Shown: positions 1-64,000 of the stretch, piece after piece
Numbering within the stretch: position 1 is the stretch's first letter
Layout of the letters: every line of letters begins with the position of its first letter
Assembly (NCBI RefSeq): GCF_905475395.1
Contig: NC_058340.1
Span: forward strand, 54,910,181-54,974,180
Direction: 5' to 3'
DNA: 64,000 nucleotides
Origin: Chrysoperla carnea
Lineage: Eukaryota; Arthropoda; Insecta; Neuroptera; Chrysopidae
Translations under genes and position numbers: made by a program
The notes under the pieces: model-generated
What the model was told of the DNA's origin: nothing
The model's input: only the letters and a program-made list of their open reading frames with translations
The model's database searches: none

Positions 1-599
1 AAAGTGATATTCCAAGAATTTCTCAAAACTCAGAATATAAAATATTTAATTCATAATACACTTGCTGTTAAAATTAGAAGATGATTTACCATGCCATACA
101 TGAGATATTAGCAATTAAAAGTGACGCAATTTGTACGTGTACATGGGAGAAGTGTATAAAAATACACAAATTTACAAATATTATATTTATTTACCAATGA
201 ATGACGTCCACCATCTCTATGAAAAACTAATATAATGTAGAATACTATATTTAGAAAATATATAAATAAAAATAAAAATTATTTACCATATAGTTTCGAT
301 AAAAAACTTAAATAAATAACTCGTTTTAGCGATGATTTTTGTGGAAAAGATATGAAGACTAATGTTAAAGGCATATGTCATAGTGTGTGTGTTTATATGT
401 ATACTAGAATCAGTAGTGAGGAACTACAGTCTTTTGAAAATAATATATGGTATATGTATAATAGTCATAGCACAGTTAATGCACTGAATGATAGTATTAG
501 TCCAAAACTTTTTGACTGGACGGTCGCGGAGGAACTACCTTAAAGCCGGAATTTTTGATGGTCCACAATTAAGAAGGTTGATAAGGGTGAAAGCTTTAA
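1..599. other. Gene-free AT-rich stretch
   Basis: I see no supported gene here. One open frame (352-543, plus) has no recognisable domain and no splice context, and lies just before a decayed coding remnant. Confidence 0.6.
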
Positions 600-905
600 T
601 AGTTACATGGCTGTAATTGAAAAAAATGCCTGGAATTAATTCGTTTGGAATTCACGAAATTTTCTGAGGAACCAAAAGGATAAAAGCTATTGAAGATATT
701 GAACAGATATTGTCAAACTTGGTTGTTATATGAGCATCAAGTTACACTTTCTCATCAGCCATTTGGACCGTTTCCCAAACAATGTTGGTAATCTAAGTGA
801 AGAACAATAGGGGAACAATTCCATCGAGACATTTGAACTATGGAGAAACGTTACCAGGATAACTGGAATGCTCACATGATGACGGCTATTGTTGGAGCAT
901 TAAAA
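600..905 (+). pseudogene. Decayed copy of a repetitive coding sequence (SVKLHFLxSHLDxFPxN-type family)
   Basis: In shifting plus-strand frames this stretch reads as a degenerate protein segment. It runs through an alanine/asparagine-rich start, then SIKLHFLISHLDRFPNNVG followed by LSEEQ, a stop codon, and then a frame with the EQFHRDI, MEKRYQ and WNAHMM motifs. From memory, this order of motifs is typical of a multicopy arthropod protein of unknown function that is probably spread by mobile elements. Several in-frame stops and frameshifts show it is not functional. No start, splice sites or terminal repeats were identified, so the limits are approximate. Confidence 0.6.
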
Positions 906-1312
906 ATAGCCCTTGTGAAGCAAGTTAAGCAATAAAATATATAAGAGAAAATATTTTGATAATTAATGGTTGTTTTGCTAATGATTTTCTTAAATGATTA
1001 AAAAATAGATTTTTCTAAAAAACGCGTTTTAATTAAATCTCAAAAACTAAAGCTGATACAAACAATCTGACTTCAAATCTGAAATCAGCACCACGAGAAA
1101 GTAAAAATAATTTTCCTCCCAACTTACAATATATAATAGGTAAATATGTAATTTTTGCAGTCATATTTTTTTTAGTTTTAATATAAAAGGCACTGGACAA
1201 AGTTACTACAATTATTAGCTAAAATAATAAATAAAAATTTGAGCAAATAAAACTTGCTTATAAATATAAAATATTTACAAATGATATTTTAAAAAATATT
1301 GAATTATTAACT
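906..1312. other. 3' flank of the left-hand gene
   Basis: This is the region just downstream of the stop codon of the minus-strand gene. It probably includes its 3' UTR. The only polyadenylation-like signal I found on the minus strand is ATTAAA at 1182-1177, about 130 bases past the stop. This is a weak assignment. Confidence 0.4.
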
Positions 1313-3668
1313 TTAAGGACTATCAGTTCTATCAGGTAAATTTATTGTTAAATCACTATTTGATCCACTAATTTCATCTACAATTGGTCCCTGATTACTA
1401 AGAATATCATATTCATCGTCATCACTTTTATCAGTCACTAAATGATTAGCATCACCCACAGCCGCCATATTTTCCATATTTTGCATGTCACGCACATTAC
1501 CCGGTAAATAATCTTTCCAACTACGGAATAGATAACGTGTAAATTTTCTTAACTGTCTAAATTTACAATAAGTTGCACCTTCAGCTGATTCTAACTGTTG
1601 TGTTTGTATTAGAAAACCCTTTTCTTTAAATGTTTGCTCTAATTTTTCCCGTTGTATTGATTTGCGTGTTTTTCTTTTTTTCTGCCGTAGTTCTGCTGCA
1701 TTCAATGACTGTTGAGTGTTTAAATCGGTATTTAATAATAATGGATCACCAGATAATAAAAAATGTGGACGTATACCTGGTGAATTTTCTTCAAGATTCG
1801 CTGGTAGTTGTATTTTTTCCCCACTTGCATTTAAAAAAACACCAGAACTTGATGTATTCTGTCCAATGGCTTGTTGTTGTAATGTTTCACGCGGGAAAAA
1901 TTCATAACCACGCATACTTTTATCGCCAGTACCACTATAGTAACGAAAATTACCACCAGAATCAACTGATAACATTTTTTTCTCTTGTAAACTTGGTTTT
2001 GCACCGCCTGTAAATTTAAATTTACAAATACTGACCTCGGTAGCTGGATTTGTTTGATTTTCTGTTGGAATTGGTGGAATGAAAATTGCGCTACGTTTTC
2101 TTTTCGTTGGTGGCGCTGTTGAATTATTTGATGGAGTATTACTATTGCTACGTTTTACTTTATTCTCATGATTCTCTACGGGAACATTTTCTGGTTTCTT
2201 TGTAATTGTTATAGAACTATTACTGGACGCATTACTCGATGGTCGAGAATTTGGTAAAATATAATTATTATTGTTATTATTGGTTACTAATTTTTGATAA
2301 TATAACATTTGTGATTGTAATGCCATTGGATGAACAAAAACACCATTGGAATTCGGCCATAGCACATAAGAGGATGCTGAATCATTATCAATTGGTTCTT
2401 TAATATTTTCCGGTGAAATTGGACTTGTTGGTGTTTTAGTTTCGGTAATAAATTCAACATCATCTTCATCATCGTCACTTTGTGGTTCGGATTTAACTTC
2501 AATTTGTTTGATTTTTGGTTTTTGTTGAGATTCATAAATATTATCATGTCGTCTTAATAATCGAATTTTTAATTGATTTAAATCCCGGATACATAAATTT
2601 AATGGCTCTTCACCTTTATTCGGTGTAGTTGTTGAAACTGGAGTTGTTGTTAATTTTTCTTCCGGTTTAATTTTTAATTCACGTGCTATTGTTTCTTTAG
2701 TTCGTTTTGTTTCTAATGTTAAACGTTTTTCTAATAAACTACTAATAATTTTATTTTGTACATCACTTCGACATGTTGAATTTTCTAATTTTTTTTCATT
2801 ATTTTCAATTAAATTATTGTTATTTGTTATTTGTGTTGTTGTAATAAGATTATTTGGTTCATTTTGTGGGTTGCCTGGTATGATTGTACCGTAATTTTTA
2901 TAAATTAAATGACATATATCAGCTTTTTTAGGTTTACGTCCACGTCTTGGTTTACAATTATCTAATGTCATTTCACCCATATAAGGTAGATCACGATAAT
3001 TGACAACTCGAGGTGCTTGTTGAGGTGGGATGATAATATTTGTTGAGGCGGACTGGATCTTCCTTTTAGGGTCTGTTATTAATTTTGTTTGTGCAGATGT
3101 TGTTGTCAGGAGTGGCAGAGAATGTTGTTTTATATTGATTTCAGGTGTTATTTCCAATATATTATGATTATTTGTTGACGATGATGTTGGGCGATTATTT
3201 TGTTGTAATTGTGTTATCCGTTGTAACCAATTTTTTATTGATTCATTTGGTAAACTTTCTAAATTATTTTCTCTAGCAGATGTGATGGTTGTTTCAGGCT
3301 CAATGATTTCACGTTTTGGTGCAATTATTGAAAACATTTTTGATAATTTTTCTGTATCAAAGAATTTATTACGTTCTTCTTTTTGTATTAATGCATTTTG
3401 TTGTTTATAAATTTCATCTTGTAAATGGTTTTTTTTCGCTGATGCTGGTGATTCTAAATGAAATTTTAATTGTTTTTTCATTTGTAATTTTTTGATTTGA
3501 TGTAATTCATGTTTGGTTGCTGATGTGTTGGACTTTTTTGAATGATTTTCATTTTTATGGATTACAGATACAGATACAATCGGTTGAATTATATCTTCGT
3601 CGATGTTTGTATCAGAGATATCTGTTGCCGCATCAATTTCATTATATGATGGTGATTCATTTTTGATA
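1313..3668 (-). CDS. Terminal coding exon of an unnamed nuclear regulatory protein
   Basis: Reading on from the 3' splice site (TTTTTAG, AG at 3670-3669), this exon gives about 785 residues to a TAA at 1313. It follows exon 5719-5548 in phase: that exon ends in AC and this one starts with T, giving Thr. Counted from Met at 3481, residues 159-200 hold a strongly patterned block with a basic RGRKPKK core (AT-hook-like) followed by ADICHLIYKNYGT. Around 292-310 is EEPLNLCIRDL, where PLNLC resembles the PxDLS motif bound by the CtBP corepressor. Sumoylation-type sites are IKNE, IKPE and VKSE, the last followed by an acidic DDDEDD run. Residues 595-670 are a basic, probably helical module ending KFTRYLFRSWKDYLPG, and the tail is acidic. 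The rest is Asn/Ser/Thr-rich and probably disordered. I infer a chromatin or transcription regulator and cannot name the family. Confidence 0.9.
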
Positions 3669-3833
3669 CTAAAAATAGAAACAAATTTTTATATTACTCA
3701 TTTTGTAAATATACAATCATTGTTGAATATTCATTAAGAATAGGAAAGACTAATATATAACATCATTGCTCTAAAAAATTGAACTTTAAAACTAGTTTCT
3801 ATCAATATTTTTAAATTCTGAATAAAATGTTGA

Positions 3834-4110
3834 CTTAAGGATGTACGAACGACCTGGCAATTTTGGATAAAAGGCTTGTATGTTTTAAAAGAAGCAGTCT
3901 CAATAAATTCTGAAAATTTTAGGGGTGGGGGCTTTGGGAAAAAATTTAAATTTCATTAAAAGTCAGTCGAAATTAAAAAAAAACTATTTTAAGAAATTAA
4001 AGTTAAAACCTTAATAAATTATTGAAAACAAAAAAAAACCGTTGTGTCCGACTAATTACGGATGTATGAACACGTTAGTGGGGATACAAATTTAAAAAAG
4101 TATATTTTTT
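3834..4110 (-). repeat. Interspersed repeat, copy 1 (TTAAGGATGTACG family), intronic
   Basis: It starts CTTAAGGATGTACGAACG and ends near GGATGTATGAACACG. Its reverse complement matches the stretch at about 52540-52855, including the CCGACTAATTA block and the GGTAGTGGG/AGTGGGG block. It lies inside the last intron of the left-hand gene. Limits are by eye. Confidence 0.6.
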
Positions 4111-4333
4111 CAATTTTCAGATATCGAAAATTTTTATTTTTATTTTTCGTCTACATTCATTCAAGTTATAACAAAATTAACTCGAACTACTTTAAACAAA
4201 CACTTCAAATTGGTCAAAATCATAGATATTTAATTTTGAAAGTTTAATTTTTCATTCAATTTTGACAAATGAGACCTTGTAAATTACAAAAATAAAATAT
4301 GTAAGCTTTGTTATGTAATAATATATGTTACGA

Positions 4334-4345
4334 TGGTGGAAGCGC
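4334..4345 (+). promoter_or_regulatory. TGGTGGAAGCGC site 1
   Basis: Exact copy of the 12-bp word, followed by AGTGAAAAT. It sits in the last intron of the left-hand gene, outside recognised repeats. See the finding on this motif set. Confidence 0.5.
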
Positions 4346-4645
4346 AGTGAAAATACTGACAAATTGAATAATGGAATCATTCAAAACAGGAAGATAATTT
4401 TAGAGATTATTATGGTAAGCCCTTATTAATATAGTGTTATACATTCTAGAAGTGTTTCAAAGTTCAAAACATACTCGAATTTCAATATTTTTGATATAAT
4501 CTTACGATTTTTTACTAAACTTTCACCTGGAGAAGTATAGCAGAAAATTTAGACCACCGTAGCTTCAGCTCCTACACCACATGTTCATAAACTAATTTCG
4601 ATCTATATCTCGATGGGTAAACTTTAAAATCATTCTAGAAGACAA

Positions 4646-4725
4646 TACAGTGGACTCGGGGTAATCCGACAAACGTTTTGCAAGGTGGTGTTGAATTATC
4701 GAATTTTTCCGATTATAGAGTAATT
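4646..4725 (+). mobile_element. pogo/Tigger-type terminal fragment
   Basis: A TA dinucleotide followed by CAGTGGACTCGGGGTAATCC, then a TTATCGAATTTTTCCGATTAT stretch in pieces. This is the known arrangement of pogo-superfamily terminal repeats, where CAGT is followed by a GATAATCCGA-like box. No matching opposite end was found nearby, so this is a solo end fragment. Confidence 0.5.
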
Positions 4726-4810
4726 ATTTATTAATTAAATAATGTTATTTAAATTTTTCATGTAGAAATTCGGTAGCTTTGCTCTAAGGTGTAAGGTATA
4801 TGGACTTCAT

Positions 4811-5320
4811 CTTAAGGTAGTACCAGCATGAAATCACTTTTCGACAGATTTGGCCGAATTTTTTTTCTCGGGTTTATAATAGCTTTATTTATGAATTCCT
4901 AAAATTTCATAATTTTTGACCGTTTAGATCGCGAGATATTTAAAGACAAAGTTCGCGATTTTGAGGGTCATGTCCCATTTAAAGCATGTAAAATGTCCGG
5001 TCTCTCCAACTATTTTTTATGATATTATTATATATTGAAGAAAAAGTAGAAAAAAATGTTTATACAATACAATTCTAAAAAAAAAATTTAGAAATTAATT
5101 TTCACTTTCGAGATATTAATTTTGACGTAAATTGATCGAAATTGGGACGTTGGCATAATTATTTCCCATTTTAAACGGTCAAAATTTCTGAAACTTTGGG
5201 AATTAATAGTAAGCATTATTAAATTCTTAAATTTAATTTTTCGTTAAATTCTGTCGAAAAAAAAATTGTACCATTGCTTTAACATAGAAACTGCAAATAC
5301 CATGCTGGAACATCCTTAAG
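4811..5320. mobile_element. MITE of 510 bp with about 20-bp terminal inverted repeats
   Basis: The left end CTTAAGGTAGTACCAGCATG and the reverse complement of the right end, CTTAAGGATGTTCCAGCATG, match at 17 of 20 positions. The interior contains CGCGATTTTGAGGGTCATG and AAAGCATGTAAAATGTCCGG followed by CCAACTATTTTTTATGAT. The same internal blocks recur at about 14340-14480. There is no open frame. It lies within the last intron of the left-hand gene. TTAA at both ends could be part of the target site. Confidence 0.7.
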
Positions 5321-5547
5321 TTCGGTTCAATACAGAAAGAAATTTCCAAAATTCAGTTGTCTCAAACTAATCTCCGAAAAATATTACCACATTTCATACC
5401 ATTAAGTGTAAAATGTTAGATAAAATTTAGTTTTATCGGCAACAGTTTACTAAGGTCTATTTTAACAAATCACAAGACTTTTGAGAGCGAAACCTAACAT
5501 ATAAAAAATAATTTGTAAACTAATCAAATAACATTTTAGAAACTTAC

Positions 5548-5719
5548 GTAAAACTGCCAAGACTCCAACGATCAATATCTGGAGATTCAATACCATCAAT
5601 GCCATTTTCTTCAAGCGATACCGATGGTGATGATTCTTTTGGTTCACGTTTAACAATAACACCCATATCATCTAGAGGGATTTCACCCGTCTCCATTATA
5701 CAACCGCCAATCTGCATAC
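5548..5719 (-). CDS. Upstream coding exon of the same unnamed regulatory protein
   Basis: The exon is bounded by TTGTTGCAG (AG at 5721-5720) and the donor GTAAGTT (from 5547), both good splice signals. It opens with GT and then ATG at 5717. From that ATG the visible protein would be 841 residues. It reads MQIGGCIMETGEIPLDDMG, then VIVKREPKE, where VKRE is a sumoylation consensus, and ends SPDIDRWSLGSFT with the last codon split across the intron. The 2-nt lead before ATG fits either an internal exon in phase or a coding start just inside the exon after a non-coding first exon. I cannot decide between these. The intron down to 3669 is 1,879 bases and holds several repeats. Confidence 0.85.
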
Positions 5720-6862
5720 CTGCAACAATAATAACAAAAATTTATAAAATAATTTTATTTCAAATAAAGGTAAGTACCCTACATCTAAAGGTATTTATAG
5801 GCATACATTTAAGGACGTTCATTCTCCAAACTGTTTTGTTTTGTGCGTTCAAGGGAAAACAGTGTTAATATGTATGTATACCGTTTTTGTTTCTAGGGAA
5901 CTAATTTGACAACTGCCAAGACGATTTATGCTTAATATGTTTTGTTATTTCACCGTAAATTGACACAGGCCAGAATAGCGCTTCAAAAATGTGGAAAACT
6001 TCAAGTTTTCTATTAATAGTTGATATTTTTAATAGTCTAAGATTTCAGTCTTGGTTGAGTTGCCCGCATCGAGTTTCCTAACAAAATTAATATTTTATAA
6101 AAGGTAATGTATAATTCAACAAAACGTGCTAGGTTGCCGCCCGATATGTTGGCAAGGCTGTGCGTAATGATTAATGCTAACTTTTATCGGTTTTTCTTAT
6201 ATATTATGCATAAAATTAAGCTTGTAAAATTGAGAATACGATATAAAAAAAGCAAAGCTTTTACGCTTATATAAATCTAGTATAGAAAAAAAATCAAATA
6301 TTATGGTGAAAACAAATTATTGTAAAGTTTCATTGAAATCATTTCAGTAGTTTTCTAAATCTTCCAGCGAAGCAATTGGGTAAGTAACTACTAGGGTGAT
6401 GTTATATACCCTATAGCCTTCCTCGATGAATGGACTATCCAGAACTAAAAGAACTTTTCAATTCGAACCACTAGTTCATGAGATAAGTAAGTTCAGACAA
6501 ACATACAAACAAACTCTTCAACTTTATAATATTAATAAGAATATAATGTACAGAAATGGTGGAGGTATTGGAAAAAATAACTTTTGATTTTTTATCTTAA
6601 ATTACAAAAATTATGTTAATTAAAGAACAAGCCACAATTTGTTTTCGTATTTTCCTATTCATTAAAATTATAAAAACATAATTTTGTAAAATAACATCTT
6701 AAAATAAATCATCAAAAAATATTTTACCGATAAAAAAATGTTAACTGTTATTTATTATTAGCTTCATTGATTTATCAAAACATTTATTACTAATAATAAC
6801 TAGAGCACAAATATAACATCAACTAATCTTTAAATATGTACCTTGAACACACAGCTTCAGTA
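5720..6862. other. Intronic or 5' flanking DNA of the left-hand gene
   Basis: Apart from the repeat tail at 6330-6545 I see no further exon. If 5719-5548 is preceded by a non-coding exon upstream, this is intron sequence. Confidence 0.4.
6330..6545 (+). repeat. Widespread insect interspersed repeat, 3' part
   Basis: The order 'TATAGCCTTCCTCGATGAATG, ACTAAAAGAACTTTTCAATTC, AGTTCATGAGATAAG, acaaacatacaaacaaac, TTTATAATATTAATAAGA' is, from memory, a repeat tail found in very many insect genomes. No coding content. Confidence 0.55.
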
Positions 6863-6934
6863 GCCGTGATCGTCTAGTGGTTAGGACCCTACGTTGTGGC
6901 CGTAGTAACCCAGGTTCGAATCCTGGTCACGGCA
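6863..6934 (+). tRNA. tRNA-His (GTG)
   Basis: A complete 72-nt cloverleaf. The acceptor stem is GCCGTGA/TCACGGC with discriminator A. The D arm is GTCT/GGAC. The anticodon stem CTACG/CGTAG has loop TTGTGGC, giving anticodon GTG. The T arm is CCAGG-TTCGAAT-CCTGG. The internal promoter boxes are intact, and a run of ten or more Ts starting at about 6961 would end RNA polymerase III transcription. No intron and no encoded CCA, as expected for a eukaryotic nuclear gene. It is antisense to the left-hand gene and would lie in its intron if that gene starts near 8 kb. Confidence 0.95.
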
Positions 6935-7152
6935 ATGTGAAAACATTGTCACGGGGAAGCTTTTTTTTTTATATTTTGTATTAATTAAACTAATATTTTA
7001 GTTTTTTATGAAGTTTTAGTTTAGTTTTGTGTATTATTTTCTCAATGCCATCTTTTTACAAAATTGAAAAACTTTAAAACTAACGAGAATTAAATTTTGA
7101 ATTAACTTAATTTTTTACAGAATGTTCGAAGAATAATGCAAAAATTAAACAA

Positions 7153-7202
<50 letters not shown>

Positions 7203-7660
7203 AGAAACGAATATTACTGTATACTGAAATTTTAGTTTCAGGAAATAAATCTCCAGTGCATTTATAAAAAGGCATTAATCTATACTCAAATTTTTCGATA
7301 TCTGCCTTGGTTTCTTGGTTTCCGAAATATCGAAAGCTGAGTAATTAAACAAAATTTTCAATTTTCGATTAGTTTTGGATAAATATTTAAAAAATAATCT
7401 TCACCTATGGAAATATAAGAGAAGGCAAAATAGGAAGAATCAGACAAAATCAAAATCTTATTTAAAAGAATAAATATTCAATCTTAAGACCAAAGAAAGT
7501 TTTCGAGCTTCGTAAGAGTTTAAACAATTTTTCCCTTTAAAAAACTTTTTAACAATTAAAATGAAGTAGTTTAAGTTATAAAAAAAAGAGTTATGCAACT
7601 TATAAAACATTAATGTAATGCACATAGATAATTTACATAAACAATGATAAACAATTCACT
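6935..7660. other. Gene-free stretch with an AT microsatellite
   Basis: It holds the tRNA-His terminator T-run, an AT microsatellite at 7155-7194, and otherwise nothing I recognise. Confidence 0.5.
7155..7194. repeat. (AT)20 microsatellite
   Basis: Twenty uninterrupted AT dinucleotides. Confidence 0.95.
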
Positions 7661-7670
7661 ACCCACCTAA

Positions 7671-8100
7671 GCTGTGATAATTTATGGATTTTTTCGAAAA
7701 ATAATATCAATAAAATTTAAAAAACACCATATTTGAAAAAATTTTATTTGCAAATCATAATAACTAAATCTTTAGTAGGTGTTTAATCAATTTATTTATT
7801 AACACTTATTCCACTTTGAAAAATAAATGAAATCACTTTTAAATCACAACACGTTTCTCACACTACCCCTCAAAAAGAAAAAAAAAACTGAATGGGAATA
7901 CACACAACAATTAAACTCAAAAAATGGTCGTAATTATTGCATTAAACAATGATTAATTGCGTTTGACCGTATTAGGAGACCGGCGGGTGTTATGATGGTA
8001 TAACGCGAAGAAGAAAATCATCGCTCAAATAATAATATTTTAAAACACAACAGCGGAAATAAAACACGCTCGTTGCGTTCTAACTAACGTTCCCTCCCCC
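7671..8100 (-). promoter_or_regulatory. Candidate promoter and 5' UTR exon of the left-hand gene
   Basis: On the minus strand, about 8100-7970 is unusually rich in CpG and GC (GAACGCAACGAGCG and CACCCGCCGGTC). It is followed by an initiator-like CATTCAGTT and a stretch typical of insect 5' UTRs (GTGTGAGAAACGTGTTGTG). A donor-like AG/GTGGGT lies near 7672. This would make a non-coding first exon spliced to 5719. It is inference from composition and weak motifs only. Confidence 0.25.
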
Positions 8101-8379
8101 ATGACTCTCTTAAAAAAGTTTCATCATCTAAAAATGAACTATAACACTGCAACAACTAACACAGAGTTTTAGTTAGTTTAGTGTACATAAGTAATTCGAG
8201 ATTCAACCATATTTGGTACAAGGAGTTGACTTGCGCTACGTTATACTCCCGAATAATAATATGTGTTCGCTCAAGTCTATTTTTGTAAATGTTTCGCGGT
8301 TTGAGAATGTTTGTAATACCTTTCTGTATATACACAGAAAAAAAATGAAAGAAAAAAATACACAAACCGTATTTACAGG

Positions 8380-8930
8380 GTGTCCGTTTAAAGCTTCTAC
8401 TTTAAAATAGGGTACTTTCGGTAGTGAAAAATAAATTATGAAATTTGATACAAATTAATATTTATATAGAAATACACTTAAATATTCTAATTTTGAGTCA
8501 TAAAAGTATATAATTGTTTTATTTTGTATATCATGTGACCTAAAGCATAAGCGAGTCCTGATGTGATGTCATATTGGCTTTAACCATAGAATATTATACA
8601 TAGATAACGCGAGGGATATGCTAGCCTGTAATTGGATGCGATCTAATGAATAAGAGAGAAGATTGCCAGTTAGTTTCTATGTGTCCTTGTTATAGTCATA
8701 TGTCATAATCATATGATGCAATATCTAGCCAATGACATATAGATTAGACAAAAACGCATAGGAACTAACTGGCTGTCTTCTCTCCCATTCATTATATCAC
8801 AAATTTTGGGGCATGACGTTCTCTATGTGTAATATTCAATGGCATTAACTGTCAGCTCACTGTAAACAGCCGGGTACATATCTGTCAAATTTAATTCTGT
8901 TCTTTCGTTAGTAAATTTCATTTGTACTTA
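8380..8930 (+). mobile_element. Palindromic MITE, copy 1
   Basis: It begins near ACAGGGTGTCCGTTTAAAGC and ends near CATATCTGTCAAATTTAATT. It contains an imperfect inverted repeat: AAGAGAGAAGATTGCCAGTTAG and its flanks pair with CTAACTGGCTGTCTTCTCTC in parts, and AGAATATTATACATAGA pairs with TCTATGTGTAATATTC. An inverted, internally shortened copy lies at 27420-27790. No open frame of note. Confidence 0.6.
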
Positions 8931-8935
8931 TTTAT

Positions 8936-10070
8936 TTATCAAAATGCAAATAATAACCACTAAGGGCATGATAAAAAGGAAGGTAAAAATTGATGAAGGC
9001 AAAAGTATTCATACCGTGGCAAATATGGTAGAAGATTTTTTGACAGAATCAAATAAAGAAAAATTACTAATATAAATATTTAAAACATGAAAATGATTTT
9101 GTTTGCAAAAAAACTAATATGCTTTCATTATGTTACCTAATGTGTAGTATAAAAAGGGATGATTTTGATAAATTTTGGAAACAAGGAAACAAATAGCACA
9201 TTTTTTTAACGACATAAATATTAGAAACGCGACCAAGAATCAAGAGAAAAGAGACCAAGAATCAACATAGAGGTGGATTATGGTACGGGTACGCTATGGG
9301 GAGAATGAATTACTGCTTCGAAATGTTTTGAAGTAATGACTGTTGATAATACCAACATAACGTCACCAAAATGGATGACAGCGTTTTTGATGCAATAAAA
9401 AAGGTTTAAAATTTAATCTTATGGCAAAAAAGCGTGTTAATTTTGCCAGAATATAATTTTTTGTGGCTTTTTATTAGGAAAATCAACATTTAGAAAATTT
9501 CCGGCAACGAAGATTTTTATCCTTGGAGCGTTGGTGACTAACATTAAAATTTAAATTTGCAATTTATATTAGCAATAGAAGCGCAAGGCACTTTAACTTA
9601 GTATTACAATCATAATATTCCATTTTATTTCTCGACGCGTTCACCATTATAATTTTATAAAATTTTCTAAGTTAATTTTCAAAGCGAAACATGCAATAAT
9701 TCTATAGGATCAGGTAAGTTAAAACTTTTGGTTGTAGATATATGAAGGCAACTGAGCATATAAGAGGTGGTATTTTATAAGGTAACTACCGTGATCCCAA
9801 TATATTTATAAGCATCATGTATTTTTTAGCCTAATGTTTAATCGAGAAAAGTACATAGTAATATTTTCGGCGAAATTGGCCAGGTTTTTCTTAAATTTCT
9901 TGATCGTATAAAAGTTTTCTTCTAAAGGTAGAAACTATAAATGAAAATTTTCACCTTAGATGTTTACAAGAAGGCTTTATTACAAAAAGAATGGAAGTGC
10001 TATTTAATCTATACGCAAGCGAAGTCGTAGGTAAATTATAGTCATACAATAAATCGTAATTAGCAAACTT
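8936..10070. other. Gene-free stretch
   Basis: A 42-codon frame at 8944-9072 (starts MQIITTKGMIKRKVK) has no recognisable domain. A partial match to the recurrent 12-bp word, GAAGCGCA, lies at 9578-9585. Nothing else was recognised. Confidence 0.5.
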
Positions 10071-10076
10071 TTAAAA

Positions 10077-10340
10077 CAAATTTCGTTTTTTGCCCCAATT
10101 TCCTACATCATTTCTTTGTATTTTATAAATACGCATTTCGACCAAGTAGTCATTATCAGTATGAATTAGCTAATCGCAACAATGTGCAGTCCGCCACCAA
10201 ATATGCAACGAGTAACATACATAGTAAGAGTAATTACGATTAACTAATTCATACTGATGATGACTACTTGGTAGCTGAAATACGTATTTATAAAATACAA
10301 AAAACTGCTCTAGGAAATTGGGGCAAAAATCGAAATTTAT
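10077..10340. repeat. Long fold-back (inverted repeat), arms about 100 bp, loop about 60
   Basis: The left arm (about 10077-10177) runs from ATTTCGTTTTTTGCCCCAAT through GTATTTTATAAATACG and ACCAAGTAGTCAT to AGTATGAATTAG. The right arm (about 10238-10340) is its imperfect reverse complement (CTAATTCATACT, ACTACTTGGT, CGTATTTATAAAATAC, ATTGGGGCAAAAATCGAAAT). It has the shape of a fold-back MITE, and a transcript would form a long hairpin. Confidence 0.75.
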
Positions 10341-10345
10341 TTCGA

Positions 10346-11924
10346 AATATCCTAGAGTTCTCATTTATTATCTTCGATAATATTTATAGCAAACTTTTAT
10401 TTTAAAACATTTATTTTTCTATTGGTTCAAAAAAATGAAAAAGATGGTAATTCTCAAACGAATACTCGTCTATTATTTTAACATTTCTTATACGAAAATA
10501 ATGCGTTAAAAATTTAGTGTACCAATCTGTATATATCTGTTTTCGTCTGATGTGTATTGTTTTATTCATTTTATTTATTTTTAACTTCGGTGTAAAATTC
10601 CCCGAACTCTTTTACCAAATTCAGTAACTAAACGTAGTTTGAACGAAAATAGATTTAAATAAAATTTGATAACTTGAAATATTTATTATTAGCGCATACT
10701 TTTCTTCTCTATACACACACACACACACACAAGTTTTATTTTTTTAATGTTTGAATAATGCGTTTCGTTTCTATCTTTTTTTAACGTGATAAATGTACGC
10801 ATGTCGTATTGGCGCATATCTTTTGCGAAATAATATATTAGTGAGTATTTGTTGCTGTCATAGCCAGTCAGTCGTATAGAGAGTGAAATTCTTTCCTGTT
10901 TTCAATAAATATTTTTCGTCTTTTTGATATCGTTTGCCAATTTTTATTTTATAGATTATAAACATTTTTTTTTCCTTTTATTCTTAATTTTGTAACATAA
11001 ACATAATCGTTTTTTTATTGGTCTGGATTAATTCGATTTGATTTCTACGAATTCTTTTTATTATATTATTATTGCTTGCGGGCTTAGAATTTTTAAGATT
11101 TCTGGTTCATCTGTACACAGATTTTCAATATTTTATAATATATATTATCTAAAAATAAAGAAAACTTTTTGTCAAGTTGAATTCGATGTCAAAGCTCCCA
11201 AATTTTTCAATTTTCGAGCTAAAAATGTTAAAAGTTACCTGTTTCATCATAATTAAATAACATTATTATCTTTATCAGAAATGAAAAGATAAAAATTGAA
11301 AAATCGCAAATAAAAAGTTCAATCAGAGCTCAAACTCGGGAATTTTTTGTTTCTATACTACAAAAACACAAAAAAGAAGGTTTTTCAGTTGAAAACTGTA
11401 TAAATCCTCAGATTTTTTCCAAACTGATAACATTTTGTACTTAGTAAAATTAAGTTAAAAATTTTATGAGTGGTTTGTCATCAAAAAGAATTTATTGATC
11501 TCTTTTAGAAAAATGATAATAAATAACTATTATTTACCGATTTTTATACACTTAAAGAGGAATGGAAAAAAATGGAAAAACAAGTATAAACACATTTTTA
11601 AGAGAGGCGAAAACAGATTTTTGGTTTTTTTTCTATACAAGGGTGCTTTCATGACCAAAATAAGCAATTTTTTTTTGGCATCCGATTTTAGGTATTTGCA
11701 GATTGAAGTATTTCTAATGCCATGCTAAAAATGCGCCGTTTCAGCTCAAGCTTTACCAGAATTAATCATTTGTTTCCCTGTTATAGTTAAAATACAAAAG
11801 AACAAAAATCTTAATACGAAAATATTCCATTTCAAGAATATACAACTTTTTATGCACAATACACTTGCCACCATTTCAAAGTTTAAAAAAAGTTCGTATT
11901 TTGTTGAATATTATCAGGGGCCTA
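10346..11924. other. Gene-free stretch with a microsatellite and a cryptic promoter-like site
   Basis: It includes (AC)9 at 10713-10730. A CpG-rich stretch has an initiator-like CCAGTCAGTCG at about 10864-10874. Open frames at 11038-11256 and 11495-11728 are low-complexity AT-rich readings without domains. Confidence 0.45.
10713..10730. repeat. (AC)9 microsatellite
   Basis: Nine uninterrupted AC dinucleotides. Confidence 0.95.
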
Positions 11925-11990
11925 TAAATTACGTCATGCCACTTTTCCTATTTTTAAACTCCCCTGGGTGTGACGTCACATATTTTATAA
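11925..11990 (+). repeat. Short MITE fragment (TGACGTCAC family), copy 1
   Basis: GGGGCCTATAAATTACGTCA, then AAACTCCCCTGGGTGTGACG followed by TCACA. I know this arrangement as a common insect repeat with ACGTCA at both ends. Related fragments are at 12700-12785 and 47145-47255. Confidence 0.5.
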
Positions 11991-12021
11991 TTTAATAGAA
12001 ACAATTAAAATAAAACAGCAG

Positions 12022-12578
12022 TTTTTATACCATGTATATATGAAATATACATAGTATATTAAGTTTAGTCCCAAGTTTGTAACGCTTAAAAATAATGATG
12101 CTAGGAAAAAATTTTTGTCATATGTGTTCATAAAATCACCTAATTAGTCCGTCCGTCCGTCTGTCCGTCTGTCGACACGATAACTCAAAAACGAAAAAAG
12201 ATATCGAGCTGAAATTTTTACAGCGTACTCAGGACGTAAAAAGTGAGGTCAAGTTCGTAAATGAGCATCATAGGTCAATTGGGTCTTGGGTCCGTAGGAC
12301 CCATCTTGTAAACCGTTAGAGATAGAACAAAAGTTTAAATGTAAAAAATGTTCCTTATCAAAAATTAAACAACTTTTGTTTGAAACATTTTTTCGTAAAC
12401 ATCACTGTTTATCCGCGACGGCGCCAATTAGGCGGAAATTTTATAATATGTACTATACTTGATTATCAGTTATGTATGTGTCACATGTTTGTATGTGTAA
12501 TGTGATAAAGAAATCAACACTGACTATACATGGTATTTTAACAATTAACTCAGTCAATTGTTTGTTTTCACTTGTTTT
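12022..12578 (+). mobile_element. HINE-like element, copy 1 (near complete, about 557 bp)
   Basis: It starts TTTTTATACCATGTATATAT. It has a GTCC/GTCT microsatellite at about 12147-12173 and a near-end inverted partner of the ATACCATGTATA box at 12526-12540 (CTATACATGGTAT). A tight hairpin follows (CAATTAACT-C-AGTCAATTG), then the terminus TTTGTTTTCACTTGTT. The layout (sub-terminal inverted repeats, internal microsatellite, 3' hairpin, T-rich insertion site) is that of non-autonomous Helentrons such as DINE-1. It is very similar to the copy at 44843-45411. Confidence 0.75.
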
Positions 12579-12699
12579 CTTAAATTTTAAATAAAAATCC
12601 TTAAATAAAATCAACAACAAGTCAAATAAATTTACATAAGGGAGTAGGTATAATAAAAACATATAAATTTTGGGTTTATATTTTAAATTTTAAGTCTTG

Positions 12700-12785
12700 A
12701 AGCTTTTAATCCACCCTACTCTTTATCACATTTCGTTGGCCCCCACACTCCCCCTTCACGTTTGATGTAATTAATGGATGGTCTC
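12700..12785 (+). repeat. Short MITE fragment (TGACGTCAC family), copy 2
   Basis: TTATCACATTTCGTTGGCCC, then CACGTTTGATGTAATTAATG followed by GATGGTCT. It resembles the end of the family also seen at 47145-47255. Confidence 0.45.
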
Positions 12786-12827
12786 TAATAAACTTGTGTA
12801 TATGTTATTAACAACATTTTAAAAATG

Positions 12828-13475
12828 AAAAACTTTTAACAAAAAGAAAACCGACTTCAAAAGAAAAATTTTTCCAAAACTGCAAATTAAAATGCACTAA
12901 AAAGTAAAAAATAACGATAATATAATGTAGTTAAAATTATTGTAATTTTTGGAGTCGGTGTCAGCCAAGCTAATGTAGCAAACTGTTCTGTCAGAGTTGT
13001 TTCTTTGGCTGACACCGACTCCAAAAATAACAATAATTTTAACTGCATTATATTATCGTTATTTTTTTATTTTTTAGTGCATATTAATTTGTTTTGAAAA
13101 GTTTTTCTTTTGAAGTCGGTTTCCTTTTTGTTAAAAGTTTTTTTTATTTTGTGATTTTTAGTGAAGCTGAAGTGCACTAACTAATTTATCACTAAAAAAA
13201 ACAATATCCGAAATCGGTTGGCGTGATATTGAGTTATTCATCCTCTTGTCGTGCATACTTAATGCAAATTTAAGACTTTTATGATTTTCTCATGGATGCC
13301 GTTATCAGAACTCGACCAAATGAAATGGAACCACACGGAAAGCACTAGCTTTCAAATAGATAAAGAATTATCAAAATCGGTTCACCCAGTCAAAAGATCT
13401 GAGGTAACAAACATAAAAAAAATACACTCGAATTGATAACCTCCTCCTGTTTTGTTTGAAGTCGGTTAAAAAAAA
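12828..13475 (+). mobile_element. GAAGTCGGTT fold-back element, copy 1 (complete fold-back)
   Basis: Arms of about 135 bp (about 12828-12972 and 13007-13145) pair almost completely. The left arm contains AACAAAAAGAAAACCGACTT, then TGCACTAAAAAGTAAAAAAT, and ends GGAGTCGGTGTCAGCCAAG. The right arm is its reverse complement. The spacer is about 35 bp. A shared body follows (GAAATCGGTTGGCGTGATAT, GCCGTTATCAGAACTCGACC, TTCACCCAGTCAAAAGATCT) and it ends TTTGAAGTCGGTT. Other copies are at 42940-43425 and 57205-57555. No open frame, so non-autonomous. Confidence 0.75.
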
Positions 13476-14264
13476 ATAAAAAGGTACATAATTCTCGTAT
13501 AAGAACCATATTGGTATAAAATATTTATCTTAATAAATGTCAAACCATTTTCGATTGTGTTGTTATTTTAAAATATTTACATCCTACATAAACAATTTAA
13601 CACAAATTAACACAATTGTCTATTAAAGTTAGGTGCAGGTTCATTATTTTATATATATAGTTAGTAGTATAAGGCTAATGTATTCAATTTTTAATGACTA
13701 TAAATTAATTAAAGATAGAGGAAAAAAGAAATTAACTTATAAATTAAGAAAAGATAAAGGAAAATAAATGTTAATTATCGAATAGAATATAATCATCTTC
13801 AAAATACTTCCTTCTTTATTAAATTTATTTTCCATTTTTGTGATATTATCAAAAACGTGTTTAGGAAATAGGTTTTCGAGGGTACTACATCAATTACAAA
13901 ATTCCATTGTATTTATCGCAATAACAAAAGTCAAACGATATTTCGTGTTGTGCTTTAAGGTATATAATGCCCTTAAAACCACTTTTTCTATGGATTAAAT
14001 GTGCAAGTTGACTAAAACTGACACAGATTTTGTTCAAAAAATAACTATATAATACCATAATTAATGACAAATTTTTTGGTATCAAGAAAATTATTTTTTG
14101 ATCGTCTTGTTAAAATATGCAGGTATGTCTAGGTATAATTTGTATATGATTGCATACTATGTCTTAGTATTGAGTACAATAACAAGTGTATTATCAAAAA
14201 TAGTGTATATGAGTATATTTTTATAAATTTGACTAAAATGGAATAATAAAACAAAAACAATATT
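13476..14264. other. Gene-free AT-rich stretch
   Basis: I see no supported coding, RNA or repeat feature here. Confidence 0.5.
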
Positions 14265-14276
14265 TGGTGGAAGCGC
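14265..14276 (+). promoter_or_regulatory. TGGTGGAAGCGC site 2
   Basis: Exact 12-bp word, followed by AAAGAAATG. The flanks do not resemble those of site 1. Confidence 0.5.
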
Positions 14277-14339
14277 AAAGAAATGAAATAAGATAAGAGC
14301 TACGTTTGTTATTTGAAAACATACCGTGCTATTATTGAA

Positions 14340-14720
14340 TGCACTTGTGGATAGATTTGGCCTATTTTTTCGTAGGCTCAGAATAATGTTAACTGGGAGA
14401 ACCCGATAATCAATTGTAAAATTCGCGATTTCGGGGGTCAAAGCATGTAAAACTAACTGTCTTCCCAACTATTTTTTATGATTAAAAAAAATTCTCACGA
14501 CTTAATTGAAAAAAAAATAGGATAGTTGAAAGGAATCTTTTTAGAAAAAAAAAATGCCTAAAATTGGTCTTCAAAAAATATTCTAAAATATCGAAATATA
14601 TTGTGTAAAAATTCGAAATCGATCAGTCGAGCCGTATCGGAGAAATCTTACTCCCCGACTTTGAAAACGCTGTTTCAAGGAAAATGCGTTAAAAGTTTTA
14701 AAAACGTTTACACTCAGTTA
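14340..14720 (+). repeat. Fragment related to the 4811-5320 MITE
   Basis: It shares the blocks TCGCGATTTCGGGGGTCA, AAAGCATGTAAAACTAACTG and CCAACTATTTTTTATGAT with the 4811-5320 element. A further block (CGTATCGGAGAAATCTTACT, GACTTTGAAAACGCTGTTTC) belongs, from memory, to a common insect repeat. No terminal repeats remain. Confidence 0.5.
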
Positions 14721-14725
14721 AAATA

Positions 14726-15276
14726 TTTTTATACCATATATATGAAATATTCCAAGATATATTAAGTTTAGTCCCAAGTTTTTAACGCTTAAAAATATTG
14801 ATACTATGAACAAAATTTTGGTAAAGGTGTTCATAAGATCACCTAATTAGTCCATTCCCGGTTATCTGCCTGTCTGTCTGTCATCACGATAACACAAAAA
14901 CGAAAAGAGATATCAAACTGAAATTTTTATAGCGTAAAAAGTGGGGTCGAGTTCGTAAATGAGCAACATAGGCCAATTGGGTCTTAGGTCCGTAGGACCC
15001 ATCTTGTAAACCGTTATAGATAGAACAAAAATTTAAAGGTAAAATATGTTCCTTATAAAACAATAAACAACTCTTGTTTGAAACATTTTTTTCGTAAACA
15101 TCACTGTTTATCCGTGAGAGCGCAAACTATGCGCAAATTGTATAATATGTATAATATGGGAATATCAGTTATGTATGTGTGACATATATGTATGTGTAAT
15201 GTAACAGAGTAATCAACACTCTCTATACATGGTATTTCAACAATTAACTCAGTCAACTGTTTGTTTTCACTTGTTT
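14726..15276 (+). mobile_element. HINE-like element, copy 2 (near complete)
   Basis: Same order as the copy at 12022: ATACCATATATATG start, AAGTTTAGTCCCAAG block, CTGTCTGTCTGTC microsatellite, GACCCATCTTGTAAACCGTT block, CTATACATGGTATTT, 3' hairpin (CAATTAACTCAGTCAACTG, slightly broken) and the CACTTGTT end next to a T-run. Confidence 0.75.
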
Positions 15277-17103
15277 TTTTTGTTAATATTTTTTTTTTGC
15301 GTTTGTTAATTTTTTGGTGTGATTTGTCTTTGTGAATATTTTCGGATTAACTTGAAATTTTCAGAGAATATACTTAAATATATGAGCATTCCGAAAATAC
15401 AAAAACAAAATCGATTCTTTGAAAATTCAAACTGGATATAACCCCTTAATTAAGTAGGAAAACGTAGGATTCTTTTTATCACATTTCTTCATTTCATTCA
15501 CTTTTCCATTTTAAATTTTAATTACTGTGTTTATGTCTAAACAATTCTATATCCTTGCCTACAACAAGAAGTTTAAAATAAATTCTACATACATCCAATA
15601 TACAATACAAATATATATTGAATGATTTTATTTTACAATAATTATTCTATGTATGTACATATAAACAAATATATATATATGATTATATACAAATAAGTAT
15701 CAACATAATATACTTCAAATGTATGTATGTACACTATGTACAGTATGTAATATTATTATTGTTCTATATTTGAATCAGATAATCTGGTACCACGTGTTTA
15801 ATGTTATTGTATTTCAATATTATGTTAACTATATACAGAAGAATACATAAAGATACAACAACATATAGTATGTATGTACTTACATACGTCTTATATGTGT
15901 AGATAATATGTATTCAATATTGGTACATGGTACTTTTAGTTCATACGCTAGAGTCTATTTTTGATGTAAGGCATCTTTAGATCTAGCTTGAGTTTTTTTT
16001 GAATTTTTCATTGATGTAAATTCGATTAGATCATTTGCTTCAAAAGTCTTACAGCTATAATAAACTTTACGATATTTCTGGGCAACAATTTATTTCCTTC
16101 CATTAAAAAAGGCTTTCCTTCCATAAATGCCTTTGCAAATTTAATTTGACTTCTGTCCTTTCAATTTTTTTATTGTAGTTTTTACAATACCTTAAGATAG
16201 AATTCTGAGCCGTTTTGTGAAATCCATGCACCTATTTTAGCTAATAATACTTGTCTTTAAGATGCATTTTGTTAAAATATATCCCCTTCAGAACCCAAAA
16301 TCACATTTTTCCGAAAATATTCACGTTTTTTCAAAAAATTTCACAATTTTCGTCAATTTTTCATAGATTTTTTCTTTTTTTAAGTTAAAATTATCAGCTT
16401 GATAAAAAACATATAAACTTCATAATTGTTTCCGTAAAATAACCGGCTAATTTTCTAAATTTTCCGCTTTCCACGTTAATGTTGTGGAAAATTTACCCAA
16501 AAAATATATAGAAACCCATTTTGCGGGCACTTGTATTATAAGTTGACGAGACTTTCCATGCGTATAATAATGTATCTTTTCGGTGAGAAAAAAGTATATT
16601 TTCTTATCTTAAAAAATAGTCACTTAAGATAAAAAAGTTTGAAATTTGTCAATTTTAGGCATTTTTTTAATTTAAAATGGTTGTAGCTTTTTTAAAACGA
16701 ATTTTTTCGAAAAAATTACAAAAGTAAAAAGTGTTTTGTGTTGCCCGTTTTACCCTTAGACAGCGAGATATATAAAACAACTGTTTATTAGTTAACAAAT
16801 TAATTTGTTTATAACAATTAATAGCCTACTCGCACAAATTTGTTTTCTTACCAATTGACTCCTTTTGGTCCAAAGTTTACGAAAAGTACAAATATGTTTA
16901 GTCACATTCACAATTTAGTGATTGGTCAGTCATTTTCATTTCTACGCACTTTTTCAGGAGCTTGCCGCTTACCTATCGATATGTGTCGAATATATTAGTA
17001 ATTTTTCAATCACCTCAATGCTTACGGAGAACTGAATTTTTTCACACAATTTCAGTTTTAATGACAATAAAATATGATAACATCATTTTCCTGACTAAAG
17101 CTA
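15277..17103. other. Gene-free AT-rich stretch
   Basis: TATA- and GTAT-rich simple sequence around 15600-15900, and TTTTTC-type low complexity around 16280-16400. No gene supported. Confidence 0.5.
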
Positions 17104-17115
17104 TGGTGGAAGCGC
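17104..17115 (+). promoter_or_regulatory. TGGTGGAAGCGC site 3
   Basis: Exact 12-bp word, followed by ATTGAAGAATAT. It lies 2.8 kb from site 2, in the same orientation. Confidence 0.5.
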
Positions 17116-19115
17116 ATTGAAGAATATAAAAAGAAAATTTATGAAAAAGAAGGAAAATTTAATTCTTTTTTTTTCCTGTTGTTCTGCTCTTTAATCACCC
17201 TGGATGAAATTTTTCAGGATATTTAAATCACTTAAATTCGAGTCAAGGATGTAAAATTATCGTTACAATTATAAATTGAGCACAGCGAATGAACTAAGTA
17301 TATGCAGATGTGAATGGTGAATTACAGTCACCGATCACTCCCGCAGTGTATTGCTTTTACGATTACACTGTGCGATATATACGTGTATCGCTTTTATTTT
17401 ATTCAAACATCTGTGAGTGTGGATTTATAATGGATTTTTTTTCTTTAATGTTTCCTGAATATGTTTATAATATTAAACAGTTTATTTATTGAGTTACTAC
17501 GATAAGATTTATAACTATAAGACTAACATTGTACTAGGAAAAATGAAAGCACACATTTTATCTAAAACATTGACCAGGATGGCATAAAATATTTTTTACT
17601 AAATCCCTTTCTACCTGAAGTGGAAGCTATATAATGGATTTTCCAACCCTAAGGTCATTTATAATTTTTGGTTCTGTTTCCATGTGTTCTGTCTTGGTTG
17701 AGGCTAAAGTGATATATTTTTAAAATAATGTTGGAGTCAATTTTGAGAAAATTTTTAGTACTGGCTCCATTATCTGGTCATATTGCTTTATGTTTACTTT
17801 TCAAAAAGTCCAAAACACACTTTTCATATGTGAATATAAATGAAATTTTAAAGTGCTCTAACAATAACAAAATTGGCAATTTAAAAAAGTTTGTTAAACC
17901 GTCGAATATAAAACGCAAAAAGTGGTCTTAACGTAAATTATCAATAAGTATTTCTGTTTAAAAGTAATAAAATAAGAATGCAGTCTAGAATTGTTTCTAA
18001 AACGAAAATTTGAAAAAGAGAAATACAATTAGCTTAAAAAAGCATGTGTAAAAATTAGAAAAAAATCACTTTCAGCTTTCAAATGATATCGATGTTGATT
18101 TATTTTTAAACGACCACAGTCAAAAGTTTCATTTTGAATTTCAGAGTATGCATTTCGGTCAAAAAGCTCGAACAACAGAGCGAAAAAGCGCATTTTAAAA
18201 AGAAATCACCTTGCTGAATGTTTCGTTGATATAAAGTATTAGAAAACAAGAAATTCATAGCTGTGAAAACAAGAAATTCATAGCTATCGAATGAAAAGTA
18301 GCTGTTCCCGATACGATTATTTTTTTCGGAGATTGAAATAGTTCGTATGTTTCTAAGCGGCTCAATTTTGATGATTAGTGTACACATTTATTTTTATTAA
18401 ACTTTAATTTTATTAATAAACATACTATTGATATAGCATTACGTTCATTTAATTAATATTGAAAATTTTAATTTTGATATACCTGTCAATAAAAAATCTA
18501 AGCACATAAAGAAAACATTACAAATATGAAACAATAACGCATTCTATACCCAATAATTCTATAGATATTTTAACATGTACATATCAATTTTCTATTATTA
18601 TAATTTCTAAATATCTTTAATCAAAATTCTCATTCATAAAATATAACTTTTTTTATTATTTATTTATTATTTGACATATACGAGCGAAAGGTCAAATGGC
18701 TAACAACAATAAGTAGTTTTTATGTCAGCATCAATAAATTTTGTAAATTAATTTCTTTCTTTTAGTTTTGTATTTATTTTGTCATACTTTTTATATTATG
18801 GGTTTGCTTTTATTTTCGCACATTTAAGGTGCGAAATGTCGTTTTTAAATATATTCAAATTTTACATATTATATTAATGAAACACATTCCCATTTTGAAT
18901 TTTGAGAATATTCTTCAAAATTAAATTCAGATTTAAATAGAAGATATTTTCAAACCCAGCAGCTTTAAAGATTAATTACTATTGCTCTTTACTCTTTAAT
19001 AATCTTGTCAAAAATATTCCAATAAGTTTTATCAAGCAGTTTCGATAACACTATAAAATTCAGAGGACTCATGTGAAAATTAAAATTATTTTGCCATACG
19101 ACAATCGGTGCCTTT
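17116..19115. other. Gene-free stretch
   Basis: A 21-bp segment (GAAAACAAGAAATTCATAGCT) is directly repeated at about 18241-18285. Open frames at 17310, 17728 and 18106 show no domains, splice support or codon bias I would trust. Confidence 0.45.
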
Positions 19116-19119
19116 TAAT

Positions 19120-19175
19120 AGATCTGGGTTTCACCAAGCATTGAATAAATAGACGGATATGAACTGCCTAATAAA
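19120..19175 (+). repeat. Short dispersed repeat, copy 1
   Basis: CTGGGTTTCACCAAGCATTG followed by AATAAATAGACGGATATGAA and CTGCCT. A close copy lies at 50420-50470. Confidence 0.5.
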
Positions 19176-19979
19176 TAATAGTCCACTATTTTAATGGTCT
19201 TTTTCAGGGATGGTGACCAATGGCAGGCCACCGATCACAAAGTTCATTATGAAGTATTATATTACGAAAGCGCGATCGTTTATTATTGTAGTTACATCGG
19301 GGACTAGTCATTTGTAGGTAGGATCGATGAACATTTGAAGACTCATTTGAAGAACTCATTATCAGTACAAAAGCAATAGCTCCATTTTCTTCGGCAATTC
19401 GATAAATATACATAATCACGCTATTAACTTTACCGATAACAACCTTTTTTATATACTAATAAAAAGCCCACTTTTTTTGTTTTATTAAAGCTTATTCCCA
19501 GTCAAATATTGAAAAATTACTCTCCAGCGAGGACTAGCGATTCCTTGTTATAAGATTTTGGTATGATATAACGTTCATTTACAGCTATTATCAATTAACA
19601 ACCCACTATAATATTGGTTTTGCAACATATTTTCTGTTAACATGAATTTTCAAATTGCAAATTAATATATAAATCATATATTATTAAATGAAAATTACTT
19701 GTAAACAAATCGTGCCGTTATTAAAAACACAAACCTATAATTAATCGCATAAACTTGTTTATCAAAAAAATATTAATTATAATTTATTAATGTAATTTAT
19801 ATGAATTTTCACATAATAATTATTATCAAATAAATATGTCATATATGTCTAATAAATAGTAGTATACAGCATGTAATTTGAAAATGAAACGGAATTATCT
19901 GAAAATGAAATGAAAATTCGAGAGATGGTACTCGAATAGGAGATAATCCCAAAGTCAAGTTGTCCATGTTACCCATAAA

Positions 19980-20280
19980 ATGTAAAATTAGACTTGATAG
20001 ATTAGGTTATATTGACTGTCCACGAGGGACACACTTAGGCTATAGAGCCAATTTTGATACCATATATGTGTTTTACCACCTTTCCGCTGATAATTTCATT
20101 TATCAGCTCCTCAATTTCAGAGACTGAGTGCACCTCCTACACGGATATACCATGCACTACACCAGCCCATCACAACTATCAATTTAATTAATTTTGTTGA
20201 GACGGCAGGAACCGAACCCGCTACCCTAAGCATACCGCGGACGGAATTGGTTAAGCCTTAACCAACTGAGCTTATAGGGC
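19980..20280 (-). mobile_element. tRNA-derived SINE
   Basis: Read on the minus strand from 20280, the head has a polymerase III A box (AGCTCAGTTGGTTAAGG) and B box (GGGTTCGGTTCC), about 50 nt apart, in a tRNA-like region of about 80 nt. The body (GGTGTAGTGCATGGTATATC, GTGCACTCAGTCTCTGAAAT, TGGACAGTCAATATAACC) is unrelated to tRNA, as in SINEs. The anticodon-arm region is too long and unpaired for a real tRNA. The 3' limit is approximate. Confidence 0.75.
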
Positions 20281-20289
20281 GACAAGTAG

Positions 20290-21243
20290 ATTTGATACTA
20301 TGACAAAAATTTGAAAGTGAAATTAAAATTGATTAACAAACGAAGAAGTTATAACCATTCAAAGGTTGTCCATCTCCTTTTAGTTAAACAAAGTTGTATT
20401 TGTAATCTCTATGGCGAAACTCACATAGGACATCACTAGTGTGTACCTTCCTCTTTGTTTAATTAGGAATTTTAAACGTTCATATCTTGCATACTAGTAA
20501 AGGTTTATAAAAAACCAACCTCACTTTTGTATTCGTAAAGTGAAAACCCTTCATCTGAAGTGATACAAATAATTTAGTCCGATCCCCTATAAAGGCAGAC
20601 CAAATTTTACAATTCGACCATGAAAAATCCACTCAGTGACTTAAAATTTAGTCTAAATATAAATAATTCAAAAAATAGGCTCATGTAGGCTTATGTAACG
20701 AAACTTCACGAAAAAAATACAATATTCATATAATATAAACGAATGAATTCAAAAACGTTGATCTGTACAAAAAGAACCCGAACATCTAAAGCTTTTTATC
20801 GAACGATTACAAGTTTCTGCAAAAAACCTGTACCTTGTGCTTCTATCTTATTAGATACAAGGAACATTATTATTACCTTTTTTACTCCTTTAACATGCTC
20901 TAAAGCTCCTTAACTCCTTAAAATCCTTGACCCCGTTAGTAATTCTCAAAGAAGCTTTTTGCTTCAGAGGTGGTTTTACTCGTAATATATTAAAGTTACT
21001 CGCACTTATACCTTCTCTCTTCAGTATTAATTTTTTAACTTTTTCGATTGGTTAAAACTTGAAAACATATCCATAGACACTTCTATTAATAAAGACTTTC
21101 TAAATACCAAATTATTATTATGGCATACAAGCTCCTAATCTCAATTTTTCACCTATAAATAATTTTTCTCTATTTCACCTCTTGGAGGTTTATTTTTGAA
21201 AAATTAAATCCAAGCAGACAGAAAGTGTTACTTTCATGTTTAT
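20290..21243. other. Gene-free stretch
   Basis: Nothing recognised. Confidence 0.45.
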
Positions 21244-21251
21244 AATATTAG

Positions 21252-22110
21252 CAGTGGTGGATTTACACTAGGGGCAGTCGGGGCTAGTGCCCAGGGCGGC
21301 AAAATTTTGAAAGTGAGAAAACATTTTCTATACAATATATAATTAACTAATTCTTTTAAATAAAGATTTTATCTTTCAAGAAATATAATTTATGCATTAT
21401 GTATCAAATTAAAATTTTGTATATTATAATATATTAAATTTAAGTGAAAACTATTAAAATAAAATTAATTTCCATAAAGGTTTGAACAAATAAAATTTGA
21501 TACTTTTTTTTTCTGAAATTGATAAATTAATATAGTTTTTTTTGAAGAATTACAAAAATTTTTTTTCTCATGTTTATTGAGAACTCTGGGCATAAAGCTG
21601 AAGATTTGCTAGTTGCTGTATTATCTGTTCTTCAGTTTTTTTATCTTGATCTCTCAGATTGTCGAAGTCAGTCATATGATAACGCGAATAATGTATCAGG
21701 GATTTATTCGGGCTTACAGGCAAGAATTCATGAAATTATATCTTGCAGAACATGCTTCTTGTGCTGCTCATTCTTTGAATTTAGTTGGAGTTGAATGCGC
21801 CCCAGTTGCAGTAGAATGCGCCCAGGAAGCTGCGTCATTCTTTCATACAGTACAAACTTAATACAACTTTTTTACTGCATCGACGCATCGCTGGGAAGTC
21901 TTACAGTCTCATACTGAAAAAAGAATTGCGTTAAAAACTTTATCTGCAACCAGATGGTCAGCTCGTTATGAACCGGTTCTTTTTTCTGCAATTAATTAGT
22001 TATTCTAATTCTTAAAAAATAAGATATCAAAACTATTAAAATAAAATTTCAGTCATAGGGCGGCATTTTCTTCAGTGCCCCAAGGCGGCAAAAATTTAAA
22101 TCCGGCCCTG
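21252..22110 (+). mobile_element. hAT-superfamily element, internally deleted, with intact 8-bp target duplication
   Basis: An 859-bp insertion flanked by perfect direct repeats AATATTAG (21244-21251 and 22111-22118). Its ends are CAGTGGTGGATTTACA and, reversed, CAGGGCCGGATTTAAA, the known CAGGGCCGGATTTA-type end of one hAT group. GGCGGCA-rich sub-terminal sequence lies at both ends. The interior holds a decayed transposase piece, annotated separately. Confidence 0.9.
21570..21999 (+). pseudogene. hAT transposase remnant (DUF4371-type)
   Basis: Two overlapping frames carry consecutive parts of a hAT transposase. The first has the SYDNANNVSGIYSGLQARI motif (aspartate of the catalytic region). 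After a frameshift the next has SCAAHSLNLVG with its Cys/His pair, then an alanine-rich helix. After a stop near 21859 come STHRWEVLQSH and SATRWSARYE. The N-terminal zinc finger, most of the catalytic domain and the dimerisation region are missing. It cannot be functional. Confidence 0.85.
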
Positions 22111-22118
22111 AATATTAG

Positions 22119-23371
22119 TATAAAAATAATGTCCATTAAATCATATAAAACATTTCACTATTTTATTAGCAGAAAAATTAATTACATATAATCTACATCC
22201 TGTAGATTAAACATATCAATAATTTACAAAATTATTAGTTTGGTGCCCTAATTAATAGGTGCCTTCATTTTATAGGTATTACAATATTTTATGAATTATA
22301 CAATAAAGCAATAATATTACTTCACTTTACTTCATAATCAACAACAAAAACAAGTTATTTCAATAAATTTTTTTTTCTTCAAATGTCAAGTAAGATATTA
22401 AATCAGATATTTAAAATAGTTAGATAGATAAATATACATGTTGAAAAAATTATCTAATGATTTTTCATTAAAATTTTTATCTCAGTGTACAAAGACGCGA
22501 GGTTTATATATGCATATTAAAATAAAGGATTTTAAAATTTTATAAAAATGTTAAGGATTACTCAAAAATTTAGATCATTTGCTTCGCCTGAACTTGGATG
22601 CAAGAAAAAAAAATTCCATTTTTGTTATGGTATCATCTCTTTTTACCTCTACTAACATTTTCTGGTATTTTTTTTGATGCTATGTTCAATGATTATCTTT
22701 TTTTGTTACTTTTAACTTTGAAACTTTCCCATCAAATTTTTTTGCATTGGACGTCAACTTTTTTTTATCGCGAAAAACCCGTTTTTTGACTTTTGAAAAT
22801 TTTTTCGGTTAATTTAGCCGTTGATTAGTCGTAAACAAAATACGCTATGTTTCTTTGCTTGTTTTTTCTATAAAAACGTATTTTTTTGTTTTTGACAGAA
22901 ATTTTATCAAATTTAACATTGGGCCTCCGAAGTTTAATTGGATTAATAGTAAAATTTAATAGGCTTAAACCCTTAAATGTGTGTATCCTGATTATAATGC
23001 CTGAACAATATTTGCTCTTCCAAACCTAGTAAAATTGTTGGTCGAGGCTAGTAAACCGAACCATGATTTACTATCCTTGAGGTAAGCTTGGGCAAAGGTT
23101 GGAAAACTGATGCTAGTCCTAAGATAAAAAAGTAGAAACGAGCAAAGTAGAAATTATCAGTAAAAAGTAAGTTAAACCTGAAAATTTGAGTGATGGGATT
23201 ATCCGATTATTTAAATAAACAATTAACTTCAAAAGTATTTAACATTGTTTTAATGAAAAAACGGCTGTTAGGCGGGATATTTTGATAATTTTCACCCGGA
23301 CTTGGTCGTAGAAAAGGAAAAAAAACTCTCCAATTATAATTTAAGCCTTTCATTTAAAAATTGGAAAAAGT
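22119..23371. other. Gene-free AT-rich stretch
   Basis: Only low-complexity frames, for example the Phe/Leu-rich one at 22598-22789. Nothing recognised. Confidence 0.5.
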
Positions 23372-23452
23372 TAAGCCAAATATCGAAAAACTCTTACTTT
23401 TCGTCTTAATTCATTAAGTTATAACAAAATTCATCATCAAAGTTTTTATAAA

Positions 23453-23575
23453 ACAAATGAAAACAAACAATTGACTGAATTAATTGTTGAAATACCATGT
23501 ATAGTGTTGATTACACTATCACATTACACAAACATACATGTCACACACATACATAACTGATATTCCTTTAAAACA
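23453..23575 (-). mobile_element. HINE-like element, 3'-end fragment
   Basis: Reverse complement of the family's last 120 bp or so: GAAAACAAACAATTGACTG, AAATACCATGTATAGTGTTG and CACATTACACAAACATACAT. The 5' part is missing. Confidence 0.7.
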
Positions 23576-25566
23576 ATTTTGACCGATACATACTCAAAAA
23601 TGATAAAATTACAATTTAATTTTTGCACGGGTTTAGAATGATAAATTGCATGTTAATTTTGCACATTATTTCAAAGGTAGATGAACGTTTGGTTGCAATG
23701 AGAAGCCAAAATAATGAAATAAGAAGCTAAAATAAAACCTATTAAAATTTGTATATAAAAATTCACGCAGTTTTAAGGCCACGGGTAACAGCTGTACTTA
23801 CTATATTATAATTATTCATTCAATACAATAAATAAATTTGACAAATCTGTTAAAATCGAATGTAGGTGGGTTAAAAATATATATTATTGAAAAATTGATT
23901 CTATCTATGTTCTACTTATTCACTACCTAAATATTAATAAATATTAACAATATGTAATCAATTACAAATATAATAATAATCTATTTAATCAATAAATCAT
24001 AAATTGTTGGCAATTATTCACAGTTAGACTTAATATTAGTCAATTAATAGAGCATAACATTCATAATTTAATCCAAAAGTTAAAAGTAACAAAAAAAACA
24101 AATTTATTAAATATGTGAAATACATTGTTACCTCTATAATCTGCAGGTTACTGGTTATGTGTATAGGGTGGACCTCAAATGGCAAGCAAACTTTAAGAAG
24201 ACAATTCTTTGAGTATTCCCTTAGAGTCCAAAATGCTTCTTATACTCTTATCCAAGCGAGCAATAAAGGATAAACGGTATTCCCGCGATCTACCGGAGTT
24301 TTCGGAAAATTCATTATATAATCAGTCCAAACTCATTACTCTGAGGTATCACTGCAGAATTGGGCACCAGGTATACCTTGGGCTCGAGATACCTTGTTCA
24401 GCGACCCTAAACTCTTCCAATTAACAAGTTTGGAATCATTTTCATCACTATTCACCGAATTATGAATTTAGTATATTTACGGATAATTTAAAATGAAATT
24501 ATAAAATGCATATATTTTATAAAAATTGCATATTTTTTTATTTCTAATAAATCAATTTAGGTCCCCTGGCGCTCTAACTAATCGAATGTCGAAAACCACA
24601 TTCAAATCCGACTTACTGTTCAAATTTTTCGAACTTCATTGCTTCGTTTCTGCGACTATATGATAACATTCAAGTTTTTCTTCTTGCATTATATAATTGC
24701 ATTCATAAAGTTGTCACTAAAGCCACTTTACCAAAACGCATCATTATGAGAAAAATATGATAATTGATTTGATTTAATTTTAATAAAATGATTTTTTACA
24801 GCTATATACAGATTATTTATAATTTTTTTATATATATTTAAGCGGATTATTGTCATTTAATTTAACCTATTTAATATTGTCAAATTTAATATAATATCAG
24901 ATGAGTATAATGTTTTTTGACATAATTATTTTAAATAATCTCTTATAAAATATTTTATATATATATAATATAAAATCATTGGTATCCAAATATTATTAAA
25001 TTAAATTTAAAATTTTTATCTTATAAAATATTTTACATAATTAAATATTTTAGTCTAATAAATTTATTAAACAATGATAACGTATATTAAGATACTAGAA
25101 TCATGTAGGCCCACTTATCTTCAAAACGCCATAAATTCTCTGAATTTAATTTTTTTTTAATTTCCATAGTAATATGGTTACTTATTCATTGGTAATAGCA
25201 ATTTTATAAACTTATCATCATTAAGTGTTTCTAAAACTGAAAAAAAGAAAATGAAAAATGAAACACATGATAAGATTTATCAAAATCATTTATAACAAAA
25301 TATAAGGAAAAATAGTTTAATCAGGCATTTATTTTCAGCCATAATAATATTCTATGAGCCATGTTTGATTACTTCAAGGACAATCAAATACAATATTCAT
25401 AATCTTAAGGGCCATCCACAGCTTTTCAGCAAACCACTATTGTAATAAATTCCTTATAAAAAAGAAATTGTCCAATAAAAAACCGAACATTTCCTTTCAT
25501 TTAATGTCCAAACATTTTAGTAAGAAAATATATTGCTTATAACAAAATAATTTTGACTATTTAAGC
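23576..25566. other. Gene-free stretch
   Basis: A less AT-rich patch at 24150-24424 has a 71-codon frame without recognisable domain. It could be a decayed coding fragment, but I cannot assign it. The rest is AT-rich. Confidence 0.45.
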
Positions 25567-26085
25567 TTTTTATACCATGTATATATGTAATATATATCAT
25601 AGTATGTTAAGTTTAGTCCCAACTTTGTAACGCTTAAAAATATTGATGCTTCGAAAAAAAATGTGATATAGGTGTTCATAAAATCACCTAATTAGACCAT
25701 TTCGGGTTGTCTGTCCGTCTGTCTGTCAACACGATAACTCCAAAACGAAAAGACTTAAAAAGTGACTCTGGACGTAAAAAGTGAAGTCGAGTTCGTAAAT
25801 TAGCAACATGGGTTGTAAACCGTAATAGATAGAACAAAAGTTTAAATGTAAAAAATGTTCCTTACAAAAAAATAAACAACTTTTGTTTGAAACATTTTTT
25901 CGTAAACATCACTGTTTACCCGTGAGGGCTCTAATTAAGCGCAAATTGTATAATATGTATTATATGGGAATATTAGTTATGTATGTGTGACATATATGTA
26001 TATGCAATGTGATAGAGTAATCAACTTAGTCTATACATGATATTTCAACAATTAACTCAGTCAATTGTTTGTTTTCACTTGTTTT
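25567..26085 (+). mobile_element. HINE-like element, copy 3 (small internal deletions)
   Basis: Start TTTTATACCATGTATATATG, block AAGTTTAGTCCCAACTTTG, microsatellite TGTCTGTCCGTCTGTCTGTC, hairpin CAATTAACTCAGTCAATTG, end CACTTGTT. It lacks the block between 'AGCAACATGGG' and 'TTGTAAACCGT' present in the other copies. Confidence 0.75.
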
Positions 26086-26221
26086 TATTATATTTTATGC
26101 ATAATCAATTCCTTAAATAATTTATCAACATTAAAAGTCTGTATTAATGAGTTTTTATAGGTTTAATTTAATTTAATTTACAGACTGAGCAATACAGTAA
26201 ATTATACCGCGGACCATACAT

Positions 26222-26233
26222 TGGTGGAAGCGA
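26222..26233 (+). promoter_or_regulatory. TGGTGGAAGCG(A) site 4, one mismatch
   Basis: TGGTGGAAGCGA followed by CAGGAAATC. It matches 11 of 12 bases of the word, and the G + A-run on the 3' side is kept. Confidence 0.45.
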
Positions 26234-26585
26234 CAGGAAATCAATTTCTAAAAAAACAACCAAAATACTGAGAGAGTAATGTGATATTAAATAACAAGCA
26301 TTTTTTATTTTAATAATAAATATTTAAGCTATTAAATGTATAAGTTATCTCTTGAACTATTTCAAAAACACGGTAATAATAAATGACAGCTTACTTCTTT
26401 CTTCATAATAAAAACAAGAATTTTAAATTTTTTAAACGTTCCAGTTCATAACATATAGCTAAGTAAATTTAAAATAATTTATGAGTTTATTCAAGATTTC
26501 AACATTAATTCTTTTTTGTATATTTTCAAAATGTTTTAAATATGTCTTAATATACGATACCTTTTAAATTTACATACCTTGATAT

Positions 26586-27221
26586 ATACGAAATGATATA
26601 TATCAAGGTATATTAATATTACTCCCAAGTTTGTAATACTTAGAAAAATTGATGATACGAACAAAATCACTTAATTAGTTCATTTGTGGATATTCGTGGA
26701 CACAGTAACTCAAAAACGAAAGTAGATATCAAGATATGAAATTTTTATAGCATGTTCAGGGCGTAAAAACTTAAAAAGAGCTCGTAAAAAAGCCATATTG
26801 GACAGTTGGTCCTTAGGTTCGTAGTTCACTTAATTAGTCCATTTCTGTTTATCCGTCCGGTCAACCTGCGCCACTGTTCGTGGACACAGTAACTCAAAAA
26901 CGAAAGGTGATATTGATCTGAAATTTTTATAGCATGCTCAGAGCGTAAAAACTTTTCGTAAAAGAGCCATATTGGACAATTGGGCCTTAGGTTCGTAGCC
27001 CTCATCTTATATACTGTAAAAGAACAAATTAGTACAAAATTTGCAAGTATAGCTTCAACTAGTAGTTTTTGAAAAACGAAAAAAACTTCTAGAAAATTTG
27101 CGAAATTTTCAAAAACCAAATAAATAGCTATCGAATGGCCGAAAGATTTACAATAATGTAAGCCCTGGCATTCAACACTTTCTATACAGGGTATTTCAGC
27201 AATTAATTGTTTTCACTAGTG
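26586..27221 (+). mobile_element. HINE-like element, diverged copy with internal duplication
   Basis: The same block order as the family, but the segment from 'CACTTAATTAGT' through 'GGACACAGTAACTCAAAAAC', 'AAATTTTTATAGCATG' and 'CCATATTGGACA' occurs twice (about 26668-26824 and 26825-26998). The end reads TTTTCACTAGTGTC. It is older or belongs to another subfamily. Confidence 0.65.
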
Positions 27222-27419
27222 TCTTTTTATCCAATATCGATATTACATTTACATCAATAATTTTCTTCGTATACCTCCTATATTCAAGTTTTTTGAAATT
27301 AATAAGAAACCTTCTATATAAGTTATAAGAGTAAAAATTGGTTTGATTCGTTTTTCTGCCTTTTAGAAAGTTGATAAAGACACTGTCAAAAACGCGGACA
27401 TCCAATTTGATGACGTAAT

Positions 27420-27790
27420 ATGGGTATCATTATACGAAATAACACAAATAAGTTTGACAGATATATTCATAGACATCTGATTATAATAAATATAAATACT
27501 TATTATCTATGTATATATTATACCGAGCTGTCTACAATGAACTAACTGATGGTCTATGACTCATATCGCTATGACATCACAGCAGGGCTTACCCGTGTTT
27601 TAGGTCACTTGATATACAGTTTAAAAATTACGATTTTTAATTTTAATATTTTTAAAGAAAAATATGCTTTTATCACTCGAAATCAGAATATTTAAGTATA
27701 TTTTTACATAAATTTTAACTTTTTTCAAATTTCATTATTTATTTCTGACTAACGATAATACCCTATTGTAAAGTTTCACGCCAGTCAAAG
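27420..27790 (-). mobile_element. Palindromic MITE, copy 2
   Basis: The reverse complement matches the 8380-8930 element (CAATAGGGTATTATCGTTAG, AATATTCTGATTTCGAGTGA, ATATATCTGTCAAACTT). The palindrome centre is reduced. Confidence 0.55.
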
Positions 27791-27794
27791 AATT

Positions 27795-30700
27795 ATTTCA
27801 CGCTAATCAAAAATATGTATAGAACAGTCTTAAATCATTCAAAATCATTTAAACTTTTATATATTTTTTTTTAATTTGTCTATTAACAAGTCTTATGAAT
27901 GTACGTCCTTAAGTTTGTAAATTTAATTCATTTATCAATTATAATTTGACATTCAAGTAATTATAGAGGTACTGCATGCATACTTCACTTCATCATATTT
28001 ATCTCAATTCATTAAATTAATAATTGTTTGTTAGTTATAACAATTGTTTGTATATTTGTGACGTAATTATTTCACATTGGTATCTGCCTACGCTATACTT
28101 TATAGAGTTTGGTAGAGAAGTGTGCAATTTTGAAAACGTAGTAAAAAGAAATTCGAAACAATTGTTTTAAATTATTTTTTTTGTCATCTTTAACTACATA
28201 AAAAAGTTGCTAAAAAAATTAAGTACTGACGAAAATTTATTACGTTATTAAGCAAATTTCATTGTGCTTTAAAGCAAATTCGGCGAATTTAGAAATGTAA
28301 TTGAAGTCTTTATGAGCTTTAACTTAAATAAATGGCGTAAGATATAGACATTTTTGTTGATGCCTGTTGAAGTTATTCACCATATGCTGTAGCATTGCTA
28401 GTAGGATTAAAAACACTTAACTTGTCAGATTCCCTCTTATAACGCTTTAAGGTGATTGTGAACCTACAGTATTGTAAAAAAGTTTTGGTTTATTGCACGG
28501 TACATACATATAAACCAAATACATGCTTTGTAGGCAAATAATTGTTATTTTTAGCTTTACAATACCACCACAACAAAAATATATAATATATTGTGTGCAA
28601 GTAATGCTTATAAATTTGGTAATATAGATATCTGTTCATCAATTGATGGATCTTCGAATTTTAATAATCAAATTAAAATTTTGCTGTTAGATCATCGGCC
28701 ACCTTATATTTTTATGGTATTATTATAAACTACAAGATTGATGTCTAAATATTTTAGATAGTTTTTTATCACACTCTCTAGATTTTTCGATATAGAAATA
28801 TCCAACTGAAAAGGATAGGTTATTCATCATTTTTCAATAATAAAAAGCCCGACTGCCTAGGACTTTTTGTGATTTTTGTAAATCTCTAGTATTACCCAAT
28901 CCTTGTATATCTCCTTAATATTGTTTTGATAAAACGATTTCACATAGCCTAAGTGCTATGCTAGGATATCCACACCTCTATTTTGACTGAATAGACAGAC
29001 AGGAAAAACTGTAAAAGCGAAAGGAAACATGACATATAGATTTCGAATACTACTTATTTAACAATATTAACTTAAAAACATAATATTCGATCCGAGCATG
29101 AGTTTTGTTTCAGGAAGTTACCATAGTCCATGGATTGTATGTTTGTTTAACATTGAAAATTTAATACCATTTTCTAACAAAAAATAATTATGTTAATTTA
29201 CATTTCAAAAATATTATTTATGGAATTTCGTCTCTTTTTATCATAATGATAACTTTAATGAATTGTTATTTTTTTAATAATTCTAATTTGAAATTTACTA
29301 TATCATTGACATGTAAAAATTTGAAAATTAGATATATTTTAAATATAGCACATGATTTAGTCACACTTACTATCATAATAATTTGCTGAAAAACTTAACT
29401 TATTTTTTTCAGTACGTAATTTTCTTAAATGTTTTGAAGTTAATTAAGGTTGTAATTATTAAGAAGAGTTGTTGGGAATTAATTTTATAACGTTTTCTAA
29501 ATCGTACACTTGTATGCCCCCTCTTGTACTTGCTATACAATCATTTTAATGATTTAATTATGATTATTATGGGTTATGACGATTATTATTATTATTGCTA
29601 TGTATTCTTATATAATATGAATTTTAAAAGGCCTCTTTAAACATAAATATCGTATAATATTAATAAAATATACTTTTTAATATTATGCTGTCCATTTGTA
29701 TATACAGTATTGAAAAAATGACATATTCAGTTTTGAATTTCTAAAACTGAAACATAATTTTTGAGACTGTTAGTTTCTCCTGACAATTCATTGGTCACAA
29801 GAAAAATGTGAAGTTCTATCTTAGATCTCTGTATATTTAAGTTAGATAATTAATTGTCATCGATTTATGTCAAACATACAAAACGTTTAACAATAATCTT
29901 TTAACTATTTATAATTTTTTTAAATAAGTATGTTTGTTTGTTTTTTAAAATAAATTTAAAATATTATATTTATCAAGCAAATAATTAAGAAATGTTTAAA
30001 ATTATATAAAAATTTAATATTTTTTAAAAACATGCTTCTCTTATTTCACAATTTTACTTATCATTTAAATATTTATATATTTAATAAAACCTACAATTAA
30101 AAAATTAAAAAAGTACACTAAAATGTAAACAAATCGAACATATATGAAAAGTTTTTGATTTAATCGGCAATCATCATACATATTTGTCGTCATTCTGTAT
30201 AAAATCATATTTAAACTCATTTTAGAAGTTTGTGACATATTTTATTGAAAATAAATTTTTTGGCACTTTTTATTTCTATTTTATTTGAAAACAAAAGCAC
30301 ATGAATAACTATTTTCTTGATTTCTTGAAGAAACTGAAGAGTTATGTTCCAGATACATGGTTCCCAAGGAACAACATATTATCCTATATTTTTAATTTTA
30401 ATTATGAACTTTTATAAAAAACAAATTTAATGAAAGCTCCATTTAATCGAATGAATTGTTCTTCTGTGGATGAAGGATTGAGCGCCAAAAATAATTTTTT
30501 TTTAAGATAAAGATATTAAAATTAATATTAAGTATAGAATTCTAGCCTTTGGTATTTCAGAAATTTCATCTTAAAATAACTGAATAAAATGCCATTCAAT
30601 TCAAAATTCTCTAAACTTTTCGACTAATTTAATCAGGCTTCATTATAGACCAATCAAATTAAACATTGAACGCTGCATCAAATCAGGTATTTTTGTTTTT

Positions 30701-30950
30701 TTTTATATGTTGTTTGCAATGTAAAGGCAATATATTAAATCCAAGTTCTCGACCTCGGTTTTTATGACCAGGGTAGATGACCGAGTCATACCGAAAAATT
30801 TAAAAAACCTCGAAAAGTTTGAAAGACTGGTCTTTCATTTGAAATTTTGGAATTTATTTTTAAAGAAGGTTAATTTTGCGACCAAGGCAGTTTTTGTAGG
30901 ACCGATAGTTTTGGAGATATAGCTTTTCAAAGTTTGTCTATTTCTTCAAG
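27795..30950. other. Long gene-free AT-rich stretch
   Basis: About 3 kb with no open frame of interest, no RNA gene and no clear repeat. Simple TTA repeats lie near 29583. Confidence 0.5.
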
Positions 30951-30954
30951 TTAC

Positions 30955-31200
30955 ACGATTTTCCACAAAATTTCATCCTGTAAAACGTTAGAGATAGAAC
31001 AAAAGTTTAAATATAGAAATTTTCTTTATAGAAAAAATAAACACCTTTAGGACAAAACTTTGGTGTCTGTTTTCTCCAAAACTATAAAAGAAAGGGAGAT
31101 GAAAACTTTCAATTTGGTTCAACTAGTGGTATTGTAAAACACTCTGAAAAATTTTCTCATATATCAGGTTTCATAATTTCTTACAGATAATAAACAAATC
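30955..31200 (+). repeat. HINE-family interior fragment
   Basis: GTTAGAGATAGAACAAAAGT followed by TTAAAT is the family's internal block. The following ACAAAACTTTGGTGTCTG and TTCTCCAAAACTATAA match, in reverse, a block found only in the 38341-38933 copy. So this is a fragment of that longer subfamily. Confidence 0.55.
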
Positions 31201-31282
31201 GGGTAATTGTAAATTACTATGAGTTTTAAATATGTCTATTCAACACCTGCTGTAAAAAAGTTAAAGCTTTATTAATTGTATA

Positions 31283-31438
31283 AAGCTTAACTCCAAAATA
31301 AGGATTTTAAAGAAATACAACTTCTAAATTTCATTGCTTAGTTCACTATATTTATCTTTCTTTGCTAAGTCCACTAATATAGTGAATTAAGCAAAGAAAA
31401 TTGAGAGTTTTATTTCTTCAAAATTCCAGTTTAAGCTT
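31283..31438. repeat. Hairpin-forming inverted repeat, arms about 60 bp
   Basis: AAGCTTAACTCC...GAAATACAACTTC...TTGCTTAGTTCACTATAT on the left pairs imperfectly with ATATAGTGAATTAAGCAAAG...GAGTTTTATTTCTTC...GTTTAAGCTT on the right, with a loop of about 22 nt. Stand-alone, not matched to another element in the window. Confidence 0.6.
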
Positions 31439-31439
31439 G

Positions 31440-32499
31440 TTATCGTAATTCTATTTTAAATCGTTGACTGTCTTATTAATTCTAAATTATTTTTCCAATA
31501 TCTGTTATTAAAATTTTAGAAGATGTATTCAAGTTTTTCGCTTGTAATTATACACAAATACGTATGAAATGTATATTTAATATTATACTTATTATTTCAA
31601 AACATTTTTCTGTTGTGTAAAAGTTAAATATTTAATAATAATAAATATAAGTAGTACTCATTTATTAAATTACAGTAATAAATTGTTCCTAAATTATTAC
31701 AGTTAACATGTATTATAAACTCATTAAACAAGTTTCTCACTTATACTTATAAACAAACTTATTTAAAAAAATAAAAAACGTAGGTACAAGGTATTTAATT
31801 TAATTAATAACTTAAATTAATACTAATGAAGAAGAATTCTTTTCAGTGCACTGTCTGTTTATATGTATAATATCTACACTTTTAAATTCAAAAAAGAAAT
31901 CTATTTTATAAATTTTGTTTAATTTTTATTTTTATATTCAATGTTTGTTTAGATTTTACCAATTTAAAATTTATTATTTTTAATACTTCCACCAATAACC
32001 TTTCATTTTTTACAAAAGATAGTTTAAAATCCAATAAAAGTATATACCTCTGGCGTGAGTCCAACATAAAAATATTGGGCTTTTTATGTCCAAGCAACCT
32101 TTGATATCATTCATATATCTCGAAAATTATTTAAAATAGTTCAATTAACGACTCAAAATCGTTTATAAAAAAAGGTTTGTAAAAATGTTTTCAATTTTTC
32201 ACGTTAACTTAAAACTGATGTGATTAACACGGAAAACTTAAAACTTTTAAAAATAAAAAGCACGGGCATAAAATGCATATTAATCAAATTCAAGAAAAAA
32301 AAATTTAAGGAAATGAGGATAGTTTATAGCTTACAATTTTTGATTTCTTGCTACAGAAAAATTTAATTATAAATAACTAAAAAATAATTTCTATTGACCT
32401 ATAAAAAATACAGGTTGCAGGAATTTGCAAATATCAAAAATTGTAAAAATGAAAAAGCTTTAAGTCAGGTTAAAGCCTTAATTTTTATATATCCAAATA
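31440..32499. other. Gene-free AT-rich stretch
   Basis: TGGTGGAAGT, a partial match to the recurrent word, lies at about 31986-31996 on the minus strand. Otherwise nothing recognised. Confidence 0.45.
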
Positions 32500-32566
32500 A
32501 AAAGCGCAACAAACAAACAAACAAACGCACTTTCACATTTATAATATATACGGATGAGGATTCGTA

Positions 32567-33099
32567 TTTTTATACCATGTATATGAAATATACCAAGGTA
32601 TACTAAGTTTAGTCCCAAGTTTGTAACGCTTAAAAATATTGATGCTATGAACAAAATTTTGGTATTGGTGTTCATAAAATCACCTAATTAGTCCATTTCC
32701 GGTTGTCTGTCTGTCGTCTTTCTTCTGTCCGTCTATCATCACGATTACTCAAAAACGAAAAGAGATATCAACCTAAAAATTTTATAGCGTTCTGAGGACG
32801 TAAAAATTGAGGTCAAGTTCGTAAATGAGTAACATAGGTCAATTGGGTCATGGGTACGTAGGACCCATCTCGTAAACCATAAGAGATAAAACAAAAGTTT
32901 AAATGTAAAAAATATTTCTTATAAAAATATAAACAACTTTTGTTTGAAGCATTTGTTCGTAAATATCACTGTTTACCCATGAGAGCGCAAATTATAGTAT
33001 TGTATGACATGCATGTATGTGTAATGTGACAGAGTAATCAAAACTATTTATACTTGGTATTTCAACAATTAACTCAGTCAATTGTTTGTTTCACTTGTT
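32567..33099 (+). mobile_element. HINE-like element, copy 4 (near complete)
   Basis: Start TTTTATACCATGTATATG, AAGTTTAGTCCCAAG block, an expanded and irregular GTCT/GTCC tract, GTAGGACCCATCTCGTAAAC block, hairpin CAATTAACTCAGTCAATTG and end CACTTGTT. A (CAAA)n-rich repeat tail ends just upstream (32505-32560). Confidence 0.75.
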
Positions 33100-36000
33100 C
33101 TTTGGGATGTTACCAACCTATAAAAGTCAACATCCTTTAGTCATTACTATCAAACCATTTTTATTTTTTTAAAGTTAATAACATTAAGAATAGCAAATAT
33201 TACTCATAAAATTTATTCAGAATCATTCGCTAAAAGCGTAGAATTTGTAATAATACCATATATGGTATTATTAATTTTTTTGGTGTGGGTTTTATATTAT
33301 TCTATATATACCTACTACGTGAGTGATTCCAACAAGATATAAAATTATATAGTTTAAAGTATTCTAAATGATTAATTAATTAATATATAAAACCACACCT
33401 AATTTTATTAGCGGAAACTGTAGGAATATTTTTGTTTTTGTGTTCATATCTATTTCAAATAATTAAAATTGGAGTGTCTGTTTGTAATGCCAAAACAACG
33501 CATACATGAATCTTTATACATGGTACTAATTTTTTAAATTTTTGTCATATTATATGTATCTATTCTCCGTGTGATTTTCATTGACAGGTAGGGGATGTTA
33601 TAAAAAAAGTAACTTTCCTACTTATATTTTTGAAAAACAATTAGCACTTCGTAAATTGGGAACAAAATAGCTGTTGTAGCGTAAATTGGAAGCAGGGCAA
33701 GCAGTTTGAAGCCTAAAATTTGATGATATTTGTTTTTAAAACTGATATAGGCTATATTGTGAGTGTCAGGAGAGTTAGTGTTGCAAGAGTTAAGAAACAT
33801 AAGTAAGGACAAGGGATTTGAATGATAATAGGTATGAGGTAATATTCATTTTTGAAAGAAGAAGTTGAAATTGACCAGCAAAGTGAGCGGGTTGTGGCTA
33901 GTAGAATCATATTTTTTTTGCCTATAACTGGTTTTATTTTACAATTAATAATCTATGATTTAAAGATTTAATTTATAATATAAGTAATTTGTATTTATAC
34001 TTCTTCTTAAGACTTTAAAACGTCAAGAATTTATTAAAATACATCAATAATTTAATTATTTTAATTTAGCATATTAATGACGTACGTTGCTTTACTGAAA
34101 AAACAGGATTCATCAAAAATTTTCAGAAAATTAAAATAAAAAAATATTATTATAAATGTCAATTTGTATTTTTTGTCATAGTTTAATGTTTTATCATTTA
34201 AAAAAAATTGAGTTGTGAAAGTTATCAGGAGTTAAAGCTAATTTAAAGATAATTTAAAGTAAATATAATGAAATTGTTATGTTATGACATAATAAATATC
34301 CTGATCAAACCAAACGTAATGTACGCACATATTGGATTGACTACTAAATCAGAAGTATGTCTTTTTTTAAACTAATATTACAATTAATTCATACAGTAAA
34401 AAGTAAAAGTAGTACTGTACTTCAAAAATAAATTCCTTAAATTTTCAGAAATGCTGCGTTTATAATGTACCAAGGTATGAAAGGAATATAGTTCCTACCG
34501 ATCGTCTTACCGAGATACAGTAAGTAAAATATTGATTTGTTTTAAGTTAGATGTTAATTGATTGCAAAAACCAACAGCCGCAGTTTAAGAAGTTTTAAAA
34601 CAATATTGAATAAATATTCTTATTTGATCGTCAGCTGATTTATAATTTGCTAATTAATAATAAGCTTTGCTTGAGCAAGTTTTTAATTTTTAACATAGTA
34701 GCTCGTGTAAGTGAATATTCTGAATATTCAAAATTTTTAAATTATGGGAGACACCATAAACTTTATCACAATAACGAAACGAAACAAAGAAATAATGTGA
34801 GCTTTATATAATAGTGTGAGCGCACTTTGTTCCAGAAAAGAATGGATTTAAGGTACTAAAAGGTTCATTCAACAAAACCGCAGATGCTTTGAATATTGTG
34901 CTGTTCAATTAATATCTTTTTGCTCCAATATCTCAGTAATAAATTATTTTCAACATATAACGTGTAAAGTTATTTTGTTTAATTTAAGATAAAGACCATG
35001 CAGCTAAAATAGTACCTGGTTGTTGTACATTTTGCTTAATTTCAGTAAGAAAATAGGTATGACAAGACAACGGAGCTTCAATGTAGCGAATATTCTTGTT
35101 ATTAAATTGCTTATTTATAAATTCAAATTTTTATAGAGATTTTTGACTCAAAAATACAAAAATCATTACAAAAATGGGACAAAAAAACCATAAAACTGCA
35201 TAATATATTTACTAGATCTAGTAGATAGAGCAGTTACCACCATTCTGTACCTTTACATCGTTCCCGACGCTTCCGTACTTTTATTTTTATTATATGTATA
35301 TATTTTTTATGCGGTCAATTAAATTTTATTAAAAATAGATTAAAATGAATTAATTACATTTGAATTAATTCTTTGATTAATTTTAATTAATTAATATTTT
35401 ACGTTAATTTTTTTTTTTTACGTTAATATTTTAACGTAATTACATCTCACATTTAATAAAAATTTTCAAATGATTTATTTGCAATTAATAGTTTTATTTA
35501 TCAAATAAATGATGGAAACGATTGATTAATTATAATAGAGAACACAAGAAGTTCTAACAAAAACAAAAATCAAAATACAAAGTAAAAACTTTAACATGAA
35601 AATTAGACGTAAAATATCTTTGGTAGTATTTGGTGAAATTCAATAAGAACATCAAGATTTAAACTTGAAAAATAGATTATAAAAGTTTGGTCAAACTTTA
35701 AACACTTAAAAGCTGAAAAAGACGATTAAAATTTAGCATCAATAAATAAAAATTGCGCGTTCCAAATTTAATACGTTTCAATTACACCAAAAAGAAAACA
35801 ATTTTTACATCTTCCCTGCACCTACACCATTAATAAATATTATTTTTGCAAACCACGCAAGAAAATAACCTATTAACAATAAATTATGAGTCTGGCCAAT
35901 TTAAAAATAATTAGGTCTATTTTCAAATGATTTACAAATCAATTAAACCAAATTCGACTACAAATAAACATATAACAAAGTGTCTTATACGTTTCAGAAG

Positions 36001-36819
36001 TGTTTATCTATTATATTTTGCACCCTATTGTATATTAATTAGCTTAGGAACTAAATAGCTTACCTTGAAATGAAATTCAATAAAAACCAAATTACAAAAC
36101 AAATTCATAAAAATAACCATGATTATTAGGTACAAAAAATATTAATAATAATAAAACAAAACACAAAAGATTGATGCACCAAGAAAAACAAAACACTAAC
36201 AAAACTTTAAAGCACTTAAATTAAACAATCAACAAAACACTAACGTCAAACTAATAAAAAAATGTTTTTTTTTTAAATTCACCAAAAAAAATAAAATTAT
36301 TAATTATAATGTTGATATCATCAGTTGTGTCGACAGATTATTTTATTCTTTCACAAAAAACAATGATTATTATTTGTCTTAAATTTTGTCTCTAAATTTG
36401 AATAAACCTCCCATGTATGTATAATGAATAAAAAAATACATATAATATACATCTGTTCACTGGTTGAATGGTTTATTAATAATAATATATGCAGATTGTT
36501 TTGAATCTTATTCTCTCAATGGTTTAAGATTATTATTATTATTATTTTAGCTTAGAGATGAGGATGCAAATGTATATGTATATGTTATGTATGTAATGTG
36601 TGGACTATGTGGTGGTGATCACTTCACGCTTCTGGAGTAAATAAATAATATTATGTACATAGCATACAGATATGTTATATTAAAAAATAAATAAATAAAT
36701 AATAAATATATATGTAAAACAACTATTTTATTTATTTATATTTATATAAATATTTTTATATACATATACATGTATAAAGTTGTTCAAAAATTATGGAGTT
36801 TCGAAGTAATTACAATCTA
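33100..36819. other. Long gene-free AT-rich stretch
   Basis: About 3.7 kb with no supported gene. It holds a TTA microsatellite at 36529-36548 and AAAT-type simple repeats near 36690. Confidence 0.5.
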
Positions 36820-36823
36820 TGAC

Positions 36824-36848
36824 GTCAACGAAGCATTCCTTCGTTGAC
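36824..36848. repeat. Perfect 10-bp stem hairpin
   Basis: GTCAACGAAG and CTTCGTTGAC are separated by CATTC. Short, of unknown role. Confidence 0.7.
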
Positions 36849-36919
36849 ATTCGTTGAAAAATAACAAATTAGAATCACACGGTCACTGTATTTAAAAATC
36901 ATACATAGAGAACTCTAAC

Positions 36920-37010
36920 TTCAATTTGTTTCCTAATTAACTTGGTGTACCACAAGGTAGGATTATGGGTCCAAAATCCAATTTATATACATCTCATACA
37001 GATCCACAAA
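36920..37010 (+). pseudogene. LINE reverse-transcriptase remnant
   Basis: One frame reads LGVPQGRIMGPKSNLYTS then HTDP. This resembles the conserved GVPQGSxLGPxLFxxYTxD block of non-LTR reverse transcriptases. Only this motif survives, and sequence to the right belongs to another repeat. Confidence 0.6.
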
Positions 37011-37390
37011 AATACCAATTTGAATGTCCCGGTAATGTACTTTATTTAGTTAACTACTATATACGTATATAACACTAGCTATATAACAACCAAAACTGAC
37101 ATAGCCACACAGACCACACACTATACAATACATACAGAACGAACCACGTACAATGTATATACTCGCCAATAGATGACAAGAAGAGTCATATTTTGCAGTT
37201 TATATTTCAGTTTTTCCTGAAAACACGAATAAAACGACGTTTTCTAAAAATGAAACCTAGCACGATTTTTTGCCTCAAAAACTCCCTACATACATAATTT
37301 AATGAAAATCGTTGGAGCTATTCCGAGATTCCAAATATATGAATATACAAGAATTGATCGTTTAAATATATGGATATTGTAATAAGTATA
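37011..37390 (+). repeat. Dispersed repeat (CAATAGATGxCA family), copy 1
   Basis: TGTCCCGGTAATGTACTTTA, GCCAATAGATGACAAGAAGA, GTCATATTTTGCAGT and ATGAAACCTAGCA occur in the same order as at 46083-46290. That copy lacks the central part. Confidence 0.6.
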
Positions 37391-37394
37391 TTAG

Positions 37395-38340
37395 ATTTCA
37401 AATAAACTATTCGAAATATTTTTGTATCATTCGAAAGAAATTTATTCAGCTGTTACAACTAGTGCCGTAAATCAGTACCCGTTACTATCGAATTGTTACG
37501 TTAGTCTTTACTTTCGATACATATTTAATAAAATTTCAATTGGTAAGATTTTTTGTCAGTAATATTTCCACTGAATAAGTCAAAGTGTATATATTCTAAA
37601 TAAGAAATTTGAGTAACATAAGTAAAATACGAGTAACGAGATAAATTTGTGAGTAACGTTTCAGTACTCGGTACTTGATGGTGTACCCATTACTTAGTAT
37701 TCGGTACATACGGTTTATTACAGCTCTAGTTACAACACTAGCATAAGGCCAGTTTTTCAAACGCAAATGAAATAGCATATTTGGGAATCAACCTTAAATA
37801 AAATGCATGACATACATTGAAAATTCAATATTACTTTCTAACAAATTTAAGTAATTATGCAATTTCGTCTCTTATTTTCACAAATTTATAATGCAACAAA
37901 TTTATTTGCTATTTTTCAGTAACTTTAATTTGACATTTACTATAGCATTTACATGTTGAAACAATTGAAAATAAGTCATATTTTAAAAAATTGATTTATT
38001 GCAAATTTTATAAAAATAACAGCCCTGCGATCAATTTATCTGTCCTCTCCACCTACCATGATCCCTGCCAATAGATTAAAAGATATGAAACACATTTAAT
38101 TTTGAACAACTTGATAATTACGAATATGCATAATAAGTAGTAAGAAAAAAACATTGTAGTTATTGGTTTGTTTAATAAATAAATGGATATGATATTTATC
38201 TGCGTTCCTTTTTTAATCAATGATTTTATTCTTGGATTTTAACTCTTTTTTTTTAAACATTCATTGTGTTGTGTGGTGTTGATCATATTTATCAGAGATA
38301 ATTATTATACATAGACATATTAAAATTGATAAGAAGTGCA
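37395..38340. other. Gene-free stretch
   Basis: GAGTAAC/AGTACTCGGTAC-rich patch near 37610-37710. Nothing recognised. Confidence 0.4.
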
Positions 38341-38933
38341 AACAAACATGTCACTGAATTAATTGTTAAAATACCCTGAATAGAAAGTGTTGAAAAGCAG
38401 TGCATGCATTATTTTTTATAAATTAGAAGTATTTCGGCCGCCATTTATTTTGTTTTTGAAATCTTCGAAAATTTTCCAAATTATTCTCTTGAATTCTTTA
38501 TCTTCACTAGTTGAAGCTACCTGCAAATTTTCACATCTCTATCACTTATAGTTTTGGAGAAAATGGACACCAAGTTTTGTCCCATTTTGCTCCCTTACGG
38601 GTAAGCAGTGAGGTTAACGAAAAAATGTTTCTAACAAAAGTTGTCTATTTTTTATAACAAACATTTTTTCATTTAAACTTTTGTTCTATTTCCAACGTTT
38701 TACAAGATCCAATTGATCAATGTTGCTCATTTAACGTACTTAGTCCTGGCCACGCTATAAAAATTTCATCTTGATATCCCTTTACGTTTTTGAGTTATTG
38801 TGATCATAGAAGGACATATGGACAGACTAACAGCCGGAAATGGACTAATGAGTTAATTTTTGTTCAGAACATCAATATTTTTAAGCGTTACAAACTTGGG
38901 ACTAAAATTAGTATACCTTGATATATACAAAGT
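38341..38933 (-). mobile_element. HINE-like element, diverged longer subfamily
   Basis: In reverse complement the family blocks are present (TAATTTTAGTCCCAAGTTTG, GAAATTTTTATAGCGTGGCC, AACAAAAGTTTAAATGAAA). An extra block, GGTGTCCATTTTCTCCAAAA, precedes a degraded 3' end (GTCACTGAATTAATTG on plus). The GTCY tract is nearly lost. Confidence 0.65.
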
Positions 38934-40649
38934 ATAATAATGATTCTTACAACAGAATATGAGACAAAAAGTGGAATAAAACTAAAATTGTTGTGTTTCA
39001 ACACGAAAGACAGATAAAAGATTAAACTGAAATTACACACTAGCAGAATGATAGAATTTCTCTCTTGACTGAATTTCTCACTTTGAATTGAAGTCTCTTT
39101 TCGATTATTTAGAAAATTCTCGAGATTAGAAAGATTTTACCAGATTTTATAGAAATCAAGAATGTTAACTAAAAGTTAAAAACAAGACTTAGCAAGTTTA
39201 TTACAACATTATAACAAAAACTGTACAAACTGACGTTAATAGGAAAACTGAATTATAAATGAGGCCAAAGGAGAAATCGAATATCTTGGTTTAACAATAT
39301 AATGAAGTATATCTCAATAATGTTTCAGCAACTTATTTAGTTAATTTGTTGGAGACAAAGAATTTTGAAACCAGGAATATCACGTATAGGACAAAGTAAT
39401 TTATCATTTGCATTGCGCTTCCACCATATTTATTAAACAGATTGACAAAAATTCAAAATTCAAATTTCTATTTCGACTTTATCGAATTGCTATAGCTATG
39501 TTTTGATGTTGACTAAATTTTTTTCACACTTCAGGTGAAGAATTCTCACTGCACGGACAGAAAAGTGAAGTTGGTTTTTTAAAATCTTTAGAAGTACTCA
39601 AAAAACGATATATAAAAATTCCTTGTAATCTAATATTCTTTAGTTATCATCTTCGGAGAAAGGACCCTCTTAACTTTCAAAGCTTGTTATGGTATCAAGT
39701 CTAATTTTACATTTTTACGAGTAATGGAGCAAATACGGATAACAGCCATCAACCCAGTTATATTGATATGATGGCCTCAAAAAATAAAAAATTTATAAAC
39801 TGAAAGTTGAGATAATCGTATATGGTGAGAAAACTATAATTCTTTTTAAGTGCTTTTTGAAGGGCTGATAAAGATTAGGTTAAAGGTAATAAAGAAAATT
39901 GAAGCTTAAACTAGGACTTCTCGCCTCTTGTAAACTGCTTGCATTAGCTTTTACATATTGTGTTGGTAATGACTTTCTGATTATTTGACGAAAATAAAAG
40001 AAAATAATCATTTAAAAATTTTGATGAAAAACTCTATTCATTGCCGTTAATGCGTAGGGATGGATTAAGACAGTTTGCGAAACTTTTTTTACCTAACGAA
40101 TATTTCCTTTCGTAAATCTTTTTTACGCTACCTTCAGGTCATCTATGTTATATGGACACAGTAAAATGAGTGATGAAACTTCACCGCCGTAAAGGTTATT
40201 AAGCATACAGAATATTAAAGCGTGCCATTTTATAATGAAGTTAGATTTTTGCCTTACAAGATTTAAACTATCTATACATTTTCTTTACTTTTAGGTAAAT
40301 ACTTAAAATGGTGTTTTTTTGCTAGAGCTGTTACAGTGTAGATGATAACAAAAAAAGGTAACTGAACAGTGTATACACACTCACACACCTGAGAATTGCA
40401 TTATGCTGCTAAGCAAGCATTACCACGAATACATTATTCCATTTGAAACACTTAAGATTATTTGCATATTTCTTTCTTATTTCAAGATAGAATATTTTCT
40501 TGTATACATAAAAATCGTTAGGCTGAACAGGCGTATGCTTATAATTTCTTTTTGATAGAAGGACAATCCTGCAAAAATACATAAAAAATTCATCTGTGCA
40601 AAAATATGGTCCCAACAATAAACGCATATACAGAAAATGGACCTAATTT
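38934..40649. other. Gene-free stretch containing one TGGTGGAAGCGC site
   Basis: Apart from the site at 39415-39426 nothing is recognised. The frame at 40409-40627 has no domain. Confidence 0.45.
39415..39426 (-). promoter_or_regulatory. TGGTGGAAGCGC site 5 (minus)
   Basis: GCGCTTCCACCA on the plus strand. On the minus strand the word is followed by AATGCAAATG. Unique flanks. Confidence 0.5.
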
Positions 40650-40650
40650 C

Positions 40651-40850
40651 CACCGACTAGTTTTGGAGAAATCTATGAAAACAGATCATCCATCTACCGT
40701 TTTCCCATAAAGCCAATGTTTAAATATGCCTACTTTTAAAGTTATTTTTTTATTTAAATAATGAAGTCCTCCCCCTAAAACTTTCCCCTAACCCCCTCCC
40801 CCTAAAACTTTCAGAATTAGTTTAGACTTAGTCCAATTTCATATAAAAAT
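40651..40850 (+). repeat. Interspersed repeat, copy related to 52620-52800
   Basis: GTTTTGGAGAAATCTATGAA, AATATGCCTACTTTTAAAGT, AACTTTCAGAATTAGTTTAG and ACTTAGTCCAA are shared in order with 52630-52790 and, in part, with 55588-55640. Confidence 0.6.
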
Positions 40851-40876
40851 AATAATTAACAATTTTTTGCTCATTA

Positions 40877-41018
40877 ATAAATAGAAACATTTGCGCCACT
40901 AACTCATGAAAAAAAAACTTACTTCTAATATTTCACAACTAAGAAACACATTCCATGAGGTCTTAGCAAAATGCGAGCGGTTTCTTTATTTTCCTTTATT
41001 AGCCGATTTTTGTAACAT
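40877..41018 (+). repeat. Dispersed repeat ending GCGAGCGGTTTCTTT, copy 1
   Basis: AATAAATAGAAACATTTGCG, CACTAACTCATG and AAATGCGAGCGGTTTCTTTA. It matches 51279-51400 on plus and 51010-51075 on minus. Confidence 0.6.
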
Positions 41019-41031
41019 CCTTTACTGTACT

Positions 41032-41838
41032 ATTAATAAAAAAAATTTTGTGTGACATATTAAAAAATCGAAAAACTTATTCGAAAATCGAAAATTAAAG
41101 GTAAATAAACATTTTGTGCCTGAAAATCATGATGATTCATAAAATAAAATAACTGAAAATGGTGAATTTTGTTGAAAATTGAAAATGTAAAAACGGTTCT
41201 TGTTACAGTTTCGTAGTACAACCACGTACAACAGTTTAAAGTATGTGACAAAAATGAAACACTGCCCTCATGCAAAAGAATAATTACACGTTACTGTATA
41301 TCATTAAATAAATACATTTATATAGACAAGGACTAATTTGGTTCATATTATACTTACCACCTACGGAAGATTCTTTCCATTTGCAATGGTTAAATTTAGA
41401 TAAATAGCTATTTAAAATAAAAATATGTATGTATTAAAATGAGAGGTTCATATCTTTTAATTCAGAATGTTTCATTTATTTAATGAACTACACGCACTTT
41501 TTGTACACATTTAACATAGATGGTCTCTAATTATTTAATCCAGTTTGTTTTATACAAAAAATTTTTAACAAAATGGTGCATGTTTATTGTCATACACAGG
41601 CAGTGCTATTCCTTAAAACTAGGATTTAAATACTAAACAAATATCGCTAAGTACTTGAGAACCTTGGTACAATACCATTATGTATCAAGGAACTCATTCT
41701 AATATACCTAGAATCATCATCACTGGTTGTACCTTATGGGACTCTCTTCACCATGAAATCGTTACGATTCAGTCTCAGAATTCACTACTTTGAACATCCA
41801 ACAACAGCTAACTTACAATTAAAGAATACAATTTTAAC
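41032..41838. other. Gene-free AT-rich stretch
   Basis: Nothing recognised. Confidence 0.4.
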
Positions 41839-42240
41839 AAGTGAAAACAAACAATTGACTGAGTTAGAAGAAGTACTGAGAAGAGTATAAATTAGAAGAA
41901 AATCAACTCTCTTATAGTCTTGGAGAAAATGAAAACCAAAGTTTTGTTACAAACAAAAGTTGTTTCAAACGGACCCAAGACCGAATTGACCTAAGTTGCT
42001 CATTAACGAACTTAGCTTCACTTTTTACGTCCTGAGCACGCATATTAAAATTTCAGCTTAATAACTCTTTTTTTTTGCGTTATGGTGTCCACAAACGGAC
42101 AGACAGGCAGACAGGTAGGCGTACAACCGGAAATGGACTAATTAGGTGTTTTTATGAACACCTATACCAAAATTTTGTTTGTAGCATTAATATTTTGAGG
42201 CGTTACAAACTTGGGACTAAATTTAGTATAAATTCAAGGT
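41839..42240 (-). mobile_element. HINE-like element, internally deleted copy
   Basis: The plus strand begins AAGTGAAAACAAACAATTGA followed by CTGAGTTA (3' end reversed) and ends near GTTACAAACTTGGGACTAAA followed by TTTAGTATA (5' end reversed). The 3'-side TATACATGGTAT partner is lost and the interior is about 150 bp shorter than a full copy. Confidence 0.7.
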
Positions 42241-42244
42241 ACAT

Positions 42245-42939
42245 CACTTTGCAAATTTGAAACTGGAACATAGTATGATAACTTACTTACCAATAACAAT
42301 GATGAATATGCAAGTGGATAGCCAGAATAATTGAAAATTTTATATTTAGTTTATTCGAAAACAAAACCACATTGTCTACCAGTCTCCAGTCTACTTACAT
42401 TTAGATAAAATTTCTTCATCTGCCAAGAAACTACAGACCGTACCCTACCTATTATTCTCTCACAATAATTTTTTTCGAAATAATAAAAATGAAAGAAAAG
42501 TATTATATCCATGGTATCGACACATCCGTTATACAATTTTACTGAACCATTTGGTCAATGAAATACAATTAATATAATGCATAGGTATGTAAGAAAGATT
42601 AGTACGTTTATATATTTTATTCAATGATAAACGTGGGTAGTAGCTACTCATTCACTAGCTAGACACCAGATTGGTCAGTTTTATTCTTCACAAAGTAAGA
42701 CAAATATAAAATACTTGTATAACTTATTTATAGAGAATAAAATTTGAATCATTTTGATTAATGTAAACTAGAATACCAACTAATTATTGAGAATTAAGTA
42801 ATTGAAAAGTTCAAAAGGGCTGTAACAACACAGATGATCATTTATAACGCATTTATACTAAGGATGAAATTTTTTCGGTTGATATAAAGACCACAAAAAT
42901 GTTTTTATAATAATACGTCTTCTAGACCAGTTTTTTAAC
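42245..42939. other. Gene-free stretch
   Basis: Nothing recognised. Confidence 0.4.
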
Positions 42940-43425
42940 CAACTACCTGTGTTACCTCAGAACTTTCGACTGGGTACACCGATTAATGATTCTTTATCTG
43001 TTTGAAAGCTGGTGCTTCCTGTGTGGTCCCCTTTCATTTTGGTCCAGTTCTGACAACGGCATTCATGAGAAAACCATAAAAGTCTTAAATTTGCATTAAG
43101 TATGCACTACAAGAGGACGAATAACTCAATATCACGACAATCGATTTCGATGATCCTTTTTTAGTGACAAATTAGTTAGTGTACTTCAGATTCACTAAAA
43201 ATCACAAAATAAAAAAAAAACTTTTAACAAGAAGAAAACCGACTTCAAAAGAATAACTTTTCCAAAAAAAATTAATATGCACTAAAAAGTAAAAAAATAA
43301 CGATAATATAATGTAGTTAAAATTATTGTTATTTTTGGAGTTGGTGTCAACCAAGCTAATATAGCAAACTGTTCTATCAGAGTTGTTTCCTTGGCTGACA
43401 CCGACTCCGAAAATAACAATTTTCT
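42940..43425 (-). mobile_element. GAAGTCGGTT fold-back element, copy 2
   Basis: The reverse complement matches the 12828-13475 element: body with ATATTGAGTTATTCGTCC and GCCGTTGTCAGAACTGGACC, then one full arm with GAAGTCGGTTTTC and GGAGTTGGTGTCAACCAAG. The second arm is cut to about 30 bp (GGCTGACACCGACTCCGAAA), so only the innermost part still folds back. Confidence 0.7.
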
Positions 43426-43429
43426 TTAA

Positions 43430-43973
43430 AATTTAACTAATCTTTTACAATCTTCTAAAAATCAAATATCAAGAAATTCTCGTTCTATTATGTTAAAAAT
43501 ATATTGTCTGCAAAAGTGATAAAATTAATAATATAAAAATTTAATTAATATTCTTTATAATAACCAAAAAAAAATTGTTTTTTCAATTAAACTACAATTT
43601 AATTAATTACATAATTTCTACCCTAATTTACATAAAATATCAATAAAATGTTCCGTTTAATATTCAAAAAAAAGAATTGCATCCTTAATACATAATAATT
43701 ATTAATACTTATTACAATAACCACTTTCAAATTATGTATTATATTTTTAAATGCCTTTAAGTCTATATAATTTATCAAAACTACAACTATTAATTATTTA
43801 TAAAATAATAATAATTATTAATTATAAATAATACAGATATTTTTATATTATTAACATATCCATATGTTGTTACATATAGGTAATACTTATAGATACATAA
43901 TATAACATACTGAGAACCAAAACAAATCAGACAATCACTTTATTTTTGCGGTGAAAACCAACCACTAGAAACT
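43430..43973. other. Gene-free, very AT-rich stretch
   Basis: Runs of TTAATTAT and ATAAT. Nothing else recognised. Confidence 0.4.
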
Positions 43974-43985
43974 GCGCTTCCACCA
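43974..43985 (-). promoter_or_regulatory. TGGTGGAAGCGC site 6 (minus)
   Basis: GCGCTTCCACCA on plus. On minus it is followed by AGTTTCTAG, the one site without the G + A-run. Confidence 0.5.
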
Positions 43986-44115
43986 ACGACCTTATAATCT
44001 CCTAAACCTATGGAACATAGTGAATTAAGAGCCAGGCCGAAAAAATTCTCTGAATTTACTAAATCTGATCATTTGACGATTGATTATAGTAGTTGTGTAC
44101 ACACACAAACTACAG

Positions 44116-44121
44116 TCAGTC
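44116..44121 (+). promoter_or_regulatory. Initiator-like TCAGTC in a CpG-containing patch
   Basis: TACAGTCAGTCAAGTGAACG matches the arthropod initiator core TCAGTC with a GC-containing downstream part. Further CAGTCAGTCAGTT copies lie at 44250-44277. No exon is evident downstream, so this is weak. Confidence 0.2.
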
Positions 44122-44537
44122 AAGTGAACGGTAGAACACGTGTCACATATATGCTATCAATTCGTTAAGATTTCCGTGGTATTTAAATGAATTTACTAAA
44201 GCTAAAAATTGTTATACAGATTTTATATTGCATATTAATAACAGTTATGTCAGTCAGTCAGTTAAATGTCAGTCAGTACTAATGTATGTACACTGTATGT
44301 CATACAGGCCTTAACTATATTTAGTATCACAGCTACAGTTATAAATCTCCAACTGTGGGAAATCATTTCTAGTCGTTTTCGTAAACAATAAAAAAGTATA
44401 CAAAAACTTATTTTTGGCAAGTTTATAATTATAAAAATAAGATATTAACATTACTTCGGACACCAAAATAAGTAAATGTGGATTTTTTTACTGCCTACTA
44501 TATTTCGTAGCTTATACCTATAATAATTATACAGGTA

Positions 44538-44690
44538 CTAGCTTGATACCCGCCTGTTTCACAGGGCTTAAAAGTATAAAAAAACCGCTTTATAGCCTCC
44601 ACCTCTCTTTATGTGCACAGTTTTCAATTTTGCTAAATGTAAAATAGTCATAATTCATTGAGTATATCAGAAAAGTTGGCCATGAATGGT
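44538..44690 (-). mobile_element. Helitron-like 3' end
   Basis: On the minus strand it ends AAACAGGCGGGTATCAAG then CTAG followed by T. From memory this is the insect Helitron-like terminus with CTAG between A and T. The other end is not identified. Confidence 0.45.
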
Positions 44691-44691
44691 T

Positions 44692-44831
44692 TGACATATA
44701 CTATTTTAAATTTTTGTTGAATACTTTAATTTATGGTTCAAAATGATGATTTTAGATCTGCTCCATCTATAATCATCATTTTGAACCATAAATTAAAGAT
44801 TTCTGTAAAAATTTTAAAATAGTAAATGTCA
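44692..44831. repeat. Hairpin-forming inverted repeat, arms about 60 bp, loop about 18
   Basis: TGACAT...ACTATTTTAAATTTTTGTT...TTAATTTATGGTTCAAAATG followed by ATGATT pairs with AATCATCATTTTGAACCATA...TTAAAATAGTA...ATGTCA. The inner 30 bp are nearly perfect. It lies between a Helitron-like end and a HINE-like copy. Confidence 0.75.
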
Positions 44832-44842
44832 GATTTAATTTT

Positions 44843-45411
44843 TTTTATACCATGTATATATGAAATATACATAGTATATTAAGTTTAGTCCCAAGTTTAT
44901 AACGCTTAAAAATAATGATGCTGGGAAAAAAATTTTGTCATAGGTGTTCATAAAATCACCTAATTATTCCATTTCCGGTTGTCCGTCCGTCCGTCTGTGG
45001 ACACGATAATCAAAAACGAAAAATGATATCGAGTTGAAATTTTTACAGCGTACTCAGGACGTAAAAAGTGAGGTCAAGTTCGTAAATGAGCATCATAGGT
45101 CAATTGGGTCTTGACCGGTTTGGTCCGTAGGACCCATCTTGTAAACCGTTAGAGATAGAACAAAAGTTTAAATGTAAAAAATGTTCCTTATCAAAAATTA
45201 AACAACTTTTGTTTGAAATATTTTTTCGTAAACATCACTATTTACCCGTGAGGGCGTCAATTAGGCGGAAATTTTATAATATGTACTATACTTGATTATC
45301 AGTTATGTATGTGTCATATGTTTGAATGTGTAATGTGATAAAGAAATCAACACTGACTATGCATGGTATTTCAACAATTAACCCAGTCAACTGTTTGTTT
45401 TCACTTGTTTT
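44843..45411 (+). mobile_element. HINE-like element, copy 5 (near complete)
   Basis: All family parts in order, including GTCCGTCCGTCCGTCTGTGG, GGCGGAAATTTTATAATATG and the hairpin CAATTAACCCAGTCAACTG. It has a small insertion (GACCGGTTT) at the GTCTTG/GTCCGTAGG junction compared with the otherwise very similar copy at 12022. Confidence 0.75.
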
Positions 45412-45429
45412 AATATATCATTCTAAATT

Positions 45430-45535
45430 ATAGCTCATGTGGTATTCTGATATATGAGCTATATTACTGTACAGTTTCATTAAAAACCGTTCGCTAGTTT
45501 TAACAAACAAACAAACAAACATCATTACACTTGTA
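45430..45535 (+). repeat. Insect repeat tail with (CAAA)n
   Basis: ACCGTTCGCTAGTTTTAAC followed by (AAAC)4 and ATCATTACACTTGTAAATT. It resembles the tail ending near 32560. Confidence 0.45.
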
Positions 45536-45539
45536 AATT

Positions 45540-46080
45540 ATTACAAATAGAATCGCTTCGATAAAGTTCCAAAGCATCAATGCTTTGAAGTATCAAGAAA
45601 AATGGTAATATCGTTTTTCTTTGGAGAACATCTCCCACGTTATATGTCATTTGATGAATGTCATAATTATTTCTCGATTCTCTAAGATTTTCAGTGTAAT
45701 TATTGGAAGATTTTTTTTTTCGGAATAATAAATTCATATTTATAATTTATGCAAGAACATACAAGGTATATTTAAATGGTGATAAATATTTTAAATATAA
45801 TAAATGAATTTGCTTATATTAAGTTCTAATGATTAACATTTATTATTAAATATTTATATTTATTTATATGTATTGTATTATATATATTTCTATAATAAAT
45901 GTATATCAGATTTAATATTTAATCATAGGAGTATGAATGAATTGTTAGTATAAGTTGTTTTTGATGGTTGGATACTTCTAAATGTAATAGAGCATATAAA
46001 ATAAATATCTGGATGACCGATGCTTAGCTCGATATTTTTTTAGTTAAAAAGACACAAATTTTATCACTAATATAAGAACT
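45540..46080. other. Gene-free AT-rich stretch
   Basis: Nothing recognised. The 70-codon minus frame at 45525-45737 has no domain. Confidence 0.4.
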
Positions 46081-46082
46081 CC

Positions 46083-46290
46083 ACATAAATACAAATTTTA
46101 ATGTCCTGGCTATATATACTTTATTTCGTTAACTACGATATACACCAATAGATGTCAGGAACAGTCATATTTTGCAGTATATGTTTCAGTTTTTCATGAA
46201 AAGACGGATAAAATGGCGTATTTTAAAAATGAAACCTAGCAAAATCGACTTTTCACCCCAAAAAAAACCCTGCATACTTATTTTGAATTG
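46083..46290 (+). repeat. Dispersed repeat (CAATAGATGxCA family), copy 2
   Basis: TTTCGTTAACTACGATATAC, CCAATAGATGTCAGGAACAG, TCATATTTTGCAGT and AATGAAACCTAGCA, parallel to 37011-37390 with a central deletion. Confidence 0.6.
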
Positions 46291-46294
46291 CTCG

Positions 46295-47144
46295 TTTAAA
46301 TTTATAAGATAGGATAACAAAACATCCTAATTCAAAAAACAGTATGTTACATAACATACAGATTACTGAAAGTGGGCTTCGTCATTTAACGATAAGGGGT
46401 TCGCGATATGATTTATGTAATTGAGACTGGATGTTTGGTACAATTCGATGACTTGATTCGAAATCCATTAATGGTCACATTCAAGAGCATTAATTCTTAT
46501 TTGAGTATTAATTAAGAGGATTCATTACTGAAAATGTCCGCAGATGAAACTTTTCAAGCTGATTTAAAAAGAATACTTTTAATTTATTTTTAGCTAGACA
46601 GAAAGACTGTCTTGAACTCTTTCGCAAAAGTGATAAATTTTCTTTTACACCTGGTCATGATAAAAACGAAATATAAAAATTAACTTGATGCTGGATGAGA
46701 ATTTAGGTTAAAATTGTCCAAAATGACTCCCAAAATCGAATCAAGTTTTGAATATGTATATGTTAACTTTCATTAAAATAAAAAAACCGCATTTTCTTTT
46801 ATAATAAGATTTTTTATTTTCTTTACGGGTGGAAGGGGCTAGTTTGTTCGATGTCGCCTAGGAACTTCAACAGGGGACGTAAATTAAAACAGCAGTTTCC
46901 AAATTTTTTTTATTTCCATTCAAAATAATTTTTTATAAAATTAATCTTAAATCAAGGGTCGCGTACGGTGGTACTTGTCGAAGGTCTCACGGGCATCCCA
47001 ACGGATGCGCGAAACGATAGGACAGCGAGCATTCACTACCCGACAATTTAAATCTACGCCAACCTTATTAATTTAGATCGAGGTAGTAATATTTTTAAGT
47101 TTTTTGTCTACAAATAAATTTTGCGTTCTAAAAATTTAGATTTT
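46295..47144. other. Gene-free stretch with a GC-rich patch
   Basis: 46963-47040 is conspicuously GC-rich for this window (GGTCGCGTACGGTGGTACTT, CACGGGCATCCCAACGGATG). I could not assign it. It may be the end of a retroelement. Confidence 0.35.
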
Positions 47145-47255
47145 AATATATGACGTCACACAGCTTGTGACCTCTTTTGCCAATGGTCCCATTTCGTTGA
47201 CACCCTTTCTTTCTCTTGACGTGTGACATAATTTATGGATGGACAAGCAACAAAG
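47145..47255. repeat. Short MITE fragment (TGACGTCAC family), copy 3
   Basis: ATATGACGTCACACAGCTTG and, further on, GACGTGTGACATAATTTATG followed by GATGGAC. This is the best-preserved of the three fragments. Confidence 0.5.
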
Positions 47256-47849
47256 CGACTGCAACTAGCTATTTCCTTGCTGATGAATATCATTTCTGAG
47301 TAATAGTAGTTGCATGATCTTTTAGCGTAAAATTTATAGCAGAGTATAAATTGGTAGGTAATTTCACAGGTTCGTATTAATACCAAAAGAACTTATTATA
47401 CAAATGACCAGAATTTATTAGATCTGGATACACGGGTCCGGTCCATTCAATAAAATATTCTAAATTAGAAAGGGCCTTCGTTTTCAAACATTTTGGGTGG
47501 CCATACATCATTATATCCTTCTTATTTATTTAATGATATGAGAAAGTAATAATTGATTTAACCAATCATATATAACAAACATACCTTTATTTTAATGAAT
47601 TAAATACTTTTATAAAATTATATGTAAAATGATTTTGTTAAAATGAAACAGAATATATAGATTATATTATGAATAAATAGTTATTATTCATATTATTTTG
47701 TATGTTTGTCTCATTTTATTGACATGTTGTATATGTAAGGATGCTGGAATTTTAATAAAATATTACAAGTTAGTTACGCTTCATTCATTTTAAATTTTAA
47801 AATATATTCTGTATAGTATTTATATATTTTATTATACTTTAACTGTGCC

Positions 47850-48530
47850 CGCAACTTCATTCGCATGGTTTTCGGTACCATTGTTTAGTTTTTTTTCACT
47901 AAACTAAAGGCTTTGCTCATGATAATGATTCATTTCTATAGATTCAATAACTGAACCATTTAGTTGCATCTAAACATATAAACATTGAGTTCACTGCGTA
48001 ACCGATCTTAAATATTCTTTCACCTTTAGAATGCTACATTATCAGCAAGTAACAGGGCCGTATTTTCTTTTCAAAATTATTCGATTCGCACTAAAAGTTA
48101 CAATCCATTAAATAGTGAACAAAAGGAAAGAGAATTGAAGGCTATAACGGGGTTAACTGTTTGTTATTTATTTTGTTTAAGCAATATTTGTGCAACTTAT
48201 ATAAAAAATTCATTCTTTCGTGATTTTTTTCTACAAAAAATATTTTTTAACTTAATAGCCATAAAAATTGATTTTAACTTTTGGTGCGGAATCCTAACTT
48301 TTTTAAAAATACAGCCCATATGAATTGGTGATAACGTAGCATTCTATAGATGAAATAATTTTTAAAATCGGTTAAGTAGTGAACTCAAAAATGATGGTTT
48401 ATATATATTTTCATACAAACTTGCATCCCCTATTTCACCCTTTTAAGGGATGAATTTCAAAAATCCTTTCTTATGTGACACTTACAATATAAAATCAATA
48501 TCTTCTCGAAATTTCTATCATTAACGATTT
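47850..48530 (+). repeat. Widespread insect repeat (CTGTGCCCGC start)
   Basis: It opens CTGTGCCCGCAACTTCATTC. It contains TGATAACGTAGCATTCTATA, TTTAAAATCGGTTAAGTAG and AACTTGCATCCCCTATTTC followed by ACCC. From memory these blocks belong to a dispersed repeat common to many insects. No terminal structure confirmed. Confidence 0.5.
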
Positions 48531-48539
48531 ATACTGGGC

Positions 48540-49137
48540 GTTGATATATTCGTCGCCCTCCGTCTGAAATGTTTCTGATTTTAAATAATATACAAAAAGT
48601 TGTCATTGAGGACTCCCTAAGAATGGCTATTTTATGTACTCCTTTTTTCCGACAAATTGATCCATTTAGGGAATCCAACTTACTTATCCGCTCTATATAC
48701 TACTCACAATATCGACAATGCCAACTTTTAAGACCCACATGCTATCCTTCAACCCGCTTGTCCTCGCTTAGCCCGCTCCCCTTACCATAAACTTTACTTC
48801 CATCCGCTTGAAAAATATTGCGGCCTTCGGTATAGAGAGTCTTTGATAATTCGATACAAAGATTGAAGGAAGTTCTAGAGCTTATTTTCAATATATTCTA
48901 CCAATAAACCGTGTGTCGAAAATATACGGTGTTTGTACTGGCGTAATTAAATTTTTCACAATCAATTTAAATTATATAAGATGATTCGGAGTGCCTCAAG
49001 CTTTAACAAAGAGTGACGTGTGAGTGATTCATGAGATAAATCAGTTTTTACTTTTTAGTATATTTAAAAACTTGTTACTAAAAAAGTATTTTTTGTTCTA
49101 CTATTTAATTAAAATTAAGAAACGTATATATCCAACA
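48540..49137. other. Gene-free stretch
   Basis: 48540-48800 is somewhat richer in GC, with a 73-codon frame lacking a recognisable domain. Nothing else recognised. Confidence 0.4.
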
Positions 49138-49149
49138 TGGTGGAAGCGC
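49138..49149 (+). promoter_or_regulatory. TGGTGGAAGCGC site 7
   Basis: Exact 12-bp word, followed by TGGGAAAATC. It lies about 850 bases upstream of tRNA-Glu. Confidence 0.5.
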
Positions 49150-49674
49150 TGGGAAAATCAGGTCATACCATAAAAATGACGTGTTTTGTTGTTTTTTGAT
49201 ACATAACGGTACAAAATCGATAATGTTAATATATTTTTGAAATTCTTCTGAATTGAAGAAGTTTTTCATTAGGTATTTCAAAGAATACCAGCTTTATGAA
49301 AAAATATAGTAACCATTTTTGCTAAAAATTCCAAAAAAAAAATATTTTGTCAACTAAAAAATTCAATTTTTCTATTTGTTTATATAAATTGTTTCTAACA
49401 ATTTTTGATATCACTATCGAACCACGCACCATCCAAAATCTTAGATAATTTTACCGAATTTGAAGAACTATTACAAATATTGCAAAACCAACTTAAAATC
49501 AATAAATAAATAAAACTGAATAGTAAATACGTAACAGCCAATTTAATTTTTATTAAGTATTTATGACCAATTTATTTATTTATTAATAAATAAAAATAAA
49601 TAAATTAAAAATAAAAATATTATCTTTTATTAAATATACATACATACTTACATTATTATAAATATACATAACAA

Positions 49675-49696
49675 TATTATTATTATTATTATTATT
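49675..49696. repeat. (ATT)7 microsatellite
   Basis: Uninterrupted ATT run. Confidence 0.9.
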
Positions 49697-49997
49697 TTTA
49701 TTAGTATAAAAAAGTAACAATGCGGAGGTGTTGTATATTGCGGGGGCTGAGCTAGTTACCATTTATGGATAAAGGCTTTCTGCACACAAAAACAACACAA
49801 AACGGCCCACAACAATTCATTCTATCTTAGGTATATGTAATAAATACCTTTATTTTTACAGTTAAATGTCTTCTTACAATTATTAATTATAATGTTGAAA
49901 GAAATTTATAAAAAAAATCAGCCAGAACGCGCCTTAATTTCAAGAACTGTTGTTATGTCTACTGTTGTATTGTAAAAATTTAAACTTACAACCACAG

Positions 49998-50069
49998 TCC
50001 GATATGGTCTAGTGGCTAGGATACCTGGCTTTCACCCAGGAGGCTCGGGTTCGATTCCCGGTATCGGAA
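49998..50069 (+). tRNA. tRNA-Glu (TTC)
   Basis: A complete 72-nt cloverleaf. The acceptor stem is TCCGATA/TATCGGA with discriminator A. The A box is TGGTCTAGTGGCTAGG. The anticodon stem CCTGG/CCAGG has loop CTTTCAC, giving anticodon TTC. The T arm is built around GGTTCGATTCC. TTTTTTT follows at 50070 and should end polymerase III transcription. No intron and no encoded CCA. Intact and probably functional. Confidence 0.95.
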
Positions 50070-51009
50070 TTTTTTTGTGAATTTTTCGATTCATAAAAAT
50101 ACTCTATCCATAAAATCCATAAAAAAGTGAAATTTATTTTGAAATCTTTTCGTTGGCCAAGTTTTTACCCACTTGACTCGAATTTGTAGAAGACGAGTTT
50201 TTCAATTTTTGAATTTCAACGTTTTTTTTTTTTAATTTTCTTTGTTTTTCTTGTCATTTATAACAAAAGAAACTCATTGGCCTCACCATATGCAAAAAAA
50301 GTAATAAAACATGATTTTGATTTTTAACCTGCAGGCGAACAAATACACAATTATTTTAAGGCTGTTGCCTCGCTTTGAAATTGGGACAAAATTGCAATTT
50401 AATTCGATAACAGGCAATAAACTGGGTTTCGTTAGCGTTGAATAAATAGATGGATATTAACTGCCTTATTGACTACTTGTCATTATTAGTGATTTTTTTA
50501 ACAATAGGTCAAAAATACATGATATCTACCGCTAAAAACATGAGTTCTGGCAATCCAAGGCACATGCATCGTTGCAAAGCTTTTGCATCTTTGCAAACAG
50601 TAGTTTTTGGACAAAATTTGATTCATTGAGAATTTTTTCGTAATTGAATTGTTGAGAATGGGAACATTGTTTGATCATAAATTCACGGATTGTTTTAAAA
50701 ATGCCAGAGTCCACTTTTAAAGAGAATTCACTATATAAATGTATAAAATAATGTAAGTATATCTAAAGATACACATATACATTTATATTATAGCATACCT
50801 TCAGAGATCTCAATGAAATATTGACTAATTCATTGGTTTTTTTATCAACTACATGCCATATTTGGCAACTATATAGCATACCTATGTGTATTTACATATC
50901 TTGTATATACATATTACTTATTATATCTATGAATACAGAATGGTCCACCATGAAGTATACACTTTTGTTTTTAAGTACAGTTAAAAGTTTTACAAATAAA
51001 GTAAAATGA
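50070..51009. other. Gene-free stretch
   Basis: It contains the second copy of a short dispersed repeat (CTGGGTTTCGTTAGCGTTGA followed by ATAAATAGATGGATATTAAC, about 50420-50470; compare 19120-19175). Otherwise nothing recognised. Confidence 0.4.
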
Positions 51010-51400
51010 TAGAAACCGCTCGCATTTTACTAAATCCTCAAATGGTGCAAATATTTCTATTTTCTAATAAGCAATAAATTGTGTTAATTCAATAAAAGGA
51101 TCAATGTAAAAGTTGACTTACAAAGTTAATAAATATGCAACTTGAATTACATATACGTTATACATGTATAATAGTTTTCGATTATTTGACAAGCACTTCA
51201 CATTTACGTCGTTCAAGTTGCCTATTTACTAATTTTATAAATGAACTTAGATCGATTCATTGAATGAAAAATTTATTGTTGATTAATAAATAGAAACATT
51301 TTCCCCCACTAACTCTTGCCTTACTAATGATATTTGACACCTAATGCGAGCGGTTTCTTTCATTTTCCTTTATTAGCAAATTTTTGAAACATCTTGTACA
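51010..51400. repeat. Inverted pair of the GCGAGCGGTTTC repeat
   Basis: The minus-strand copy at 51010-51075 (GAAACCGCTCGCATTTTACT on plus) and the plus-strand copy at 51279-51400 (AATGCGAGCGGTTTCTTTC) face away from each other across about 200 bp of unrelated sequence. They match the copy at 40877-41018. Confidence 0.6.
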
Positions 51401-51404
51401 ATTC

Positions 51405-52439
51405 ATTGACTATTTAGTCTAATATTGATAATAGAATCAATATACTTGGATAAGAAAGTTCAGATCTTCATAATATCGCTTAATATTTCGGGTGAAAATT
51501 ATAAATCGGGCGATAAACTACCGGTATTTGATTAATTTTTTGAGTATTTAAGGAGGGGTCAAATGCACAATAAAACAACTAGCGTTAATCATGCGACTGC
51601 AGCCACTCACTGGTCCATGGATTGGCAATGCCTTTAATGGCATTGAGTTAGCATGGGTCTGGAGGGAAGGGCTTTACCTTTGCAATAACCTTGTAATTGC
51701 GTTCACTCAAGTGATTTTCTCAATTCGAAAAGAAAACACTCAAACTGAGAAACATTTGCCGGAGTTGTTTTGGCATCGAGTCGTTTTTGTACCGAGTTCT
51801 TTTGATATGTAACCTTTAATACCCAAGTAGTGCAGGATATTTAAACAATTACTGTTTATGTTTGTTATTACTTTCACTCGCTTAAGCTTTGTCAAGCATA
51901 CTTTTTACATTTCTGCATCTTAGATCTTTTATAGTACGACGAATATATATAAACTATATAGTATGGTGTTTAAATATTATCAATCCTTGTTTATGTGATG
52001 ACAACGGCTTAAGTGAGAACGACATACACAACTCTTTATTTTCTGGGACCTAAAATATTTTTGGTAGACCTCTCTGTAATATAATATAACAATAATATTT
52101 TAATAAACTAACATATTATCTTGCATATTTTAATTCGTGTTTTTTTTTTTTTTTTTTATTAAACAAATCGTTAATTTCATTTTAACTCATGATTTGTTTA
52201 TTACCGTTGATCTTTTATTGTATTATTATGCATGTCATAAATGGATTAATTTATGCTAAAGCTATTTTCATAACATTTTACATTAGGACTCTACCTTGTT
52301 AAGTTCAAATTATATAATTTAAAAATTTGGAACACTTCGTAGCTTTTTTTTAGCTCGTACAAATCACTTTGAAAGTACTACGAGCGCTAAGGTAAGTTAA
52401 GACTTGTGGAAAATTTTCAAATTTTGATATTTTAAAAAT
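51405..52439. other. Gene-free stretch with a GC-richer patch
   Basis: 51590-51812 is less AT-rich and holds a 73-codon frame I cannot assign. A T-run lies at 52140-52157. Confidence 0.4.
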
Positions 52440-52855
52440 TACCTACTCCAGATATCGAAAAATTGTATTCATACATTTCGTCTTATATTGTCAAGTTATA
52501 ACATAATTCACCATTAAATTTGAAAATATATTTTTTTAAAGTTTGGGTCCCACTACCGTGCTTATACGTCCTTAATTAGTCGGGCACAACGCGTTTTTTT
52601 TTCTAAACTTTAATTTAAATAGTTTTTTTTTTTCACCGATTAGTTTTGGAGAAATCTATGAAAACATAACGAAGAAAACGTAAGACCAATGTTAAATATG
52701 CTTACTTTTGAAGTCATTTATGTATTTAAAATAATCGGGCAACCCTCCCTAAAATTTTCAGAATTGATTTAGACCTTATCCAACTTATTATTTTAAAAAA
52801 AAATCAAGTCTTTTATCCAAAATTGCCGTCCTTATCGTACATCCTTAAATGAATC
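52440..52855 (+). repeat. Interspersed repeat, copy 2 (TTAAGGATGTACG family)
   Basis: It contains ATATCGAAAAATTGTATTC, CAAGTTATAACATAATTCAC, TACGTCCTTAATTAGTCGGG, TTTTGGAGAAATCTATGAAA and the end CGTACATCCTTAA. It pairs with 3834-4110 (inverted) and with 40651-40850 (direct). Confidence 0.6.
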
Positions 52856-52859
52856 GTTT

Positions 52860-53582
52860 TAAGAAGGAATTGAATCATTTTAAGCATTTTACAAAACTTT
52901 GAAGAAAGCTTTGATTTATTGTAGCTTTAAGCAAATTATTTCCGACTGAAATTATTCACCTCCATAATCTTGACCGAATTCATATAATTAAGTCTTAATC
53001 GCTAAATCATCTAATAAAATTTGAAATAAATCGAATAAATCTTACGAATGTGTATACTTAATTATTCAAAATAAGTCCTATTAAATGGAATTCACTTCAT
53101 TAAATAAATAATAGCGCCATTAATTTAATCTTCAATCTCAATCTTTTTTAACGAAAGTTTCCTACAAAAGAAATTATGTGATAAAATCTTGATGATTATA
53201 ATTTGTTATAAAAAAAAAAATAATAATATCATTCATAAAATTAATAAAAATAAAAATTAACATAATATTTAAACAAATTTGCACTCTTTCACCAAAACTG
53301 TTTTTTTTTTTTTAATATTAATTGGTTTACCAAAAAAAAATTGAACGACCATATAGCCAGAGGAATAGGAGGACGTACACCAAAAACACTTTTATTGTGG
53401 GTATTAAAATTAATATTTAGGTATAAACAAATCATATAATTTAATTTATGTAAATTATAAGTTATAAAAAAAAATAATAATAATTTTATATATTGTTCGA
53501 ACACTAAGAGCAGATGTCATAAATATTTCATGTACCTGTTGTCTGTGTGCATTTATGAGAAAGTTGAAATGATTTAAATCAT
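52860..53582. other. Gene-free AT-rich stretch
   Basis: Long A/T runs. The frame at 53289-53504 (minus) shows no domain. Confidence 0.4.
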
Positions 53583-53980
53583 GTCGACTCCGATATAGAT
53601 ACAGTTTAGGTGGTATATAAAGAGTGGTGGTCCAAGTTATAACAGGTTCGGGCGGTTTCGAAAGTACCCTTATGATATTCGGCTAAAGCTCTCCACAAAG
53701 AAACTCCGAATCTTCATCAAAAATCCGAATTTTTCATCCAAACCATTTCAAATCCTATTTGCAATCATGGGGCAATTTGACTGTCGACTCCGATATAGAT
53801 ACACTTCAGGTGGTATATAAAGGGTGGTGGTACAAGTTATAACAGATTCGGGCAATTTCGAAAGTACCCCTATGATATTCGGCTGAAGCTCTCCACGAAA
53901 AAACTCCGAATCTTCATCAAAAATCCGAATTTTTCATCCAAACCATTTCAAGTCCTATTTCCAATCATGGGGCAATTTGA
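53583..53980 (+). repeat. Tandem dimer of a 200-bp unit
   Basis: Two head-to-tail units (53583-53782 and 53783-53980) begin GTCGACTCCGATATAGATAC and share CCGAATTTTTCATCCAAACC and AATCATGGGGCAATTTGA. By eye they differ at only about 5-8% of positions. The unit is less AT-rich than its surroundings and has no open frame through both copies. It looks like a short satellite array or a recent tandem duplication. Confidence 0.85.
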
Positions 53981-53984
53981 TGAG

Positions 53985-55570
53985 AGTACATTGCTTTTCG
54001 GGAAAAGATATTGCATGCCACATGATGTCGATTACAACTGACTCGATATAATCTAAATTGTAAATGTTTTTTTTTTTTAAGGTTGTGTTTTAGGGACGCA
54101 TAGTGGAGTATTTATGTCAAATTTTTGGACAAAATATAATGAAGGAATTTTTATGCTCAAAATTGATTCAAAAGACTATTTAGATGTAAAATTATCTTTT
54201 GTTTGGCAATAATAAAAAAAATTTTTTTAGTCATATTCGTCTTCAAAGCGGATTATTTCATTTTCTTTTTAATTTTTTTTGCTTCAGGTTAACTTTTTCT
54301 TATCTATGCTTGATTTTGTTTCCACGTGATTTTGGAATTATAAGTTACCTTCCAGGTGATTTTGGAATTATAAGTTTAAAAGTTTCACTGGAAAAGTTCT
54401 TGCTCCTTTTTTTGACTTTTGCCTTAAGCTATCTGACACATAAACATAAAGCATTGAGTATGATAAATTTAATGAAACAAATTCTCTTTTTTAACAGCAA
54501 TATGAATCACAAATATTTAATTATATTAATAGAAACGTTAACATCAAATACTAATAAATAGAGCACAAACCTTCGTCTTCAATATAAAAAAAAAAAACCC
54601 TTACTTAATTGCACTAACAAACACAGTTAACTTAAATTGAATGACACGGTAAATCTAGAGCGACATCAATAACAAAATGCATCCGTAAGAGTAGGTAGAT
54701 TGCGGGTTACAAAACAGGCGATAGCGAGATTGAGGTAACTCAAGTGACCTGTTTGTGATGGAGTAGTTATCGAACTACACCAAAAACAACTTTCAATGCA
54801 AAAGGGTCAGTTCGTTTGGAGACAACAACATTATAAATTACCTTTACTGTACAGTGTCGACTATATTTAAAATATGGCATTTACACAAAATTTCAAAATA
54901 AATTTACTGTTAATTAACGATAAACAATAAATGACAGATTGCGTGAACATTTTGTGAATGGTTGGTTATCTAAATTAAGTTAATTCAATCTGATTGTAAT
55001 TGACAAGAATTATTATGGTTTTAAATTTTTAGATGAAATTTTTTTAAATTAATTCATTATTCATTTTTTTTATACCTTAAGGTTGTATTATACCAATTAA
55101 ATCAAGAATTTTTATTGCTAAATGATTCTTATCACAAAATGTTGAAAACATAGTAGATATCTGTATTGAAAGCTGTACAAAAACTATAATTTACATTCGA
55201 GATACTCGAATTTTTAGTAATAGATATTACATGTCTAATGGAAGGAAACTTATTTGATCCTTTTTATCTACCTCTTAGAATAATAATAAAGGTCTAAAAG
55301 GTCAGTTTAATAATTATAAGAAAATTTTGGATATTAAAGTAATCCATGGTACTTTTAAAACAGGCATGAGCAAACGTGGCTCAAAACGTCCCTCAGACTT
55401 CTGTATCTAAAATACGAGTAAGACAGAAAGGCAACATTTTTTTCTACCTATCTCATTAATATAATAGAAACTGAGATACATAGAAGAGTCGTATACCCGT
55501 CTCGCTTCCTCCTCTATGAGCAATTCGAACTTGGATAAAGGGACACACAATAAAGTTTATGCCAAACAAT
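53985..55570. other. Gene-free stretch
   Basis: The longest frame (54199-54561, 120 codons) is Phe/Leu-rich low complexity and includes a 21-bp direct duplication (GTGATTTTGGAATTATAAGTT, in two parts). I do not accept it as a gene. 54640-54830 is less AT-rich but unassigned. Confidence 0.45.
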
Positions 55571-55643
55571 AAAGTTGTAACAATCCCCTTAAAATTTTCA
55601 GAATTGATTTAGACTTAGTCCAACTTCAAATAAAAAAATCAAG

Positions 55644-56160
55644 TTTGGGAAATAATAGTTTAAGTCATTCTGAATAAAAGTTCCCATGGTCACAAGTCAT
55701 GAAAATGGCGCGATTTCAAGTTACCGCTAAATTAAAGTTGGCATATGTACTCATTTGTATAAAAAAATTATTGTAATTTAACTGTCAAAAATCATGTACG
55801 TATATATGTAGATGAAAATATTGATCTTAACAATTTATATTATTGATCCACTGAACATTTAACACTGCTTCTTCTTTGAATATCGTAAAATATTCTTCAA
55901 AAAAACAATAATTAAAAAACAACACCCTTACATTAAGAAACATACGTATGCATGTAGTTATACATATCTGTATGTGTATTTGCCTATACACACATAGGTA
56001 AATATTATACAAATGAGTACATTTTCCAACTTTAATTTAGCTATAACATGAAACCCAGTCATTTTCATGACTTGTCACTATGGAAACTTTTCTTTAGTAA
56101 ACTATCATTTCCCAAAATTTGAAAAAGTTTGACCGAAATGCAAATTACATCTAATTTGTA
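55644..56160 (+). mobile_element. Long-TIR MITE, copy 1 (both arms)
   Basis: Arms of about 115 bp. The left (TTTGGGAAATAATAGTTTAA...TGGTCACAAGTCATGAAAAT...ATTAAAGTTGG) pairs with the right (CCAACTTTAATTTAGC...ATTTTCATGACTTGTCACTA...ATCATTTCCCAAAATTT). The central part of about 230 bp is nearly identical to the reverse complement of 62400-62632. Confidence 0.75.
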
Positions 56161-56164
56161 CGTA

Positions 56165-56705
56165 GATATTTACAATTTTAAAAGTTTTATGTATTTAATA
56201 TTTTATTTTTTATTGTTGCTCCATTTATATAAATTCATCAAAAAGATGTTACTGGTCTGTGCACTGTGTGATCAATTTGATACATAATCATAGACAATAG
56301 ATATTTCTGATCAATATTTTGAATTGTAAAAACAAAATATCTAATATTAAAACTATAAATTTATTTCACAATATTTATTATGACAAATACAAATAGGTAG
56401 TTAACTATGGGTGTATATCTACTAATTATTAGCTAAATAAAAATAATAACAACTACTTTATATTTGGCTATAAATTTTAAAAAAGATTATTCTATATAAT
56501 AAACAATCTATTATAGATATAATTTAAATATAAAATAGTATATATTTTAATATTAAGTATATATCATTATTACGTACTCACAAATCATCGATTTAATTTA
56601 ATCATTTAATTACAAAGTGTTCCAAATTAAAAATAATAGTAAGTTGTTAATAAGAAAAATTTGCATATTTTATAACCCAATCATTTTAGTCAAAATAAGT
56701 GGTCA
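56165..56705. other. Gene-free AT-rich stretch
   Basis: Nothing recognised. Confidence 0.4.
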
Positions 56706-56708
56706 ACC

Positions 56709-57085
56709 TCGGAATCTAACGGAATATACTGAATTTTAGTACAAACCTTTATTTTTATAATACAAATGTTGTCTCAAAAGTCACATTTGTTCACAAGTAC
56801 GCGTCCTTAGATATCCAAGGTCAAAGGTCTCGAAAATCAGTTTTTTATGAATATCTCGTTTCTTTTGTCTTTAATCATATTAACATATATTATAAAAGTT
56901 GTAAAGGATAAAGTTTTCTATAAATTTTGTCTGAAATTTTTTTTTGTATGTTCAACCGTTTTGAAATAGAAAGCGCAGAATATCTAAGGACGCGCACGCG
57001 TGACCACATGTGACTTTTGAGACAACATTTGTCCTATCAAAATAAAGGTTTATACAAAAATTCAGCTTATGCCGTTAGATTCCGA
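56709..57085. mobile_element. Long-TIR MITE (TCGGAATCTAACGG ends)
   Basis: It starts TCGGAATCTAACGG and ends CCGTTAGATTCCGA. Arms of about 110 bp continue inward through AACCTTTATTTTTATAATAC, ATGTTGTCTCAAAAGTCACA and GTCCTTAGATAT with matching reverse complements. The interior (about 160 bp) is unique and non-coding. Confidence 0.8.
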
Positions 57086-57204
57086 AATGAAACCCTCAGA
57101 TGATTGGAGTATTAACCTTTTTAATCTGAATAATTCCTCCGTAGAAACCTCTCACACCGTTTCGTTCGTTACTATTGCTATTGGGGTGAATTTGATATCT
57201 TTGG

Positions 57205-57555
57205 GGTGAATTTGAAAAGTTTTTTTTATTTTGTGATTTTTAGTGAATCTGAAGTACAATAACTAATTTGTCGTTAAAAAAAGAATCATCTAAATCGGTT
57301 GGCGTGGTATTGAGTTATTCGTGCTCTTGCCGTGAATACTTAATGCAAATTGAAGACTTTTTTGGTTTTCTCATGGTTGCCGTTATCAGGACCAAAATGA
57401 AATAGGACCACACAGAAAACACCAGTTTTCAAATAGATACAGAATCATCAAAATTGGTTCACCCAGTCGAAAGTTCTGAGGTAACACGCATAAATAAATA
57501 AAAAATACAATCCAATTGATAACCTCCTCCTTTTTTGTTTGCAGTCAGTTAAAAA
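57205..57555 (+). mobile_element. GAAGTCGGTT element, copy 3 (no fold-back arms)
   Basis: It has only the body shared with 13130-13475: TTTTAGTGAATCTGAAGTAC, GGTTGGCGTGGTATTGAGTT, GCCGTTATCAGGACC, TTCACCCAGTCGAAAGTTCT and GATAACCTCCTCC, ending TTTGCAGTCAGTTAAAAA. It abuts the next repeat directly. Confidence 0.65.
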
Positions 57556-58025
57556 GCGTTATGTTCGTTTGTATGTGCTTCAAAGTAATGGCATCGATTG
57601 AGCTCAAATTTTGACACCATATACAACTCGCTTCAAGGATTGTATTTTATCTATGTTTAACTTTCGGAGGTGAAAAGGTGGGACGTGAAAGCGGGAATGA
57701 AAAATCGAAAATTTTCATATACATCCAAGTTTGGTATCAAATAAAATAGCATAGCATGTACAAAACTGTTACCCCGAGGCAAGGGGTTGGAGGGGTGAAC
57801 GTAGGGATGAACGTTCGAATATTTTCAAATATACCCAAGTCTGATATCAAATAAAAAGGTATGATGTGTAGGCACATTAAAAAACTGTAAGTTAAATAAA
57901 AATCAATTCAGCCGTTTAAAAATTTTCAACGCTTTTATCGGGGGTTTATTAAATTTCATAAAAACTTTCATTTATTTCCATGCAATCATAATGTATCACA
58001 GCGAAGCTTGGCATGATACAGCTAG
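57556..58025 (+). mobile_element. Helitron-like non-autonomous element
   Basis: It ends CACAGCGAAGCTTGGCATGA followed by TACAG and CTAG, then T, the insect Helitron-type terminus. The body holds two related half-units, each with a 'CCAAGTxTGxTATCAAATAAA' block (about 57720-57750 and 57830-57860), which suggests an internal duplication. No coding frame. Confidence 0.5.
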
Positions 58026-58544
58026 TTTTATGTAATTTTCATTTATTAACAGTTCAATTCAATTATATAAAATAAAAATTATAATAAAAAAATTTTTAAA
58101 AATACATAAAAAATAAAAAGAAACCAGTCCAGTAATATTTTATTTATTGATATTTTGTCCTAAATAAGATTGTTGGATGCACGTAGGCGAAAAAATTTCT
58201 TTACACGGGTGTATCAAGCGATAATAATTTTACATGCAAATGATATGAAACGAATATAAATATATATTATATGCGACACATCGCGTTGTAAATATGTATA
58301 ATTTTTATTTATACTATGTATCTACATTATTATGAACGAGGTCGGCAACTTTGCCTGAGGGTTCCCAAACTACAGGTGTGGTGGTATTATCACATTACTC
58401 TTCTAGCTTTTTAATTTTTTTGCATTTCTATTTTCCAAATTATTTACATAGGTATACCTACTCCATTTCAAGTAAAATTTTAGCTAAGGTGATACTTATT
58501 CACAAAATAAGATATTTTGAGCCAATTTATGTTTTTCAAAGATG

Positions 58545-59150
58545 AATTTCAAAGAATGGCTTTCTATGAAAATTTTTCCAACCCACACTAAAATGTTCTT
58601 TGGATCATTCTGCTACGAATATATTATAGTTTTAGTATATGACTCAGAAAATGGCTTTCTGTGAAACTTTTTCAAACTACCCCCAAAATGTTCGTCGGAT
58701 CGTTCTGATCAAAAGCTCTCACGGAAAAGCTTTCAAGCTGTGGGCTATACAACTATAATGCCTGTGTATCTTTTACTTGTAGCTCAAAAACTACTCATTG
58801 TAGCCGTGAGAGCTTTTGATTGGAACGGTCCGAAGAAAATTTGGGGGTTGGTTTGGAAAAGTTTCACAGAAAATCATTTTCCTAGTCATATAGATATTAT
58901 AAATATAATATATCTGTAGCTTTTATCGCCAGTAGCACGAAAACTACTCTTTAAAAAGTTTTGTGCCCATAAGAGTTTTTTATCAGAACGGTCTGAAGAA
59001 CATTTTGGGGGCGGTTTGAAAAAGTTTCACAGAGAGCCATTTTCCTAGTCATATATAAAAACTATAATATATACATGTAGCTTTGAACGGCCGTAGCTCG
59101 AAAACTACTCGTTAAAAATTGTTGTGGCCGTGAGAGCTTTTGATGAATTC
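58545..59150. repeat. Head-to-head array of units of about 150 bp
   Basis: Two units point left (58550-58620 partial, 58645-58740) and three point right (about 58800-58900, 58925-59060 and 59085-59145 partial). Each carries CGTGAGAGCTTTTGAT, then GAACGGTCCGAAGAA, then GGTTTGGAAAAGTTTCACAG, then ATTTTCCTAGTCATAT, or the reverse complement. No frame runs through them. Confidence 0.7.
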
Positions 59151-60333
59151 GAGAAATAGTGTATACTTCCCGACACCTCCACCAAATTTCATTATACAAA
59201 GAACTTCTCTGAACCAGCGGTTTTTCTTCAAATTATTCACCATGTTTGGGGTATTTTATACCACTTCTGTATTTATTATTATTATTATTTTTTTTTTTTT
59301 TTTTTTTGTCAGCAGGGTTTCTGAAAAAAACGTAGTTTTCCATATTGAACCCAATAACATCATTCAAATTTTTCTTGTAAAAGCCTAATCGCCTAGGTCG
59401 ATCAAAAAATGCTACCTTTTTAATCAATAACAAATTGATTTCAAGTGTTCATCTATCTTTTAACAGTTATTGAGTACTTAGAGTGATCTTTTCATTGTGC
59501 TTGAAACCTAGGTCCGTAAGATGTACGCCTGTACACTCAACATTTTTTATTTGAAGCTTTTTTATCAATAAAACTTATTTTTCGGGGTTCAAGCTTATGT
59601 CAACTTTAAAAAAACACTCGATATATTCATGTTAAAGCGCAGTATGTAGCTAGCTATAAGACTTAAGCTTATCTCTCGTTGATTTTCTTGATAGCAAAAA
59701 TTTTCCAATAAATTTAACTGAGACTAAATAAAAAGACTCAGCTAAATTAATAGACCTACATTTTCAGTTCGTCTGATAGAAGCCTTATACACCCTGCACA
59801 TAGCTGGCAAAAAAACACATCATTTTCAGAATACACCAACAATTTACGTTTTATTCCAATTACTTATATAATATCTACAATTGAAATAAAAAAAAAATCA
59901 CAATCAGAAATAAATAAACATTTTTTATTGAGATGATGTGGGTTTTTAAAAAGCGTGGGGTGAGATCTAGCACATATAAAATCATTAAATACAGAAAAAA
60001 AAATTCAAAAATGAAAAAAATTTTATACATTTGTTATATTATATGTATCTTAAATATAAAATACGCCCTTTATATGCACGCAAGTTTCCTTATACAGAAC
60101 ATATTTTACATGATTGTAAAAATCACTGCCTACATTTAATCTTATTGTTATTTATTTATTCGACTACACTAAACACGATGTAGATCTTCTAGTCTAAGAG
60201 ATAAATGGTAAATTTTCTTCCGTGACAGTCCATCGTCTAAGTTACAGGCAGGAGAATTTTTTACATGCTAGAGAAATTTGCAAAATTTAAACATGCCACA
60301 GCAAAATTTCACAATTTCTTGTGTTTATCATAT
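59150..60333. other. Gene-free stretch
   Basis: It includes an ATT tract and T-run (59271-59307). The apparent Lys/Asn-rich minus frame at 59233 is only that tract translated. TGGTGGAGGTG, a weak relative of the recurrent word, lies at about 59165-59176 on minus. Nothing else recognised. Confidence 0.4.
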
Positions 60334-60354
60334 TTTAAAGAGAATTGAAAAAAA

Positions 60355-60412
60355 TACACTCGAACCCGAACTTCTTGGATTCATGCCAAGCACCTTACCA
60401 ATTGAAAATTAT
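60355..60412 (-). mobile_element. SINE tRNA-like head, second family
   Basis: The minus strand reads an A-box-like CAATTGGTAAGGTGCTTGG and then a B-box-like GTTCGGGTTCGAGTG. GAGAATTGAAAA and its reverse complement lie on both sides, so the piece sits in a small palindrome. Confidence 0.5.
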
Positions 60413-60440
60413 TTTCAATTCTCTTTAATTATGATTAATA

Positions 60441-60810
60441 GACAAGATATTTGTCAATATTTAGTTTACGCTGTATGTATCATATTAAAATCGTCAATTA
60501 TAATCGAGGGACTTTGATGTAAGTAAATATCGTATACATGATTAAAGTAAACAAAACCAATAATAAAAAAAAAATAAGTAAATAAGTAAATAAACAAAGT
60601 AAAAATAAAAATTCGGTGAGTTGAAAAAAATTGCACTCTGTGTCTAGAGCCCAATTGGTAGGGCACTTGGCATGACAAGATATAGACAAGGTATTTATCA
60701 ATATTTAGTTTACGCTGTATATATCATATTTAAATCGTCAATTATAATCGAGAAACTTTGATGTAAATAAATATCGTATACATGATTAAAGTAAATAAAA
60801 CAAATAATAA
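60441..60810 (+). repeat. Direct duplication around a SINE-like head
   Basis: A segment of about 135 bp (CAATATTTAGTTTACGCTGT, CGTCAATTATAATCGAG, ATATCGTATACATGATTAAA) occurs at 60455 and again at 60699, a period of 244. Between the copies lie an (AAGTAAAT)n-like tail and a plus-strand head (AGAGCCCAATTGGTAGGGCA, about 60643-60675) truncated before the B box. This is consistent with tandem SINE units, each made of head, body and A-rich tail. Confidence 0.6.
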
Positions 60811-60814
60811 TTAT

Positions 60815-61706
60815 CATATTTTATTACGAAAGCGTTGAAAAATTATTCATTTCTAGAAGGGTTTGATCTTCAGACAAACTTCTTGAAGGGAGTGAAAACC
60901 GAGAAAACTAGGACTTCTAAAAACTTGGGTTTTCAATTTTGATACTAAAAGGTTCTAGCAATTTTGAAAGCAACTTCTAATAGTTTAATGGATGCGTACC
61001 CTTTTGAGCCATACATTCTTAATATTGTACCACCTAAATCGTACTTCTTAACTTTCCATGAAATAACATATTTTTTCGGCTTTGGACATTTTTTAAAAGG
61101 CACCATAAAAAATTTGGAGAAGTTGAAGAAGTTATTGGAGCATGATTAATATTAAAAATTGATGAACAATTGCAGTAGTATGATTTAAAGGCAACAAATA
61201 ACTGTTTAAATAAAAAATGTCCTACCCCCATAACCGGATAAAGGCGTCTTACATAGTCATAATGGAATTCGTAACTATATATTTATCTTTATTACTTACT
61301 CTCTGCTTGGGCGTACCCAATTTTTGGCTAAAAGGAGAGCAAAAGAGGAACTTTTTTTAATCTAGAGGAATGGAAATAAAACTCATGCACGGTATATATT
61401 TTTTAACGGAAGAAAACTTATCATTGACTCTTGGACTATCCTCTTATTGGACTTATATTTATTTTTATTATTATTAAAAGAGTTATTTGCAAAATCAAAA
61501 ATGAATTAGACTTAATAATTTATAAAGTCATTAAATAAAGTAAATGTTTTTTTGTTCTTTTCTTTTCACATATGCAAGACATCTTAATAATTAAAGGCTA
61601 GCTTTTACCTGTGTATTTACCCCATATTTGTCCGCGATTAGGTATAATATTAAAGCTAATTGTAATAAACCCTACATGATAATACTGATAATCTAAGAAA
61701 TCAAGT
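60815..61706. other. Gene-free stretch
   Basis: The frame at 60964-61149 has no recognisable domain. Nothing else recognised. Confidence 0.4.
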
Positions 61707-61930
61707 TTTATACCCCTGGATATATGAAATATTTCAGAGTATATTAAGTGTAGCTCCGAGTTTGTAACGCTTAGAAATATTGATGCAACAAATCAAATTT
61801 TTGGTATGTAGGCTAGATTTTTTTTAATTCATCAAATTAGTTCATTTCCGTTTGTCCGTCCAATCCGTGAACGCGATAACTACGAAAAGAAACGAGATAT
61901 CGCGCTTAATGCTTTTGTATTCTTAAAGAT
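61707..61930 (+). mobile_element. HINE-like element, diverged 5' fragment
   Basis: TTTTATACCCCTGGATATAT, GTAGCTCCGAGTTTGTAACG, TAGAAATATTGATGC and TCCGTTTGTCCGTCC, then GATAACTACGAAAAG. The 3' half is missing. The fold-back at 61968 starts shortly after. Confidence 0.6.
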
Positions 61931-61967
61931 GTCTATTTTTTATCCCGTAAATAATATAAGTTTTAGA

Positions 61968-62233
61968 AATTATTGCCACAAATGATAGTATTTAGCCCTT
62001 TTTGTACATTTTTGTTGTTTTTTGGTCTTTGAATTATTTTTTTTTTTACGAAGCGTACACTGAACCTAAATAAATAAATACTCATATACTAAGCTTATAT
62101 TAAATAGAATCACTGAGAGTCAAAGTTAAGATGTTTTATGAAACGCTTCGTAAAAAAAAAATAATTCAAACACCAAAAAACAACAAAAATGTACAAAAAA
62201 AGGGTAAAATACTCTCTTTATTGGCAATAATTA
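61968..62233. repeat. Long fold-back, arms about 90 bp, loop about 85
   Basis: The left arm (AATTATTGCC...GTATTTAGCCCTTTTTGTAC...TTGTTGTTTTTTGGTC...TTTACGAAGCGT) pairs with the right arm (ACGCTTCGTAAA...ACCAAAAAACAACAA...GTACAAAAAAAGGGTAAAAT...GGCAATAATT). Few mismatches by eye. The loop is unique and non-coding. Confidence 0.75.
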
Positions 62234-62247
62234 ATCTGAAACTCGCA

Positions 62248-62632
62248 CAAATTAGATGTAAACTGCATTTCGGTCAAACGTTTTCAAATTTTGGCAAATA
62301 ATAGTTTTAGTCATTCTAAAGAAAATGGTCACAAGTAATGAAAATGACAGGATTTCATGTTATAGCTAAAATAAAGTTGGAAAATGTACTTATATGTATA
62401 ATATAAACCTATGTGTGTATAGGCAAATACATATACAGATATGTATAACTACATGCATACGTGTTTTTTTAATGTAAGGGTGTTGTTTTTTAATTCTTGT
62501 TTTTTGAAGAATATTTTACGATATTCAAAGAAGAAGCAGTGTTAAATGTTCAGTGGATCAATAATATAAATTGTTAAGATCAATATTTTCAGCTACATAT
62601 ATACGTATACGATTTTTGACAGTTAAATTACA
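62248..62632 (-). mobile_element. Long-TIR MITE, copy 2 (one arm lost)
   Basis: Inverted copy of 55644-56160 lacking that element's left arm. It shares ATGTGTGTATAGGCAAATAC, CAGATATGTATAACTACATG and AAGAAGCAGTGTTAAATGTT (as reverse complements) with very few differences. Confidence 0.7.
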
Positions 62633-62633
62633 A

Positions 62634-63362
62634 TAAAAACGTCGTAAATAAAACCTAGCACATATTCAAACATCGGACTTTGATCTGAACCTAGGAAGCA
62701 TCAACTTTGATATTTTCATGAATTACGAAAGAATTTACACCAGTGGCATAGCTATGTAGAAAGTTGCTTGATTTCCCGTCGGTTCCACCATTTTATATAA
62801 AAAGAAAGTTTTTCATCAACAAATACCAAATTTTCGGTGGATAGTTTTGAATAAAAGTCGGTGCTTACGTGTATAATTGTATAATGGTACAAAGAAATAT
62901 TTATAAAATCATTTTCCAAAAATTTAAATTATTATAAAACGCCATCTTCAAACTAATAGCTGAATTTTAAAAGGTATGGTTTTTTATTTTGTTCGAGCTT
63001 TCAAAAAATGTCAATAGATGACTTGACTTATTGTATCTTTTTTTTTTTCATTATATAACACAAAAGATTATGCAATAAAAGGTAATTGAAATGAAAGAAA
63101 TGTATAGACATTGCTGTCTCTTTTTAAAGATACTTCTACCAATAAAAACGTAATACCTGAATACTTTCATTGGTTGCATTAAAATATGTAACGGAAATTC
63201 AGGTAACCGTTAAATAATTACAAAAGGACTTTTAATTTCATTTCGTACTCTTATCATGGCATCACAGCTGTTAACCGTTTAGTTATTTGTTATTATTTTA
63301 ATTAAATAAATCTAGTGTTAAGTTTTAATATTTATTAATTTATTTTATTTATTATTAGAAAT
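62634..63362. other. Flank upstream of the HMMR-like gene
   Basis: No exon or clear TATA box or initiator seen. GTCGGTTCCACCA at 62778-62790 is a degenerate minus-strand relative of the recurrent 12-bp word (TGGTGGAACCGAC). The promoter of the right-hand gene presumably lies in the last few hundred bases. Confidence 0.35.
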
Positions 63363-63408
63363 ATGGCTTTTTCAAAAGCTAAATTAACGCGCTTTAATGA
63401 TGTTATAA
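63363..63408 (+). CDS. HMMR/RHAMM-like protein, first coding exon
   Basis: ATG at 63363 opens MAFSKAKLTRFNDVI, and the codon for the next residue is split by a good donor (A/GTAAGTAAA). The pattern F-x-K-A-x-L-x-R-F-N-D is the signature start of vertebrate HMMR (RHAMM), a coiled-coil protein of spindle poles and microtubules. The start codon is chosen because it aligns with the HMMR initiator Met and no in-frame upstream ATG fits better. The exon is only 46 nt, so automatic annotation could easily miss it. Confidence 0.75.
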
Positions 63409-63507
63409 GTAAGTAAAAATAGTAATTATTTAATTTTAATATATTTGCGCCATTTTTTTTTGTGGAATCAAGTTTTTTATTTATTTTTGTTAATTTTGTA
63501 AATTTAG

Positions 63508-63662
63508 GTGATACTCCAGCACCGGGTAGATATAATCCAAAACATGATAAATATGCTCGATCTTGTACTCCAACCTCAGAACGTGGTGATTTGAATAAAA
63601 GTCCTATCAGCAGTGTGGCTTCAGAGAAAAATTCGGTTATTAGTACACCATGTTTCAGAACG
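63508..63662 (+). CDS. HMMR/RHAMM-like protein, second coding exon
   Basis: The acceptor TTTGTAAATTTAG (AG at 63506-63507) joins GT to the preceding A, giving Ser. The exon then reads DTPAPGRYNPK. This fits the HMMR N-terminal continuation, where RFND is followed by a proline-rich (A/S)P(S/A)PGxYx segment, and it also resembles sperm-tail PG-rich repeats. About 52 residues follow, rich in Ser, Thr and Pro, ending STPCFRT in phase 0 at a donor (ACG/GTATGTAAT). The long coiled coil expected of HMMR would lie beyond the right edge. The alternative is another PG-repeat protein. The combined match of both exons makes HMMR the better call. Confidence 0.75.
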
Positions 63663-64000
63663 GTATGTAATTATTTGGAAAATATGATATTTTATTAAAA
63701 CAATTATTTAAGCTATAAATTATCCAGGAGGTAGAACGAGATTACCTATAGTTTTTATTTAAAAAAATATAATAATTACAAAAAATCATTTTAAAATGAA
63801 CACAGATACTAAAGGCGCTAACGATGAACGTAAATATTGAATTGATTTTCACTCTCTTAAGAAAAATCTTAATCTTAATAAAAAGTTTGCAATTTTAGGT
63901 AATTTTTCTACTAAAACCTTTTATTACAAAATATAATGTTAAATCTACCGGTTTATAGAAATTTACAAATAGTTTTCAAAATTTTGTTAATTTATGGTTC
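63663..64000. other. Second intron of the HMMR-like gene (continues off the window)
   Basis: A TTTTAG at about 63894-63899 would open a phase-0 frame that hits a stop after about 20 codons, so I do not call an exon there. Confidence 0.5.

Follow-up and report, generated by a model that had tools for sequence, protein, structure and literature searches.

Fly architectural proteins recognise motifs of 12–15 bp, and their ZADs are antiparallel homodimers, as described in PMC8618245 and PMC9531945. The terminal repeats of placozoan Mutator elements carry a loop-anchor motif, for which PMC12221973 proposes an architectural protein as the reader, and the same source associates ctenophore CTEP1 and CTEP2 with a GC-rich motif. 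Retrotransposons multiplied CTCF sites, according to PMC3368268. Here we describe a 12-base word, GCGYTTCCACCA, that recurs in a 64,000-nucleotide stretch of Chrysoperla carnea DNA (the window) and throughout the 559-Mb genome. It occurs in three settings, namely solitary, repeat-borne and as convergent pairs.

Occurrence of the word

The exact word has 2,607 copies in the genome against 11 of the reversed word, and 11,126 against 548 when up to one mismatch is allowed, which bears out the genome-wide excess expected in the first-pass annotation. The window (27.8% GC) holds 8 matches at up to two mismatches, compared with a mean of 0.74 and a largest value of 3 in 100 dinucleotide shuffles. 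A 20-bp weight matrix, hand-set from the logos of 101 sites that include the window's six exact ones, finds 11 window sites above 15 bits (0.3 on average and at most 2 in 20 shuffles) and 25 at 8 bits (11 in shuffles). Intervals between words on C1 are clumped (CV 1.67), with 17.5% below 20 kb against 6.8% expected. Since no 64-kb stretch of C1 exceeds four of its 98 merged sites, the window with its six exact sites is dense. Among the papers listed for the word and its near forms, none was recognisable as related, judged from titles.

All seven sites listed at first pass are present, six as exact words and that at 26222 with one mismatch, and the 3′ extension described for them (variable bases, then G and an A-rich run) is found at six. 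Together with the sites added by the matrix scan and flank comparison, the window contains the following features.

4334..4353, + strand: solitary site, word plus extension AGTGAAAA, fits the ANNGAAA form, unique-like flanks (30.1 bits)
9573..9646, unstranded: candidate decayed convergent pair, CAATAGAAGCGC / TGGTGAACGCGT (matrix scan)
14265..14284, + strand: solitary site, extension AAAGAAAT, fits the ANNGAAA form, top score of the window (32.6 bits)
17104..17123, + strand: exact word, extension ATTGAAGA; weak similarity between its near flank and that of another site
26222..26241, + strand: one-mismatch site (GCGA), extension CAGGAAAT (word match and matrix)
35810..35829, − strand: weak site TGGTGTAGGTGCAGGGAAGA (17.7 bits)
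39407..39426, − strand: site carrying extension AATGCAAA; TTTAATAAATA, upstream of it, corresponds to the type I pair modules' outer arm (nominal p 0.002)
43966..43985, − strand: solitary site, exact word, poor extension AGTTTCTA, unique-like flanks (word match and matrix)
49138..49157, + strand: site within dispersed repeat family D (TGGGAAAATCAGG...) (flank comparison)
59165..59184, − strand: weak site TGGTGGAGGTGTCGGGAAGT (15.2 bits)
62771..62790, − strand: two-mismatch site, extension CGGGAAAT, family D-like (nominal p 0.007)

The flank relationship of site 17104 has a nominal p of 0.004, uncorrected for 101 tests, and of 0.034 with a smaller library. Because of its type I outer arm, the site at 39407..39426 is probably a partnerless relic of a pair module. 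The candidate decayed pair consists of a + word at 9573 and a − word at 9635–9646 with a gap of exactly 50.

The first-pass remark that no site lies in the repeat families visible there needs qualifying. A genome search with 14165–14400 found no relative spanning site 14265 among 39 other scored matches (best of 207 candidates), one of which ends before the site while 38 begin at least 60 bases past the word (from 14336). Site 49138 lies in family D, whose dispersed copies were met outside the window and which extends from about −145 to +40 around it.

Repeat-borne and solitary copies

Related flanks make 83 of 101 sampled sites repeat-like, spread over several families. This sample comprises 95 of the first 100 listed exact sites (C1 3.3–30.2 Mb) and six window sites, and is thus not spread over the genome; one locus in it, L007, is counted as unique-like despite being a pair module. 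Longer shared flanks, named at first pass as counter-evidence, are thus present at these 83 sites, which belong to several families and not to one; most of the sampled sites of the ANNGAAA form do not show them. Neither the repeat carriage of most sampled copies nor the many convergent pairs 48–50 bp apart had been foreseen.

Families A, B and C and the pair types resemble each other by eye, and B and C form a single larger repeat that carries the site on opposite strands. The family B version of the word is TGGTGGGAGCGC. In 39 copies found by flank alone (the best 40 of 1,562 candidates were scored, one being the query locus), its mean column identity is 0.953, or 0.967 without position 7, while the flanks reach 0.936 upstream and 0.926 and 0.946 downstream. 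Since its conservation is close to that of its flanks, the family B word is, judged by these columns, passenger sequence. Plain decay at about 80% identity, read from the genome-wide one-mismatch ratio, was set aside as confounded, because 3,369 one-mismatch words are the family B version and others are TGGTGGAAACGC. A protein encoded beside family A was also considered and rejected; the open frames in three 3-kb stretches share by eye just a short module-adjacent stretch, so the surroundings are taken as non-coding.

The form TGGTGGAAGCGCANNGAAA (ANNGAAA) has 182 copies in the genome against about 6 expected by a hand estimate and 0 for the reversed control, and matches two of the six exact window sites. 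In a sample of 20 from the first 100 listed of the 182, the logo is flat outside the motif. Seventeen of these 20 sites have no adjacent relative when compared among the fetched loci, and three have related flanks. Uniqueness was judged mostly against about 1/3 Mb of loci, so that low-copy repeat families could be missed; the whole-genome flank search covers one solitary site (14265). In both the ANNGAAA and the unique-like classes the motif edges are sharp against the surroundings, one side of a mixed picture of conservation in which the family B word shows no such contrast. With the T form set aside, ANNGAAA has 1,621 − 182 − 853 = 586 one-mismatch neighbours against 182 exact copies, a ratio of about 3 to 1 that is rough because loose extension positions inflate it. 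Our own arithmetic gives about 30 to 1 for neutral relics with about 35% flank identity.

Convergent pair modules

Pairs at 35–65 bp are convergent in 74 cases, divergent in one and tandem in none, and nearly all convergent gaps listed are 48–50. An inverted partner with at most three mismatches, searched at gaps of 40–61, accompanies 23 of the 101 sampled sites, all at 48–50; four equally wide control ranges contain none. The remaining 78 have no partner at this cut-off, which was kept at three mismatches although background starts only at four.

The partner words of 21 modules differ from the word at 4.8% of bases, the commonest, TGGTGGAAACGC, occurring in 10. When like-oriented modules are compared (111 of 210 comparisons, those with interior identity of at least 0.55), the partner words are 84–91% identical, the middles 58–75% and the 15–30 bp outside 28–38%. 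The extension adjoining the partner word is 59–81% identical, barely better kept than the middle, and module constraint is therefore shown for 12 bases and not for the whole 20. Modules have inverted terminal arms. Their outside flanks are unrelated in most cases, with more shared in a type Ib / family A subset, and different pair types have one near-fixed length in common. No convincing target-site duplication was found in 41 pairs (k 2–10) or in 50 modules (offsets 0–15), where the best of 1,536 tests has z 4.4 (6 against 1.1, k 3).

A putative half-site and its likeness to known systems

We propose, at about an even chance, that the word belongs to a half-site of about 20 bp for a DNA-binding protein that dimerises, a half-site spread by repeats and selected in its solitary copies. 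The half-site would be TGGTGGAAGCGC plus an extension in which A precedes two loose bases, followed by either G or T and finally by AA. One protein, probably dimeric, would bind two inverted half-sites 60–62 bp apart, a distance of about six helical turns that would place both on the same DNA face. The repeat families that carry the site would have multiplied it, and selection would maintain those solitary copies that lie in unique DNA. A fitting candidate would be a C2H2 factor of the ZAD type: the genome has at least 150 zf-AD matches at E ≤ 0.001 (150 scored of 485 candidates), and some of those listed, which lie over the cut-off, have internal stops. TGGTGGRAGCGC may be the sequence to expect as the target of such a ZAD-protein binder. 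The long protein footprint suggested by the first-pass annotation thus keeps its rigid core, its loose but real extension, a sharp-edged class (17 of 20) and numerous ZADs, against which stands the location of most sampled copies in repeats.

The close rival is a pure transposon motif, a substantial possibility that falls somewhat short of even. The word would have been required by the transposase of an old superfamily of short, modular, non-autonomous repeats, either as their conserved end or as a recognition site further in. These would be MITE-like units of about 90 bp whose inverted ends are imperfect, together with larger derivatives; every host copy, solitary ones included, would be a relic. 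The 83 repeat-like sites, the apparent kinship between the three families and the pair types, the single B/C repeat, the modules whose words are conserved while their middles have drifted and their outer flanks are unrelated, and a family B word without clear extra conservation all fit such an origin. It accounts less well for the lack of a convincing target-site duplication, for differing pair types of one near-fixed length, and for the ANNGAAA class, which keeps 17 specified positions, mostly without a detected adjacent relative, and departs from the roughly estimated neutral one-mismatch ratio.

The other explanations carry little weight. A small RNA gene or hairpin, in which the convergent pair folds into a 74-nt stem-loop, is very improbable, although inverted words 48–50 apart give a small-RNA-like length and the first 8 bases beyond them pair at 0.49 against 0.46 when shuffled (32 of 500 shuffles reach 0.49). 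Within modules no covariation was found, as an arm pairs with its own partner no better than with shuffled ones, and the constraint therefore looks like that of DNA half-sites and not of a hairpin; most sampled sites are partnerless, and Rfam at its gathering threshold gives no match in 16 loci or, for tRNA or any other RNA, at the window's sites. Promoters of many short transcripts, with solitary sites as the promoters, would explain a fixed core with an A-rich extension in unique surroundings, but paired words point toward each other and 20 ANNGAAA sites show no fixed-distance downstream conservation to +24, which makes this improbable as well. Chance or a base-composition artefact is refuted by the reversed-word and shuffle controls, and we give it practically no credence.

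Structural use, as insulator, loop or promoter, would be the likeliest role of the putative half-sites. Rather doubtful, in our estimate, is the fuller picture of an undescribed insect architecture system, in which a dimeric zinc-finger protein would read the 20-bp half-site alone or as a mirror pair 60–62 bp apart; transposons would have seeded thousands of these sites, of which selection would keep some hundreds in unique DNA. An exactly defined site, whether the solitary 19–20 bp form or the 74-bp dyad with its near-fixed spacing, could serve as a bait for the putative insect DNA-binding protein, and repeat-borne and unique copies offer a natural comparison for studying the seeding of architectural or regulatory sites by transposons.

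Possible look-alikes of the word are the CENP-B box, nematode pairing-centre motifs and the nematode piRNA upstream motif. MITEs are short, with inverted arms, a variable middle and unrelated outer flanks, all of which the present modules share; unlike MITEs, the modules have no convincing target-site duplication, different middles of one length, and sampled sites that are mostly partnerless. The first-pass remark that the two parts stand in opposite order in CTCF would not fit a CTCF core of GGTGGCGC, with GGTGG and GCGC in the same order as in the present word, which differs in that AA separates them. The pairs described here also keep one near-fixed spacing, unlike CTCF sites. According to PMC3368268, repeat families have spread CTCF binding sites, and the present word would have been spread in a like manner. 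The placozoan and ctenophore motifs described in PMC12221973 are likewise lineage-specific, and those of placozoans are carried on transposon ends; loops were measured there, whereas the present word is known from sequence and shows no convincing target-site duplication, nor an identified transposase. Also close are the Drosophila ZAD/C2H2 sites (Pita, Zw5, ZIPIC and M1BP, and also Kipferl), for which PMC8618245 and PMC9531945 describe long motifs, many sites and dimerising proteins. The present genome resembles that system in its many ZAD domains, and its sites differ in being, in the sample, mostly repeat-borne and in forming near-fixed convergent pairs.

Word sites in the window and across the genome

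All seven sites at which the first-pass annotation placed the 12-bp GC-rich word proved correct in position (six exact, 26222 with one mismatch). Allowing two mismatches, the window holds eight matches, compared with a mean of 0.74 and a maximum of 3 in 100 dinucleotide shuffles. Scoring the roughly 20-bp site (the word plus its loose A-rich 3′ extension) with a hand-set matrix gave 11 sites above 15 bits, against 0.3 in 20 control shuffles. Among the six exact sites, 4334 and 14265 fit the extension ANNGAAA.

Features of the window (word sites in order of score on the hand-set 20-bp matrix)
14265, strongest site
4334
39415, outer arm of a type I pair module present
17104
49138, within repeat family D
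26222
43974
62779
35818, 9635 and 59173, weak sites
9573/9635, resembling a decayed convergent pair, gap 50 (candidate from matrix scores)
1313-3481, minus strand, single 722-aa open frame, N/S/T-rich, with a PLNLC stretch (CtBP-type motif) but without a Pfam match at E values up to 0.1
6863-6934, tRNA-His gene
49998-50069, tRNA-Glu gene, starting 0.86 kb from site 49138
12033-12585, 14736-15284, 25581-26092, 32577-33091 and 44853-45418, dispersed repeat of ~0.5-0.6 kb (repeat groups D1-D8 pooled), five or more copies in direct orientation as well as inverted fragments
53582-53980, tandem duplication, 200 bp, 93% matches

The window lies on contig C4 of a 559-Mb eukaryotic assembly. Exact copies of the word in that assembly number 1,309 + 1,298 (2,607 vs 11 for the backwards word as control), rising to 11,126 with one mismatch allowed (control, 548). 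The excess claimed for the window is therefore genome-wide and very large. We sampled 101 exact sites regardless of flanks. The first 100 sites of the genome-wide listing, all on contig C1 at 3.3-30.2 Mb, supplied 95 and the window the other six, so that outside the window the sample represents a single stretch of that contig. In an initial set of 61, the extension has A at +1 in 54, T or G at +4 in 57, and A at +5 and +6 in 51 and 55, respectively.

Repeat-borne and solitary copies

Sites were classed as repeat-like if BLAST hits adjoined the masked word or if near-flank similarity, with 1,000 random window positions as the null, gave a nominal p < 0.01. The unrelated flanks described in the first-pass annotation hold for the 18 of 101 sampled sites that are unique-like, and fail for the 83 that are repeat-like. 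Within the window, the description of sites lying outside repeats stands for 4334, 14265 and 43974 (unique-like) but not for 17104, 39415 and 49138 (repeat-like).

At least four families of dispersed repeats carrying the word (A-D) were recognised, of which B and C are a single larger repeat with the word on opposite strands. Special conservation was assessed by searching the assembly with 108 bases of family B flank, word excluded; 40 of 1,562 candidates were scored and 39 fetched, leaving out the query's own place. The majority word in these copies is TGGTGGGAGCGC (position 7 is G in 31, A in 8), which has 3,369 exact copies in the assembly and 5 for its reversed control; the exact word of the window is found in 6 of the 39. 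Mean column identity is 0.953 in the word (0.967 without position 7) and 0.936, 0.926 and 0.946 in the flanks, and the word in family B is ordinary passenger sequence. At sampled locus L046, a sequence ending in CTAGT, like a Helitron 3′ end, lies 14 bp upstream of the word.

The 18 unique-like sites carry A or G at +2 in 17, G at +4 in 13 and A at +6 in 15, with little conserved outside -4 to +6; one of them (L007) is actually a pair module. Similarity-based sorting is biased against T at +4, and the G form (word plus ANNGAAA) was therefore tested separately. This form, TGGTGGAAGCGCANNGAAA, has 182 copies (reversed control, 0), where base composition predicts about 6 of the 2,607 by hand arithmetic. 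Twenty such sites on contigs C2 and C3 were picked regardless of flanks. For 17, the loci compared include no adjacent relative; two are copies of one repeat bearing a pair with gap 50; in the last, a 37-bp repeat begins 14 bases past the word. For 14265, the one solitary site whose flanks were searched genome-wide, the 39 other scored matches (of 207 candidates) all miss the site: one repeat stops before it and 38 start at least 60 bases after. The 38 later matches belong to a repeat that begins at 14336 of the window (14336-14400), to which they are 84-92% identical.

Convergent pair modules

The enriched motif is also paired, at a preferred spacing. Exact words form 74 convergent pairs with gaps of 35-65 bp in the assembly, compared with one divergent and no tandem pair in that range. 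Among the 50 convergent pairs listed of the 74, the gap is 50 bp in 26, 49 in 18, 48 in four, and 46 and 61 in one each. The sole divergent pair (C5:38000541-38000626) has ends that share further inverted sequence, CCAGAACTAT.

An inverted partner with at most three mismatches, searched at gaps of 40-61, accompanies 23 of the 101 sampled sites, every one at 48-50, and none was found in four control ranges of equal width. These sites make 21 modules, whose most frequent partner is GCGTTTCCACCA (10 of 21) and whose partner words differ from GCGYTTCCACCA at 4.8% of bases. Across the 111 of 210 like-oriented comparisons with interior identity of at least 0.55, partner words are 84-91% identical, the 15-30 bp outside 28-38%, and the middle 58-75%, gapped identities being inflated in such short AT-rich stretches. 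Extension identity is 53-91% beside the exact word and 59-81% beside the partner, the latter barely above the middle, which counts against a full 20-bp site in the modules. In type I modules, outer conservation extends about 11 bp on the left side and 5-8 bp on the right; it is shorter in type II and longer in type Ib (part of family A). One module with gap 61 (L108, C1:48250353-48250437) lies within an almost perfect long inverted repeat spanning into both outer flanks.

No convincing target-site duplication was found around the pair modules. Arms inside the module pair no better with their own partner than with shuffled partners; over the 8 bases outside, pairing with the own partner is slightly higher (0.49 vs 0.46), a value reached by 32 of 500 shuffles. 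The module looks more like two DNA half-sites than an RNA hairpin.

Putative binding protein

The distance between arm centres is near-fixed at 60-62 bp, about six turns at the DNA helical repeat of 10.4 bp per turn, and both half-sites would therefore face the same side of the DNA. Partner words that outlast the middle and the surroundings point to a putative single protein contacting both words. The enrichment of the word, its pairing and the spacing are shown by the counts; the binding protein, its dimeric state and a structural role are inferred.

Alternatively, the word may be an old transposon recognition motif of which every copy is a relic, a reading we consider quite possible, if somewhat short of probable. 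Two points keep this rival close: repeats carry most of the sampled sites, and uniqueness was judged against a limited set of loci. Neutral relics with unalignable flanks would be expected, by our arithmetic, to leave about 30 one-mismatch neighbours per exact copy; for the G form, setting aside the T form (ANNTAAA, 853 copies), we count 1,621 - 182 - 853 = 586, or about 3.

Judging by titles among the matches listed, no published description of the motif was apparent in the open-access literature, a scope that most subscription papers fall outside. Dense local zf-AD (ZAD) clusters occur on C2 (~23.05-23.11, 72.83-72.89, 77.56-77.75 and 95.66-95.72 Mb), C3 (49.76-49.88 Mb) and C5 (19.81-19.84 Mb). 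For a protein contacting both words, a dimeric ZAD protein is a reasonable guess rather than a result, given at least 150 zf-AD matches in the assembly at E≤0.001 (among 485 candidates), the antiparallel homodimerisation promoted by ZADs, whose proteins are described as having radiated in insects (PMC9531945), and the 12-15 bp motifs that fly architectural proteins are described as recognising via C2H2 clusters (PMC8618245). In placozoans, a loop-anchor motif is described as being carried on transposon ends (PMC12221973).
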